Position numbers and translations under genes: made by a program. Below, piece after piece: positions 1 through 64,000 of a stretch of DNA of 64,000 nucleotides. Numbering within the stretch: the stretch's first letter is position 1; the number at the start of each line of letters is the position of its first letter. Source of the stretch: Trichaptum fuscoviolaceum. Its lineage: Eukaryota; Basidiomycota; Agaricomycetes; Hymenochaetales; Trichaptaceae. The DNA lies in NCBI GenBank assembly GCA_910574455.1, contig CAJSYZ010000004.1:868001-932000 (forward strand), given 5' to 3'. Under the pieces are notes generated by a model. It did not search any database, had not been told where the DNA came from, and was given only the letters and a program-made list of their open reading frames with translations.

Positions 1-134
1 TACAATGTAAGGAACCCATACTCTTAAATTGAAGGCCCGGCACTGAAGTCACAGGAAAGCCTGAGCTTAGACCAGTCTGTGTAGTGTCCTGTCTCTCAAG
101 AGGCAGAACTGGGCATCCAAACATAAAGTTACCA

Positions 135-1982
135 CTACAGGCGCGAGGGTATTGCAAGCGGTCCGTTTCTCAATGTGTCAAGGAGGGCTCTTGCTTCGTC
201 CCATTCCTTGTCAGGAAGACTCGCCCACATTAGCTCCCACTTCTTGTGGATTTCTGCGCTTAGCTTTAACAACTCCTCCCTTGACCCCTTCATAGCCTTG
301 GCAACATTGACATTTGGAGGAACGTTATTGAATTCGTAGAGGAAACCAGTTAGGCGAGCGCGTTCGACAACGTCATTACCGAATGGCCGGCGCACGGTAT
401 CGTATATTCGTAGGACATCCGGGATGTCTGACTTGAGCACGGACTTATCCGATAAAAGACGCCCGAGAACGAAGGCATCCTAGAAGTTGATTTGGCATGT
501 CTCAAGCACTTGCCGAGCAATCATTAAACAGGAGCTACTTACCTCAATCGCTTGAGCTGCTCCAGCACCAAGGTGGGTCGTCATTGCATGTGCCTGTCCC
601 TGGATTTGACTAATGTCTTTGAAGAAGAGGAAACACGCACTGCATCCCCGATTATTGCTACTCTTCCGTCCACATAATGTGGCAGGTCTCGGATATGACT
701 GATCGCCCATCTTGAAGGTACTGATATGCACTGGTTGCGTAATAGTCTAAACAGATATTGATTGAGGGATCAAACCTTTCCACTTACTTTTAGTAGCACC
801 TGCACTTCTGGCTCCCATCCTCTGTAAGCCTCGAGGACTTCCTCTCGTGCGACATCTACTACAGCGGGACCATCAAGCTTCTGTCCTTCTCCACCAGCGA
901 CGGTAACGAAAGCGATAAGATTAACCAGCCTCCCTTGAGAGATAGGGTACGACACAATATGCTTTTGTCATCAAAATCAGGCTGATTTCCGCTTGCTAAT
1001 AAAATCTACCTTGTCTTTACCGAAATACTGTCATTGAAATTTAGGATACTGATGATATCAGTGCTGGTGCGTGGCTAACTACACTCACTATCATTGGATT
1101 TGTAGCCGATTGGTGATTCGGAGATGTCCTTAGCAATTCTTTGGCGTCGATTAATGACCGGTATGCGTACGTCCCCGTCCACGACGGATCCTTGAAGCCT
1201 CTCAGCGTGCTCGCAAGAGATTGGTCAACTATATCGGCTTTGGAAGCGAGTCTACTGTACATCGAATTGCGCGTCGCTGATTTAATCCCATCAGCCCCGA
1301 TGAGTACGTCAGCCGTTGCGGTTGTTCCATCCATGAAGTGCATAACTACGTCTCCGGAATCTCGCGCCGAAGTATAGAACGCGAGTCTCTTCGAGAAATG
1401 CGCTCGGAATCGAGATGCGGGCGGCAGATTGTCCGTCAGAATCTTCAGCATATCAGCTCTATGCAGCGTTATAGATCCATCTACGTGAGGCCATAAGCGA
1501 ACCTCCATTTCAGATGCTGCTGGAAACTACTGACATGGCGTCATCATTTGATAGAAGTTAAACCCTTCCTCCTCCTGATCACCTTTTCTAAAAATAAAAC
1601 CCAGTTCTAGAGGGAATGGTGAATGGATTTCTAAATATACAAATTGAAGATTCTTACGAGGTACATCGACAGGTGGCTTTACTGCCATCTTTCCCAGATC
1701 ACCATCAAGTCCAAGAAGCTGTATGATATACCAGGTTCGTTTCCATACTGAGATTCCCGCCCCAACCTGTGTGAGCTGTGAAGCTGATTCGTATAGGTCT
1801 ATTTCCACATCATCCGTGTATTTATTGAGGATGACTGCCAGTGCGAGGCCTCCTATCCCTCCACCGCTTGTGAGTCCAGGTCATACGAGAGTAGATGAGT
1901 GAGATGTAAGTATATGCATGTTGATTCTATATACTTTACAAACATACCATATGGCAATGTGCAACCGGCTGACGGATATCAT
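135..1982 (-). CDS. FAD-dependent aromatic monooxygenase (salicylate 1-hydroxylase-like)
   Basis: Flavoprotein of the NAD(P)H-dependent aromatic hydroxylase family. Splicing by eye gives one open frame. It starts at ATG 1982, and a short first exon joins across an intron to the dinucleotide-binding loop CGGGIGGLALAV (about residues 13-24). Next come QVGAGISVW, YGSITLHRADML, the GADGIKSATR motif (around 1290) and the second FAD motif GRVAIIGDAAHAMTTHLGAG (around 560-690, split by a 53-nt intron). A helical C-terminus ends at TAG 135. The frame is open only if introns such as 1490-1545 and 1600-1660 are removed; each has GT..AG ends. In prenyl-phenol pathways such enzymes hydroxylate or oxidatively decarboxylate a phenolic acid (VibMO1-type). 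The nearby UbiA prenyltransferase and O-methyltransferase fit that role, but the substrate is inferred. Family certain, reaction uncertain. Confidence 0.88.
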
Positions 1983-2639
1983 GATAATGAAAGGCAGTGA
2001 GCTAGGTTCCTGCTGGTGGTCGGGAGCAGCAAGTCGGATTGCTCAGTGTCCGATCCTGTTGAAAGGGATTAAATATCTCATGAATGCTTCGGACGTTCCG
2101 TGGGCCCCCCGTTGCCGACTCTATCTTTGGGATAAGGTGAGACTTCTAAAGATTTCCACCTGCTAAGTTCGCACGAGCCTGCAAAGGCTGCATTTAATCT
2201 GTAATTTGCAGTTCTCAAGGGATTTCAGCACTCTTACTACTCCATGATAGTGCCAATGAGGACAAACACGGCATCAGGAAATGCTAACCAAGCTGGGTTG
2301 TCCTCCTCCCAAGTAGCTTAACTCCTGCAACAATTTGAAGTTGCTCGTACTCAGCCTTTTACTTCTAGTAGACTAGCACCGTTGCATAGTGCACTACAAT
2401 GGCCTCAACGCAGATTTATGATGACGCATAAATAAGTCAGCAGTAGTTGTTCTGGTATTCTTTTCTTCGACAATCGGCTAGTATTCACAGCACAATATCC
2501 ATTCATCTGCCGCTACAACAATGCTTGTAATCACAATATTAGATGAATGCAGAGACGCAAAGCTTTAAAACCACGTCATATGTTAGACCAAAATCCACAG
2601 CCTTAGCTCTATATCGTTGCATGCGAACCGATAACGAGG
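1983..2639. other. Intergenic, no gene seen
   Basis: About 650 bp between the monooxygenase start and the 3' end of the DUF6533 gene, both on the minus strand. It should contain the monooxygenase promoter. Short open stretches on the plus strand have no recognisable protein features and no plausible splice extensions. I see no repeat longer than a few bases. Confidence 0.5.
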
Positions 2640-4345
2640 CTATCGAGGTAGGCTCATTTTACCTAGCTCATATTCATCACTACGCTGTGATCCCTTCTCT
2701 GACAATCCCTCCATTTCATTTCCGAGTGGTCCACAGACTGCAGCCTCCCATGAGGTCTGGTGACCAATGAAGCCAGAGTAGAGATGATTACTTGATGGGG
2801 CGTGCGTCGCGGCGACCTTGAGGTTTAGAATAAGCCGGGCTGTCAGAAGGCTTGTCGACCTTGAAAATTAAAGTTAGAAGAATCAAAGTTGAGGTAAGAG
2901 GCAAACCTACACAGCGCCGAAGTTTGCATTGATAGCTTTCAGATCTGGCTATACGACTAGTCAGACATGATCATTTTGCGACAACGAATTTCTCACAGCA
3001 AGCGTCTAAACGTTGACATCAGTTTTGCAATAACCATGCAAGGGAAGCCGGACATACCAGATACAGTACAACGCTTACTAAGTTCGATGTAAGCATTATA
3101 GCAAAATACAAGATGCCTGCCAGTGTAAATGATAAGTTAAGTCAAGTCGAGGGAGATGTCGCAGATATCTTACCATCTTTTACAATCACCTTCCATAAGT
3201 ACGTGCTTGATATGGAGCCTTTCCCTGGACCCCAGTAGATGACATACGAGCGGTATATAGTCAAGGCGACTATTGCCGCATCTAAACAAAAGTGAGCTTA
3301 TATAAATGGAATATTGGCAGTCATAATACCAGTGCATAATTCTGCCAAAAAGTATCCAAGAAACTTAGATGCACTAAAAATGAAGATGCCTAAGTAATTA
3401 TAATGGAAGAAAATAGGAGGTAATTCCTCACTTTTGTGGAAGGACAGCTAAGATACAGCTCGTAAGCCCCGGTGGCAACTGCACTGGAGCTGCCCAAAGC
3501 TGCAAAGATACCTAACACGAGATATATAAGAACAGGCTTTAACTCCGTTAACGAAATCGCTGACCGCTTTCACTGTGATCTCCGCAATCATAAAGGCTGC
3601 CACTATGGCAGCTGGCCGGATATTTCTATTGTAGATACAATATATGCGAAGCAAGAATATGCCTGAAGCGAATCAGAGGAATACGGAATGCATATATTCC
3701 AGAGAGGAACCCACAACCGACAATGAACCTTTGAATCGTAAGGACGTAGCCTGGAAATCTGAAGAAGTTATTACATCTGAAAAGAGATATCGACATCAGG
3801 GCAACGTCGCGGGAGACAAATCGACTAACGCCTGTATCAAGTGATATTTAGTGCACTATCACAAACTGGTTAGAGAGGCTACTTACTGCACCACCCCAAT
3901 TCGGATCGAAATATGCTGACATCTACAAGTTAGGCACCGTCGTTCTACTATCTCTGAAGCCACTTACCTGTGTATGTGATTGTTACGCCAGCAAGGAAAA
4001 ACCATCGATTCTAAAACTTTCTAGATGATGCATTTGCTAGGCCGCAGAGCTAAGTCTCTTACGAAGAACCAGAGCAAAGTGAGTCCATTGAATTTCTTCG
4101 TCCAGATCTTCTCGAATTCGAGAGGGAGAGTAAGTATTATATCGTAGATAAACATAACTTAGATGCAAGTCAGCTTTTATCGACGAAGGTAGATCAGATG
4201 CACATACCAAGGGATGCCAGAGCATAGTACTTCGCGGAGAATCTAGCAAGGAGTTAGTAGGCGTGATTATAGTGAATAACTTGTACACGCACAAATGTCT
4301 AGCCGCTTCCGTTAACTGTGGAATTGGAATAGGAGGAGCCGACAT
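2640..4345 (-). CDS. DUF6533-domain multi-pass membrane protein
   Basis: A basidiomycete-expanded family of integral membrane proteins with no known function. ATG 4345 opens with MSAPPIPIPQLTEAARHLCV, the usual style of this family. Splicing at GT(GTACAAG)..CTAG and GTATGT..TAAG joins it to KYYALASLVMFIYD, then IILTLPLEFEKIW and TKKFNGLTLLWFF, which together are the DUF6533 signature. Later exons give FFRFPGYVLTIQRFIV, then RIYCIYNRNIRPAAIVAAF and MIAEITVKA, both typical transmembrane stretches of the family. The C-terminal exon reads STSLLTARLILNLKVAATHA and runs to TAG 2640. At least seven introns are needed and the middle ones (3660-4000) are the least certain, so a decayed copy is not excluded. 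It lies on the same strand as the monooxygenase. No link to the putative pathway can be shown. It is not a Pyr4-type terpene cyclase by motif. Confidence 0.75.
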
Positions 4346-6954
4346 TGTGTTCGTTCAGACGTGTGTTAATGTGGTGACTACACTGGCTTAGAGATCTTGC
4401 ATCCGATTGCCCTGCTTTATACCTAAAGCCAATATGGCAATTGCGCATGCAAGGGCCAGGTACTACGCTGGTTAGAGATTGATGGAATTAGTAGATAGGA
4501 GCGCGATGGTATCACAGGAGTAAACGATCTTACTAGATGTAAGAAATGATGCACCTCTACGAATGTGAGAATCGTCGCCTCATAATAATCGCAAACCTTT
4601 CAGAGAGAGTATTTGACCGTGGACCGGACAACGCGATGCAAGCAATCATGCTTCCGCCAAATAGTCGGTCGACTCCTGCGTGAGAATCCTTTCGGCACCA
4701 CCACTGGCACTGCCAGTGGGTCTCTTTGACAGATTCTCAAGAGCTTCGGCGCTCATCGTTTACCTGCCAGCGCGCGAATTGACCACCGGGAACGATCAGC
4801 CCTGTACCCTCATCAGTTCCCAAAGATCCACTTACATAGTAGGCACCATGTTTCATGAGGTCGTAGACTGGCCCAGGGACGTATACTAATGTATCGTGTT
4901 CAGGTTATCATGACCTTGGGAAGGAAGAGGCGTATGCGTTCTCGACCGAGCATCCGATCAGATCACCGCTAATGATCGGTATCAAACAACCTCTTGTTGC
5001 CCCATTCTGAAGATCTGCTCCTAAAGATGTTCAAGGAACTCACATGTAGTCCATCATTGCCCCACACAAGAAGCACATGTGACTCCAATAGTGATAGCAG
5101 AACTAATATTTGACACTGGCATAGCCGACACTGCCAGTGATCAGCGTCACAACGGTCAAGTAGTACTAAGTAGTGCCATGAGCTCAGAGTCGTGAGAGTT
5201 CAGAAATTGAAATTGTTAACCCTCGTGCTTCAACTGAAGTGGGCACTCTGAGTCACTGACCACTGGCATGGCGAAGTGCCAAGTTGGACACTACATAGTA
5301 CAAGTATAATCAGTGACACTAGTCAAAAGCAGGCTTCAGGTCACGAGAGCGCTTACGATTACTATCAAAGATCAGAAGTTAAGTGAGAGTGGTAACGGTA
5401 CTGTGACTACCACTGGCAGTATCCTCAGGCTGAGTAGTACTAGTACGTGACTACTAACCGAAGACACGACTCACGAACTTGAAAGGTCTTATTTCCGTTT
5501 CGGAAGGTACTTTATTTTAAGGACTTAACAGAATACTATATAACTAAATAGTACAGTAAGATACTGGTTACCGTATGTGGAAAGTAGTTTCCCTAGCAAC
5601 CTAATCAACTTGAAGTCACCTCGAACCGGAAAGCTATTTCCACGCATACTTACCAGTAAAAGTGGAAGGAAGCTCAACTTCAAATGAACCCAAAGCAAGT
5701 AACAACACCTTCTGGTAGTGAGCGATCTTTTTCAACGGGAAGGGGAAAAGACGGCGTTTCCAGCGCCTTTCTCAAAGCGCGGTTTATGACATACAAACGC
5801 AGAGTATGGGCGAACTATCTACCACTAGTAAACTCAGATTGGCATGAGAATGGTAACCTCAGTGCTCCCGTATTATTTCTTACTAATCTTCTAAACACGT
5901 TTACCCAGACCCGCTCTAGGTACAGATCCGATAACATCTCGTCGGCGATCGCTATTAGTACCAAGCCGACCATCGGATGTAACGTGTATTTGACGGCGAA
6001 CCGATTCACTTGCACCGGCTAGGTCCAGAAGCAATGAAACAAGACTTTCAGTATGCGCGCCATTTCAACGACATATATCAGTATCCCGCTCCAACCTTGT
6101 TCCTGCTCCTCATTAAAGTGAGTTGGTGGTGGCAACTCGATCTGAAAGTATTAATCATTGTTACGTTATAGATACTATGCTTCTAAGAGGGTTGGGGCGC
6201 GAACTTGAATTCCCCGAAGCATTGCTGCCGAGCAACTTGAAACTGTCACCATCATGCCCGACTCATCCCAGCGAAAGGGACCTCCATCTATCCATCTATG
6301 TATGTTCTAATTTTGCAAGTTTGCTACACTTCCACATGCATCTTCGCACTGAAATCTCATCGAAGTCTGTTCAAATCTTCTCTTCTCTCGTCCTTGTGAC
6401 TTTATTATTGCCCCTTGAGCACTGACGGTATCAACTTGGTCAAGCAAGATACAAATCTCATCATTTCTGGAGCATACACAATAGAGAAGGATGCATTTGT
6501 ACACCACAGCCCGCCGTAAGATGGGCAACATTTCTTCTCATGTTGGGTCAAGAACCTCCGACACGACCCAGCTCCCCCGATGCAAGAGTCTCAACATAGT
6601 GTTAACGGTTGCGATCAGTTTTGCGAGTATAACATCGTTGTCTTCTGGCTATCCCAATGACATAGACCTCAGAAGTGTCTGAGCATTCAAGTAGACGATT
6701 GTATGTTGTGCATTTGAAACCGACGATTGCTAATAACCGTGTTCGTAATGTAGTATGGTAGCAGAAGTGGTAAGCGGCGGCGGCAGTTCAGCGAAGCCTG
6801 AGGCCCCTCACTGCCACATCAGCCCGTGTCCGGCATTCTCCGAGTCCTACTACTAGTATTAGTAGTATGGGAAACTTGACGACCCCAGTTAATGAAGATC
6901 TGAATGAATCAAGCATCAGGCCTAAAATCCCGATAGAAGCGCTCTAATTTAGTA
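4346..6954. other. Long gene-poor, repeat-rich gap
   Basis: About 2.6 kb without a supportable gene. ORFs at 5684-6022 (plus) and 5815-6015 (minus) overlap each other and lack motifs or splice-compatible neighbours. The stretch 4680-5480 is dense in a short CACTGGCAG/CTGCCAGTG motif and in runs of ACTAGTACT-like triplets. A 97-bp inverted-repeat unit lies at 5562-5658. The rest looks like decayed transposon or unconstrained spacer sequence. Confidence 0.4.
5562..5658. repeat. Small inverted-repeat (MITE-like) unit
   Basis: The unit begins TACTGGTTACCGTATGTGGA and ends with the imperfect reverse complement (TTTCCACGCATACTTACCAG then TA). The arms are about 30 nt, with mismatches and small gaps, around a roughly 35-nt centre. 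A TA at each edge is consistent with a tiny TA-targeting element, but no second copy in the window confirms mobility. It could also be a simple hairpin. Confidence 0.4.
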
Positions 6955-7719
6955 CAGCCGGTTACAAAAATTGATCGTCACCCCTCGGTTGTGACCCATT
7001 TTCTCGGAATTAACATTCTTCTTGTTAATGTACCTTTGGTATCTGCTCAATATTATTAAAGGACTGTGTTAATTAGAAAACATAAAAAAGCATGCAAAGC
7101 CAACCTTGCAGTCGAGGGAAATGAGTGTTTTAGGGTCGTGGGAAATTACTCAAAAGGCCTAAGTTGCGGGATATGTTGATTTTTTTGCAACAGAATGCAC
7201 AGTGCATTCACCATTCTAACCTTGCAGAATGCATTTTAAGATGTCCTATTATATATTATAAATTTATCAAGAGCATTTGATCAGTAGTTTAGAAGATATC
7301 ACAGAATGAATGTCAGATTCATGAATTAAAAGCAAATTTTGGCTTTATTTGGCATTTTTGGGGTACTCAGCACTTTCAAGAGCCATGCAGGCAATGTCCA
7401 GGCATGAAACTCCTATAGTAGGACAAGCAGACATATAGCTATATTCTGCGAAATTTTGAAGCTGCATGGGTTTGAGATGAGAGTTTCCGGCAGCATATAA
7501 AGACAAAAATGATGCCAAATTTGGTAACCCCGAGAACACAGAAAGTCCTCGCTATCTTCTCACTTTGGTTGAGAATGTCCTTCATTTTTACGTTGTTATA
7601 CGTAGATTGAAGATGTAGCTATACACAAATATTTATAGGATTTTTACTGGTATGTGGAAGTAATAAAACTCGAAAAACCAGAAATCAAGGGGGTGACGAT
7701 CATTTTTAGTAACCGGCTG
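6955..7719. mobile_element. Non-autonomous Tc1/mariner-like element, 765 bp
   Basis: Terminal inverted repeats of 30 nt lie at 6955-6984 and 7690-7719, begin CAGCCGGTTAC and end TCGTCACCCC, and match at 28 of 30 positions by eye. Both ends are flanked by TA (6953-6954 and 7720-7721). TA target-site duplication and a CAG-starting terminus are typical of Tc1/mariner elements. The AT-rich inside has only a 64-codon minus-strand ORF (7345-7539) that I do not recognise, and no DDE/D signature. It would therefore need a transposase from elsewhere. Confidence 0.75.
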
Positions 7720-7721
7720 TA

Positions 7722-8785
7722 TATCAGCTATTGGAATCGCGGCACCGCGCAGCATCGCCGATTGGCGCTGGTACTACTAATATGGAAGAAGTCTCCGTAC
7801 CATGATCATATGGAAGCAGCTGCGCGCTCCTCACTGGCATTCGCTCGCAACATCATATCAAATGTGGCGCGCAGAGATCCAGGCCTGCTTGATGAATCGA
7901 GAAGCGCGATGCTTCATCGCAGAAACACGGGCCCAGACTCGGAGCTACTTAACAGTTCACCGCTGGCAGTGCCGGTGGTCGGGTTTCTCGGCTTTCGCCT
8001 CCGCCTCCGAGTTTTGTCCGCTTGCTTCTGCATAGATATAGTTTGTATATTTCAGTTGCTTCTACTACTAAAATTCTTTGTTGGAGCCTCTCCGTTTCTA
8101 CTCTATAGGCAGTGATCCAATTTAGAATCTCTGATGTCTCGGGACGTCAGCCTTTCTAATCTGCCTGAAGAATCGGATCTTCGTCTTCTAAACTTAAACT
8201 TGGCCAGACCCACAAGGTGCGGTTTCCCATCTTACGTATAATATTGATGTATTCAGGTCACAGCTGATATTCCAAAGGAGCTATCAGTGCAGTAGCATTC
8301 GGTTTCTTTCTGTTGCTTCGTGCTCGGCACGCCACCCGAAGGATCAGCAACTTGAATCTATATGGCCATGATTCTACTTACCATCAGCTTCTAACGGGCC
8401 CTGAAAAATGAATATATGTGAATTACCTGTACCACCTATTCATCCGACATTAAAATCTCCGTGTTCACAACAAATGTCAGAATGGTATCATTGATCATGA
8501 TGTTAATGATCTTGTACTAGACGCGAGAACCACATATGTAGATCACAATTGCAACCCCTCCTCAGTCTACCATAGCTGACAAGTCAGGGCTCGAGACTGT
8601 GTAATTAGCTACTAATATTAGAGTGTTTCTTCGCACTATACTTCTCACCTATAGTTCGACTGCAAGAGCAGAGCTTGTTTATACCAAAAAGTTATTCTCC
8701 TCATTTGTAACGCTCGATTCCTCGACAATTACAATTTATAATGTCACAACTACACTCCTGCGTATGATAATATCAACTCCAACAC
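7722..8785. other. Intergenic, no gene seen
   Basis: About 1.06 kb downstream of the prenyltransferase stop. A 153-codon plus-strand ORF starts inside the mariner-like element (7654) and runs out of it to 8115. It has no family motif and a low-complexity hydrophobic tail, so I treat it as chance. The prenyltransferase 3' UTR and terminator should lie next to 8786. Confidence 0.4.
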
Positions 8786-10095
8786 CTAATGTAAGACCTT
8801 GAGATAATAATCCACCAGCATGCCAGCCCATACAACATACGCGAAGTTGCCGTTAGCCTACGGTCCCTTGGTCAGTCACAGATGCCTGAATTGTAGAGGA
8901 ACCTACATACTGTAAATTTTCCCCAGCAATCATCATTGCTCTCGGTATCGAGAGTATAGAGCTGCCAAATAAGATGCAACGCTGCGCCAGGGATGCTTAT
9001 AGAGAAGAATCCGATACCCTGCCCATTCTCTACTCCTGCAAGGACAAAGCCAATAATTGCAAAGGTTGCAAAGATTGAGAGTATGGGCTTTACATAGTTG
9101 CCGAAAAGAAGGGCAGTCGACTTGACACCGCATTTAACATCATCCTTGCGATCCTACAAGCGAAATCAGCATCGCATATAAGTAAGTCAATCCTACAAAC
9201 CTGACAGGCGTAGATAGTATCGTATACAATCGACCAGCTAGAACACTACTCAGCAGGCAACAACGACTTTCCAAGGAAGATAATCTGACCAGACAGATCC
9301 GAGAAAAATGGGTAATATGACACTCAAGTCAATGGAGCTCATCAAAGCTGCCCACGACACAAGGATACCCCAGTTCATAGTAATCCCTAAAGCATATAGT
9401 ATTAGTTATGTCGGTTGAAGGGAGGAAAACTGCTATCACCAAGCCAGACTTGCGGCCAGTATGTCCAACGCTTCATGAGGGGGTAGAAGGCATGAAGAGG
9501 AAAAATACCAAACAATCCAAGTTTGAACCTATCCAATTGTTAGTAAGTATACATTGACCTGTATACTCCTACTCACGCCATGCCGGATGTAAATGAGAGA
9601 AGAGCTATAAGAATAGCTGTCCAGCACAGGAGGAAGATACTGGCACCCGTAACAGAAACATGCCCAGTGACCAATGGCCTAGTTTTCGTCCTAGCTATAA
9701 GAAGGAAAGCGAAAGGATCAGTTAGAACTACTGCCACGATAGATAGTAGAAGCAACATGCCAACTTGAGCATCGAAATCACGATCACATATGTCGTTTAT
9801 GATGCAAGCTGTACTATGGGTGACCGTTCCACCTATAATGTACATAATAGTCAAGAATATCATATCCGTGGCCGGGAGGGACACTCTGTAGGCGGCCATT
9901 GTAAGGCCCCACACTGATTTCGAGTTCTCTATGAGCGTCGGTAATGAGTGCAAGAGAAGTTAGATGCTTACAGAATGGCACAAAGACAAGCACATTTCCT
10001 GCAGGAAACTTGTGCAACCTGGTAAGCTGGAAGTATGCTCGCACCACATTGTGCCCGTTCGTTTCAGAAGGTACGACCTGCTTGCTCTGATCCAT
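8786..10095 (-). CDS. UbiA/COQ2-type aromatic prenyltransferase
   Basis: Integral-membrane prenyltransferase that attaches an isoprenoid diphosphate to an aromatic acceptor such as 4-hydroxybenzoate. Start is ATG 10095 (MDQSKQVV). Exon 1 ends at 9972 and exon 2 starts at 9913, giving VLVFVPFLWGLTMAAYR. The first Asp-rich motif is INDICDRDFDAQV and the second is YDTIYACQDRKDD followed by VKCGVKSTALLFG. Both Mg-diphosphate sites are therefore intact, as in COQ2-type enzymes rather than UbiA-type terpene cyclases. After two more introns the C-terminus reads VVWAGMLVDYYLKVLH, TAG 8786. Several other membrane segments are visible. COQ2 itself is essential, so a second copy beside a monooxygenase and an O-methyltransferase suggests secondary metabolism. 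The N-terminus seems to lack a mitochondrial presequence, which fits a non-ubiquinone role, but this is inference. Confidence 0.92.
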
Positions 10096-11053
10096 TTTAA
10101 ACAGGTGTTTGTAGACGAGATAGCTCTACTGGTACTCGAGCTAAATAATGCTCTAGCAGCAAATTGTAATTTATAGGGGAGACAATACAAGTACACACCG
10201 TGACTCAAGTTGCTCAGTGATGACCTCATCTCCTTTACTAGCGTAGCTCCGAGTCTGGACTGCAAAGGCTCAGGATCGGGGATCACCATGTGCTAGTACT
10301 CCGGAACGCCGACCGAATTCTCAAACTTTACCAAGTGTTGTTTGACTTACTACTCATATAATCTCCCGGATCCTTCCATAATGAATTTGGGAGCCGATCA
10401 TTGGCGCATCACAGAAGGAGCGTAAAGAAGGATGGTTCACATGAAGATATGAAGTTCATCACAATCTTTAGAAGCAAGGTACAGGAGAAGAAGTAAAGTT
10501 CGCGAAGTCATCCAGTGCCCTCCTGTCATTTCTGGTTACCGGCGGTATTTAGCCTTGTTTGTCAATCAGGCTGCCAGTGGCTGCGAGTCCGAGTCGCCGA
10601 TTCACCGTGACTCACACTCAGGCTGCCACTGGCGCTGCACTCTGAGTCTGAGACCTGACTTCCTACAGTAGTATCGTGGACAGTAGTATCGTGGAAGGAA
10701 GAGATTCCACGGTACTACTAGGTCCACCCTACTTTCATCTCATGGAGCTACCAATTCAGGGAATACGAAGCAGGTATCAGTTCTGCTACCGGTCTTTGAC
10801 GCCAGAGAAGCCTCGAACTCTCACTACGGCGCAGAGACAGAACAACAGAAGGGAATGTGATTCACGGAGATAACATCGAGCGCAGCCATCATTCATCATG
10901 GCTTCGATCTAGGTCATTGTTCACACATTCTTTTTGGCACCAGTTTGCGCGCTTTCTAGATCTGAATGATAGCAACAGTCTCAGAAACTATAAGAGGTCC
11001 GTTTTGCATCGCTAAGAAAATCATCTCATCTTGCACTCACGTAGCTCACCAGA
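10096..11053. promoter_or_regulatory. Divergent intergenic region, likely two promoters
   Basis: About 960 bp separate the minus-strand prenyltransferase start from the plus-strand O-methyltransferase start, so both promoters must lie here. It includes two CTGCCAGTGG/CTGCCACTGG sites (about 10570 and 10623), a tandem CAGTAGTATCGTGGA repeat and an inverted repeat at 10685-10720. A 109-codon minus ORF that overlaps the prenyltransferase start in another frame looks like a shadow. No transcription-factor site can be named with confidence. Confidence 0.4.
10668..10721. repeat. Short tandem repeat running into a hairpin
   Basis: The unit CAGTAGTATCGTGGA occurs twice in tandem. The second copy continues through a spacer into TTCCACGGTACTAC, which pairs with GTAGTATCGTGGAA (14-nt arms, one mismatch). 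It could form a hairpin in the promoter gap between the prenyltransferase and the methyltransferase, or be a transposon footprint. Confidence 0.5.
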
Positions 11054-12992
11054 ATGACAAGTGAATTGAAAGCTCTCCGTGATATCATCTCCTCTTCCGT
11101 CGACCAGATTGTCGACATATGCGAGAAGACCGGGAAACCCTTTCCTTCCCTGAACGAGCCTATCCAATTCTCTGAGTTTACTCCAGATGGAATTCGTAAC
11201 GATCCCAAGGTCCTTGATGCAATCGGCCTCATCGTCGCAGCTACCACACATCTCGCTGCGGCGGTGAATCCTCCGCCTGTCACTTTGACAACTTCTGCTT
11301 TTAGGGTGAATACTGTGTTGCCTTCATTCCTTCTGTGTATGTACACTAATCGCCGGGACATTTTACCCTTTAGTTTACCCTGCCTGCTGCACTTGGTGTT
11401 GCTGAGAAGGCGAACGTTGCAGAAATATTACGCCCGGCTGGACCTAAGGTTCCCTTCCTTTTTCCATTCTGCTAAACGGACACTCTCTTACCGAGGTTAA
11501 TATAGGGGCTGCATATAAACGACATAGCTACGAAGTCGGGCACAGACCCGAAGAAACTCTGTTAGTCTAGTCCAGTGAATTATCCCAAACGGGACACTCA
11601 TATCTATGCTGTAGCTCGTATCCTTAGATACCTTGCTACTAACCACTGGTTCAAGGAAGTCGGCCCTGACGTATTTGCTCACAACCTTCTCTCATCTTTG
11701 CTCGATACCGGCAAAGAAATCACACCTGATTTGTGAGCTGCTTTAATTCTTATAAAGGCTCGGGCTGTTCACTTATACGATATCTGGATAGTGCCACGAC
11801 GAAGCACAAGGACTCGCCTGGCTTAGCTGCCATTGTCGCTTATGGGTAGGTCTACCATGCTCGTTATGCTGTACAAAGGAGTATCCTCACAATCTGATAG
11901 TGCTGATGAAGCGATGAAGGCTTGCGCTTACCTACCGGAAACTCTGACAGACCCAAAGACGGCTTTCTCAGAGGAGCCATCACAGAGCGCCGTTCAGCTC
12001 GCACTTGGTACCGACAAAGCACTGTGGGACTATTACGACACGCCAGAGGGAAAGGAACGAGGCCAACGGTTTGCTATCGTTATGTCAGGTGCGAACAAGC
12101 TGCAGCCACCAGAGACGATCGTCACAGGTACCTGTTCTTGTTTTATGAAAAGTATAGCAGCTCTAAAGCATGCATATTGTCTTCAACTAGCATTTGAATG
12201 GTCGTCTGTTCCACAAGGCGGTCTGATTGTCGATGTTGGTAGTGGACTTGGCCACGTTTCGCTCCAAGTCGCAAAGACTCGACCCGACCTGCATATTGCT
12301 CTGGAGGATCGTGCCCGTGTGATAACAGAAGCGAAAGACGTACGTTGTTTCCTGCACTTTTTCCGATGCGCTCAGTGTTTGACAACTGCTTATAGTATTG
12401 GTCAACAAATTTGCCAAAACATGTTGCAGAGGGGAAGGTCCACTTCATTCGTGAGCGAAAGATATTATTCTGTTGTATCACACTGATTGAGAATACTTGT
12501 AGCCACGGACTTCTTCGAAAAGCAGCCCAAGTTGCCTGCAACTCCCGATGTGTTCTTGTTGCGCATGATCATTCACGATTGGCCCGACAAGTATGCGGTG
12601 AAGATCCTGAGCCAGCTCAGGGCAGCCGCAGGACCGAGGACGAAGCTTCTCATAGTAGACTGTGTGGTCGACTACGCATGCGATCCATCAACTCTGGGCA
12701 ATTTACCGGCACCGGCTCCCGTACCTGCTCCCCTCCTGCCAAACTTGGGAGGGGCTAACCTACTCACGTACTCTGTAGATGTCAATGTAAGTATTTCTTG
12801 AGTCTTCCTCGAGCCTTCTTCCCTTGTTGACCTCTACACTATATAAAGGTATTGGGTGGCCTTAACGCCGGCGAACGTACAATCGGGGCATTCACTAACG
12901 TGCTTGATGCATCTGGATGGAAGTTCCATAAATTGCATAGAAACTCAGGCAGCAAGCTCTTCTGGCCTAGTATCATCGCTGTTCCTGCATGA
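11054..12992 (+). CDS. SAM-dependent O-methyltransferase (fungal class I, plant COMT-like)
   Basis: Transfers a methyl group from SAM to a hydroxyl, usually of a phenol or polyketide. Start is ATG 11054 (MTSELKALRDIISSSVDQIV). Exons then give FTLPAALGVAEKANVAEIL (dimerisation/winged-helix part), LHINDIATKSGTDPKKL, ARILRYLATNHWFKEVGPDV and DEAMKACAYLPETLTDP. The SAM-binding loop is LIVDVGSGLGHVSLQVAK (about 12225). The catalytic-base region is DVFLLRMIIHDWPDKYAV (about 12550), with the expected His-Asp-Trp. The last exon gives VLGGLNAGERTIGAFTNVLD and ends IIAVPA at TGA 12990. About eight short introns give a protein of roughly 460-470 residues, the usual family length. It is divergent from the prenyltransferase across about 1 kb, so the two may be co-regulated. 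The acceptor is unknown; a prenylated hydroquinone is a reasonable guess. Confidence 0.9.
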
Positions 12993-13466
12993 AGCGGGAG
13001 TTTGTACAATGCAAAGTATAGAGATATGTTTCTCTTGTTTTCCAGTACACTCGTGATGTGTTCCGGGTTATCCTTCCCACGTGCGCTTTTGCTGTTTTCG
13101 AGTAGTTGCGATTGTAACAAATATATGATTTTCGACTCACAACCGAAAGAGATTGTGACGTGATATATTATTGGCCTCACTGTTAGCAAGAAAAAGGTTA
13201 CTTGATTCTCCGATATGAATATGCTCGACAAGATTTACGAGGATTTGTTCGCAGACGGTCATCTACGCAATTATGTAGTGACAAATCAGCGCGACTCAGT
13301 ATCAACGTTGGTAAGGCACCGTCAGAAGTCAGAACATATGTTCATGGCGTCGCGCTAGCAGGATAAACTATATTAGAGTGATGTTGTGACACTTAAGCAG
13401 TGCATTCACGGAACTAAGTTGCATAGCCAAATAGAATATGAGAACAGTCGATATAACGTACCACCT
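12993..13466. other. Intergenic, no gene seen
   Basis: 3' flank of the O-methyltransferase leading into the first small inverted-repeat element. A 130-codon minus-strand ORF (12839-13231) overlaps the last methyltransferase exon and is a shadow. Nothing else is recognisable. Confidence 0.4.
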
Positions 13467-13757
13467 AATTCCCTTACTCCCAATGGGAGTAAAGGGCACT
13501 GTATCCCCTAAATTGCCGTGGGATACCTGCATATTTGCACCTCCCCTAAACTGCCGCCGTGGGATAACTGCTTATTTTCACCGCAGTTTCATTACTAGTG
13601 TCGGGTTTGCTTTCCAATATAACTCAAGCAATTCTCTCTTAACTTGCTTTGTGTTATTTACTGTCATCCTTTGTGAAATGGACTATTAAGCGGTGAACCA
13701 AATGCAGGGAATGGGGGAGTAAGGGATCTGCCGGCGAAGCTCGGCCTGTTATCTAGT
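13467..13757. mobile_element. Small inverted-repeat element, copy 1 (about 290 bp)
   Basis: Left end AATTCCCTTACTCCC at 13467-13481 and right end GGGGGAGTAAGGGAT at 13713-13727 are inverted repeats with core CCCTTACTCCC. Both copies in the window share GGGAGTAAAGGGCACTGTAT just inside the left end and a right flank containing TGCCGGC, AGCTCGGCC and GTTATCTAGTA. Copy 1 has about 110 bp of extra central sequence compared with copy 2. No coding capacity. I call it MITE-like; the true ends may extend to about 13757. Confidence 0.6.
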
Positions 13758-14504
13758 ATATAAGTCCGATATCTTAAAGGTTTAGGTACAATTTTAATAT
13801 CATAATGATAAAGGTGAGCGAACGTACCTATAAACGTGAATGAGAATGCCAGTGCTGATTCTTTTATGTTGACAAAAGGCGAGCGATCGGAGTACTGTTG
13901 CCGTTTGATCCCTACCAAAGAAGCCAGGAGGAGTCTTCAATGAACAACGGTAACTTCAAGTTGATGATCATTTCAATAGTCGTATAGATAAGGGATCGGG
14001 TTCGAACTGGCGTTGTGTTACCTTGGAAAATTCTCTGCTAGTGTGGCACACGCAACAAGTAAGAGTATTCTGGAGGCGCTTCTTGCTTGATGAAGCATAC
14101 ACATTGCTCCCTAGCCCATCAGTCAGGCAGGAACAGGCGGCACATTCGAGTTTCATAGCATCTTCCATTCTGATGCAGTGTTTGATATCAATAGTAGTAT
14201 GCCATGTGGACTCCAATGGAGTTAATGAGTAACCTGCGATTGATGGTTTTCATGGCGGTGGCGAGCTTGCTAAAGAAGCGAGTCGGATGTTGAACCGGAA
14301 CGCCGCTGTGAACTTAAAGTTGAAGGTTTGGGTCATCTTGGTCGAATCGGCTTCTACTCAAGCGATGTAGTACTTAGGCAGTTGGTGAATTTCCGCCGCT
14401 GGTACCTGATTACTACCAAAATTGTCGAAAATCCTGTCTTTGGTTCGAACCAAGCCCATGGGGTTCCTGGTACCTGAGCCCAAAACTTGAAAGGAATTGA
14501 AGTA
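13758..14504. other. Intergenic, no gene seen
   Basis: About 750 bp between the small inverted-repeat element and the mariner-like element. Overlapping ORFs near 13968-14232 on both strands have no motif. A perfect palindrome TTGGTTCGAACCAA lies near 14440; it resembles a tRNA T-loop, but no tRNA fold surrounds it. Confidence 0.4.
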
Positions 14505-15311
14505 CAGTCTTGGACGGGTCTTTGAAACACCCACGGTGTATGAGACACTTTGCATTTCTTCGGTACCACAGCTCAGTTTTATATCATTGAAGCTTTATTA
14601 TATTACTATGATATGAGTACAGCATGCAGTGAAAAACTGGAGCTAATTGCTCCAGTTGCTCTTGAGATATGGATGAAACAGTGTCAGTTCTTGTAAGTTT
14701 ACAAATTTCCAAAAGGAGCGTAAAATATGCAGACAATTCATTGCTCCTTTACTCTTACCATATATCTTGTAACTATAGTGTATAAAAATCCTCTGTAGAT
14801 ACCGGACTCTAAATATGCAAGAATTATGGCAATTCGGTCTTAGAATCTCTCAGTGCAAGCACAAAATGATTATGTTGGCTCTTAATGTCCGAAAATCCTC
14901 TACCTTCCTAATTGGGTAATTGCATCTAGCCAACCCACCATTTGAGCTCTACAACTTTAGTTTTGCCTTCAAACTATATAAAACTTCATGTGTATGTCGA
15001 TAATACATGTCTAATACGGAATATGAGGTCAAAATGCATATAATGTACTCTGGGTATTCGAACTTGAGAAAGAGATGTCCACAAGACTCGTGGGAAAAAG
15101 TGTGTTTCAAGGACTATGAGGCCCGTAAAATGACCAAAATCTTTGTTATTTATTTCCACCTGTAAGACTGTCTCTATGCACGCCAAACTTTGGAATTGAG
15201 ATCTTTAGTACATATGCTATACATATAGCACGAAACATTTAAGAAAATATATCCAAAACTAAGAAATCTGAAGGCTTTAAATGTGGTGTTTCAAAGACCC
15301 GTCCAAGACTG
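14505..15311. mobile_element. Non-autonomous Tc1/mariner-like element, 807 bp
   Basis: A 29-nt inverted repeat, TA included, is perfect between 14503-14531 and 15285-15313. The termini start CAGTCTTGGACGGGTC after a TA on each side (14503-14504 and 15312-15313), as expected for TA duplication by Tc1/mariner elements. The inside is AT-rich. It has one 66-codon minus-strand ORF (14986-15186) with no DDE/D motif, so it is probably a deletion derivative or MITE. Its termini differ from those of the 6955-7719 element, so two families are present. Perfect ends suggest recent activity. Confidence 0.8.
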
Positions 15312-15478
15312 TATGTCAGGGTCCGGTGCCAATGCATCGGTAAACTTGAAGGACTTGCCAGTGCCGTTGCGCGGCATGATACCACGGCTTTCCACTTCAG
15401 GAAGATAGTACTACATAGTATTGGGCTAGTAAAGTTTAGGCACAGAAGATACTACTTACTACTACTAGTACTACTAGT

Positions 15479-15655
15479 AATTCCCTTACTCCCCCTGGGA
15501 GTAAAGGGCACTGTATCCCCTAAATTGCCGCGGGATACCTGTGATTTCACACCTCCCCTAAACTACCGCCGCTGATCTGGGAAATAAATCAAATGTAGCC
15601 TGCCAGTGAGGGGGAGTAAGGGATTTGCCGGCAAAGCTCGGCCCGTTATCTAGTA
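15479..15655. mobile_element. Small inverted-repeat element, copy 2 (about 177 bp)
   Basis: Same ends as the copy at 13467: AATTCCCTTACTCCC at 15479-15493 and GGGGGAGTAAGGGAT at 15610-15624, then TGCCGGC, AGCTCGGCC and GTTATCTAGTA. The first 75 bp are nearly identical to copy 1 and the centre is shorter. It sits beside an ACTACTAGTA-rich stretch. The two copies together define a family in this genome. Confidence 0.6.
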
Positions 15656-15679
15656 GTAATAAGCAACACTTAAAACGAA

Positions 15680-16185
15680 GCAAGTCACAGGGTCGAGGAT
15701 GGACCCTTGATGTAAAATGAGTGCGCACGTAAGCGGCACGCGCGGCCATGTTCGCGTGCCCCCAGAACCTGTGAAGATATCCAAAACAGGTATAGACACC
15801 CGTTTGGATTCCTCAGAGGTGCTCAGCCACTGCGGGGCATAGAGCACTTCGGGCGTCGATCCTAGTGTCGATCTGCCGCCGCTCTCTCAGCTCTCATTTC
15901 CCCTTGCTTTCACTGCCGGGGGCAACAGCTGAACACTCCCGGTAGACAGCGGAAATGCTGTTGAGGGCCCCGCAGGGCCGCTCTCGCGTCCGTGAAGCGA
16001 AGAGAGTTTTTTTTTCTTGGTACGCAAACAAGCCTATTTTTTCAGTTTTCCCTCCAACCCTGTGACTTACGACGACCTACTCGACTTTAGATCGACGTAA
16101 GTCACGGAGTTTTTACACTGAAACCCCCTCCTTTTCGTGACTTGCGTCGAAAGTCTCGCTTTCGCTCAACGCAAGTCACAGGGTC
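15680..16185. repeat. Cluster of inverted GTGACTTRCG repeats (hairpins)
   Basis: GCAAGTCACAGGGTC occurs at 15680-15694 and again near 16171-16185. The reverse orientation ACCCTGTGACTTAC is at 16057-16070. Two hairpins follow: GTGACTTACG...CGTAAGTCAC (16062-16105), then GTGACTTGCGTCG...CAACGCAAGTCAC (16137-16177). Repeated inversion of the same stem suggests remnants of a fold-back element. No coding sequence is evident between them. Confidence 0.55.
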
Positions 16186-16352
16186 AAGCAACTTTGGAAC
16201 TGAATTTTATTTTATTTATTTTTGTTTCACTGACTTCCAGCCAATTTTTTCTCAGAAGGACCACTCGCTTCCGCTGCCTACGTCGGTCCTGACCAGAACG
16301 GCTCTTCTCTCCCCTCATGCCCAATAGGACTTCAAGTTGGCCACTCCTGACG

Positions 16353-19300
16353 ATGATACTCCGCGCGAGGAGGCAGAAACTCGCTCACGATTTGCAGGCA
16401 GAAGTAGAGAAGGAGGATGTTGAGCCAGACCAGGCTTTGCAAGACCGCAAAACGGCTATCAAGAGAACTTGAGAGTACAGTTGAGGTCACCCAGAAGGAG
16501 TTGCAAGAGACGAGGAGGAGAAGGAAAAACTAGGTCTGTCATTTCTTCCTCATTGATACGACTCTTACTGACTTAAGATGAGTAAAGCTGCTAGCCACGC
16601 TGTTTTGCAAGCCCAAGCCCCCCAAATGAGCTCCGTCAACACCTCATCGTCTCATGAGCTCGATGCGTTCTATCGCAAGATAGAGTAATTGGAGCGGGAG
16701 AAGCGGGATGTGATGGTACTGGTGGGCCGGTTGGAAGAAGACAGTACTCAGAGAGACGAAGAGGCGAGGCGCTTGCGGGAGAATTTGAAGACATCGCGAT
16801 TAGAGAACCAAGGACTGGAATCAACGGTACGACATGCGCGGCCTTCAGAGAGGTCCTTGGAGGTATGTCATCTTCTGTATTATACGAAAGGTTTACTGAA
16901 ATTTGTCAGTTGAGATGCTAACACACCAACTAAAACTATCGCAAGACGAAAGCGAGCATACCAACGCCGAACTCAGTAAGAAGTTTGAAGAATATTCAAT
17001 CTATCGCCGCGATAAGCATCGTGCAGCTGCAGTCTGAACTAGACTCTCTAAAACAAGACTACAATCAGACCCTCTCTACCCTCCGGACGCTCCAATCTTC
17101 CCACAACTCCCGTACGCAGCAACTTTCTCAAGCCTTGCAGAAAGTTCAGGATCGTACTGGTCAGCTCGCAGGTCAGGGCGCGAAATATTCTAGCGAAGCG
17201 GCCAATTTACGTCGGCTTGTGCAGATGATGGAGGATCGTGAAGCGCAATCGAAACAGCTGGTTGAAAGCATCGATCGAGACTGGGATGGTCTGAGTGCGA
17301 AGGCAGCTGCGAGAGAGCGAAAACTTCGAGAAGAGCTAGAAGAAGAGCAGCAGAAGGTTGTAGCGCTCAAGACGGAGCTTGACGAGACTAAGGCCGTTGT
17401 AGACAGAATCAGTCGGGGAGAGTTGCCATTGCCTCCGGTGGAGCGGGCTCATCCTGCTGGAAGCCTTTCAAATAGGAGCCCAGGCCTTGCGCTTCTCAGT
17501 CGAGTACCGAAAAGTGGCAAGGCATTTACAGAGGTCTACTCGGATTATATCAGGATGGAGTCTGAACTTGCCCAGAAGACGGCTGAAGTGGATCGGCTCG
17601 ATCGGACGCTGTCAGAAGTTATCGGGGAACTCGAGGAAAGAGTAAGTTGTTGACTTGTAGTTCGAATGATAGCGCTCATTCATTTCCAAAGGCACTAGAT
17701 TTCGCCCAACAGAAGTCTGAAACCGAACGCTTCCGTGTAGAGAACGCGCAATTGGCTTCTCAACCCGAGAGGCTATCTCAGACCGTGACGCTATGTCTGC
17801 ACACATGCAGGAGTCCAACCAGAAGTACAAGCGCAGCCAACAGGAGAATGCACTCCTCAATCAGCAACTCGAGGATCTGCGCCGACAGATCAAAGCGTTG
17901 CTGAAGGGACTTTGGCGTCAACAGGATGCCACCTTGCCGTCTGACGAGGACATGGAGGGTATTAATCCAGCAGATAATATCGAGGCAGTCATTAAATTAA
18001 CATTGTGCTATACAGGTCCATCGACCAACTACAGAAGCAGAACCAGAGATTACTCAAGATAACACGCGACCTTGGTGCTCGTATGGAAAAGGAGGAACGA
18101 GACTACAAAGACCGTCTTGAGTTGGGCAGAATGAAGCTATCCGCGAGGCTCATGATGCTATACAGGAACTCCAGTCACAACTCGAGCAAACGCAGAGATC
18201 GCATCAGGCGACCGTCCAGGCATACAACAAAGATCGGGAAGCTCTTAAACTCATGATTCAGCGATATGAACGTGGCGCAATGGCGTCTTTACCCCAGATG
18301 AATGACTCATCGACCACTCCAACATCCCGAACTTGAAAGGGAACTTGAAGAGATCCAGAGCTCGTTCGAGGCGTACGGACACGAGATGGGGATTGATGCA
18401 GCGAAGTTGCGTGAGGAGGCGGCTGCGTATCGACGAGAAGCGAACCAGCTTCGTGCTGCTCTAGTGAAAGCCAATGCGAAGATAGAATTATTAACTGGTG
18501 AGTATCTTATCTTTGCTTCTACGTGACTGTACACGACTGAACGCTGAATAAAAGAGCAACAGCGACTTCAGCAAGATCAGTACGCTGTCTAAGAACACGA
18601 GAACCGCAGCTCAGTGCGACGAACTCAGCAGCTTTCCAATCAGTCGACGCGCTTCGAAGTGGAGTGCCATCTTGTGGTTGAACAACTTCAAAACGCGAAT
18701 TCTCAGGACGATCGTTTACGGACAGAGTGCTCGAACCTCCGTGCAGAAAAGAAATTGTGGGATGTATGTATAGTTTGTTATATTCCACGACTTCTATTCA
18801 TGTCTACAATTTATCGAGGAAAACAAGACAATTGCAGTTGAGCATTCTGGATCGGCCGACCTCATGAGTACCGTGCAAAAGATGCAAAACGACATTGAGC
18901 GATCAACGGAAAGTGATAGGCGTCGTCTGGAAACACAGATTCAGACATTAGAAAACCAAAGGTAAATTATAAATTTGTGAGCACAAACGTACTCCGCGTT
19001 GACTCTATATAAGTCCAGACTTGAGGACTCAACTTTCACAAGAACGCGACACTTTGTGGCAAACAACGCTGTAAAGAGACCTTGAAGTTCAAGAACTGAG
19101 GATGAAGGTTGACCGAACGGTAAAGATCTCATTGCAAACTTCTCTTTGACCGAAGAGTAATAATTTGACCAGGCCGGCGATCTCTCCGAAGCTTGCGAAT
19201 CGCTTGTTGAAGCGGAGATGAGCCAGAAACACTTGGCAGAACGGCTAAAAGACCTCCAGAAACAGATAAAGACGAACGAGGAGAAACTCTCTGTTTACGA

Positions 19301-19615
19301 ACGCAGAACTATTGGTGACACGTCGCAAGAGGCTGCGAATGGCTTGACGGAGGCACAGCAGTTGAGAGCTGAAATTGCTGAACTACGGTAGATGCTTTGA
19401 ACCCTTACTCACATTTGCTTCGCACTTAATTCCGTCGGTAGTGCTACCCTCAAGGCAAATGAAATGGACAATGCCGTCTTAAGCAAGCATGAGGAACAGG
19501 TCAAGAAGATTAGTCAAGTAAGCAAAGCTGCTCTCACAAAGTTGATGCAAGTCTAGAAAGACTATACAAGTCCTCTGCTGAGGAGGAGCTAAGGAAGCTT
19601 GAGGTAAGTTCTTGC
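16353..19615 (+). pseudogene. Degenerate TPR/MLP1-like nuclear-pore coiled-coil gene
   Basis: Family: TPR/MLP1 nuclear-basket proteins, very long coiled coils on the nuclear face of the pore. Recognisable N-terminal-half segments occur in order: LEREKRDVMVLVGRLEED, QLQSELDSLKQDYNQTL, SSEAANLRRLVQMMEDREAQ, KAFTEVYSDYIRMESELAQK, NQQLEDLRRQIKALLKGL, SIDQLQKQNQRLLKITRDL and ELERELEEIQSSFEAYGHEM. The frame is broken repeatedly: TAA at 16686 where the family continues, and shifts near 17780, 18000, 18130 and 18300. Some intron boundaries survive (for example GTAAGT after 17640). Only about the first third of a normal TPR/MLP1 protein is represented, and it ends abruptly where an inverted GDA1 pseudogene begins. 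A full gene presumably exists elsewhere. This copy is almost certainly dead. Confidence 0.85.
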
Positions 19616-19689
19616 CAGTTAAACTTATTGAACGGTTATCTCTAATGTATATAGACTCAGAACAAGACCCTTGATGGTTGGTTGGTCGG

Positions 19690-20810
19690 TTGACACCGTG
19701 AGTGGCGGGCGGCCTGGGGCAGGGTAGAATGGTGTGATGTGGCGTAGAAGTATGAAAGCAACAGCACGTCGCCGTGAGGGAACGTCTCGAGAATGGAGGG
19801 CTGATAAACACCATTAAATGAACAGGGCTTCACTTGGCAGATACTGTAGAGAGTTTTAGTCATAGTCCAATGTGCTGTTCATGTATCTCGACTTACACAT
19901 TCTTTGCCATAACAAGCTCAATCACCCTGTTGTTCCGTCAAAGCTACCCACGTCTGCGCCGATCATCGTCACATTCCGCTCAGTTTCACCAGGCAATGTC
20001 GCTTCCAGCTCAACTCTCCTAGTTGTCCCTTTAGCAAGACACGGGTTTCCGATCTCGCCGTCAGGCCTCGCCGGGCCATCTGCAGGCGCACGATTGAAGC
20101 TCGCCATGAACTCCGCTAGTCGGTGCACGCTCTTCCTCGCGCGCATCAATCCATATCCGAGATACGAATGCTGGTACAGCACATGCGTCTTCCCTCCAAA
20201 CTGGAGCTCGTACTTGTGTTCGCCATCGACAAAGACAGCGGAGTCGCCGAAGTTGGGCTCAAACACAATTTGGGTCGATGCACCGCCGAGGTCGAGCAGG
20301 GCGAGCGAGTGTGAATTGGCAGGAGAGTCTGCGCGGATGGTGTTCAGGAGGTAGTTCGCCGTTATTCAGGCATAGACGCCCTCCCCAGCGCCATCCATAA
20401 CGACCCCGCCGTCCTTCTACACAACTGCAAAGGGTGTTTATCTTCAAGGCGGCGGCGCACAGCTTTCAAGATACTGTGCTTTCGCGTTCGCTGAGAAGGC
20501 GCAGGCCGGCTGTCGCTTCACCGCGACGGAGCACTTGTGCAGCTCCTTGGAGACAACCTTGACGGCCTCATCGAATCAAGCGACTCTGCGGCACCGAGCG
20601 CATCGGTGGCATACAATCTCAGACCGGGTTGTGTCTGCTTGAATACCTTGTACTCATAGGTAGGCGATGGACCGCAATTATTGAATTTGTTAGTGTGAAT
20701 GCGCGACCCAGTCGATCCTGTGTCGATCATTGCACAAAGCGAGCACCACTGTCGGACTCGTATGGGCGGAAGCAGTAAACAGTTTTCAAAGGATCTGGGT
20801 CATCTTCTAG
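19690..20810 (-). pseudogene. Degenerate GDA1/CD39-family nucleoside diphosphatase gene
   Basis: Family: Golgi GDPase/apyrase, which hydrolyses GDP or UDP released by glycosylation. Reading the minus strand, DPLKTVYC precedes MIDTGSTGSRIHTNKFNNCG, the first apyrase conserved region, then YEYKVFKQTQPGL and AAESLD. A gap follows before VVMDGAGEGVYA-stop-ITANYLLNTI, where TGA at 20366-20368 replaces the conserved Trp. Then come LALLDLGGASTQIVFEP (a further apyrase region), KYELQFGGKTHVLYQHSYLG, GETERNVTMIGADVGSF and, after a break, VKPCSFNGVYQPS with LLLSYFY. The C-terminus is missing at about 19700. The internal stop, the deletion and frame changes make it non-functional. It lies tail-to-tail with the TPR/MLP1 pseudogene. 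Confidence 0.88.
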
Positions 20811-21723
20811 AGAGTGCACTGGCAGTAGCGTAGGCAGTAGCGTAGGTAGTCACTTATTGTATAACTCACCCAGTTTAACCAATAAGATCACCCATGGTAC
20901 CAACAGTGAAATCCATCAAGATATACAGACATTGTGCAAGAATGCACCTTGTCAATGAAGGTGATCCAGGGTTGTGAAGTCAAGAGGGGAATACATGTTC
21001 ACGAACGCAGTACTCGCAATGAACGACATGTCGATCACCCAAGATCGACAACGGTCGAAGGCCGGAAAGCAGACCCAACGCGGGGTTGGTGCTATTAATT
21101 CCGGCACTCGCTCGGGAGGGCTCACAGAGCCAGAATGAGAGCGGTGCCGGGGGTCTAGCCACTTTCGAGGGCCCGGCACCTTTCACGTCAGCTGTCTCGG
21201 CAGCTGAGCTGGACCCTGGAAAAGTGACCCAAGTCACCAGCTTACGTGAGCGGCCCCGCAAGACCTTCGTGACTTACTCCAGAGAAGCACAAATACGGAG
21301 GCCACACTAAATAAACTATAAAACCCAAATATGTTGACCCGGAGACCTAGCCCGGCCCTATACTAGTAGCAATCAAACCCACCCGCAGAAGGGTCACCGT
21401 CAACCTTTTGCCAATGTTTGTAGCTCTACCGCCCTCCGAGTCTTCTCTAGGCCTCTGAAGAGTCTGTGTGGTTTATTAAAGTCCGTAGCGTGTCGACAAT
21501 AGACTTGATACATCGCTGAAGTGTACCGAGATCTCGCACGACACTCAGGCCGTACATTCTCTAGATCGTTCCCCCAGTGTGATCGGGATCACACCTGGCT
21601 AAGATTGTCAAAGCAAAGCAACGATCACAGGCGGTCCAGATTATGATCAACACTATGCATCAGCTTTGTCTGTACCCTTATTTAATCTTGAAGTCACTCG
21701 GGCAGGTCAGTAGCTCAATTCCC
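20811..21723. other. Intergenic, promoter region of the P450 gene
   Basis: About 900 bp. It contains GGCAGTAGCGTA repeats (about 20821-20845) and, at 20980-21310, a GC-rich stretch with overlapping ORFs on both strands and no motif. CAGCTGTCTCGGCAGCTG near 21190 is a short inverted repeat. No gene supported. Confidence 0.35.
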
Positions 21724-23954
21724 ATGGCTTCCGAGTCAGTGTCTCAGTGGAGCTTGTTCATTGTCTTCGTCAATGCAGGTCTCCTCTCACTTTGGATGTG
21801 CTGGAGATACCTACAGCCTGATGATAGGTTACCTCTTCCCCCGGGGCCACCTGCAGATCCGTTTATCGGTCACATCAGGGCTATACCTTCTTCATACCCT
21901 TGGAAGACATTTGCTGAGTGGGGGAAGCGTTGGGGTGAGTATCTGTCGTTATTTGCCCGAGTAGAGTGATCGAGTACTGATTTTTATCTTCAGGAGGTTT
22001 AATCAGCATTAATGTCTTTGGCAAGCCGATTATAATTATAAACGACTTGAAAACCGTACGCGAGCTTATGGATAAACGGGGAGCATTTTACTCAGATCGA
22101 CCCCGTTTCGTCTTGCACCGTGAGATGTAGTTGCATTCACCTCTAAATGCTCTTCAAGAAGCTAATTACCTACTAGAATGGGTTGGGATAAAACCATATC
22201 TTTTCTTCCTTATGGTCATAAATATCGCAGGCAGCGGAAGATGATGATGAAGCATTTCAATGAGCAAGCGGTAGTTCAATTCCGGTCAATTCAGCAAAGG
22301 GAACTGTATAAGTTGCTCAACAGTCTTCTCGACTCTCCCAAGAGCTTTTACTACCACATATTCAGGTGCAAGAGCCAGATAATTGACATCAAAAATGTGT
22401 TGACGTATGGATGCTGATCTAGGGCTACAGCATCAACGATAACAATGACAGCATACGGCTATGAAGTTGCTTCAGAAGATGATGCTTATGTGAAGCTCAT
22501 TGAGAAGGTCAATTTAATGACCGTTGAGCCTGGTGCTCCTGGCTCGACACTGCCCGACTTATTTCCGATTTGTGAGCAAAGTTCTACTTCATGTTTATTT
22601 GCGTTTCCGTGTATTGATCAAAGACTTACCTCTCAGTGCGATTCATCCCAAAATGGCTTCCTGGTGCTGGTTTCAAGCGTCGTGCCTTATTAGCGAATGA
22701 TCTCATCCAAGAGATGCTTGACATGCCTTTCAGATATGTTAAGCGGAACAGGGTATGTAGAGATATATTTCACTTGAAGCATCTAGCTGATAGTCAACAT
22801 AATTATTTAAGGCTGTAGGAACGGCAATACCTTCTTTTGTTTCATTCCTACTTGATGAGTATGACCGGCCAGATAATATCAATTCTGAACTAGAAGAAGA
22901 CATCAAAGCTGTGTCAGGGAATATATATTCAGGTAAGCCAACTACCTTGCAGCGTTTAGTGAGCTGCAAGCCAACGCAGGTCTGTTTTTTTTTCAGCGGG
23001 GGTCGAGGCTGTGAGTCTTTAAGTGTATGTTAGTCGTATGTGCGGCCTAATCGATTATTTAAATTAGACCATCTCCGTCAAGCTTTCATTCATACTCGCA
23101 ATGGTTCGCAATCAGGATGTAGTTAAGAAGGCCCAAGCTGAGATCGACCGTGTTGTAGGGCAAGTCCGTATGCCGACACTGGAAGATCGAGATCGCCTTC
23201 CATATATTGAATGTATCCTGAAAGAAACCTTACGGTACGTTAGCTCATTGACATCTATCCATAAGAGACTCTTCTCATCTAACTTTCAGATGGAATCCTC
23301 CTGGCCCTCTCTGTAAATAGAGTATTCTCTTATTTTCTCTCGAGGCCCTGACCGCTCTACGTTCTAGGTATTCCACATCGTGTAGAGAAAGATGACTCCT
23401 ACAACGGCATGCGAATTCCAAAGGGAGCAACAGTTATTCCTAACATATGGTCCGTTCATTCCATGACTGTACATCACAGCTTTTAAACTTCGCATTAGGC
23501 ATATAATGCGAGACGAGCAACACTATTTAGACCCCGATAAATATAACCCAGACCGTTTTCTCGAGAATGGGAAATTAAGGGAAAAAGAATGTGATCCGAA
23601 AAATGTAGTGTTTGGTTTCGGGCGCCGGTATGTTCCATTTGGTCTACTTGGTCGAATCCAGATTTAACATTACTCGTAGAATATGTCCTGGTCGATTCTT
23701 TGCGGAAGCGGGAATTTGGCTGACAATTGCAAGTGTTTTAGCTGCCTTCGACATAAAGCCTGTCCTTGATGATGGTGGCCATGAATGTATCCCACAAGCA
23801 AGATTTACATCAGGCTTCACCACGTGAGTAGCAGCTAACAACGCAGGATATGTGATAGACTGACAACAGATCCAGTCAACCGGAAGAGTTTCGTTGCAGG
23901 ATTACGCCTCGAAACGAAAACTATGTTCATCACGTTCGTCACGTCATTCTTTGA
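21724..23954 (+). CDS. Cytochrome P450 monooxygenase
   Basis: ER-anchored haem monooxygenase. The N-terminus MASESVSQWSLFIVFVNAGL starts a single hydrophobic anchor, followed by the proline hinge PLPPGPPADPFIGH. An in-frame ATG at 21643 would add 27 residues; I prefer 21724. Splicing by eye keeps the frame open throughout: WDKTISFLPYGHKYRRQRKM (C-helix), SAGVEATISVKLSF (I-helix, lacking the usual Asp-Thr-Thr), ECILKETLRWNPPGP (ExxR), YNPDRF, and the haem loop FGFGRRICPGRFFAEAG split by an intron after 23625. The stop is TGA 23952. About 13 introns and 500-520 residues are normal for basidiomycete P450s. The style (PPGP hinge, RRQRK) recalls the CYP64/O-methylsterigmatocystin oxidoreductase-like group. 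It could oxidise the prenylated product of the locus, but pseudogenes and repeats separate it from the other enzymes. Confidence 0.92.
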
Positions 23955-24350
23955 CTACGTCCAGACTGCTCTTTCCTCGAAATATTATGTGTTTTCGTTA
24001 TCTGTCATCTCTAGTGACGGTTAGACGTTTGCAGCGGTATTCGAGGAGGGTGTACAATTTTTGCATAGGCAGTCTTAGAATCTTGAATTTAGAGGATAGG
24101 TGAAATTTGATTGCCATTGAGTCTAACTTCAAAGCTGCGGTCCAGATCACCTTTGGATCATTGTGTGTTCTGCTGCAAACCAGCCAGCAGTCTGACTCTT
24201 AAATAGGGGTTACAAATTCAACTTGTGTCTCTTAGCATTGCGTCGGATGAGGCTTCTATCATACAGAATTGTTTTATGACAACACCCATAATCTACACAA
24301 TGTATAACTTGTTACTAGTGCCTATGCTGTCCCTGCAATTAGTTACATTT
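23955..24350. other. Convergent 3' intergenic region
   Basis: About 400 bp between the ends of the P450 (plus) and the dynamin-like gene (minus). It should hold both polyadenylation regions. AT-rich, with no gene or repeat evident. Confidence 0.4.
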
Positions 24351-27300
24351 TCACATCTGCAGGGTCCTCAATTCAGCCACAACCTTCTCCAGGGCTTCAA
24401 TCTTGGATATTAGATCTTTGCGTTCATAAGCAATCTGCGGGTCCTCTGCAAGCATGTGATCGAGACGGTTTAGACTCTCCACGGACCCGACCTTCAGATT
24501 CTGAACAAGTGAGAGCATTAGTTTCTGAGCAAGGCTTTGATTCAGGGAGTGCTCGACTGTGAGAGGTATGTAGTCGATGATTCTCTAAAAAATGACAGTG
24601 TTAGCATGTCGAGAGCCCAAGTAAAGGTTGGAGTTTAACAATCGGTATGGTATTCACCTTGTATGCAACCTGGAAGTACGCCCGAACATCCGCCATAACG
24701 ACAAGCTCCTCTTCAAACGGGTCCACTGGGGTCAATCGTGTAAGGTCGCTCTCATTCAGGTTTGCAAAGCCAAGGTCCTTCAAGGCACCTAATGCACGTT
24801 CAAGTGGCGGTATCTCTGAACTTCCATACACTCCCTTCTTCGATGGAGCTGCAGCATTGACAGTTTGAGCCTTGCGTAAGTAAAACTTGCGCACAATAAT
24901 TACATAAAATTATATTGTAAACTCACAAACTGTACTATAGTCCGCATATAATTGGGAAGGAAGTGACTCCTTCTCCGACAGCCTATATTCGTCTTCCTTC
25001 TTTCGAGCTTGCTTGTATCTCAGTAGCCACTTTTCGCGTACATACGAAAGATACTGTTCATTCAAAGTAAAAAGAGGGTATTTCTCAAGTTTGAGATTAT
25101 CTTCAATAGCGTGTAATGCTGTCTGCTTCTGCCTTGCAAATAGATCCATAACAAACGAACTCCATAATGACAAGTTAACACATAAGATGTTCAAAAGTAT
25201 AAATAATAGTAAGCTTACCAGATGTGAGATTTCAACTTTGGAAACCTGCTGAAGTGTTTATTGATGCAGAAATCAAGGGCACGCTCCACGCAGCCTGCCA
25301 CAGTTTCGAAGCAAGAAATGGTCGGTTTACTCCACAGGCGCGTGAAGCTTTCAATCAGTTCTTGTTTGGCTGTGAACGGAACATTGTTCGGAAGCTCCCA
25401 GCGCAAAGAACTGTATGTTCCGTGTGGGATAACCGTCAGCTACTGTGTATTAAGTATTGAGCGAAATTCCGAGAGAGCTTGCCTCTTAATAGCTTGCTTG
25501 ACATCTAGCAGGTCCTTGGGCTCCCCCCTCTTCCCATAGATCTGAATTTCATCATCGTCTTTGACTGACTCGAAAGGGTCTTCGTATTGTTCCCAGTTCA
25601 CAAATGGCCTGAAGTCAGGTGCTGTTTGCCGAATCTCGATTTTGAACCTTTCATATGTTGTGCGATTCTTTTGCACAAACGACTTTCCGCCGGCCGAGTA
25701 CTGGTCGACCTCATTCTTAGTTCGGCTCTCTGACCCTATAATGAAGCCTGTATCACCGCCTAGGACCATCTGCTCGAATTCCTGAGAGAACTCAGTGATA
25801 CGTCTGAGAACTTCTGTCGACGCATCAACTTGGAGCACCGGCGGAAGTCGCATAAGGCGTGTCTGGTACTCCGCCAGCTGTTTCTCAGCTTGGTCCCTCA
25901 AATTTGGTAGTCTGTGTCGTTCATTCAGGATAAGGGGCATTTTATGGGCAACCTTTGCTTACGTGTGGTCTAGGAGATCGGTCAAATGTCGACTCAAGTC
26001 AATCACGAGATGCTTGACTCCAAATCGCCCTTGGGCGTTGACATCCTTCCAAGGAGCAGTCGTCATGAAGAATCTGGATTCCATTTCCATTCTATCAGCG
26101 CGGGTTGGGTTGTCTGCTCGTTCAGCATCATCTGGGAGCTTAACACAATAGTAACCGTGACGGAGATGATGTGTCGTGTCCGTGTCTTCCCCTATGATCA
26201 AATCCCGCCATTTTCGACGCGCGGACAATGCACCAGCGGACAGTGTATCAGGTTTCGTCAAACTCCTGTAAGCCATTGTATGATCAGCGACGTACAATAA
26301 TGAGAGGCAGAAGTAGACACACCAATAGTCCGAGTTTTCTCACTATCCGACTCGAGTGCAAGGCGCATGGCACGCTGATTTTCCAAATCATCTAGCCCAA
26401 TGATGAGTTCTGGCTGCATCATTTTACTAAGGAAAAGAATTACCGCTCATCGGAATGGTAACAAGCATCAGGCAATTTCCTGAGATGTTGGACTGGACGA
26501 GATCCTCAACAATCTGTACGATCTGCGGTTCCTCATTCTGTATGAGCCCTTTTGATGTAATGTAAGTTTTCATTGCTTAACATAAGCTAATGGCGTACCT
26601 GGAAGGTCAACGAACGATAAGTCGACTCCATCCTCGTTCGTGATCTCCACGACTACAACATTCTTGGAGAATTTCAACGTTCCCGAAGCAAAGGCCTGCG
26701 GCGTTCGATAGAACTGGAGCTCCTCCCCCGTTTTCGACAAGAAACTATCTGCATCCTTGTCGGGATTCAGGATGGCCACCTGAGCTTGACGGAGCACTAG
26801 TTCAACATCGTCGATGTCATATATGACTGGCCCAAACTCGACGGTCCGGACTTGGTTCGTAGGCAGGCGGGCGCCGGCTGCATCATATTCAAAACGCAAC
26901 CAGATGGTGCACGACCACGGACCAGGTTCGCCAATAAGATTTACCTCCATCGGACACCTGTACTAGATTTATACAGAATCTCTGGTCCTGAAGGCATACG
27001 GACTTACCTTGTACACGTCCCACTGTCTCGTGGCACACGAATCTGAGATTAAGATGTAATCAAAGAATGGTATGATTTTCTGAAGCGAACAACTTACATC
27101 GCTCACAGCCTCCACTAAGGAACTGCAAATCCAAGCGTGTAAGCTTCAGTTCCAAGGTCTGAATGTCGCAACATTACCTCTTCCCAGCAGACTGTCCGCC
27201 AATCACGGCTATCCTCGGAACATCGATGAAGGCCTGCGCACTTAGAAAAGACCACATATTTAGTAGACTCCGAAGGAGAATCAAAGAGAGAGGACATACC

Positions 27301-27379
27301 CCATATCCCTAAGCGTCTGCGCTATCTTCATATAGCGTTTTGCCTTGGAGGCATAATCGGTCGTAGCGATATTCACCAT
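24351..27379 (-). CDS. Dynamin-like large GTPase, paralogue A
   Basis: Mechanochemical GTPase of the dynamin superfamily acting on membranes. Start is ATG 27379 (MVNIATTDYASKAKRYMKIA). G1 is IAVIGGQSAGKSSLVEAVSD, rebuilt across an intron that splits the second Ser. RVPRDSGTCTR gives the switch I region. G3 is VDLSFVDLPGTP (about 26600) and G4 is LTKPDTLSAGAL (about 26260). A middle/stalk region follows (QVDASTEVLRRITEFSQEF; ELPNNVPFTAKQELIESFT), then LFARQKQTALHAIEDNLKLE, YFQVAYKVNTIPIV and a GED-like end EALEKVVAELRTLQM, TGA 24351. All catalytic motifs are intact. No PH domain or mitochondrial presequence is visible, so it resembles the expanded Mx/DRP-like proteins of Agaricomycetes rather than Vps1, Dnm1 or Mgm1. 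A close paralogue lies at 57601-60533. Confidence 0.9.
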
Positions 27380-28592
27380 TGTCTAGTGAAGTCTGTTGAG
27401 GTGGATATTACTGAGTTGAATACAGAGACTATGGTTGCTGATAATGCACCAATATGTTTTGGAGGCTGAAAGGCTGGCTGCTTTATAGCTTTCCAGAGTC
27501 GAGCACAGCGCATAAACAAGAACTCCATTTCAAGCAAGTCGTCGATCTTGAGAGGTCTTCCCCGAGGATAGTGTGACTGACGCAAGAGGAGTGAGACTCG
27601 GTTCGTATCGTCATTCTCGCGAACACTACGGAGCTAGGCAAGAAGCATATCTTGCGGGTGGTGGTATCAACAGAGGAGTAGTTAGCGCTAGCTCACTAGG
27701 ACGGTTTTTGGAAGTTCGGAAGCGATGAGAGAAGTTCGTGCACATGAAGTCGAGGCATAAACGTTATCCACCCAAGGAAGAGCATAGGGAAGACTGAATG
27801 CTCACTTTAAATCAAAGGAGATACGTTTTTCTTCCTATTCGCAGCTCCGTCCCATAGTCATGCAGTGTCTCTGTAGTACGAGTCAGAGGGAATCAATGGG
27901 AGTAGTAACTGAGGACCGAACCTCCGAGTCTAGGTATCACCGTGATCAGCCTGCCTCATCGCTGACTTCTCTTCGAACCGGTGCCCCAACTCCAGTATTC
28001 ATAAAAGTAAGTTTGGTGCACAGGATGGCCTCAGAGCTAGAAGCAAGATAGGCTGTGCACAATGTCGAATCAAACCAAGGAACCTTAGGAAGCTTCGATT
28101 TCCAGATATCGTGCAAACATAGTTAACGGCGCACAGCGTTGGACTGACGCGCTGAAGTTTTAGGGCGCTAAAGATAATTAAGGACTTTCAGTCAGCACGG
28201 CCTCATCATCGAGAATAGATAACTGAAAGTGGATGGACCACGAGATAGGCACAAGCACCAGCTAGGTAACCTTCTTTTCATCCAGTACGGAAGCCGTATG
28301 CTGACGATGCTGGTGCGTGTTCAGATTGCCTCGTGCAGGTGAACTGCGGATCCAGCATACTAGGCGCGTGGAGTAACTGGCGATGCGCATTTATCCACTT
28401 CTTGTTCTTCATCTCATCACAAGTCTTGGATTACAATAGCGTCCGTAAAGCCAGGAGATCGCTGGTTTCAAACACCGCATCCATAAAATGCATCCATGAT
28501 AGCAATATGTTGAAATTTAAAGTACACTATTAATACTTACTAAATTAAAGACCATAAATAGCTTATACGCAAGAAAGCAAAGTAATCGAAGC
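27380..28592. promoter_or_regulatory. Upstream region of dynamin A; 3' flank of the PTR2 gene
   Basis: About 1.2 kb. It should contain the promoter of the minus-strand dynamin gene and the terminator of the PTR2 gene. ORFs at 27373-27585 (minus) and 27860-28051 (plus) lack motifs. No repeat is obvious. Confidence 0.4.
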
Positions 28593-30545
28593 CTAGTGGT
28601 GCAAATCCTCTTCGCTTTCATGCCCCTCCTTCCCAATAGCATTCTCATCGTCCTCTGTAAATAAAGAAATGAATAATTACTCCAGCAAAGATGACACAAA
28701 AAGACGTACCGAACTTGTCGCGGCGCCAGAAGCATAGGTAGAAGGCATTACCAGCGATGAAAGTGACAATTGCAATCCCAGTGTAGTTTCCTACGAGCTT
28801 GGGATCCTGGGCGACGGGAGAAAGCGCAGCATTGATCGCCTGGAGATCGTGGGTTAGAACTAAGCTTTATCAGCCAACTAGATAGTTAATAGACCCACAT
28901 TTCCAATAGCAGTCATGAAGAGGAAGACACTCATGACGACGGACTTCATCCGTTTAGGAGCCTTGTTGTACGCGTATTCGAGGCCTGTAATAGACGCGAA
29001 GATTTCCGAGATCGCGATGAGGACGTAGCTCGGAATTTGCAGCCAGACGTTGAGCGAGCTGGGCGTATCGCATGTGCTGACGAACTCTCCACACGGATTC
29101 GTCTTGTAGATGTAGTGCTGCAAGACCGCGCTGTACACCATCGCGGCTGCGCCGAACATGAAGCCGAGCCAGATACGCGCAATCGGGCGGATGACGAAGC
29201 CCATTCTCCGCAAGCCGGGGTAGACGAGCATGTCCATGACAGGGATGAAAACGATAAGCGCAATGGGGTCGAAGTTCTGCAGAAGATCATTCGGGGTGCC
29301 ATTCGTCGTCATCGTCGCCGCCATCGAGACCAAGTTTGTCGTGATCTGGTTGTAGGCAATCCAGTAGAGCGGGAAGAATAGGAAGATTTGGCAAGCGCGC
29401 GCGGTGCGCCCCACCTCCGAGACGAAGTCGTCATCCCAGGTGATGTAGGAGCTCGAAGTATTCTTGGTCTCGGCATCACCGTGCTCGTGGATGTACGAGG
29501 GCTTTGCGCGTTCCCAGACGCCCGAATCTCTGGTCTCCCTGATGAACCGCAAGGGGCTCTTCCAGAATCCGCCCAATGCAATACGTGCCACACGCCAGGT
29601 CTCAACGACTACGCTCCCACGGGGAGGGACCCTATGGTACAGGTTCGCTCCTCCGACGAGAACAATGGGCGTGAGGACGAATACGGCAGTCGGAAGAAGG
29701 AACGCAGCCCAGAAGCCAACTCGCCGCTCCAGTTGAGTGGTTGCAATGGCAGAAAGCGAGCCAACGTTGATACACCAGTAGAACAGGTTGTAAATGCGTG
29801 AGATCGTGACATTCGGGTCAACGATGACTCGTTCACCGGAGGGAAGAGTGCGGATGGAGAGGGTAGTGGTGCGGTACTGATCCGCAACGAGAGGGGAGAC
29901 ATTTGCTAGATAAAGAGAAGCTAGTCAGTGAAGAGCATGTACAGGATAAGAACTCAATTAACCTTTGATTCCGCCAGTCCCTAACGCCACAACAATCGCA
30001 CCAACAATCCAACCAGGGAGGCCAGCGCCAGCCTTCAACGCAGTCGGTACACTCGTCGCCGTTATGATCAACAAGCCGATGAAGTAGATGAGGCAGAAGA
30101 CAGTGATGGTCTTGTACCGGCCCCACTTTGCGTCCGCAATGATTGCGCCCATGATCGGGAAGATGTAGGCAAGGAACGAGAACATCTGCTGCAGCCCTGT
30201 AGCTGTCGTCTGCCCACGGCCGAGGGCACCTGCTGGCTGAGAAGATGTTGCAGAAACGGGGGCACCAGAACCAGACCCGCCGGCTGGCAAGGGGTTCTGG
30301 ATGTAATTCTGGAAGACACCAGATAGACCATAGAAAGCGAAGCGTTCGCAGAGCTCGACAACGACGATTGTGAAAGCAGCGAAGGGGATGTGGTCCGAGA
30401 CACGGCGGAGAGTAGCCTTCTCCTCGTCTGTCGGCTGTGGTAGATCGTCTACCTCTTCATGGTGGCTCTGGATCTTGTGGCCCTTCTTCTTCTCGTCTAG
30501 CGTTTCCTCCGCCTGGACCATATCTACGCCGCGTTCTGTCGCCAT
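28593..30545 (-). CDS. PTR2-type proton-coupled di/tripeptide transporter (POT family)
   Basis: Plasma-membrane symporter importing di- and tripeptides with protons. From ATG 30545 the protein begins MATERGVDMVQAEETL. An in-frame upstream ATG at 30674 would add about 43 residues of unusual sequence, so the downstream start is preferred. The first signature region ELCERFAFYGLSGVFQNYIQ is followed by FPIMGAIIADAKWGRYKTI, with GTGGIKANVSPLVADQY spanning the intron at 29908-29962 and FYWCINVGSLSAIATTQLE. Then come a long cytosolic loop, YWIAYNQITTNLVSMAA, and C-terminal helices through LQIPSYVLIAISEIFASITG and NAFYLCFWRR. Two more introns lead to an acidic tail ending EEDLHH, TAG 28593. Length about 590 residues with 12 predicted helices, normal for fungal PTR2. 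Intact. Confidence 0.93.
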
Positions 30546-32581
30546 GATCAGAGAAGAAGTCGTTGGAGCAATGTCCGTCTCTCTGAGCGGTATGTAGTCA
30601 TTATATATGTTCTGAGCAGGCCTGCCGCCGAACGCTCCAGTCAACCATCGCATAAGGCGCACAAGCTCCGCCATATGGTTCTGCGGCACATCCAGACGTC
30701 AGAGAGTCAGCTGGTTGTGGAAGTATGACAAGCAGGAAACATAGCACGAGGAAGTCGGTGACGTCCACGGGGCCGTCCTTCTCGTTCCCAAGATACAAGG
30801 ACATCGTGATGGGGGTGCCGCATGAAACCTGTTTGGTGTATGTTTCCCAGGGATCTTTGTTGCTGTTTATTGTCTCTCCTCTCCTAACATCCGACTTGCG
30901 ACTTGTGCATTCCTTCTCATGTGTATCTGCTTTCCTAGAATTCCCTTTTTGCCGCCCCCTGGAACCAGGATGGAGAAGGCAAACCTTTTTCAAACGCAGA
31001 GCGGTGTCTCAAGCTCCCGCGACCGAGGCTGAGGCCTACGTTCCCGGACCAGGCTCTACATCCATGCGCAGATCTTCGGAGGCATACGCTACGATAACGT
31101 CCACCGGTACGGAAACACGTTCGGGGCCCTTCATCGAGGAGATAAGAAGATACCGTGGCGCTCCAGAGTCGTATGAATCGTCATCGAGGACAAATAAATT
31201 ATACGTCGGAAGCAGAATCTCACGAGAACAAAGCCGACCCGAGATCTCGATCCTCTCGGAGCATAACTCTTCACAACGACGGGACTAGATCTCAGGAGAC
31301 CTGTAGTATGTAGTGATAGTTGTCAGTCCGTAGAAGTCTGTCTGGTTCCAGCAACGACACTGGCATATGAAATAATTGGTCATTTGGAAATTCTTATTTT
31401 TAGATATATGCAATAGCTCTCTGCTTACCGTACGCTGCGCCGGGGCACAATCGGATGTGTCGCATGCACTTAATAAGTAACTTTAGCTACCGGACTCACT
31501 CGCAACTCCCTCTGTGAGCAAGCGAGAGCAATTATGAGGTGCAATTGTGAATGCACCTACCTTTCTCCGTTTAAAACGCTGTCTTCCCTACCTTTGTGAA
31601 CAGCGTTAACATTACAGTAGTAGTGTAGCTGCTTTTAAAGTTAGCATATTTACGATACTTCCATGTGTGCCCCCGATGACCTTGTACAAAAGCGCTATAT
31701 CAAATCATCATAGCCCATTCGAATGTTATCAAGAACATTTGCATCTGTCTTTGAGAAACATATTTTATGGCGAGATTGCTTCACGTAGTCAGCTCTAGAT
31801 TACTTATAATTGTACTTATGGTGTCGTCGGCATGTCTCATAATATTGATATAAGCAATCGGTATATTATCAATAACTACAAAGTAGTGCGCACTCACCTC
31901 CATGATAGATGGAACTTGCATCCTCTGAGTTTCGTTTATTATATGTAGGGCACATGCGGTGTAGTGGGGACCATCAAGAATTCGTGATAACAAACTCTGA
32001 ACACCCTTGTCATGCATCTCATAGCGTCTCGACAAATGTGAAGAGGATGGATGGAACAGCAGCAGCTCGAGAACGAAGGAAATTCATACGAGAAAGCTTA
32101 GCTAGGCTACGGTCAGTAACTGCCAGTGATGTCGCGAAGTTGATGCGCATATAGCCAGCGCATACACTCAATGTAGCTACGCACGATGTCAAGAGCTATA
32201 AGCTGTCGCATAATTAGGAAGACGTCAGACTCGAGGAAGAGGCAAGGTTGACAGTGTTCCCGAAGCGCGCATAGAAGAAGCAAGGAATATTGCCAGGTTG
32301 AGAGAAGTACGGTTAGCAAATCCATCCGGAGAAGGTCGAGAAGCCACAGAAATGCCGTAGATATATTAGACCGTGCTGACGAAAGCGACAGACTCTGAAC
32401 GCTGATCTGCAGGACACTACGAGTCGGGCTGGCATTCAAATTATGACTGCCAACAACCGATCGGGCCTGGGAGAGCGAGAGTCCGGAACATTCCGATCGG
32501 CGACGAGCTTTCTTGCCTTAGAGATGGTGGTGGTACGAGAGAAAGAGAGAGCGGGGGGGTTCTCGACCTCGTCCTTGCCAA
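30546..32581. other. Intergenic between PTR2 and the giant transposon
   Basis: About 2 kb. A 187-codon plus-strand ORF at 30725-31288 has a Ser/Thr/Arg-rich second half but no motif and no supporting exons; it could be a small orphan gene but I do not call it. The first 150 bp probably include the PTR2 promoter. From 31300 to 32580 I see only short motif-less ORFs on both strands. Confidence 0.35.
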
Positions 32582-32593
32582 TGCAAGCTTTAT
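32582..32593. repeat. Left copy of 12-bp target-site duplication
   Basis: TGCAAGCTTTAT directly precedes the left end of the giant element and recurs exactly at 54519-54530, just past the right end. A 9-12-bp duplication fits the MULE superfamily. One or two bases at the junction are ambiguous (11 or 12 bp). Confidence 0.85.
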
Positions 32594-33692
32594 CGAAAAT
32601 AGGAGTCTGCCCTGAACATATTGAGGTCACCCGTTCGGGATTGAGGTCAACCTTTTAAAGTAATCGAAGTCAACCCAAGGAAGTAATCGAAGTCAACCTT
32701 CTTGTTTAGTAGGAAGTAATTGATATCAACCCAAAATAGTATTCCAAGTCAACCTCTTTTTAAATATGCGTCAACCTTTTTCAAAATAGAAGTCAACCAT
32801 TTTCGAATTAGATATCAGCCAGTTTAAAAATAGAGGTCAGCCGTTTTCAAAATGGAAGTCAACATTTCGAAGTTTTCCATATCAACCCGCCAAAGTAAAG
32901 CAAATCAAACTAAAAGTATTTGAATCCAACCGATCCAAGTAATGTAACTCATCCTGTAAGTAATGGGAGCCAGCCCAACAGAGTATCACAAATCAGCCTG
33001 TCAAAAATACAAGTCACCCAGAAAGTATTCAATATCAACCCGTCTGAGTATTGCAAGGCCACCTGCAATAAATATAAGTCAGCCTGAAAGAATTCTAAAA
33101 CAGCCTAAAAGAATTTGAAACCAGCCGAAACATATATTGCAAGTCAGCATTCAAGATATGTAAGTCAGCCTGAAAGTATTTGAAGTCAACCTTGACGAGT
33201 AATGCAAACTACCCCTTCAGAAATACTGGTCAGCCCAAAAGTAATGTAAGTCAACCTTTGAGTATTTCAACACACCCAGAAAGTATTTGTTATCAACCTG
33301 TCTAAGTAATAGTAGTCCGCCTACAAGAAATATAAGTCAACCCAAAAGTATTCGAAGTCAGCCTTGTAAAGTAAACCAAGTCAGCCTGCAAGAATTGCAA
33401 GTCACCCAGAAAGTATTCGGAACCAGCCCAGGCAAGTAATGCAAGTCAACCTGCAAGTATGCGAAGTCACCCTGAAAGTATTCGGAACCAACCGAGGCAA
33501 GTAATGCAAGTCAACCTGCAAGAATTCGAAGTCACCCTGAAAGTATTCGGAACCAACCGAGGCAAGTAATGCAAGTCAACCTGCAAGAATTCGAAGTCAA
33601 CCTTGACAGAACAACTAGGACAGAATATGCTATATCTCCTCAACCACTGATCCGTTTTCTACGAAACTACCACGATTCGAAAGCTCTCTGAA
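32594..33692 (+). repeat. Left terminal inverted repeat of the giant MULE (satellite-like)
   Basis: The terminal 18 nt is followed by about 1 kb of imperfect repeats of a short unit built around AAGTCAACC or GTCACCC with AAGTAATGC, AAGTATTCG and CAAGAATTCG spacers. Near 33440-33600 they resolve into a longer unit of about 65 bp, repeated two to three times almost identically. The last about 70 bp are unique and match the other end inverted (GACAGAATATGCTAT; ACGAAACTACCACGATTCG). Such arrays may be clustered transposase-binding sites. Confidence 0.85.
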
Positions 33693-34043
33693 AGTAGAAT
33701 ATTGTAACGGATACGCAAAACGGCGTTTGGAGAAAATTTCAATTGCGCGTGGATGAAGAGTTGTTGACCACGTATACTGTAATTATTGCGAGGCAGACTT
33801 GCTGCGACTTCATGCAGCCTTATTCTCTCTGTCTGAAATGATACAAACAATGGTATCTGCATTCAACCAAGACATGTACAATCACTTACTCATATGATCG
33901 ACTGCAACGTTTATAGGGACACATCCTAAGTCGAGTACTTTGGCACTGAGCATTTCTGTAAGAAGTGACATTGAGTCTTCTGCTTGCACAAGGAATTAAC
34001 ACAAATCTACTCCAACGCATTAATACATACTATGTATGGTATC

Positions 34044-34400
34044 TCAGAGAACAACCTTTTCGACAGTCGCCCATAATGCTCCTCCGCCGGCGTATGCAAG
34101 CTTCTTGTCAGCATCAATGCGTACGCCATTTAGGTATCGCGATAGGTCAATGACAACACCAGCTTCGACTGATGATGCACCAGAAGCACTATGACCACTA
34201 CCACGAACGGCAAGAGGGATATTTTCGGAAGAGGCTTACTTGATAGCGGTCGCAATGTCTTCGTCATTCTGGAAGGCAACGATCCTTGCCCTCTTGACCG
34301 AGCAGGCTGACCACTGTGATATGGCTTGCTCGTATTCAGGGTGCTCAGGGGTGATGATATCCCCATGAAACTGCTGTTTAAAGGTCTCGAAAGAAGACAT
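34044..34400 (-). pseudogene. N-terminal fragment of an FAD-linked oxidase (BBE-like) gene
   Basis: Minus strand from 34400: MSSFETFKQQFHGDIITPEH, then SVKRARIVAFQNDEDIATAI, a stop (TAA at 34236-34238) where the family has Tyr, then ASSENIPLAVRGSGHSASGA, VVIDLSRYLNGVRIDADKK and LAYAGGGALWATVEK. This matches the first half of an FAD_binding_4 domain (flavin-linked oxidases such as the berberine-bridge group), including the conserved GSGHS loop. Similarity stops at 34044; the rest of the FAD domain and the substrate domain are absent. It is probably host gene sequence caught in the element. Confidence 0.8.
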
Positions 34401-35731
34401 GCTGTCAGACGATAGTGCGGGAAGAAGCTGAGGGAGGCACTGGTCCTTGACGAAGAGGTGTAACAGATCTTGCGACAGCTTAAATAGTTCCAGGCCAAGA
34501 TCCAAAACACAGCAGTCATTCATGACCATTGCCCCGGAAAGCTTGGGTCCGCGATCAAGCTCCAGGGTGGTGATTTCAAACGAGGCGGCGAAAAGTGGAC
34601 TTTCTGAGCCCTTCTAACCCGCTTTTCCCGAATGGCGAGAGCATTGAGGGTAAGAGTAGTTACACGGAACAGCATTGTCAGGCAATCCTACGCAGACATT
34701 TGTGCCACTGGAATGGAAAGAAAGTTGAAGGCATTTGTTGCGCATGCACAAAATTTGCCCAAAGCGAGAAGATGGACGACGGGTTTTGTGTTTGTTTGTT
34801 AAAACTCTGCCGAAAATCATGCTAGGGCATAGGTAACCACTGCAATATTTATACTCATGTTCCACAAGGGCCATAAAAGGATCATTGGTTCGCTCTGCTA
34901 AATATCACTGTTCCTATGGCGATGAAAAGAGGAGGTCGACACATCACAGTTGGAACTAAGTGCATTAAATAGCATAATATTACACATGGTCATAAAGGCG
35001 ACAGGTCTGTCCTACATTCCTCTTATAAAACATCATTTTACAATCACTGAACTGTTATGAAATAGTAACATCAACGTCGTATCATGATAAGAATTATAAA
35101 CATGAGCTACTTAGCTTCATCTGACCTATAGTTGCCACACTCAAAGATGTAGCATGATTGCGGCTTTATAACGGGTTATCATTGACGGACATACATCATG
35201 ATGTGTGTTGGATCACTTACCCTTTTGGAAACGGAGCACTTGAATTAGAGCCACCCTTGATATTGCATCACAACGTGTGTTGGAATAGCTGCCTATCTTG
35301 CATCGGAGCATTAGATGGTCCGAGTAACTGAATCACAGCAGCGTATCTAATGAAAGCTGATAGGGGTGATAGCTTCTAATGAGTTCGCCGCGCACTTGTA
35401 AGCCGTGTATTCACTCACGAATAGACTTCCTTCATCCAAACAGTCACAAGGTCCCTCCCTTCACCCGTCACGAACTCCCATGGTGTCCTGGTATAAGAAC
35501 TGAGCCTGGTACGTTCGTCGGAGTGAAGATGGCACTTACCATAGAGGCCCATAAGGTGGTCGCGGCCAGTGGGGACGGAGATGTGGGTGTAGTCTGCTTG
35601 TTCCATTAAGGTGGTAGCAGACCCTTGAAGTGGACAGGGCATTCCACATACGCACTTGCGAGGCCTCAACCTTAAGAAAAGGGGATGAGTCCTGAGGCAA
35701 GGAATGAACACTGTCCGCAGATGTGTCCGAG

Positions 35732-36108
35732 GTGGCCGCAGCCATGTTGAGGGAAAAGACGCCTTCCGCAGAGGCGTCCGGGTGGCCGCAGCCATGTTGA
35801 GGGGAAAGACGCATTCCGCAGAGGCGTCCGGGAGGCCGCAGCCAGAGGAAGGGGAAGAACACGTTCCGCAGACATGTTCGGTGGCCGCAGCCAGAGGAAG
35901 GGGAAGAACACGTTCCGCAGACATGTTCGGGTGGCCGCAGCCAGAGGAAGGGGAAGAACACGTTCCGCAGACATGTTCGGGTGGCCGCAGCCAGAGGAAG
36001 GGGAAGAACACGTTCCGCAGACATGTTCGGGTGGCCGCAGCCAGAGGAAGGGGAAGAACACGTTCCGCAGACATGTTCGGGTGGCCGCAGCCAGAGGAAG
36101 GGGAAGAG
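35732..36108 (+). repeat. 50-bp minisatellite, about 7-8 copies
   Basis: The unit starts GTGGCCGCAGCCAGAGGAAG and continues to ACGTTCCGCAGACATGTTCG. Copies start near 35732, 35782, 35832, 35881, 35931, 35981, 36031 and 36081. The last five are almost identical; the first three are diverged (CCATGTTGAGGGG variant). The array is open in several frames on both strands, including 239- and 261-codon minus-strand ORFs that extend past it, but those look like products of the repeat. It lies inside the giant MULE between the oxidase fragment and the Cys-rich gene. Confidence 0.85.
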
Positions 36109-36620
36109 CACGAGATAAACATGAGACTCAACACGGGACATTGCGCTTCGCACAGTGTCAGTTGAGTTCATAAGGAAAAGAAGAAGGTGATAAGGAAATG
36201 CCCAACGCGAGGAACAAATGATGAAGAGACATTGAAGGCTGTACATTGCGCTTCGCGCAGTGCATGCTAGTGGCGAGGTGGTGATGAAGGAAAGCTTGAG
36301 TGAAAAACGGAACTTAGGCAAAAATCTCGAACGCCGTGCTTACATAATTCATGCAACGGCGTGGCAATTTTCGCCTACAGTTCAACTTAACTTTTGCTTC
36401 CGTGTCTTCACATCGGACAGCAAATTTGCTTCCGCTATCTCGATCTATTACTTGTTATTGCCATCTCTCACTATTATTGTCATACAGCAGAAGTCTGTAT
36501 CCTTTCCTTCTTCATCTTCATGGACACCTGGATCCGGAGCCTAGCTCGAAGAGCTTGGCGCAAGGATGACCAGTACTGACGTCCATGTCGTTCTTGCCCT
36601 TTCCCTTAGCTTCTCTTCCA

Positions 36621-38615
36621 ATGGCCCCCGCAAGAAGTGGTGGACGGGGTCGCGGAGGTCGTGGAGGTGGCAATGGGGCTAAGAGGGGTGGAGGAACACG
36701 ATCGTCAGTGGGTGGGGATGCACCACGAAGGCCATGTAAGCTATCGTATCTTGTGTCGGCATATTTTTGTCCCACTTACCCTCTGTGCTTACAGTGATTA
36801 CTGGACATGTACCACGAAGGTCATGTGAGCTACCGTATTTTGTGTCGGCTTATTTTCGTCCCATTTACCTTCTGTGCTTACAGTGATTACTGGAGGAAAG
36901 GCGCCTGCAATGCTGATTACGCCTTCCGATGACATAGGTGTGTGTATCATATAACTCTTATCTTCGTCCTCTCATCTGATTGTCTCTTGAAGAAATATCC
37001 ACTGGAAGCGATGGCGGCCATGTGGCGCAAAACTCCGCACCATTCCATCCACTACCTCCCAAGCCCGAACTCAATATGGAGAGGCAAAGCACGCTGGATC
37101 CGGCAGCTATGGAGATTGACTTCGGTATGGATAGCGGACAGGTGAGCGAATGTTTCACAGGGTACAAGACGTTTCGGCTTATGTCAATTCTACTTTTCTT
37201 TTATTAACGAAGACAGAGATGATGTGAGTATTGGTTGACATATTCCAAGCACTTATTAACCTCCTGTCTGTAGCATTGCTGCTGGTGTCACGATGGCGGT
37301 GAACTCTATCCCTGTACCAAAAACAGTTGCCCACTCGCCATGTGTTCCGACTGTGTTATGGTCGAGGAGACGAAAAAGCAGAACTTCAGCTGTCCCTCGT
37401 GCTGGAACAAACATGTGAACACGGTGTATACGCCCGGTAACGCGCCATGCAAATATCCAGTGGGTTCTGCAAATTCAGTATAAAGATGTCTTGTTGATCA
37501 ATTTCCGTAGTGGGAAATTCGCCGTCCCTGCTCCGTTCGTGATTACAGATCAGGAGTGAACACTTCTCCTTTACTCATCATTAATCTCTCACTATCTTCT
37601 GTGGAGCATCTCGAAATGGGCAGAATCTTCTATCACATATTGAAGTCTTCGTATCAACAGAAATCAGAAGATGTGAGTTTTTCCGTTTGTGTTGCAACCG
37701 ACTCGTCTTTATTTTGATTGATAGCTGCGCTATGTGCATATTACTTTTGACAATGAAAACACCGATCTGGAGGAAAAACGGGAAAAGGTGCTGTCGGAAG
37801 TCGATTCCGACATCAGTTACCGTCGCTTCAAGAGGGTTCTCGTCTTCATCAACTCTCACACAAACCCGGAAGGGCTGATTTACCACACCGTCCATGGTGC
37901 CACTGACTTTGATGAAGTAAGCAGCATGATCCCATTCGTGAATGGCCCTTCCTAACGTTTTTCAGTTCTTCAATTGGCTGATTTTACACGACCTTGAGAA
38001 CTTTCTGTTCGAGCGTGAGACCACGTTGGTGTTAAACTGTTGTGGGTCTTATGTTAAGAGTCCCCACCAGATGTCAAACATACACGATCTGACTGCACGG
38101 TGAGGGCCTAACTATCTAAGTTATATTCTTACCTCTAACCTTCCTTCAATTCCAGCGGTATTGTGAAGAATATCATGTCTTTTGTTGCGGAAAAGTTTCA
38201 ACCGAGCCTCGCCACGCATCTTGTGACGGAGACTCTCTATGAGATTTTTATGTCCCGTAAATCTTTCGTCCATGCGTTGGAGAAGCATCTTGCTGGTAGT
38301 GATGTTGGGAGTCACGCTCACATCAACCTCTTCAGTGTCGATGGCTGGCGCACGTACATATGGGGTTCTGGAACCAGTCGTCCTTATGGCACCCTTCCGG
38401 ACATTTCTTGCATCAAATGTGGATTGATTCTGCCATGGCGTAAGGATTTTGATGGAAAGAGTTCAAAGAACTCTTCAGGCACAGTGAATCTTCGATGCCG
38501 GCTATGCAAGTATCGGTACGGAACAGTGGTATGTCCTTCAGGACTCCAACCCATACATGAAAAGTCGGCGCAGAAGTGGTATTATCGTGTTATACCCAGG
38601 ACTGGCACACCGTGA
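36621..38615 (+). CDS. Cys-rich PHD/ADD-like zinc-binding protein of the transposon
   Basis: Function unknown; the fold suggests DNA or chromatin binding. Start is ATG 36621 (ATG 36585 is an alternative). The N-terminus is Arg/Gly-rich (GGRGRGGRGGGNGAKRGGG). Two tiny exons separated by duplicated introns follow, then PSDDIEISTGSDGG. After introns, a Cys cluster HCCWCHDGGELYPCTKN...CPLAMCSDCV...FSCPSCW (37274-37410) has PHD/ADD-like spacing. The middle runs LRYVHITFDNENTDLEEKRE, VLVFINSHTNPEGLIYHTVH and FFNWLILHDLENFLFE. Near the C-terminus CIKCG...LRCRLCKYR looks like a second zinc site. TGA 38613. All introns have GT..AG ends and no stop remains, so it appears intact. Proteins with a CWWC-DGG start are common in Agaricomycetes, but I know no assigned role. 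It lies within the giant MULE, upstream of and co-directional with the transposase gene. Confidence 0.78.
36722..36893 (+). repeat. 89-bp tandem duplication including an intron
   Basis: ACCACGAAGG at 36722 and 36811 start two copies of an about 89-bp unit. Each contains a donor (GTAAGC or GTGAGC), a complete intron and the acceptor TTACAG followed by TGATTACTGG. The result is two consecutive introns (36736-36794 and 36825-36883) around a 30-nt exon that keeps the reading frame. The copies differ at several sites, so the duplication is not brand new. Confidence 0.85.
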
Positions 38616-38960
38616 ATCACCTTCCTTGATGTCGCGGCACAATGGAGCTTCTGGTCTCTCGTTCGTCTTACTCGTCAGTTTCGTTTCCCCGTTATTCATC
38701 GTTTCGGTCTGTTCTGCACTTTCATGTTATGGTGACTTCCGTATGACAGTGTTTGTATCAAAAGAAATGTGTGAATACGTTCCTTAAAAAAAGTGGTATC
38801 TTCATCATTTAGGACACCACTCTACCCCAGTGTCATCTACGTTTTGAATAGTTATGTATGTACATAGAGTCTGCCGATGAAAAATGACTACCATCTTCGT
38901 TTTCTTTCTCTATTTAGAGTGCTAAATATCCTCATTCGTATATTGACCAAGTACGTGTTC

Positions 38961-38970
38961 TATATAAATA
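38961..38970 (+). promoter_or_regulatory. Possible TATA box for the 39137 gene
   Basis: TATATAAATA lies about 175 bp upstream of the ATG at 39137, in the gap after the Cys-rich gene. Position and sequence fit a TATA element, but no other core-promoter evidence is visible. Confidence 0.3.
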
Positions 38971-39136
38971 ACATTTACTGATTATCACCCACGAGGCGAG
39001 CTGGGTATAGACTAAATTCGGTTGCGAAGAGGGGTAAAAGTGGTCCGATTTCTTATCTGCTACAGTACGTGGGCACTTCTCCTATCCTCAACCACATCCT
39101 GACTTCCAACCCCTTTCTAGGCTTTACTCGCATTCA

Positions 39137-41934
39137 ATGGAAAGTGGGTCCCTTTGTCTATTGATGGCGACCGGCGTTTTGCTAATTGATTTGAGCATTA
39201 CTTCAGGTTCTTCGACACCGCCATCCGTTATGGTGGCGAAAGAGAAGTACATACTTGAAAGACGACACGTCATGAGGATCGACGGCGATCTAGTTATAGC
39301 CTACAACACAGATCGTCCGTTTCCATCGCAAGTCGATCCTTATTCTACACCTAGGCTTCGCCATCTGCATCTTCCCGCTTACGAATCTAAGGAATTCCCG
39401 TATCTATGTGCTGCCCCAGCAGTGCCTGACTACTCTGGGGCCATCCTTGGGCGCCTATCTCAAACCATCGAGCAATACCCTCTTGTTCAGACTGGTAGTC
39501 GTTACTCTCTGGACCCGACTGTTGCATCCCGTTGGCAGTCCCTGGAGCGAGCATTGAAGGGAGTAGCTCTTTGCCTGTTGGAACATTCAGGGGAACCCCT
39601 TGTTCCTCTGGAGTACAAATTTCCCCCTCCCCCGTACCTTCAAGGGTATTTGGACTCATACAGTTCGAGTAACGCTGCTCGGACGGCTATCCAACGTTCA
39701 AGGGATGCGTTCCAGGCTCTGATCGCTCATGCGTCCTGGGCTGCAATTCTTCACAGACTCCTGACGTTCTGGTCACTCTATACACCTGGGGTGGATCTCG
39801 ACGTAATGCTGGACAAGTCCTGGGTGGAAACGTTGCAATACAAGTGCAAAATCCATCCTGCATGGTTGTGGGAGCTTCGCATGTCCGCCATATGTGATTT
39901 TCGAATTCGAAGAGCCGGATTAGTGCTGAGAAAGCCGAATGATTGGTACTATAGTTCAAAATTACTTGCCCTCATTGTCTCCAATGTCCCAGTCTGGATC
40001 ATATGGGGAAAAGGACCTTACGATACCTGCCCTTCCACCTGGACCCTCGATTTGGCTAAAACCTTCGGGCCTTCTCAGAAGGAGTCAAGCGAAGCGCAAG
40101 TCTGGATTACACCGAAACCGGCTACGCCACCAAAACCGGCCACTACGCTACCGCCTGCAGTGACTACGGATCAGTCTTGCGCGAACACTTCCAAACAAGT
40201 CCGATTCGCGGAGACGACAAAGGACTCGACTACATGTATTCACGAAGACGTGCACGCATGGATAAAGAAGAAAGAAGTCCTAATTGCTGAGGCACTAGCG
40301 AATGCGGATCAACTCAAACGTACGAAGTGGATGCAACGTCAGGAAGCCGCAAAGTCTTTTCAGTGTCCTGGAACACGCGGTGCCTTCGTATACGAATGGG
40401 ACAGAGATGAGAATCAACGACCTGTTCGCGCTCGTGTGAATCGAGCGAACGTAGAACAGGCTTGGAGCATGTTCGCAGACACACAGCGATGGTATAATTG
40501 TGTGTCGAGAATGTATGGGAATTGTGTCACGAACTTGACCCGTCCGCCATTACATTCGATGTTGAAGACGATTTCGACGTTACCACCTCGGAATACGAAA
40601 TGCATGATGAGGACGTTTTAGGAGGTTGGCTGAGCGGTTCTGCAATTGACGCAGAGACTGCTGAGCTGGACCTGATGACTAACTCGTTCAAACCAGAGGA
40701 CCTTGCGGGTCAAAAAAGGCGAGACAGCGGAGGGGTCGTGTTAGAAGCCTTCGACCTTATAAGCCTTCGATTCGGGTACGCGTGCGTCAACGGTTCAAAG
40801 TATGAGTCAATGGAGAAGCCGCCGATAAAGCTGCAAAAGGCTCTTCGGGTTATAGGCGACGGGTTCGATACCCCTGTGTACACAATGTTAGACGGCGCGG
40901 AAGCAAGCTTCATCCAGTACGTCATGTACTTAGATGCCGTGGGTCATCCAAACATCGACATCGATCAGGTTCCGAGTGCCCTATGCGACTTGTATCCGGA
41001 AAATCCATCTTTCCTGGGTAACCAAACTTCAACGGTTGTAGTCCACCAGGCCGTCCATATGGAGACAACTTTATACATTATACGTCATCGGAATGAAGAC
41101 ATTGGGAATGATTGGGTTCTGGCGGTGAAAGACCCCTGCACTGCTGCACAATGCATACGCTCAAGGCCATTGTCATTGATGGAGATCATCCGAGACCTCA
41201 TCGACACGAAAACGGCGTTCTATACCCTTCGACCCCTGCCAGACTCCACTTGCGACTCTAAAGGGCGATCACTACGGAAATCTGAGGTATTCACTGGAAA
41301 TCGGATTGGGTTGGGCGTTAGGCCAATAGGACATGTCCTTGACCTGACAGACTACATTGCCTATGAGTCTGTCAAAATGAAGCTCTTACAGGACAAGAGA
41401 ATCGCTCGTGCCGTGGTGAAACGGGGCGGTATAATATCCAGATTGGCGGAAGGATTGGTGGACGAATACGATGTGATTAGCGGTCCTACGTGGAATGCAG
41501 ACGGGAAATGCATTCGTGTATCTATAATGCTCGATGGTCAAAAACGCGAGTACTTCGACGACGATGTCAGTCTTGAGGAATTGGCAACGTTTGTTGGATT
41601 ATACAGCTTCAAAGGTAAGAACTTCTACGTCTTGCGATCACAAATATGGAGTACTTGACAAATGTTTGCAGTCCCGAAAGTCGTCGCACCGACAGAACAG
41701 TCGTGGTGGCCAACGTTCAATAAGTTTGAAGAAAGTGGTTTAAACCTTGGCATCTGGACGCCGCGTTGCGAGCAGTGGTTCCTTTCCAGAACGAACGAAA
41801 TCATGGAGAAGGGATGCGGTCCATTATCCTCTTCGAAATGGAGAGATGCGATGAGATGTGAGATGGAGACAAAGAGGGTTTACAAAGCTGCACGGAGTCT
41901 GGCTGCTCGATTTATCACCGATCATTGCGCTTGA
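39137..41934 (+). CDS. Agaricomycete family protein of unknown function, with one frameshift
   Basis: A large protein of about 900 residues resembling a family common in Agaricomycetes. Exon 1 (39137-40500) includes LHLPAYESKEFPYLCAAPAV, SRWQSLERALKGVALCLLEH, RIRRAGLVLRKPNDWYYSSK and VSNVPVWIIWGKGPYDTCPS, a Pro-rich linker (TPKPATPPKPATT) and WDRDENQRPVRARVNRANVE. Near 40500 the frame must change between TQRWYNC and VENVWELCHELDPSAI. The sequence there is TGTGTGTC; removing one GT restores continuity, so a 2-nt slippage is likely. The second part (to 41614) has SGPTWNADGKCIRVSIML. A final exon after an intron (41615-41671) reads APTEQSWWPTFNKFEESGLN and WTPRCEQWFLSRTNEIMEKG. No catalytic motif recognised. 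It lies inside the giant MULE. If the shift is real the product is truncated; a sequencing error is possible. Confidence 0.7.
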
Positions 41935-42799
41935 GACTTTCATATCTGTATTACATTAATAGCTCCCATTGCGTCTTTGCGATCACGGTGTTCGTTACAT
42001 TATTGCCATTCGATCACGCGTCCCCGATTCGTATGGGATTGATGTCCAAACGTTAAAAGTTAATCGTAGTCTGTGAGGATCCACGACCAGTGACAGCGTC
42101 GATCTCAATTTTTAGAATTGGATATGGCATTGCAACCACTTAACAGGTTCGAGTGTGAACACGGATATGAGTCTTTACGGGTCGATTGATGTTGCGGTGA
42201 ACGGAAAGACCAGACGATGTGTATAATATGGTGAGTAGATCTCATTCGACCCTGGGTCTCCGGATAGATGTGATATTCAAAGCTGATTTCGGACTTTACG
42301 GTAATAGGCGACATGTAATTCAAATGGAGTTGTCTTATTCCCTTTAAAGCAATTTGATCCGCGTGTACGCCATATACATGTGTCATAGATCTAGATAGAT
42401 ATTTCTGCCCTGATCTGCTTGAAGCTAATTAATCTTTCTTTCAACTTTCTGATTGAATTACTGTCTTTCATTCGAGTAGGACACCTTTCTGTAGTTTTCT
42501 TGCCGAAGCACTGACATGGATGTAGAATATCGTTACGGGATGTGAGTCAACGCGTGTTATACGATCGAGCACGTTTACTATACAATAGTTATATGATACA
42601 CAGATTGTCTATATACATGTACATTACTTACAGTAGAATACAGATCGTTAGCAGATACCGACAAGATCGGATCTCTTTTTGGATGTGATATAATTACATA
42701 TGGACAAAGCATGAATTTTTGCATGAATGGTAAAAATGGAGAATATTATAATGACAATGAAGCAGATGAAGCAAAATATGAGGGAGATATCAGAGACGA

Positions 42800-42841
42800 C
42801 GCTGCGACGACGACGACGATGACGATGACGATGACGATGGT
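42800..42841. repeat. GAC/GATGAC trinucleotide-hexanucleotide repeat
   Basis: A run of GACGACGAC then GATGACGATGACGATGACGA, just past the 3' end of a small minus-strand gene. A simple low-complexity tract with no other feature. Confidence 0.7.
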
Positions 42842-42848
42842 GAAAGAC

Positions 42849-43458
42849 TCACACTACCCTGATGATAGGATTGCCTTCTTCGCGGAAGGCTAGTTCGTCC
42901 GCGTCGGCAAAGACACGCAGAGGTACGCCTGGCTGATCAGGCATCACCATCGTAGTGGCCAGCATAGAATCCAGCTAACATAGTCAAGGTAAGTTCATTA
43001 TCATTCGCGATACTGTTTGAGTGCTCACCCAGCTGTTTGCATCAGGGATATGAAAAGTCCCAAGATACCCCTCCTCTACGTAGACCCGACCGGTCAAGTG
43101 ACGGTCTCGTTTGTGAAACGATTGTCTAGCCATATGAGTGAGTTAATGTCACGGTTGTTAATGTGTTAAGTACTTACACGACGGCAATTGACGTGGGCAT
43201 CACGTCGTATAACACCCCCAAGTTCATCCCCACATCGGCCACTAACTTCTCCACCTTCGCCCGTACATCCTTGTTCTTCTTATTGCCTAGCAGATTGTCA
43301 ACGAAGACAATCTCGAACGGACACACGCGTGCGTCGTAACCGAGAAGGCTGGCGAAACGGGTAGAGGTGAACATGGTGAAGATGAAGGGCGTAAGTGAAG
43401 GGATAGAGGCGAAAGATGAAGACAAGTCAATGAGGGCGTGAAGGACGTGGACAGCCAT
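42849..43458 (-). CDS. Small three-exon protein of the transposon, function unknown
   Basis: About 170 residues. Start ATG 43458 (MAVHVLHALIDLSSSFASI). Exon 1 ends at 43178 with a GTAAGT donor. Exon 2 (about 43135-43040) gives QSFHKRDRHLTGRVYVEEGY and LGTFHIPDANSW. Exon 3 (about 42979-42849) gives MLATTMVMPDQPGVPLRVFA and DELAFREEGNPIIRVV, TGA 42849. Three exons joining in phase with canonical ends is good evidence for a real gene. I see no zinc motif, no signal peptide and no known domain; exon 1 has a mildly hydrophobic stretch (IPSLTPFIFTMF). It is transcribed away from the transposase gene across about 540 bp, which may be a divergent promoter. It is probably part of the MULE's own gene set. 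Confidence 0.65.
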
Positions 43459-44000
43459 TCCCTTTCAAGATCATGGGAAGTCGTACCCAGTCATTTCATT
43501 TCATTGAACCTTATATCGTTCGGATCAGAACGTGGGCGGACGTCCTTTCAAGCTTTGACGCAAAGATGGGGTTAAAAAAAAAAGATAGTCAGTATATGGT
43601 ACAATTACCTGGATTATTTTGTAATACTAAACTTGCCTTTTTATCATTCGTAAATATGGGATTTAACTTGCCAGCGTATGCTAGTCAACGCGTTCATGAA
43701 CCACACTTAGTGAGTTTGAGCGGCGCATAAGAAGACGCCTATATTTAACACAAGTCCGCAGTCTCCGAGGATGCGATGCTTGCCGCGTATAGCAAACGCA
43801 TATAATGAGTCCCTCTTTTTGCTCATTGGAGAAGGGGGTTCGGTATGTAATAGAGGAGACATTTCCTGTCAGTGTCACTGGAAAATGGCTGAGTCCCTTG
43901 TATTTGTATTTGTTGAAGCAGACGGTTAAATGATCTCACGCTGTAAAATTTTACCGTCCACCGGTCGGTCGAATCCATCATTCACCCCCACAAGTCGAAA
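43459..44000. promoter_or_regulatory. Divergent promoter region of the transposase gene and the small gene
   Basis: About 540 bp between two divergent starts (43458 minus, 44001 plus). Short ORFs here have no motif. The TTAAAAAAAAAAGATAG tract at about 43573 could be a nucleosome-excluding promoter element; I cannot name any specific site. Confidence 0.4.
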
Positions 44001-47000
44001 ATGCAAGACATCAAGTACACGCACAAAAACGCCACATATTCAGACACGGAGGCCTCGCAGAAGTCGTCGGATAACGAAGGTCAGCCGCCGAAGGTGATAG
44101 AATGCTCATCTCCATCCTTCGGCATTTAAGACTAATGCATCTGTAAAAGAAACCGAGGATAGACAATAAAGATGCGCATGATCCATCGAAAGAGACAGAG
44201 GTATGTCATCTCTACGCAAGCAGTTTAATCGTGTCGGAAGCTAAATGGCATTTTTGAAGGAGCCAAGCAGTCCAACGGTACAGGCTAGTGCAAGAAAAGC
44301 TCAGAAGTATGTTAAGATAAAGGAGACCGTAAGGAGACATGTTCAAACTGACGTCCTGAATCACGTATTGACATCCTGAAATGAATGTTAGCCTCAACAG
44401 CGAAAGGAAAATGCGATACGGAATGCGAAGAGGACACCAGGGCCTAAAGGAGATCCTATGGCAGGCTTCAGACCCGCTACTCAGCCTTCACCACATCCAC
44501 ACCGCCCCACCAAAAATGTGCCAAAATATTATTTATCTCCCAGACGTTCGGTAAAGATTAAGGCGGGTGGGATGGGTGTCTTCGGGTTGTTGAATGTAGA
44601 CCTCAGTCACACTCCAAAGAAGGTGTCTGGAGTACCTGAGATTCACTACTATGCCGATGATGGTTGGCGATACATTGGGCATCATACAACTAATTATCTC
44701 TTCCGCTTCTTCGATAATCAGGTAGGGATTCATTCATCGCATGGATAACGCGAATCCATCTTCAGGACTAATCCACTCTCAACAGAAGAACGATTACACC
44801 CCTCATACGTATCAGGTGGACAACAATGCAGTGGATGTTTCTTTCGTGGGTCATCCTATGGACAGACCGAAAGACATCCGTGCGAGATCCTTTTTCGTTC
44901 AGCGACGAGGAGAGGATCCGGTGGATCCGAAGGACGATCGTGTAGTCTTCAGAGTCGTCCTGCGCTGCGCGAAGAATTGTACTCCTGCCGAGGATGACTA
45001 TGAATGCACAATAGGTAAAGGGGTTTCCACCGACGAAGAGGACGAAGAAGAGCATATGGATGAAGAAGACCAGTTGTTACCTAGGGAAAGGAACAAAAGA
45101 CAGCGGCCGAGGAGAAAGTGCAATGTCAAGATGCATGTAAGTCCTAGTCCTTCAGCCACTGGACCGCTAACTCAAAACCAAAAAAAGGTGGAGATTAATG
45201 CGGACGATCTTGGTCACGCTCACATATTCATGCAGCACACCCATGGCCACGTGAAAGACTTACGCGATCTTAGGCCGTCTCATTACATTCGACAAGGTAT
45301 AAAAGAATTAGTGACACTTCACGGACACACGACCTCACAAATTAAGAAAGGTTAGTGATGTACTGGTATTGGGAATACATCTGACTTCAAGCTGTTTCCT
45401 ATCATAGTGATTCCCAAATTATACATGCATGCCCTCACACCCCGATATCGACAGCACACAGCAAAGGAAGTTGAATATATTGTTCAACAATGCCGCAGAG
45501 CAGAACGAATGGATAATGACCCCTTGAGGAGCATTGGAGTATTTGCCGAAGCCAACCCGGACTCAGTATTTGCGTACGTGCAGCATGTGATTATGTTTTA
45601 AGCCACGCCTTACCGTTAACTAGATATGAGAATGAAACTGAAAGCGGGGATGGCCAATTTCGGACCGGTCTGAAGGACAAATTTTCGACGCAATCGCTTA
45701 TATTGAATGCGCGCAAGCGCGGATGTGGACTTGACTCGAGCTATAGACACAAGAACGAGAACAGAGCTCCCGTGACACTCTTGACGACTTTAAACAAGCA
45801 AAAACACATGGTACCAGGTACGGGATCCGGGTAGTCCATAATAATACAATAACTGACATACTATTGGAGGCACCGTATACTTGTCCAGTGATATTCGGAC
45901 GGATACCGTTGAAAAGTTCTTGAGGGAGACATGTGAAGTCGTGAAAGCAGAAGCCGAGGCTTTGTGCAATGGTAAGTAATATGACCTCAATCTTGTCGTC
46001 TCTTCTCTCAAAGTCTGCCATCGTTTTCAGGCACAAGTACAGTACACGAAGGACACCTTGGCTCGAAGACGGAGCTGCTGGAAGAGGCTGCACGTATCGT
46101 GAAGGATAATGAATTCAAGCCGAAGTTCATCATGATTGATAAATCGAAAGCAAATAGAGATGGTATATTGAGAGGTAAGCCACAAGTCTCAGTCACTTAT
46201 TAGCAAAATAATGACCTTTGCTTCATTAGTATGGCCGGACATGACCATTCGCATCTGTCAATTCCATGTCATTCAGGTAAGTGCAAGTACATGACGGAAT
46301 TGTCTGTAGATCATGACATCGTCGCAGGCAATTCTACGCTGGGATAGAGATGAAGGAACTGATCGACAAACGCGGCCAACTCTGAATAAGTATCGCAAAA
46401 ATATGATGTTCTGGGCTCTGAGAGAGCTACAGCGATGCGCACACATGTCGGACTGGAATACGAAGAAGACTGAGTTCGCAGACCGAATTAGACGCATTAT
46501 GGATGGCGGAACAAGCCTGCAATCGGACGTTATGGCGTATTTTGAAGCAAACTGGTTCACGAAGGAATGGCTAAGTGAGTAGAGCAGTAATTTCTAAGTG
46601 CGAAACGCTGATCAGTAACATATCAAAAAGATTATTGGACGGACATGGGCTTACCACCAGGTACATATCGCGATGACGGCCTTTCGACTAACAATTATAT
46701 AGAGCGAGCCTTCAAGACATTTGACCAGGTCTTCCTACGCAGTAGGGCTAACAAGTCGTAAGTGGTTAACTAAAAAGTCGTCAAATGTTACTGATCCTGT
46801 GTGAATAGTATATATCGTCTGGTGCTGATATTTGTTAATGATTGGTTCCCCTATTACGCCCACTGGGAACCGAAAGGCAAGTCAACGGATAGAGCACAGG
46901 AAGAAGTGAGGGCACTCGGCTATCGTATTTGGAGCATTCCTGGAGCTGTAACTCGAGATGAAGAGACAGGCGATTATATTGTGATTGCTAGTCCTTAGGA

Positions 47001-50000
47001 AAGGTTGAAGAAGTTTTGGATGCATATATTATACTTAATTAACAAAAAATCGGATGTATATGCTGCTTGACTAACTATGTGAATTAATATGAACGTCGTA
47101 AGTCAACAAATGTGACCAGTTGTCGAGAAACAGGGAGCCGAACGGTGGTCGGATTATGCCGGAAGCAAATTTTTCGTAGTAAACAAGTTAGAGAACTTAA
47201 GTGCTAAGGACACTGGAGAAAATTGTTCTGTGTGCAACACCTTTGACTTCCCTAACATGTCTTTAGATGAAGAGGAAAGACGCCAGGCACTCAGGCTGAA
47301 GCTTGAACATGAAAAGCACGTATGCCCCTGCGCGAGATTCACACAGACGGGAAAAAGATGTGAGCATATATATGCGAAGGATTGTCTAGAAAAATACGGT
47401 CCTGTGGAGAGTTACCTTAGTAAGTCGTCGTATATCCGTACTAGTGGCGTACATACTGATTAGATTTGTCGCATTAGAAGCTGAAACGGCGAGACCGAAA
47501 CGCAGGCAGCAACGCGATGCTTATGTTGTGCCAGAGAACGAAAACGAGTCGGATGACGTACAATCATCGGAAGACTCGGAAGGGAAGAAAGGGAAGAAAA
47601 GGAAGAAAGGGAAGAAAGGGAAGACGATAATCGGAACAGAGAATATGAGGTGGAAAGGCCAACCCCCGAAAGATTCGAACATAGACAAGGACACTGAAAG
47701 CATTGAGGCATTCTTGATGGAAAAGACTGGGCCATTTCCTACGATACTGGGACCGGAGGAGAGAAAAAAGCTTAAGGATAAAGAGACGGAAGTCGAGAGT
47801 GAGGATAATGATGACACTGGGAGAGACGTAGACATCTCTCAGGTAGATCATTTCAAGGCACTTGTCGAACCCAAAGGTAAGCTGGAATGTAGTTGTGCAG
47901 TGTTACACCTATTCATGGATTGATATGTTACAGGCGGAACGAACCTGAAAGGTGTGGAGGATCCAGACCGGGCAGGCAAGGAAGGAGAGGTTGATTCAGA
48001 TCGCCAGAAGGAAGCCAGAGAGGATGAAAATGGATTCCAGAGAGGTATGTCGCAGATGATCCATATAAGGCACGCTTTCGTTGACTGACGCGGGTGATAT
48101 GTAGTGAAACCGAGTGCCGGACGACCTGCAGCGACTACTCCCTTGCACAACCGAAAGAAAGCCAGCGACAAAGATCTCTTAGACGATGTGGACTGTGGAA
48201 ATTCGAAGAAACCTATGCACTCCAAGAAGCGAAAAGGAAAGGATAAAGTCGTCTTCAATCAGAAGCCCGGACCTCGACCCAAACCAAAGGGTAGTCTACT
48301 ACCGGCAATGAACCCCGAGGATAGGAAAGAAGCAAAGAAGCTCATTGCAGAGTTTGCCAAAGTCAAGCAAGACAGTGACAAAAGAGAGGTACGAAGGGCA
48401 AAATGCCGTGTTGTGTTCATGTGTCAATTAACTAACATCTTTCTGTTTAGACATTGGAGACAATCAACAACGATGTCGTCGTCACACAGGGAGCATTCGA
48501 CAATGAGGATTTGGCCATATCACAAGGCCGGTACCGGGAATTATGGTCCAACCCAAATTACTTAATGCGCGAAGACGAATTAGACCACTGTTTACATCCT
48601 ATACTTCACGCCCTGTCGAGAACATGCCAACTTCGTACAATTTTTGTTCCCCATAACCACTCATCATTTGCCACGCAGATCGACGCGGCGGATTGGTCGG
48701 TGGTAAATGACGAATTTCCGATAAAGCCCGATGGTTCGGTGAGTACAAAGACGTTGTTGGGTATGGATATCTCAAGCTGATGTTCTATACAGGATGCATT
48801 CCCTCGAGATGGTGCTCTGGCTCATTGTTGGAACCTTAGTACAGCCCAGACCCTCGAGAAGGCGGTCGTTTTTCATCACGATCAGCAACGCACCCATTGG
48901 ATTATCTACTTTCACGACTATAGGAAACAGCAATTCAAGGCATTCGATTCAATGAATGTCGCCAACCGCACCAACGCACGTGGACCAAAGCTCATCACTA
49001 GTTTCTTCCACACTGTCAATGGTGCGCGACTGGAAAAGGTAAGTAGTCAATAGTCAATAAATGATCAGTAATTGCTCATGATTCACCTCACCCTGTTAAT
49101 TAGCCTTTGGATGGACCTCTGATGAACTACCCATATGTGCCATTGGGTGTACAAGTTGATGGTAGTTCCTGCGGGTTCTGGGCAGCCACGATTGCCCTGC
49201 TGTTAGCGTTCTCCATCAATGTGGAAGCGAATTCCGTGAAGAGAAAACTGGTCGAGTTAGGACCTACTGGCATCAAGGAATTCTGGATCTCTGCCGCATC
49301 GTCCTTCCGTTCCAGTAAGACAGAAGGCCTAGATCGACAAACTTTAGAGGCGTTCCTGTCTCAGTTCAAGGGGAAAGGCATGAAGAATGAATGGTCAAAT
49401 AAGCTAGGTGCAAAAGAATGCGTAAGTGAAATCATTGAGACATTGGATTGTTCTCATTTCATGCATGTTAGGTTGCTATTCGGCCCGATTATATAGATTG
49501 CATCCAGTCCAAAGAGGATATGGATCCTTCAATGCATCCTAATGATACTCGCCTCGAAGGTAAGCACTGACATGGATCCATAATATAGTTAATGATCTGA
49601 TCTAACCGTGTTCCATCAGATCTTCATTCAGATCATGCGACAGCTATGCCTGAAGATGGACAAGAAGATGATAAGACAGGAACCGGTCAGAATAAGCAAG
49701 ATGGAGTGGATCTTAATGTTCAACCAGTAGCGATGGAGATAGACGAAGAACAGGACAAAGACAAAGACAACGTTGCAGATGCAGATGAAGGCGAAGGAGA
49801 CGAAGGCGAAGGCGAAGGAGATGAAGGCGAGGGAGACGAAGGCGAAGGCGAAGGAGATGACGAAATTGGAACTGCTCCTAACAATGTCGATCGGAATGGT
49901 TCACCACTAGCTACAGACGATGTTGCTACGCCAAGTCTTCCGGAAGTTCCTGCCGCAGGGGTTGTTGCTCAAAATGGAGAGTCTTCGGTGCCAGACGCGA

Positions 50001-51185
50001 TGGATGTCGATGACATACCCAGTAGTGGGGCGAGTGAGTTAACTCCTGTCCCAGAGGAATCAGCAATGTGTTCGAGTGATGACCGCGCAACTCCTGTCCA
50101 AGACGAAGAGGATAAAACGTTACAGGAGGTGATAATGTCGTTGCAATGGACCATGGTATCTGCACGCCAGGAGAGGACTTTATTAAAGGCTGAGGTGAGT
50201 GCTTCCTGCCCTTTAATGTCCAGGATCACGAGCTAATGGATATACAGTACAAGCAGGACCTGGAATTGTTCCGCAAAGGACATAGTCTGGAAGCTGGGAT
50301 GGCGGTGATAGAGAGAGAGCATCTGGAGCGCCTCCAGCCACCCAGTTGGTTTGACGACAATCTAGTAAATGCAGTGGTTCACGCAATTCAAAAATCGTAC
50401 GTGGACCAACACCTTGGCACTGCATTTGTGATTAACCTCCATCTTGTAGGACGAAGCGCCCCAAGGATGTTTTTATTGCACATACCTTCTTTCTCAACTC
50501 TATCAAAGGGAAGGCTGATCAACGACTTAAGAAGGATCCTCTGCTAATGGTGAGTTGCACTTTAATATGAAGAGACTTATGAACTGTGTACATTTGACAA
50601 ATCGATAGATTTCATTATCTGACATGTCATCTCTCGTTCTCCCAATGCATGTCAATAATGACCACTGGATTGTCGCTTGTATCGTTTTCGAAAAAACAAC
50701 TATTGAGGTTTACGATAGTCTTTCATCAGCAAAAGCGTCTGACAAGACATACTCCACGTATCTTAACGTGGGTGGCACATATTCCATTGCATTACACACT
50801 GAATGAAAGACTTCCCGGTTCTATAGCAAATTATTTCCTGGTTGGAACGCAAGTCGAGAGAAGAAAAGCAGAAGTTTGTACGCTCAAAATGGAAAACGAA
50901 GATGCAAGACAATGTAAGCTGAAACTCTACCCTACGCAACTATCCCATGCTAACGAGGCAATCAAGGTTCCTCGTCAGACAAACGGACATGATTGCGGTG
51001 CATTCTCGTGCATATTCATGATTTGCTTGGTGTTTTTCGGGTCTCTGCAGGCTCAACCAAGCAAAAGTCTCATCAAGCTCATTGAGGCCGACTCAGAAAG
51101 TGTACGCTTGGGTTTACTTTTCCGGATAATCCAGAAGGCAGGGTCTATGGTGAGTATTGCAAAGAGAGGAAGGAAAAGATACTAG
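44001..51185 (+). CDS. MULE transposase fused to SWIM zinc finger and two Ulp1/C48 protease domains
   Basis: Spliced by eye from about 27 exons to roughly 1,870 residues. ATG 44001 opens MQDIKYTHKNATYSD and a basic PPKKPRIDNK (possible NLS). The DDE core follows: first Asp in GCGLDSSYRHKNENRAPVT (about residue 440), GTVYLSSDIRTDTVEKFL, second Asp in KFIMIDKSKANRDGILRVWP, the CxxH motif RICQFHVIQAILRW, and Glu in LSTNNYIERAFKTFDQ (about residue 670). A SWIM finger VCPCARFTQTGKRCEHIYA follows (47320-47380), then Lys/Glu-rich linkers. Ulp1 domain 1: HWIIYFHDYRKQQFKAFDSM with VDGSSCGFWAATIALLL. An acidic Glu/Gly/Asp linker follows. Ulp1 domain 2: HWIVACIVFEKTTIEVYDSL with RQTNGHDCGAFSCIFM. Both have the His, Asp and Cys expected of C48 peptidases. 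The weakest join is 46993-47119: a TAG at 46996 is removed only by a GTCCTT donor, so two genes remain possible. Confidence 0.82.
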
Positions 51186-51397
51186 TAGCCGACACTCCTA
51201 ATGATCTACTTGTATCCGTAATTCATTGTGATGAGTGCTTAAGTCTAATTTCATTCCTTTTCACTCAGTCCTTGGAGGAAGTGTTCATTTTTCACATATG
51301 ATACAATGTAAAAGGTGAGAGTTTCTGTAGGGAATGTGAGGGTATACTATTTACACAATTTAAAAAGGTCTGAGTGGAATAGTCCATCTACTACCCA

Positions 51398-51849
51398 CTA
51401 ACGGGGGTGATCAATCTTTGCCAAAAACTCCGCACAGACACTTGCAAGCTTCTCCGCCTCCCTCTTGGCCTCCCATTCCCTCTCCTCCTGCCCATCCGTC
51501 GTGACTTCCCGTACCGCAATGACGGTGTACTCGGCAATGACTACCTCGAGTACCATTGTTATGCTGGCCAATCGCTCAGCAACGACGTGAGGATTGCGCG
51601 GTCGTTCTATCAAGATATTAGACTCCAATTATGTGTTTATGGACGGAGAAGACATACCCTCAACGAGCATCTTCCCGGCCCAATCCTCTGGGAAACGAGC
51701 TCGAAAAAGCGCGACCACGCGGTCGAGCAGTCTCGCAAAAAGCCTGTAAGTGTATGCAATATTTACGAATCAGAATCTTTCTAATGAAAATCAGTGGTTG
51801 TACGTAGCACGTACCGTCTCAATCTGCAGGGAAGTTTGCCGTAACGCAT
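51398..51849 (-). CDS. Small helical protein of the transposon, function unknown
   Basis: About 115-120 residues in three exons. ATG 51849 gives MRYGKLPCRLRR; a GTACGT..ACAG intron then joins LFARLLDRVVALFRARFPED. A second intron (GTATGTC..GATAG) joins ERPRNPHVVAERLASITMVL and the helical, charged tail EEREWEAKREAEKLASVC to TAG 51398. All joins are in phase. The protein is rich in Arg, Glu and Ala and likely helical; the N-terminus is basic. No known domain. It is convergent with the transposase gene (213 bp between stops), within the giant MULE. Confidence 0.6.
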
Positions 51850-53252
51850 GGTGAGACGACAATTGGGGATGGGGAAAGAGAGGTGAAAACAGCAGGCCGT
51901 AAATTGCCGACGGAGACGGAAGCAAATGATGCTACTCGGCTCCGGTAAGCAAGCTTCCGTACATCCGATGATCACGTGGTGCGTGCGAACTGAAAAGATA
52001 ATACTATACAGCATATGACCCTTGTGGGATGCTTACGTTTGCGTATTACATGTAGCGGCTTACTCAGTTCACGAGCTTGATTTGTCTAAGTCATCTAATG
52101 GACTTTAAAAAAAAAAACTTCTACAACGCAGTATGTGGTATTCATTTCTATCTGCATGTTCCAGTGGCTTACATATATTGGACCTAGGTAACCTATCTGA
52201 TGGACAATGGTATAACCTGGTAACTGCATTCAATTCTTATATTTCCTTTCATGATATTCATGTCAAGATGACCATGGCAGATTTCTATTCAGATACGGAG
52301 CTTCCTTTGTTCCTTGTGAAATACCTGATGACAGATGTCATTGGAAGGACTTCGAAGAACTACCACGACTCGTGACAAGCGGGAGCTCGTGTACTTCACG
52401 CGTGAAACTGCGTCGCATTTCTTCACCATCGACCACAACAACAAAGACGACTCCGCGCCTCAAGACAGCGGCGACGCACAATGAAGACGCGAATATTCAT
52501 AAGAACGCAAGATGAAGACCCATTTATCAATGCCTAGCGGACGCTACCCGCTCCAACAAAGCCATTCGGACGAGGCCTTATTCGCGCCACCCAACTTACT
52601 GCTCGAGGCCTTGCGGACGCTACCAAGCAGAGCCACCTGCTATATCAAAGCTCATTGGTGTGTAACAGAAGTAAGGTGAGTATTGCAATTGAATGTCTAT
52701 TTACATGGGTGACACTATGTATGGAGACCTTCGGTCGGTTTAGTTTTCCTTGTGGGTTTGTCAAGGTTTCTCCTTGTCAGAGGCTGCGTCTCCCTTCGGT
52801 CATGGGCTTGACTCGTTGGTCCCTCGGCAACCCAAGACGCTCTAGAGCAAGGACCTTTTCAGCGAGCTCCAGGGTGGCTTCTCCCACAATAACCTGCCAG
52901 CCCAATTTTCCACTCTTGCATCCTTCGAGGAAGCCTTTCTCTTTAGATTATCGACGACGGACAGGAGCGAGCGGGAGCGCAGGAACACCTTCTCAGGCTG
53001 TCGTGCCTATGGTGTGACACCTACGTGGTATTCTGGGTAAGGCTGGATGAAGGCAAGTCAACTGTGTTCTCGCTGGTCGAGGCTCGCAACGACAAAACTG
53101 GACATTTGTCATCTTTTACCTGTCCAAGGCTCTTAGAGACTTTGGGAACTACACATCTATAAATTATCTAGTGTTATATGTTCGTCTCACTCACCATTGA
53201 AATCAAGATATTCTTCTTCCAATGGTTTCCGGGCCTCCCTTCTCAAAGCAAA
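51850..53252. other. Transposon interior, no gene called
   Basis: About 1.4 kb between the small helical gene and the helicase fragment. An 80-codon ORF (52133-52375) and scattered open segments near 52380-52500 and 52650-53020 look like diverged coding DNA, but no family motif could be recognised and frames break often. Confidence 0.35.
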
Positions 53253-53435
53253 TTAAGGCCTTGTTCTGGTCCTCGCGCAGTTCGGCAAGAGGAAGCAAAT
53301 AATTTCATTGATTTCACCGATAACCAGACCTTCATTGCCTATAGAAGTAGAGACCATGAGATTAAATTCGCCTGCCTTGCATTTCTGAATTGCCCGAACG
53401 AGATGATCAGCACCTGAGAGTACCAAAGACTTCAA
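53253..53435 (-). pseudogene. Fragment of a FANCM/MPH1-like DEAH helicase (C-terminal helicase domain)
   Basis: Minus strand: AIQKCKAGEFNLMVSTSIGN followed by EGLVIGEINEIICF. This matches the stretch where FANCM/MPH1 helicases have K.[26 protein letters not shown] (motifs IV-V). The Asp of EGLDIG is Val here and the QR.GR.GR motif VI does not follow, so only about 45 recognisable codons remain. It sits just inside the right end of the giant MULE and is probably captured host sequence or the remains of an old insertion. Confidence 0.6.
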
Positions 53436-53610
53436 TACAAACCAATATCAAGACCTTGCTTTCACCTTCTATTGGTTCCCCTCTCATGATTGCAGCAGCA
53501 GCGGACAGTGACTGTATAAGAGGGCTATAAGACACAGAAATGACAAAAATCAAATCTACCAAATGACTGATTCACCTTGCTCAATTTGCAAGAGCTGTGT
53601 CAAATCTCCT

Positions 53611-54518
53611 TTAAATAAGCTTTCGATTCGTGGTAGTTTCGTACTGAACGGACCAGTAATTGGAGAGTTATAGCATATTCTGTCTTGGCTGTTCTGGTAA
53701 GGTTGACTTCGAATACTTTCAGGGTAACTTATATTTCTTGTAGGTTGAGTTACATTACTTGCCTGGGCTGACTTCGAATACCATCTGGGTGGCTTGCTAT
53801 ACTTTCAGGTTGACTTGCATTACTTTTCGAGGCTGACTTCAAATACTTTCTGGGTGACTTCGCATACTTGCAGGTTGCCTTGCATTACTTTGGTGGGCGG
53901 ACTTCGAATACTTTCTGGGTGACTTGAAATTATTGCAGGCTGACTTGCATTACTTTTCGAGGCTAACTTCGAATACTTTTGGGTTGCCTTATATTTCATG
54001 CAGGTTGACTTGGATTACTTTACAAGGCTGGTTTCAATTACTTTCATGGTGTCTTATATTACTTTGCAGGCTGACTTGCATTACTTTTCGAGGCTAACTT
54101 CGAATACTTTTGGGTTGCCTTATATTTCATGCAGGTTGACTTGGATTACTTTACGAGGCTGGTTTCAATTACTTTCATGGTGTCTTATATTACTTTGCTT
54201 GGTTGTCTTCCATTTCTTTTAGGCCATCCTATATTTCTTCCCGAGGTTGATGTCGAATACATACCCCGGTTGACTTGCATATTATGAAAGGCTGACTTAC
54301 AATTCTAATTAAGTTGATTCCGAATTCTGACAAATGTTGACTTCCATTTCAAAATAGGCTGATTCCGAAATCTTACAAATGATGACTTCGAATTCTGAAA
54401 TTGTTGACTTACATTTCAGAAAGGTTGAAATACATTAAATACAGGTTGTCTTCATTTCTCACGGTTGACCCCATTTATGGTGGGTTGACTTCATTACATT
54501 TAGGGCAGACTCCCATTT
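53611..54518 (-). repeat. Right terminal inverted repeat of the giant MULE (satellite-like)
   Basis: Reverse complement of the left end: the unique inner part (53618-53642, and ATAGCATATTCTGTC at 53670-53684) and then about 0.8 kb of repeats with GGTTGACTT or GGCTGACTT plus GCATTACTT and GAATACTTT. An about 120-bp unit is duplicated almost exactly around 53925-54190. The terminal AGGGCAGACTCCCATTTT is at 54502-54519. The array is shorter and arranged differently from the left one, so the two ends have evolved by separate expansions. Confidence 0.85.
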
Positions 54519-54530
54519 TGCAAGCTTTAT
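54519..54530. repeat. Right copy of 12-bp target-site duplication
   Basis: TGCAAGCTTTAT, identical to 32582-32593, immediately after the right inverted end. Confidence 0.85.
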
Positions 54531-56871
54531 AGCAGTTTAGAGAGCAAGAAAGAAGCAGGATCGCGATTACCCATACGTCATATGTACTGCTCTCTGACTA
54601 AATTTAGAACAAATACATGTGCTACGCTAAATAGTAAGGGTTAGACTTGAAGCGGGTCGCGGTCGGATTTTGCCGAAGGTACCAGTCTTCCGAATATATC
54701 CGATCTTCAATGCTTCGCCACCCCTTCAACAACTTCTTTCCTCAGTGAGGTTTTTACGCGCATGCAAGAACCTTGTAAATCACTCACCTCATGGAAGGCG
54801 AAAGTAATGTTGAAGTACTTACATATACGCGAGACTTAGACCACTAAGTACACGAGGCCGGTCCTACTGAGTATCGGTGAAATTTGAACCGGATCATCCA
54901 TCGAAGTCGCGCTAAGCTCGAGCATAAGTCTATCCACACCGCTCGGTAACTGCTACCTTACAATGCTCAATAGTTGAGGACGTGCAGCGAAGACCGGAGA
55001 AGCACATCACCATGAGGCTGTGGAAGTACTGAGGAGGAAGGTGGAGAAAGAAGAGAGTTGCAGGGAGGGAAGTTATTGGTTGTCAACAAACCGAGGCGAG
55101 TTCGAACGCAGTCGCGGAATTATCGGGCTGCTGCGGTGTGTAATCATACGCCAGGACTATACCATCAAATCTCATTTTTCTACTGCTTGCCAGAGGACGC
55201 GGAGTCAACGGATAAACAATCCACCAGGCGCATTCGACATCTGGGCTGAGAGTGCGAAGCTCAACGTTAGTCCTTCGTTCCGGCACAGAACATGGAGAAA
55301 GGGGGTGTATGTAGTAAGGATGGAAGATTCAAGGCCTCATTGTCTTGGGCACAGCGTATATATTAGTCCCGGGCCCGGACTGCAAAGGGTTCAGGTCAGG
55401 ATAAGATAGGTATGTGACGTGATTTTTGTGAGGAACGCATGCTTTTGTCAGGTGGGATGTCTTAATATAAACTTAGTAGGAACGAGGCCTTCACGATATA
55501 AAACCACGAAGTACCATTCTTTCAGAGAGTGGAACGTCCATTACCGAAAATCAGCCTTTCGTGATTCGATGCATGTGCAATGACTGGAACTTCGGCTAAT
55601 CAGAATCTTTCCAGGAGGCTTTTGGATCGGGGTTCAGAAGCCGATCCTTACTCCATAGGCCTCCCGACCTGACGATATCCTGCGCCCTTTGCCCTTTGCA
55701 ATAGGTTTCTTCTCATGTGCGTGCCATAAGACGTCAAATAAGTCCACGAGACTGATCTTTGCGAGCAATTAGGACCGCAGGGCCAGAGGCTTTGCTTTAA
55801 ACTTCCATTTAACCCGCCAACGCGGCGCCATAGATGAGCTACGAAAGTGTCGTCGGATCGGATCTGTCCTTTAATCCGGAGTACCAACGAGCTTGATTAC
55901 TCGGCGGGCTCCTGGTGACTTGCACTCCGACGAAAGCTGGATTAATACTCTCCAGTATGTGAGTAAATGTCTTTCACATCGCCTTCGAACATAGCAGTTG
56001 AAGCATCAACGAATCTGTGTTTGACTGATTTCCTTCGTCGGTGAGGGCGCACATATAGGGGAAAACACAGTTGCTCACCTCCTTTACTTCAAGTTATCGG
56101 CATTACGTACGTAATTTTATGACATCCTCCGGCGTGCGTTTCCCTTGATCGCTCCTCAACGTCAAACTTCCGTATAGGACATGAATCCGAGCTGTCCAAC
56201 TTCTGCGTCCAGGCAAGTCGCACGACGCCACACACCTTCTTATCACCAGCATGAGGGCCTGGTGTGTTCAAGTTCTGTTGATTGCAAGACTTGATTGGTT
56301 CCATATGACAGAGCAGTTTAGGTTTAAACGATCTAGCCCGAGAACCCTTCTTACTTATCATCGGCTTGGCGGAACTCTTGTCTTCAAACGGGACTCATAA
56401 CATGTGCACCGCAAGCTAAATCGACTATGGCAATCGCCTGGGACATCATCAAGATTAGTGCAACGACGATAACCTTTTACTTCATCACACTTGACTCTCC
56501 TCCGTATGGAAATGCGAATGGCAGGCCTCTTGACTTGGTGTTATGAAGGACTTCGGTCGACCCTCGTACTATAAAGGCCTGTCCCCACGTCCTTCACAAC
56601 ACCCAGCTTGTCATCGCGGTGGAAAGACGGGGGACATAAAATCAGAGGCAGGAGTAACCCGAAGGCAAAACTGGAACCGGGAGGGATACATGGAATCGAA
56701 TTCAGGAATGGACCCGAAGGGTGTCCGATTAGACTGTATGTAAGCTCAGTCTTCATTCTGCATCCAAGAAACGTAACGCAGCTTGCACTCCAGCCGAGCT
56801 TCCGCCTACGATTCTCTCCATCCAAGAGGGGTGGGTCTCCACTTGCGAGAACAGTTCGGTCGTAGTGAGCA
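54531..56871. other. Intergenic, no gene called
   Basis: About 2.3 kb. ORFs of 60-130 codons on both strands (for example 55020-55409 plus, 56089-56361 minus) overlap each other and lack motifs. A tRNA-like B-box (GGTTCAAATTTCACC, minus strand, about 54878-54892) is not embedded in a foldable tRNA. The last few hundred bases should contain the promoter of the 56872 gene, and possibly unrecognised 5' exons of it. Confidence 0.35.
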
Positions 56872-57449
56872 TTGTCGACTTCAAATATGACTATTTCATC
56901 GGCTGATTGTTCTTTTTGCCATGGGAAGTCGGCTCTCCTGGCAGGCGTAGCTGCTCAGCTTTACAGTTTCTTCACAGATCCGAGTAATTATACCAGGCGG
57001 ACGAATCCGGAAGGCGCTTTCAACTTTATGGTCTTTCTATGCTATGCCTCGATGCTATTCAACACGAGTGCAACGGTCACGTCGTTCATGCTTATTGCTA
57101 GGCTGAATGGTGTCCCTTACCGTGCTGCTCGAGGCGAACCACCCTATCCACCAAAAGCGATTGTCTTCGCAAGTCGTTCGTTCTTGTTGCAGAGGTACGG
57201 GGTTGGAACAATGTGGGTCCTTGTGCTCTGGCATTGTGAGTACAAAAATATGCACTTCTTCGTCACTAGCGTGGCTTTTCTCTTAACATCTGATAATATG
57301 CAGGGCTTATATCTTATCAGATCGGTATATGGACTCTGGTCCTGCAGATAGTCACATACTGTCTGATGCAAGAACCCGATTCACTGCGCATACCGATCAC
57401 ATTCGTTGCTGGATTTTCCGTATTACCCTTGCTCGCGTATGCTCAATGA
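56872..57449 (+). CDS. Small multi-pass membrane protein, basidiomycete-type, unknown function
   Basis: Two exons, about 173 residues. ATG 56872 (MSTSNMTISSADCSFC). Segments: LLAGVAAQLYSFFTDP, then TNPEGAFNFMVFLCYASMLF (membrane), NTSATVTSFMLIARLNGVPY, a loop, and GVGTMWVLVLWH. An intron (GTGAGT..TGCAG, about 57237-57303) joins to LISYQIGIWTLVLQIVTYCL and ITFVAGFSVLPLLAYAQ, TGA 57447. Three or four hydrophobic helices are visible. It resembles small membrane proteins seen widely in Agaricomycetes, but no function is known. A further 5' exon cannot be ruled out. It is convergent with dynamin paralogue B (about 150 bp between stops). Confidence 0.7.
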
Positions 57450-57600
57450 CTGATAAGTATATTCTTGTGTCACTGTTTTTACCTCACGATCAGTTTTACA
57501 TAACAAGTATCTGTGGAGACGTATGGCACAGCGGCAATATACAATGCCGAGCGTAGCGGCTGGAAGCAGCATTTACACGAAATCAAACACTTTACTTCAG

Positions 57601-60533
57601 TCAGGCCTCAAACGAGCGAAGCTGGTCTAAGCAACCTTTGAGTGACTTGATCTTGGAGTTGAGCTCGTGACGCTGCTGCGCAATCAATGGATCCTCAGCG
57701 AGTAAGCCATGAAGGTGGGCCGACGCTTCGGCACTTCCGAGATTAAGCTCCTGGATTAACCCTCGCTTTAACTTCTCTGCGAAGGCTTGATTGAGTGTGT
57801 GCTCAATTGCGAGAGGGATGTAGTCTATTACCCTCTTAAAAAAGCGTTCAGTTTTTGGTCTGTCAGCCGATGTCGAAGGAAGGACGAGCAAACATGAATA
57901 GTATGTACCTTATACGCGACTTCATAATAAGCTCGTACATCAGCCATTACTATCAACTCCTCTTCATAAGCAACTGGTGGAGCTTGCTTGAGTCGTGTAA
58001 GATCGCTCTTGCTCAGGTTGTGGAGTCCTGCTGCTCGTAAATAATATAGCGCAAGATCGAGGTTTGTAACAGGCCTGCTATTGACCTCGGGATAAGCCCT
58101 TAGACGGGGCACCTCCCCCTCTAGCCCGAGTTCCGACATTGAAGGACATGGGCTAATCTCTCTAGAGCTCTTAGAGAAGTTCGCAGAGTGCGCCAGAGCA
58201 TCTTTGTATTTCGCAAGCCATGTTTCGCGTTCCGATGAGAGATAGTGGGTGTTCTGAGTAAACAGTGGATACTTCTCCAGGTTGAGGACGACATGTACCA
58301 CTTTCAAGGCACTATCCCTTTGTTGGGAAAAGAGGTCCATAATGAGCTTACTGAACCATCAGGCGCAATAGGTCAGACTGGCGCAAGGTACATTATATGA
58401 GTTTAAACCACTCACGCCATGTGCGATCTAAGCTTTGGAAACCGCCCGAAGTGTTTATTAATGTAAAAATCGAGAGCACGTTGTAGGGTCCCCGCTACTT
58501 GATCAAAGCAATTTATGGTTGGTTCATCCCAGAGTTGCGTGAAGTCATTGATAAGTTTACGCTTTGCTTCAAAAGGCACGTTATTTGGTAACTCCCAACT
58601 GATAGAGCTACGAAATACTCAGTTTTGGTTGTATAATGAAAGTTAATCGAATGACATACCCCTTAATAATCTGCCGGACGTAAGTCAAATCGCGTGGGTC
58701 CACAACTTGATCTGAAGTACTGCCATCCTCTTCTCTCATCAGTTCCACCGGGTTCAGATACTGGGTATGGTCGTCAAACGGCCGGAAGTCAGGCTCGGTT
58801 TTTCGTATTTCACGCTTGAATTGATCGTATATCGCCCGGTTTGTTTGGACGAACACCTTTCCGTAAGGACCATCCCGGGAGACATCTTGCTTTTCGGTGA
58901 AGATGTCTGTTCCGATTCCGTACACCACTTGCGTGAACTCCTGGGAGAAGTCAGTTATGCGGGCTAATACTTCGGTCGATGCGTCGAACTGGATCGGTTG
59001 AGGTAGCAAGGAGGACAGTGCCCTTAACCGATCGAGCATCTCTTCTGCTTGCTTCTTCAGAGATGGAAGTCTATGTGAATAATGAGAGGCTAGAAATATA
59101 AGCTAACAAATCCTTAAGCTTACGTCCGTTCCAGTAACTCAATCAAGTGCCGGCCGAGATCAACCACGAGATTCCGAACGCCAAAGCGACCGCGGTTCAC
59201 AACCGCATCCCAAGGGCTAGTAGTAGAAAAGAACATAGATTCTGCTTCATCCCGTTCGGTACGGCTCGGGTTGGTTCTACGCTCAGCATCGTCCAGCAAC
59301 TTAACACAATAGTATCCATGCGTGAGGCGGTGTGCAGTATCGTTATCTTGGCCTGTCAACAGGTCTCGCCACTTTTGCCGCGCGCTGACAGCACCTGCCG
59401 TCAACGTGTCAGGCTTTGTCAGAACACCTTCCGATGAAAGTAAGTCTATTGCTCAGGAGTACCGTATACTTCCCGCACCTATAGTCCTCGATTTATTGTC
59501 GTCTGCCTCAAGGGCAAGGCGCATCGAGCGTTGGTTTTCTAAGTCATCTGTGATTTGTTGAGAGAAAGTTCTTAATTGAGGGGTTCTATAGAGCATACCA
59601 CTCATAGGAATAGTGACCAAAATCAGGCAATTTTCCTGAATGTTGGACTTGACTAGTTCTTCAACTATCTTGACAACTTCGGGCTCCTCATTCTGGATGA
59701 GGCCTGCCCGCAAAGTAATATGAAGTGATCAGATTATGTTTCAAAGGTATGAAGGGACCGACCTGGTAGATCGATGAATGCCAAATCTGTTCCATTCTCG
59801 TCGCATATGTCCACCACTACAACGTTCTTTGAGAACTTCTGTGTACCGGAAGCAAATGCGTGCGCAGTCCGATAGTGCTGGAGCTCTTCCGCATCTTTGC
59901 TGAGGAATATGGAAGAATCGTCCTTCGGATAGTTCAAAACAGCGACTTGCGCCCGCCGAAGCGCGATCTCAACATGATCAGGGTCGGTAATGTCTGGGCC
60001 GAAGGGGATCCTATGCGGTGATGCGAGGCGTTGTCCCGTAGCATTATACTCGAATCGAAGTGATATTCTGCAGTTCCAGGCACCAGGGCTACTCGACAGG
60101 TTCACTTCCATTGGACATCTGGGCACCCTCAGCGTCCTTTCAAAAAAGGGGAGACAAGCATTTAATACCTCGTGCAAGTCCCACTGTCTCGTGGTACTCG
60201 AATCTGATTTGTCACGAGAATTAGATCGGAATTAATGATGAAGTGAGTTTAGTGACTTACACCGCTGACGGCTTCCACCAAAGAGCTTACGAGGAATCAT
60301 CATACACTGTAAAACCTGACAAGAAGGTATCACTTACCTCTTTCCCGCCGACTGACCACCAATAACCGATATTTTAGGAATGTGAAGGAACTCTTCAGCT
60401 CTATTATTGAAGGTAAACAGTCTGTGAAGTTAAATTCACTAGAGACGTACCCTAGATCTCTGAGAGACCTAGCTATCTCTAAGAGACGTTTCGCTTTTAT
60501 TGCATATTCGCTTCCCGTTATATGTGTAACCAT
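57601..60533 (-). CDS. Dynamin-like large GTPase, paralogue B
   Basis: Same architecture as the gene at 24351. ATG 60533 gives MVTHITGSEYAIKAKRLLEI. G1 is ISVIGGQSAGKSSLVEAVSG, rebuilt across a phase-2 intron; RVPRDSGTCTR is switch I. G3 is DLAFIDLPGRS (about 59775) and TKPDTLTAGAVSARQKWRDL is G4 (about 59400). Stalk: QFDASTEVLARITDFSQEFT, ELPNNVPFEAKRKL; then LFSQQRDSALKVVHVVLNLE, VRAYYEVAYKVHTI and the GED-like end LDQLRSFEA, TGA 57601. All nucleotide-binding motifs are present. Introns fall at the same places as in paralogue A, which supports duplication. Membrane target unknown. The start is chosen because upstream Met codons in the same frame add a poorly conserved stretch. Confidence 0.9.
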
Positions 60534-61043
60534 AGTGTCTTGGCTGCGACAAAGGATGCGGACACAGACCAGAGTAGCAAGGCCTGTCGAAAGGGTCGTG
60601 TCGCAAGGCTTATTATAAAGAGGGTGTACGAAGCCATATGTCATCAAAACGAAGTCATTGATGCGGCATGCTGCAACAGCGAGGTGGAAGCATTCTGTTT
60701 GCATTTATCCATTCGACGATAGAGCGAGGTCTTGATCGTGTGATGGATTGAGGCTGCTTCGCTCAACGTGCTGAGATAGAGAGCTTCTCTTTCAGTTATG
60801 GGCTCGAGATCGCATCTAGAGTTCCAAATTTTAAGTTATGCTTCCATGTCGACTGTGTGGGCCCGCCCTGTCAGGAATTACCTTGGCGGCTCGGAAAAGC
60901 AGAGGGAAGTAAAAGTTCAAGTTCAAGGACGGAAATCTTAAAATTGAAGGGGCCTTGCCAGTGAATTCTGACCAAGTTGCTATATTTAGAACTCCAATTT
61001 TGTCCAACTTCGCCGTCGCGCACTTACTTCGACTCCCACCACA
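60534..61043. promoter_or_regulatory. Divergent promoter region
   Basis: About 510 bp between the starts of dynamin B (minus) and the MYND-finger gene (plus); it must contain both promoters. Motif-less short ORFs only. ACCACAATGAAT at the plus-strand start is a good fungal start context. Confidence 0.4.
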
Positions 61044-62359
61044 ATGAATAACGAAGTCATCGTTCATCTTCTCGCATCCCTGGGATTAAGTATACCCAAT
61101 GGTACGAAGCTTCCTCTAGAGAACCTTGAGAACAAACTAGAGAAGGCATTGGACTATGCGCAAAGATACTCACAACTAATCGGCAACAAAACCCTCGATC
61201 TTCGGAGCTTGAGTGCCTGCTCATCGAGTTCGCTCTACAATGCCGTGCTTCAGTGCACAGTCAACCTCGGGGAGGCAATGGTCGGCTCACATCCTGGTAC
61301 GAGGAGGACGATGCAAGATCCGTTTACGGACCTGCGAAAGGTTGTGTTAGGCCTTGCCACTGAATGGGATAATGGCAATCGTGTCGTGGTATATGAGGAT
61401 GAGGGGCGAACTAGTGCTATCGAGATAACTGTGAGTCGCACAATGCATAATTCTAACCTCATCCTGACCGTTATTCACAGATGATCAAAGCCCTTTCTCT
61501 TGACCCCGGATCCAAGGAACCTGTCTTCCTTGTGTCGTACGAGGAAAGAACAAATGGTGATACTCCGGAAAGACCAAGTCTGAAATCTACAAGTTTAGCA
61601 CAGCGCTATACGTACGCCTCGGCTACCCAGAACCTTCTGTCTAAACTGTTGGAGCTCAATCGCAGGCGTGTCGACAGATGGGGATCAGGATCGAACACTG
61701 ATCTGAGCGATAAGAAGGTTTCGTTCCTCTTGCCACTCAATCCCCTGAGCATGCGGGACATTGGATCATTGACAAATGATTCTGGTATCTGCGCGATCTG
61801 TGGGAAGAAGGCGAATACGAGGTGTGCACGCTGTCAATCAGTCACGTACTGCGGTAAAGGTTGCTGTGCTTCATTTTCTCTTGCACGACATGGATTCTTA
61901 CTGCAAACTCTGTCGCTAGACTGCCAAACGAGTGATTGGAAAGCTCATAAAGATATATGCAGGTCCTTGGCGCAAGGAACTTGGCAGATGATCCCCTTTA
62001 CCGACAAATTTCAAGGTATGGTCATGTCTAGTCTCCAAAGCACTACGACTGCGACAGACCTACGCAAGTCTAAACCGAAGAATCCGAGTACTGTGAAGAA
62101 TATCCACGGGGAAAAGCCGTTCATCGTGAAGATACAAATTGCAGGATTCGATGGTCCTTCCATGCTCATCTACGACCGACAGCGCTCGTTTCATGCAACT
62201 TACTTGCGAGAGGATGATCCCGATGGATTTCAGCGACTTGCGGAAATAATACACAGAGGTATTCTGGGGCTTAAGGCTTATCGATGGGCGAAGTTTGTGG
62301 AGGGCGAAAAAATCAACGTCTGCATTGATGTAGAACCGAAGGAAGATATCCAATGGTAA
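61044..62359 (+). CDS. MYND-type zinc finger protein
   Basis: Three exons, about 400 residues. ATG 61044 (MNNEVIVHLLASLGLSIPNG) opens an N-terminal helical part (LENKLEKALDYAQRYSQLIG). An intron at about 61430-61480 leads to TMIKALSLDPGSKEPVFLVS. The MYND finger is CAICGKKANTRCARCQSVTY, then CGKDCQTSDWKAHKDIC after a GTTGCT..CTAG intron (61861-61918), with all Cys/His ligands present. A C-terminal part follows (IVKIQIAGFDGPSMLIYDRQ; NVCIDVEPKEDIQW), TAA 62357. MYND fingers bind proline-rich peptides in protein partners. No SET domain is visible, so it is not an obvious methyltransferase. Intact; precise role unknown. Confidence 0.87.
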
Positions 62360-62518
62360 AGAATGCCTGTAAATAGGTGAGCCGAGGCTCATTTAAACAG
62401 AAAACGAAGAAGATGTACTACTACGATGTGTAACGGATAGTTGTTTGAGTTGAGATTCATCTGTATTGCGAAACTCTATGTTAACATTCCAATTATCTAG
62501 TCGCGTTCTGTCCATTCC

Positions 62519-64000
62519 CTACTGGTCAAGGCCTAGGTCCGCAATCTGGACGAATTTGTGTGTCTTGAAGCTCTCGTTTGCCGCTAGTCCGACAGCGAGT
62601 GCCATGGTGCCATCACGTACACCGGCCTTCTGTTTAGCTGCATCTCCTGTGTCGACTTGTTCACCTGGTCGTGGGCCGAAAATGACGCTCAACATGCGTG
62701 CGTCTCCACCTCCATGACCTGCGTGCTCGTACTTTATTGGTACGTCGTAGGGGCGTGTCCAGAGAGGGTGGACGGAAATCTTCGCTCCTCCGGCGTTTGC
62801 GAGTGCTTCAGTGCCGTGAACCATACCGCCAGTGATCTTGGGACCCGCGGGTTCCCGGAAGGCAGATTCGACGACATCAAGCTCGAGCCTCCCCTTCGAT
62901 CCGTTGAACATCACGCGATAGCCCTCCCAAGGCGAATATGCAGTCTATTCAATCGTCAATTTACGTGAAACTAGAAGTGAGTGGCACGCACGAGATGATA
63001 TGACATGGTTGCGCCGTTGGAATACCGGACAATGAGACTCATATCGTCTTCAATACCAATGTCCGGAGCAAAGACCTACGAAAACCAGTCAAGTCATGAG
63101 AGGTCAGTAAATTATGTAGCTCGACTCACATTTTGATCACGGTGGTAACCATCCTCCTTCTCGGCATCCGCATATAAGCTTTTCAGAGTAGAATCACCTT
63201 CCAAGTTCAATGCAAATGGATCACTTGCTGCTTCAGAACTTCCCCGCGCCCTTGCGTACTCTTTCGCCCAGCCATGCGTCTTGCCGTTCTTCTCGCCATA
63301 AAATGCGAGCTGGCCGAAGCCAGCGACTTCCACAGGCTCGGCATCGATCCACCAGTTCACAAGGTCGAAGTGATGTCCGGACTTGTGCACCATGAGGCCA
63401 CCGGAGTTGGACTTCTGTCGATGCCATCGACGAAAATAGTCAGCACCATGTACAGTGTCAAGGAGCCACTCGAAATGGACGGATAGCACTTCAGAGGCTG
63501 ATGAGAACGACGGACAGGATCGGGAAGATCTTTCACTCACCATTCCCTATCTCGCCTGCGGAAATGAGGCGTTTCACTGCTTCGTGAACAGGATTGTAAC
63601 GGTAGTTGAAGGTTACAGTGAGCTGGTTGCCTGTTCGTTTGACAGCTTCGTTGATTCGGCGACACTTTTCGACGTCGGTTGTCATTGGCTTCTCCGTTAC
63701 GACTCGGACTGGGTACGCCGGATTCGTAAACAAATCATTAAGCTGAATAAGAGAGGATATTTATTGCTTACCTCCGGCTTCCAGTGCAGGAACTATGTAC
63801 AAGTCATGGAGAGCGTCGATGCAAGTGATAACGACTGTCTCCACCTTCTCCTTGCGCAGCATCTCGGCGAACTGCTCTGGCTTATAAACCGGTGCGCGCG
63901 GTTGCTTCAAGGACTCAAGATACGCATTATAGTACTCGGCGCGAACAGCGTTGGGTTCACAGAAAGCTACTATCTGTGCTCCAGGTCGCTCGGCGACACC
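62519..64000 (-). CDS. Gfo/Idh/MocA-family NAD(P)-dependent oxidoreductase (5' end outside window)
   Basis: Sugar or inositol dehydrogenase-like fold: N-terminal Rossmann domain and C-terminal alpha/beta domain. The window starts within the Rossmann part (GVAERPGAQIVAFCEPNAVR, then VETVVITCIDALHDLYIVPA). After an intron, VRVVTEKPMTTDVEKC gives the conserved EKP motif, then QLTVTFNYRYNPVHEAVKRL. The next exon has SGGLMVHKSGHHFDLVNWWI, the catalytic His region of the family. Further exons give DIGIEDDMSLIVRYSNGATM and SPWEGYRVMFNGSKGRLELD; the C-terminus is NESFKTHKFVQIADLGLDQ, stop at 62519. Introns are 45-65 nt. No break is seen; roughly 45-50 N-terminal residues, with the GxGxxG loop, lie beyond 64000. 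Substrate unknown. Confidence 0.9.

Follow-up and report, generated by a model that had tools for sequence, protein, structure and literature searches.

The window analysed here, a stretch of fungal DNA 64 kb long, contains an element of 21,928 bp at positions 32594-54521. The element carries terminal inverted repeats, each made of a short terminus and a composite array of about 1 kb, and is flanked by a short direct duplication. Between its ends lie at least three multi-exon genes, a captured gene fragment and several repeats, as follows:

32585..32593, no strand: target site duplication, left copy (AAGCTTTAT), 9 bp
32594..33690, + strand: left composite terminal inverted repeat, with terminus CGAAAATAGGAGTCTGCCCT, an array of AAGTCAACC-like motifs and a conserved inner stretch of about 100 bp
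34055..34818, - strand: captured host fragment of an FAD-binding oxidase with a broken frame, recognised by its identity to C7 loci and by PF01565
35701..36112, no strand: preceding gene A, a tandem repeat of about 50 bp that non-MULE gene A loci and KDZ transposon loci also have
36621..38615, + strand: gene A, hand-built model of 9 exons, 481 aa
39230..41934, + strand: gene B, of an orphan family (P0001-P0016), frame-shifted in this copy (W)
44458..46998, + strand: Mutator-like (MULE) transposase, hand-built model of 10 exons, 681 aa, with D369/D467/E601 and C488-H491
47110..51149, + strand: SWIM-like finger followed by a Ulp1 (C48) cysteine protease, hand-built model of 14 exons from 47120
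52340..52987, no strand: nested high-copy repeat
53611..54521, - strand: right composite terminal inverted repeat, with GCAAAATGGGAGTCTGCCCT, an inverted motif array as at the left and the same inner stretch
54522..54530, no strand: target site duplication, right copy (AAGCTTTAT), 9 bp

Ends, target duplications and copies of the element

The two ends are organised alike. AAAATAGGAGTCTGCCCT and AAAATGGGAGTCTGCCCT stand inverted directly inside the duplications, and the satellite blocks and inner stretch of about 100 bp likewise match in inverted orientation, as the preliminary description of this DNA had stated. The AAGTCAACC-like motifs, spaced mostly 21-23 bp apart in the left end, all face inward: 25 matches in the 1,097 bp of the left end and 14 in the 911 bp of the right (39 inward and none outward in total). 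The same description had noted that the 12-mer TGCAAGCTTTAT is repeated at the two boundaries, and within the 64-kb window it is indeed found only at 32582 and 54519. Its interpretation as a 12-bp target duplication has to be corrected, because three of the right-hand twelve bases belong to the element itself, which ends in the T, G and C at 54519-54521. The real duplication is 9 bp (32585-32593 and 54522-54530), a usual length for MULEs, and the match of the TGC at 32582-32584 to the right end of the element is a coincidence at the insertion site.

The genome (59.1 Mb in 12 contigs) holds six full-length copies, one of them the window copy W. The 18-nt terminus, which the preliminary description had suggested as a genome query, occurs, with up to two mismatches allowed, exactly 12 times in 59.1 Mb, in six pairs, and the reversed control pattern gives no occurrence. 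The family is thus neither a single insertion nor one with inconsistent ends, and the proposal of a complete MULE of about 21.9 kb with satellite-rich inverted ends of about 1 kb holds: all six copies begin with CG, end with ...TTTTGC and are flanked by perfect 9-bp duplications, no two of which are alike. Three of the copies are almost identical, W differing from C5a by 9 mismatches over 20.9 kb (with 9 gap openings) and from C5b by 8 (with 10). One copy is swollen to 30 kb by additional blocks. A GH28 exon forms one flank of C5b; a search of the genome for an empty site corresponding to this copy, one of the six sites, returned only its own two flanks. The terminus, used as a genome query, revealed no MITE-like or short derivatives. 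Since the six copies have different perfect duplications and paired termini, and three are nearly identical, the element is a genuine, recently active DNA transposon.

Transposase and the SWIM-like/Ulp1 part

The transposase matches PF10551 with 29.8 bits (Pfam cut-off 27.6) and retains the D-D-E and CxxH residues, D369 and E601 being invariant across all 12 aligned sequences. A homologue, P0018, models onto the fold of the transposase ISCth4 (E 3.7e-6). No transposase copies beyond these six came up with two protein queries, the counts of which are lower bounds; among viral contigs, 116 stretches fit the pattern of transposase relatives and none was confirmed. The Ulp1 part of the downstream protein matches PF02902 at 6.8e-18 and SENP1 at 1.1e-14. 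The CxC...CxH pattern of the preceding SWIM-like finger was seen by eye; a SWIM match on one exon (E 0.084) falls below the cut-off and is absent from reports on longer models. A second Ulp1 domain was considered and dropped as a firm claim, the first of the two (about 48793-49200) being a motif seen by eye, without a Pfam match.

In both the 10-exon and the 14-exon model the introns are GT-AG and 44-65 bp long. Between C12 and W, dN/dS is 0.33 for the transposase and 0.29 for the SWIM-Ulp1 part. A TAG at 46996-46998 stands in frame behind the transposase core in all six copies, separating it from the finger; it sits beyond the complete D-D-E core, near the end of several homologous gene models. 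Because of this TAG, the SWIM-Ulp1 part could be a gene of its own; the alternative is that it continues the transposase gene. In four copies (W, C5a, C5b and C5c) the ATG that precedes the SWIM-Ulp1 part is followed at once by a stop. Frame-changing indels occur in transposase or SWIM-Ulp1 exons of five of the six copies, the copy free of them being the one on which the exon model was built. Some of these indels may be assembly errors, since the near-identical copies differ from one another by about as many gap openings as mismatches.

Genes A and B, and sequences that recur elsewhere in the genome

Neither gene A nor gene B matched any Pfam family. Gene A has a Cys/His-rich, PHD-like finger by eye, and a single search for homologues among proteins of 0.55-1.75 times its length returned only P0028 and P0029, of which P0028 can be read from the C5 locus of this same genome. 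Gene B is uninterrupted in three of the six copies (C5b, C12 and C1); its predicted structure has a mean pLDDT of 64, and no PDB match was found at E 0.001. Substitutions are mostly nonsynonymous in both genes (six to one synonymous in gene A, C12 against W; ten to three in gene B, C12 against C1).

Both genes also occur at loci without a MULE, some of them close to contig ends. At 7 of the 15 non-MULE gene A loci the two genes are adjacent and in the same order, and 5 of these 7 have the shared upstream repeat within 1.3 kb. The cassette is present on contigs C5, C4, C12, C6, C2 and C9. The 50-bp repeat also precedes transposases of the KDZ (Kyakuja-Dileera-Zisupton) superfamily at 11 of 26 repeat loci, with gene A within 10 kb downstream at none of the 11. 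One A-B locus lies inside a block of at least 14.67 kb that is found on two contigs (C5/C4) at 99.66% identity, so the cassette may travel in another vehicle too. The left end of this block is beyond the DNA examined, its right side on C5 runs into a retrotransposon-like insertion (Gypsy-like by eye), and Pfam searches with some frames of the locus gave nothing below E 0.05. The MULE looks as if it were assembled from modules common to other mobile DNA.

The oxidase fragment shows 86% identity to C7:1724686-1725457 and, over part of its length, 81% to C7:1728046-1728620, and a 60-aa piece of it matches PF01565 at 1.2e-11. The nested repeat is present in all six copies and in many other places, with 164 matches in all. 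A gene set of its own together with captured host DNA, as originally proposed, is therefore borne out, with transposase, SWIM-like/Ulp1 gene, A and B on one side and at least one captured fragment (FAD oxidase) on the other.

Explanations, relatives and significance

A family of six giant Mutator-like cut-and-paste DNA transposons is, with high probability, the best explanation of these data. Its termini and duplications, the number of copies and the transposase domain with its residues are observed, the exons being hand-modelled. The DDE transposase would attach to the 18-20-nt termini and to the arrays of 21-23-bp motifs that face inward, excise the element and reinsert it at AT-rich sites by a staggered cut of 9 bp, and the element would be autonomous. 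The most likely role of the SWIM/Ulp1 protein and the A-B cassette is an accessory one, either shielding the element against silencing by the host or regulating its transposition; on this reading the tandem repeat, A and B were acquired as one module that also occurs outside this MULE.

Other readings concern either the nature of the element or the state of its genes. Spread of a 22-kb block by segmental duplication or recombination could be suspected from two copies that share a contig, about 100 kb from each other and oppositely oriented, and from patchy identity among the copies (C1 is only 89.6% identical at its left end). Base-exact boundaries in six different flanks are, however, not the signature of that process, and the six individual 9-bp duplications refute it; its probability is negligible. 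Very improbable, if slightly less so, is that the element belongs to KDZ, Plavaka or another group of fungal giant elements. Ulp1 domains are known from several transposon groups and the 50-bp repeat is common to KDZ loci, but the transposase scores above the MULE cut-off, its homologue P0018 models onto ISCth4, and none of the PF18758 matches listed lies inside any of the six copies. A KDZ transposase was rejected on this ground and because the duplications are 9 bp, against 8 bp given for Zisupton (PMC12730594, excerpt).

Doubts about function carry more weight. That genes A and B merely hitch-hike, having been captured from host gene families without contributing to transposition, is a serious minority view: MULEs capture host fragments, this one included, and both genes have loci of their own elsewhere. 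Against it, they are full genes kept adjacent and in order at seven non-MULE loci, five with the repeat close by, and the duplicated C5/C4 block suggests a possible second vehicle. A little less probable, and on the whole unlikely, is that the copies are no longer self-mobile, being relics or non-autonomous members of a very recent burst whose transposase was broken by the conserved TAG and small indels. The TAG in every copy and the indels in five would fit, and the set, if broken, would be dead, as the two protein queries, with their lower-bound counts, gave no further copy of the transposase. Yet the TAG lies behind a full D-D-E core and near the point where several homologous models end, W, admittedly the copy used to build the model, has an open frame throughout its transposase exons, and the parity of gaps and mismatches points to assembly errors for some indels.

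As a giant MULE, the element shares with MuDR, Hop, Mutyl and Phantom the PF10551 DDE transposase, the CxxH and the 9-bp duplication, and its putative SWIM-like finger would be a further likeness. MULEs are usually only a few kb long; this one, at 21.9 kb, differs in having at least three multi-exon genes and in carrying two genes, A and B, without a Pfam family. MULE groups are described with one or two ORFs, duplications of 8-11 bp where given (one group has none) and a longest tabulated TIR of 640 bp, against composite ends of about 1 kb here (PMC6446971, excerpt). Rehavkus has a 9-bp duplication, a minisatellite near one end and a PHD finger, but the finger is in the transposase rather than, by eye, in a separate gene, and the minisatellite precedes the 3' TIR, whereas arrays occupy both ends here (PMC6446971, excerpt). 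Foldback or Tm1-type Mutator elements likewise combine composite TIRs of inward-facing motif arrays with 9-bp duplications; unlike them, this element is multi-gene and fungal, and has no short derivatives detectable by its terminus. Pack-MULEs also carry broken captured host gene fragments, but this element brings a transposase of its own, and the 7 kb quoted as the maximum for rice Pack-MULEs (PMC6431247, excerpt) is about a third of its length. KDZ elements have the same 50-bp repeat upstream of their transposase in this genome, and differ in transposase and duplication length; they belong to the fungal superfamilies in which exchanged TET/JBP genes are found (PMC12730594, excerpt). Elements of up to about 42 kb, their kind not stated, are said to be part of a TE library from Marasmius oreades (PMC9674265, excerpt).

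The closest functional parallel is with the plant VANDAL/KIU anti-silencing MULEs, an anti-silencing role being putative here. Arabidopsis VANDAL and KIU elements are also multi-gene, with Ulp1 and short tandem motif arrays in non-coding parts (PMC5735166, PMC13317346, excerpts); here the Ulp1 is on the SWIM-like protein behind the transposase and the arrays are terminal. By analogy, accessory proteins of the giant MULE (the SWIM-Ulp1 protease, the products of genes A and B, or any combination of these) might recognise the terminal arrays and remove silencing marks or relieve SUMO-dependent repression, with the repeat/A/B module traded between superfamilies (MULE, the A-B vehicle and, for the repeat, KDZ). 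This full scenario is speculative, and we think it rather improbable.

The preliminary description had called the element a candidate for an undescribed system. The superfamily, composite ends, Ulp1 cargo and fragment capture all have precedents; what is new here is the size, the combination of features and the modules common to other loci, and the open-access literature searched yielded no fungal MULEs of giant size, with several genes or with Ulp1. That fungal cut-and-paste elements can carry several full genes is shown by the six full-length copies of about 22 kb. With exact ends, exact duplications and few copies, the family is a clean substrate for testing the use of cargo in giant elements. 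If the cassette and repeat do pass between superfamilies, this would extend the exchange described for TET/JBP in fungal transposons (PMC12730594, excerpt) to other genes.

Boundaries and genomic copies of the element

The giant Mutator-like element (MULE) spans 32594-54521 and is one of six copies in the genome (59.09 Mb in 12 contigs, C1 to C12, the window being C4:868001-932000). The preliminary description had claimed a complete MULE of about 21.9 kb and proposed searching the genome for its 18-nt terminus and for full-length copies. The search returned 12 terminus matches genome-wide at up to two mismatches, forming six pairs that bound six full-length copies, and the reversed pattern gave none in the same genome. 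At this threshold the terminus pattern revealed neither solo ends nor short derivatives anywhere in the genome. All six copies start with CGAAAA and end with TTTTGC, and each lies at an AT-rich target site within a perfect 9-bp duplication of its own (AAGCTTTAT, ATTTTTAAT, AACTTTTCT, ATCATAAAT, TTGCATATT, ATTAGTAAT). The claim of completeness is borne out: six full-length copies with coinciding ends exist, and the window copy measures 21,928 bp. The 12-mer taken for a target duplication is present, just twice in the window, but comparison with the other copies assigns three bases of its right-hand occurrence to the element, so that the boundaries shift and the true duplication is 9 bp.

Copies of the element, with lengths from mapped boundaries
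Window copy, 21,928 bp
C5a, 22,126 bp
C5b, 22,129 bp
C5c, 21,812 bp
C12, 21,905 bp
C1 (C1:1054933-1085356), 30,424 bp, with two additional blocks of 4.2 and 4.5 kb

In the main aligned blocks, 9 mismatches and 9 gap openings in 20,883 columns separate the window copy from C5a, and 8 mismatches and 10 gap openings in 20,885 columns separate it from C5b. The mismatches rise to 208 in 21,948 columns for C5c and to 336 in 22,006 columns for C12. The ends recombine or evolve faster, as the rightmost 1.3 kb of the window copy is just 97% identical to C5a and C5b and the leftmost 3.6 kb of C1 matches the window copy at 89.6% identity. Close to their right ends, C5a and C5b both carry a tandem duplication of roughly 240 bp (C5:1664993-1665931; C5:1768128-1769065), and one is therefore probably derived from the other or from a recent common parent. 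One flank of C5b contains a GH28 polygalacturonase-like exon (PF00295, 1e-17) and the other, by eye only, the preceding exon and intron; a genome search with the joined flanks of this one of the six sites, for an empty site, matched its own two flanks alone. Directly left of the window copy, 29958-30698 on the minus strand weakly matches a POT/PTR2 peptide transporter (PF00854, below cut-off).

Both ends are composite: behind a short terminus, AAGTCAACC/AAGTCAGCC-like motifs form an array, and a conserved inner stretch of about 100 bp comes next. Scored by orientation, the pattern RTCARCC occurs 25 times inward and never outward in the 1,097 bp of the left end, and 14 times inward and never outward in the 911 bp of the right end; on the two strands it occurs 2 and 7 times in 19.9 kb of interior and 15 and 9 times in 42 kb of flanks. 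The spacings concentrate at 21-23 bp and multiples, about two helical turns, and the arrays look like putative protein-binding sites.

Captured host fragments had also been claimed, and one holds up. The segment 34055-34818 resembles two places on C7, one at 86% identity and the other, in part, at 81%, and a 60-aa piece on its minus strand matches FAD_binding_4 (1.2e-11). Judged by sequence, it is a captured, broken host fragment, as likewise carried by Pack-MULEs. A high-copy repeat at 52340-52987 (164 matches in total) is present in all six copies, and was thus on board before the family expanded.

Transposase and SWIM-Ulp1 part

Genes and repeat within the element
35701-36112, tandem repeat of about 50 bp, upstream of gene A, recurring outside the MULE
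36621-38615, gene A, 481 aa, nine exons modelled by hand
39230-41934, gene B, frame-shifted in the window copy, unbroken in C5b, C12 and C1
47120-51149, SWIM-Ulp1 part, 14-exon chain, introns of 44-65 bp, single continuous frame

The transposase was modelled by hand as 10 exons (44458-46995; GT-AG introns of 50-64 bp) encoding 681 aa. It matches PF10551 at 29.8 bits against a cut-off of 27.6, scored on a 779-aa version reading past a TAG; the matching region lies within the 681 aa. In an alignment with 11 homologues from Mycena, Flammula, Dendrothele, Tilletia and Neolentinus (from the best 7,989 candidates scored), D369 and E601 are invariant in the 12 sequences, while C488 and H491 are almost invariant; D467, in a MIDK motif, is absent from some predicted homologues. 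The homologue P0018 is 40% identical, and its AlphaFold model (pLDDT 64 overall, above 90 in parts of the core) matches the transposase ISCth4 at E 3.7e-6; all five chains matched at E ≤0.001 are ISCth4. That transposase belongs to the IS256 group, the bacterial relatives of Mutator. When the genome was queried with two proteins, the matches listed, whose counts are lower bounds, included no transposase copies beyond the six. The PF10551 profile found seven other places, belonging to other MULE families, and did not match the six copies, in which introns divide the domain.

The SWIM-Ulp1 part has a Ulp1/C48 domain (PF02902, 6.8e-18; SENP1, 1.1e-14) and, in one exon, a SWIM-like CxC...CxH motif (E 0.084, below cut-off; not reported for longer models). 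It may be fused to the transposase in one gene or may be a separate gene. A TAG (46996-46998) lies between the two in all six copies, and several other homologous models terminate near its position, which argues for two genes; fusion in at least one relative is suggested by the Tilletia homologue P0025, where a MULE match and a Ulp1 match (below cut-off) occur in a single protein. An in-frame ATG just upstream of the SWIM part is found in C12 and C1, and in the other four copies a stop follows that ATG.

Between C12 and the window copy, the transposase has 6 nonsynonymous and 5 synonymous changes (dN/dS 0.33), the SWIM-Ulp1 part 27 and 25 (0.29) and gene A, in tiny numbers, 6 and 1 (1.76). For gene B the corresponding counts are 5:6 (C5b-C12), 5:5 (C5b-C1) and 10:3 (C12-C1). 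Frame-changing indels affect transposase or SWIM-Ulp1 exons in five of the six copies, the sixth being the window copy on which the model is based; indels are as common as substitutions between near-identical copies, which suggests assembly error behind some.

Genes A and B and the 50-bp repeat outside the element

Gene A has no Pfam match and, by eye, a Cys/His cluster resembling a PHD finger. The gene B family has 16 proteins in a set of 5.8 billion, none named and one with a domain (PF28437), which the Pfam search run here did not match; the model of its member P0001 has no PDB fold match. Grouping of 112 gene A rows and 39 gene B rows gave 15 gene A and 19 gene B loci outside the MULE. At 7 of these 15, gene B follows on the same strand (0.5-0.6 kb downstream at six, 5.8 kb at one), and none was found within 7 kb at the other eight. 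C5:5191500-5206165 and C4:4345565-4360231 share, at 99.66% identity, a block of 14.67 kb or more that carries the 50-bp repeat and both genes; neither MULE termini nor MULE transposase were found in it with the terminus pattern and two protein queries, so the A-B cassette also exists apart from the giant MULE. There it would ride in another vehicle. Relatives of gene A or B near contig ends (C12:10143-12155, C12:40688-41866, C3:26944-28147, C1:5419-6763, C2:69692-71038) are possibly subtelomeric.

The repeat was followed at 26 loci chosen from 48 rows; the choice excluded MULE copies and second pieces, as well as rows that fail to cover the repeat and those on C3 that reach only its edge (upstream of the C3 gene A loci). 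At five of the 26, gene A lies downstream in the same orientation within 1.3 kb, and at 11 a KDZ transposase does so at 5.8-8.5 kb (from 61 of 115 KDZ rows, leaving aside second pieces and some weak ones); as position controls, KDZ lies upstream at one locus and on the opposite strand at one. The remaining 10 have neither. The repeat-to-KDZ distance is nearly constant, 6.0-6.1 kb in seven cases (for example C7:5326435, C11:2021526, C12:738909), and the 11 loci are not independent, as their KDZ copies appear to belong to a single family. None of the 11 has gene A within 10 kb; the repeat and the cassette are thus not always together. The repeat common to MULE and KDZ loci is the strongest indication here of a possible exchange of modules between transposon superfamilies.

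Mechanism and comparison with known elements

The element is very probably a MULE that is autonomous or was so until very recently. The steps demonstrated are the ends, duplications, copies, transposase domain and catalytic residues; the transposase would bind the terminal motif arrays and perform excision and insertion. The individual parts all have precedents in the comparison literature consulted (PMC12730594, PMC6431247, PMC6446971, PMC13317346, PMC3169594, PMC5735166, PMC8290104, PMC9674265). Among the papers listed by the literature searches, none described a fungal 22-kb multi-gene MULE with a cassette and repeat common to other loci, and to that extent the combination is new. In VANDAL/KIU elements, VANC removes methylation and binds short motifs, which build up there into tandem repeats (PMC5735166), and some VANC genes carry Ulp1 (PMC13317346). 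By analogy with these elements, the cargo would most plausibly serve regulation or escape from silencing.
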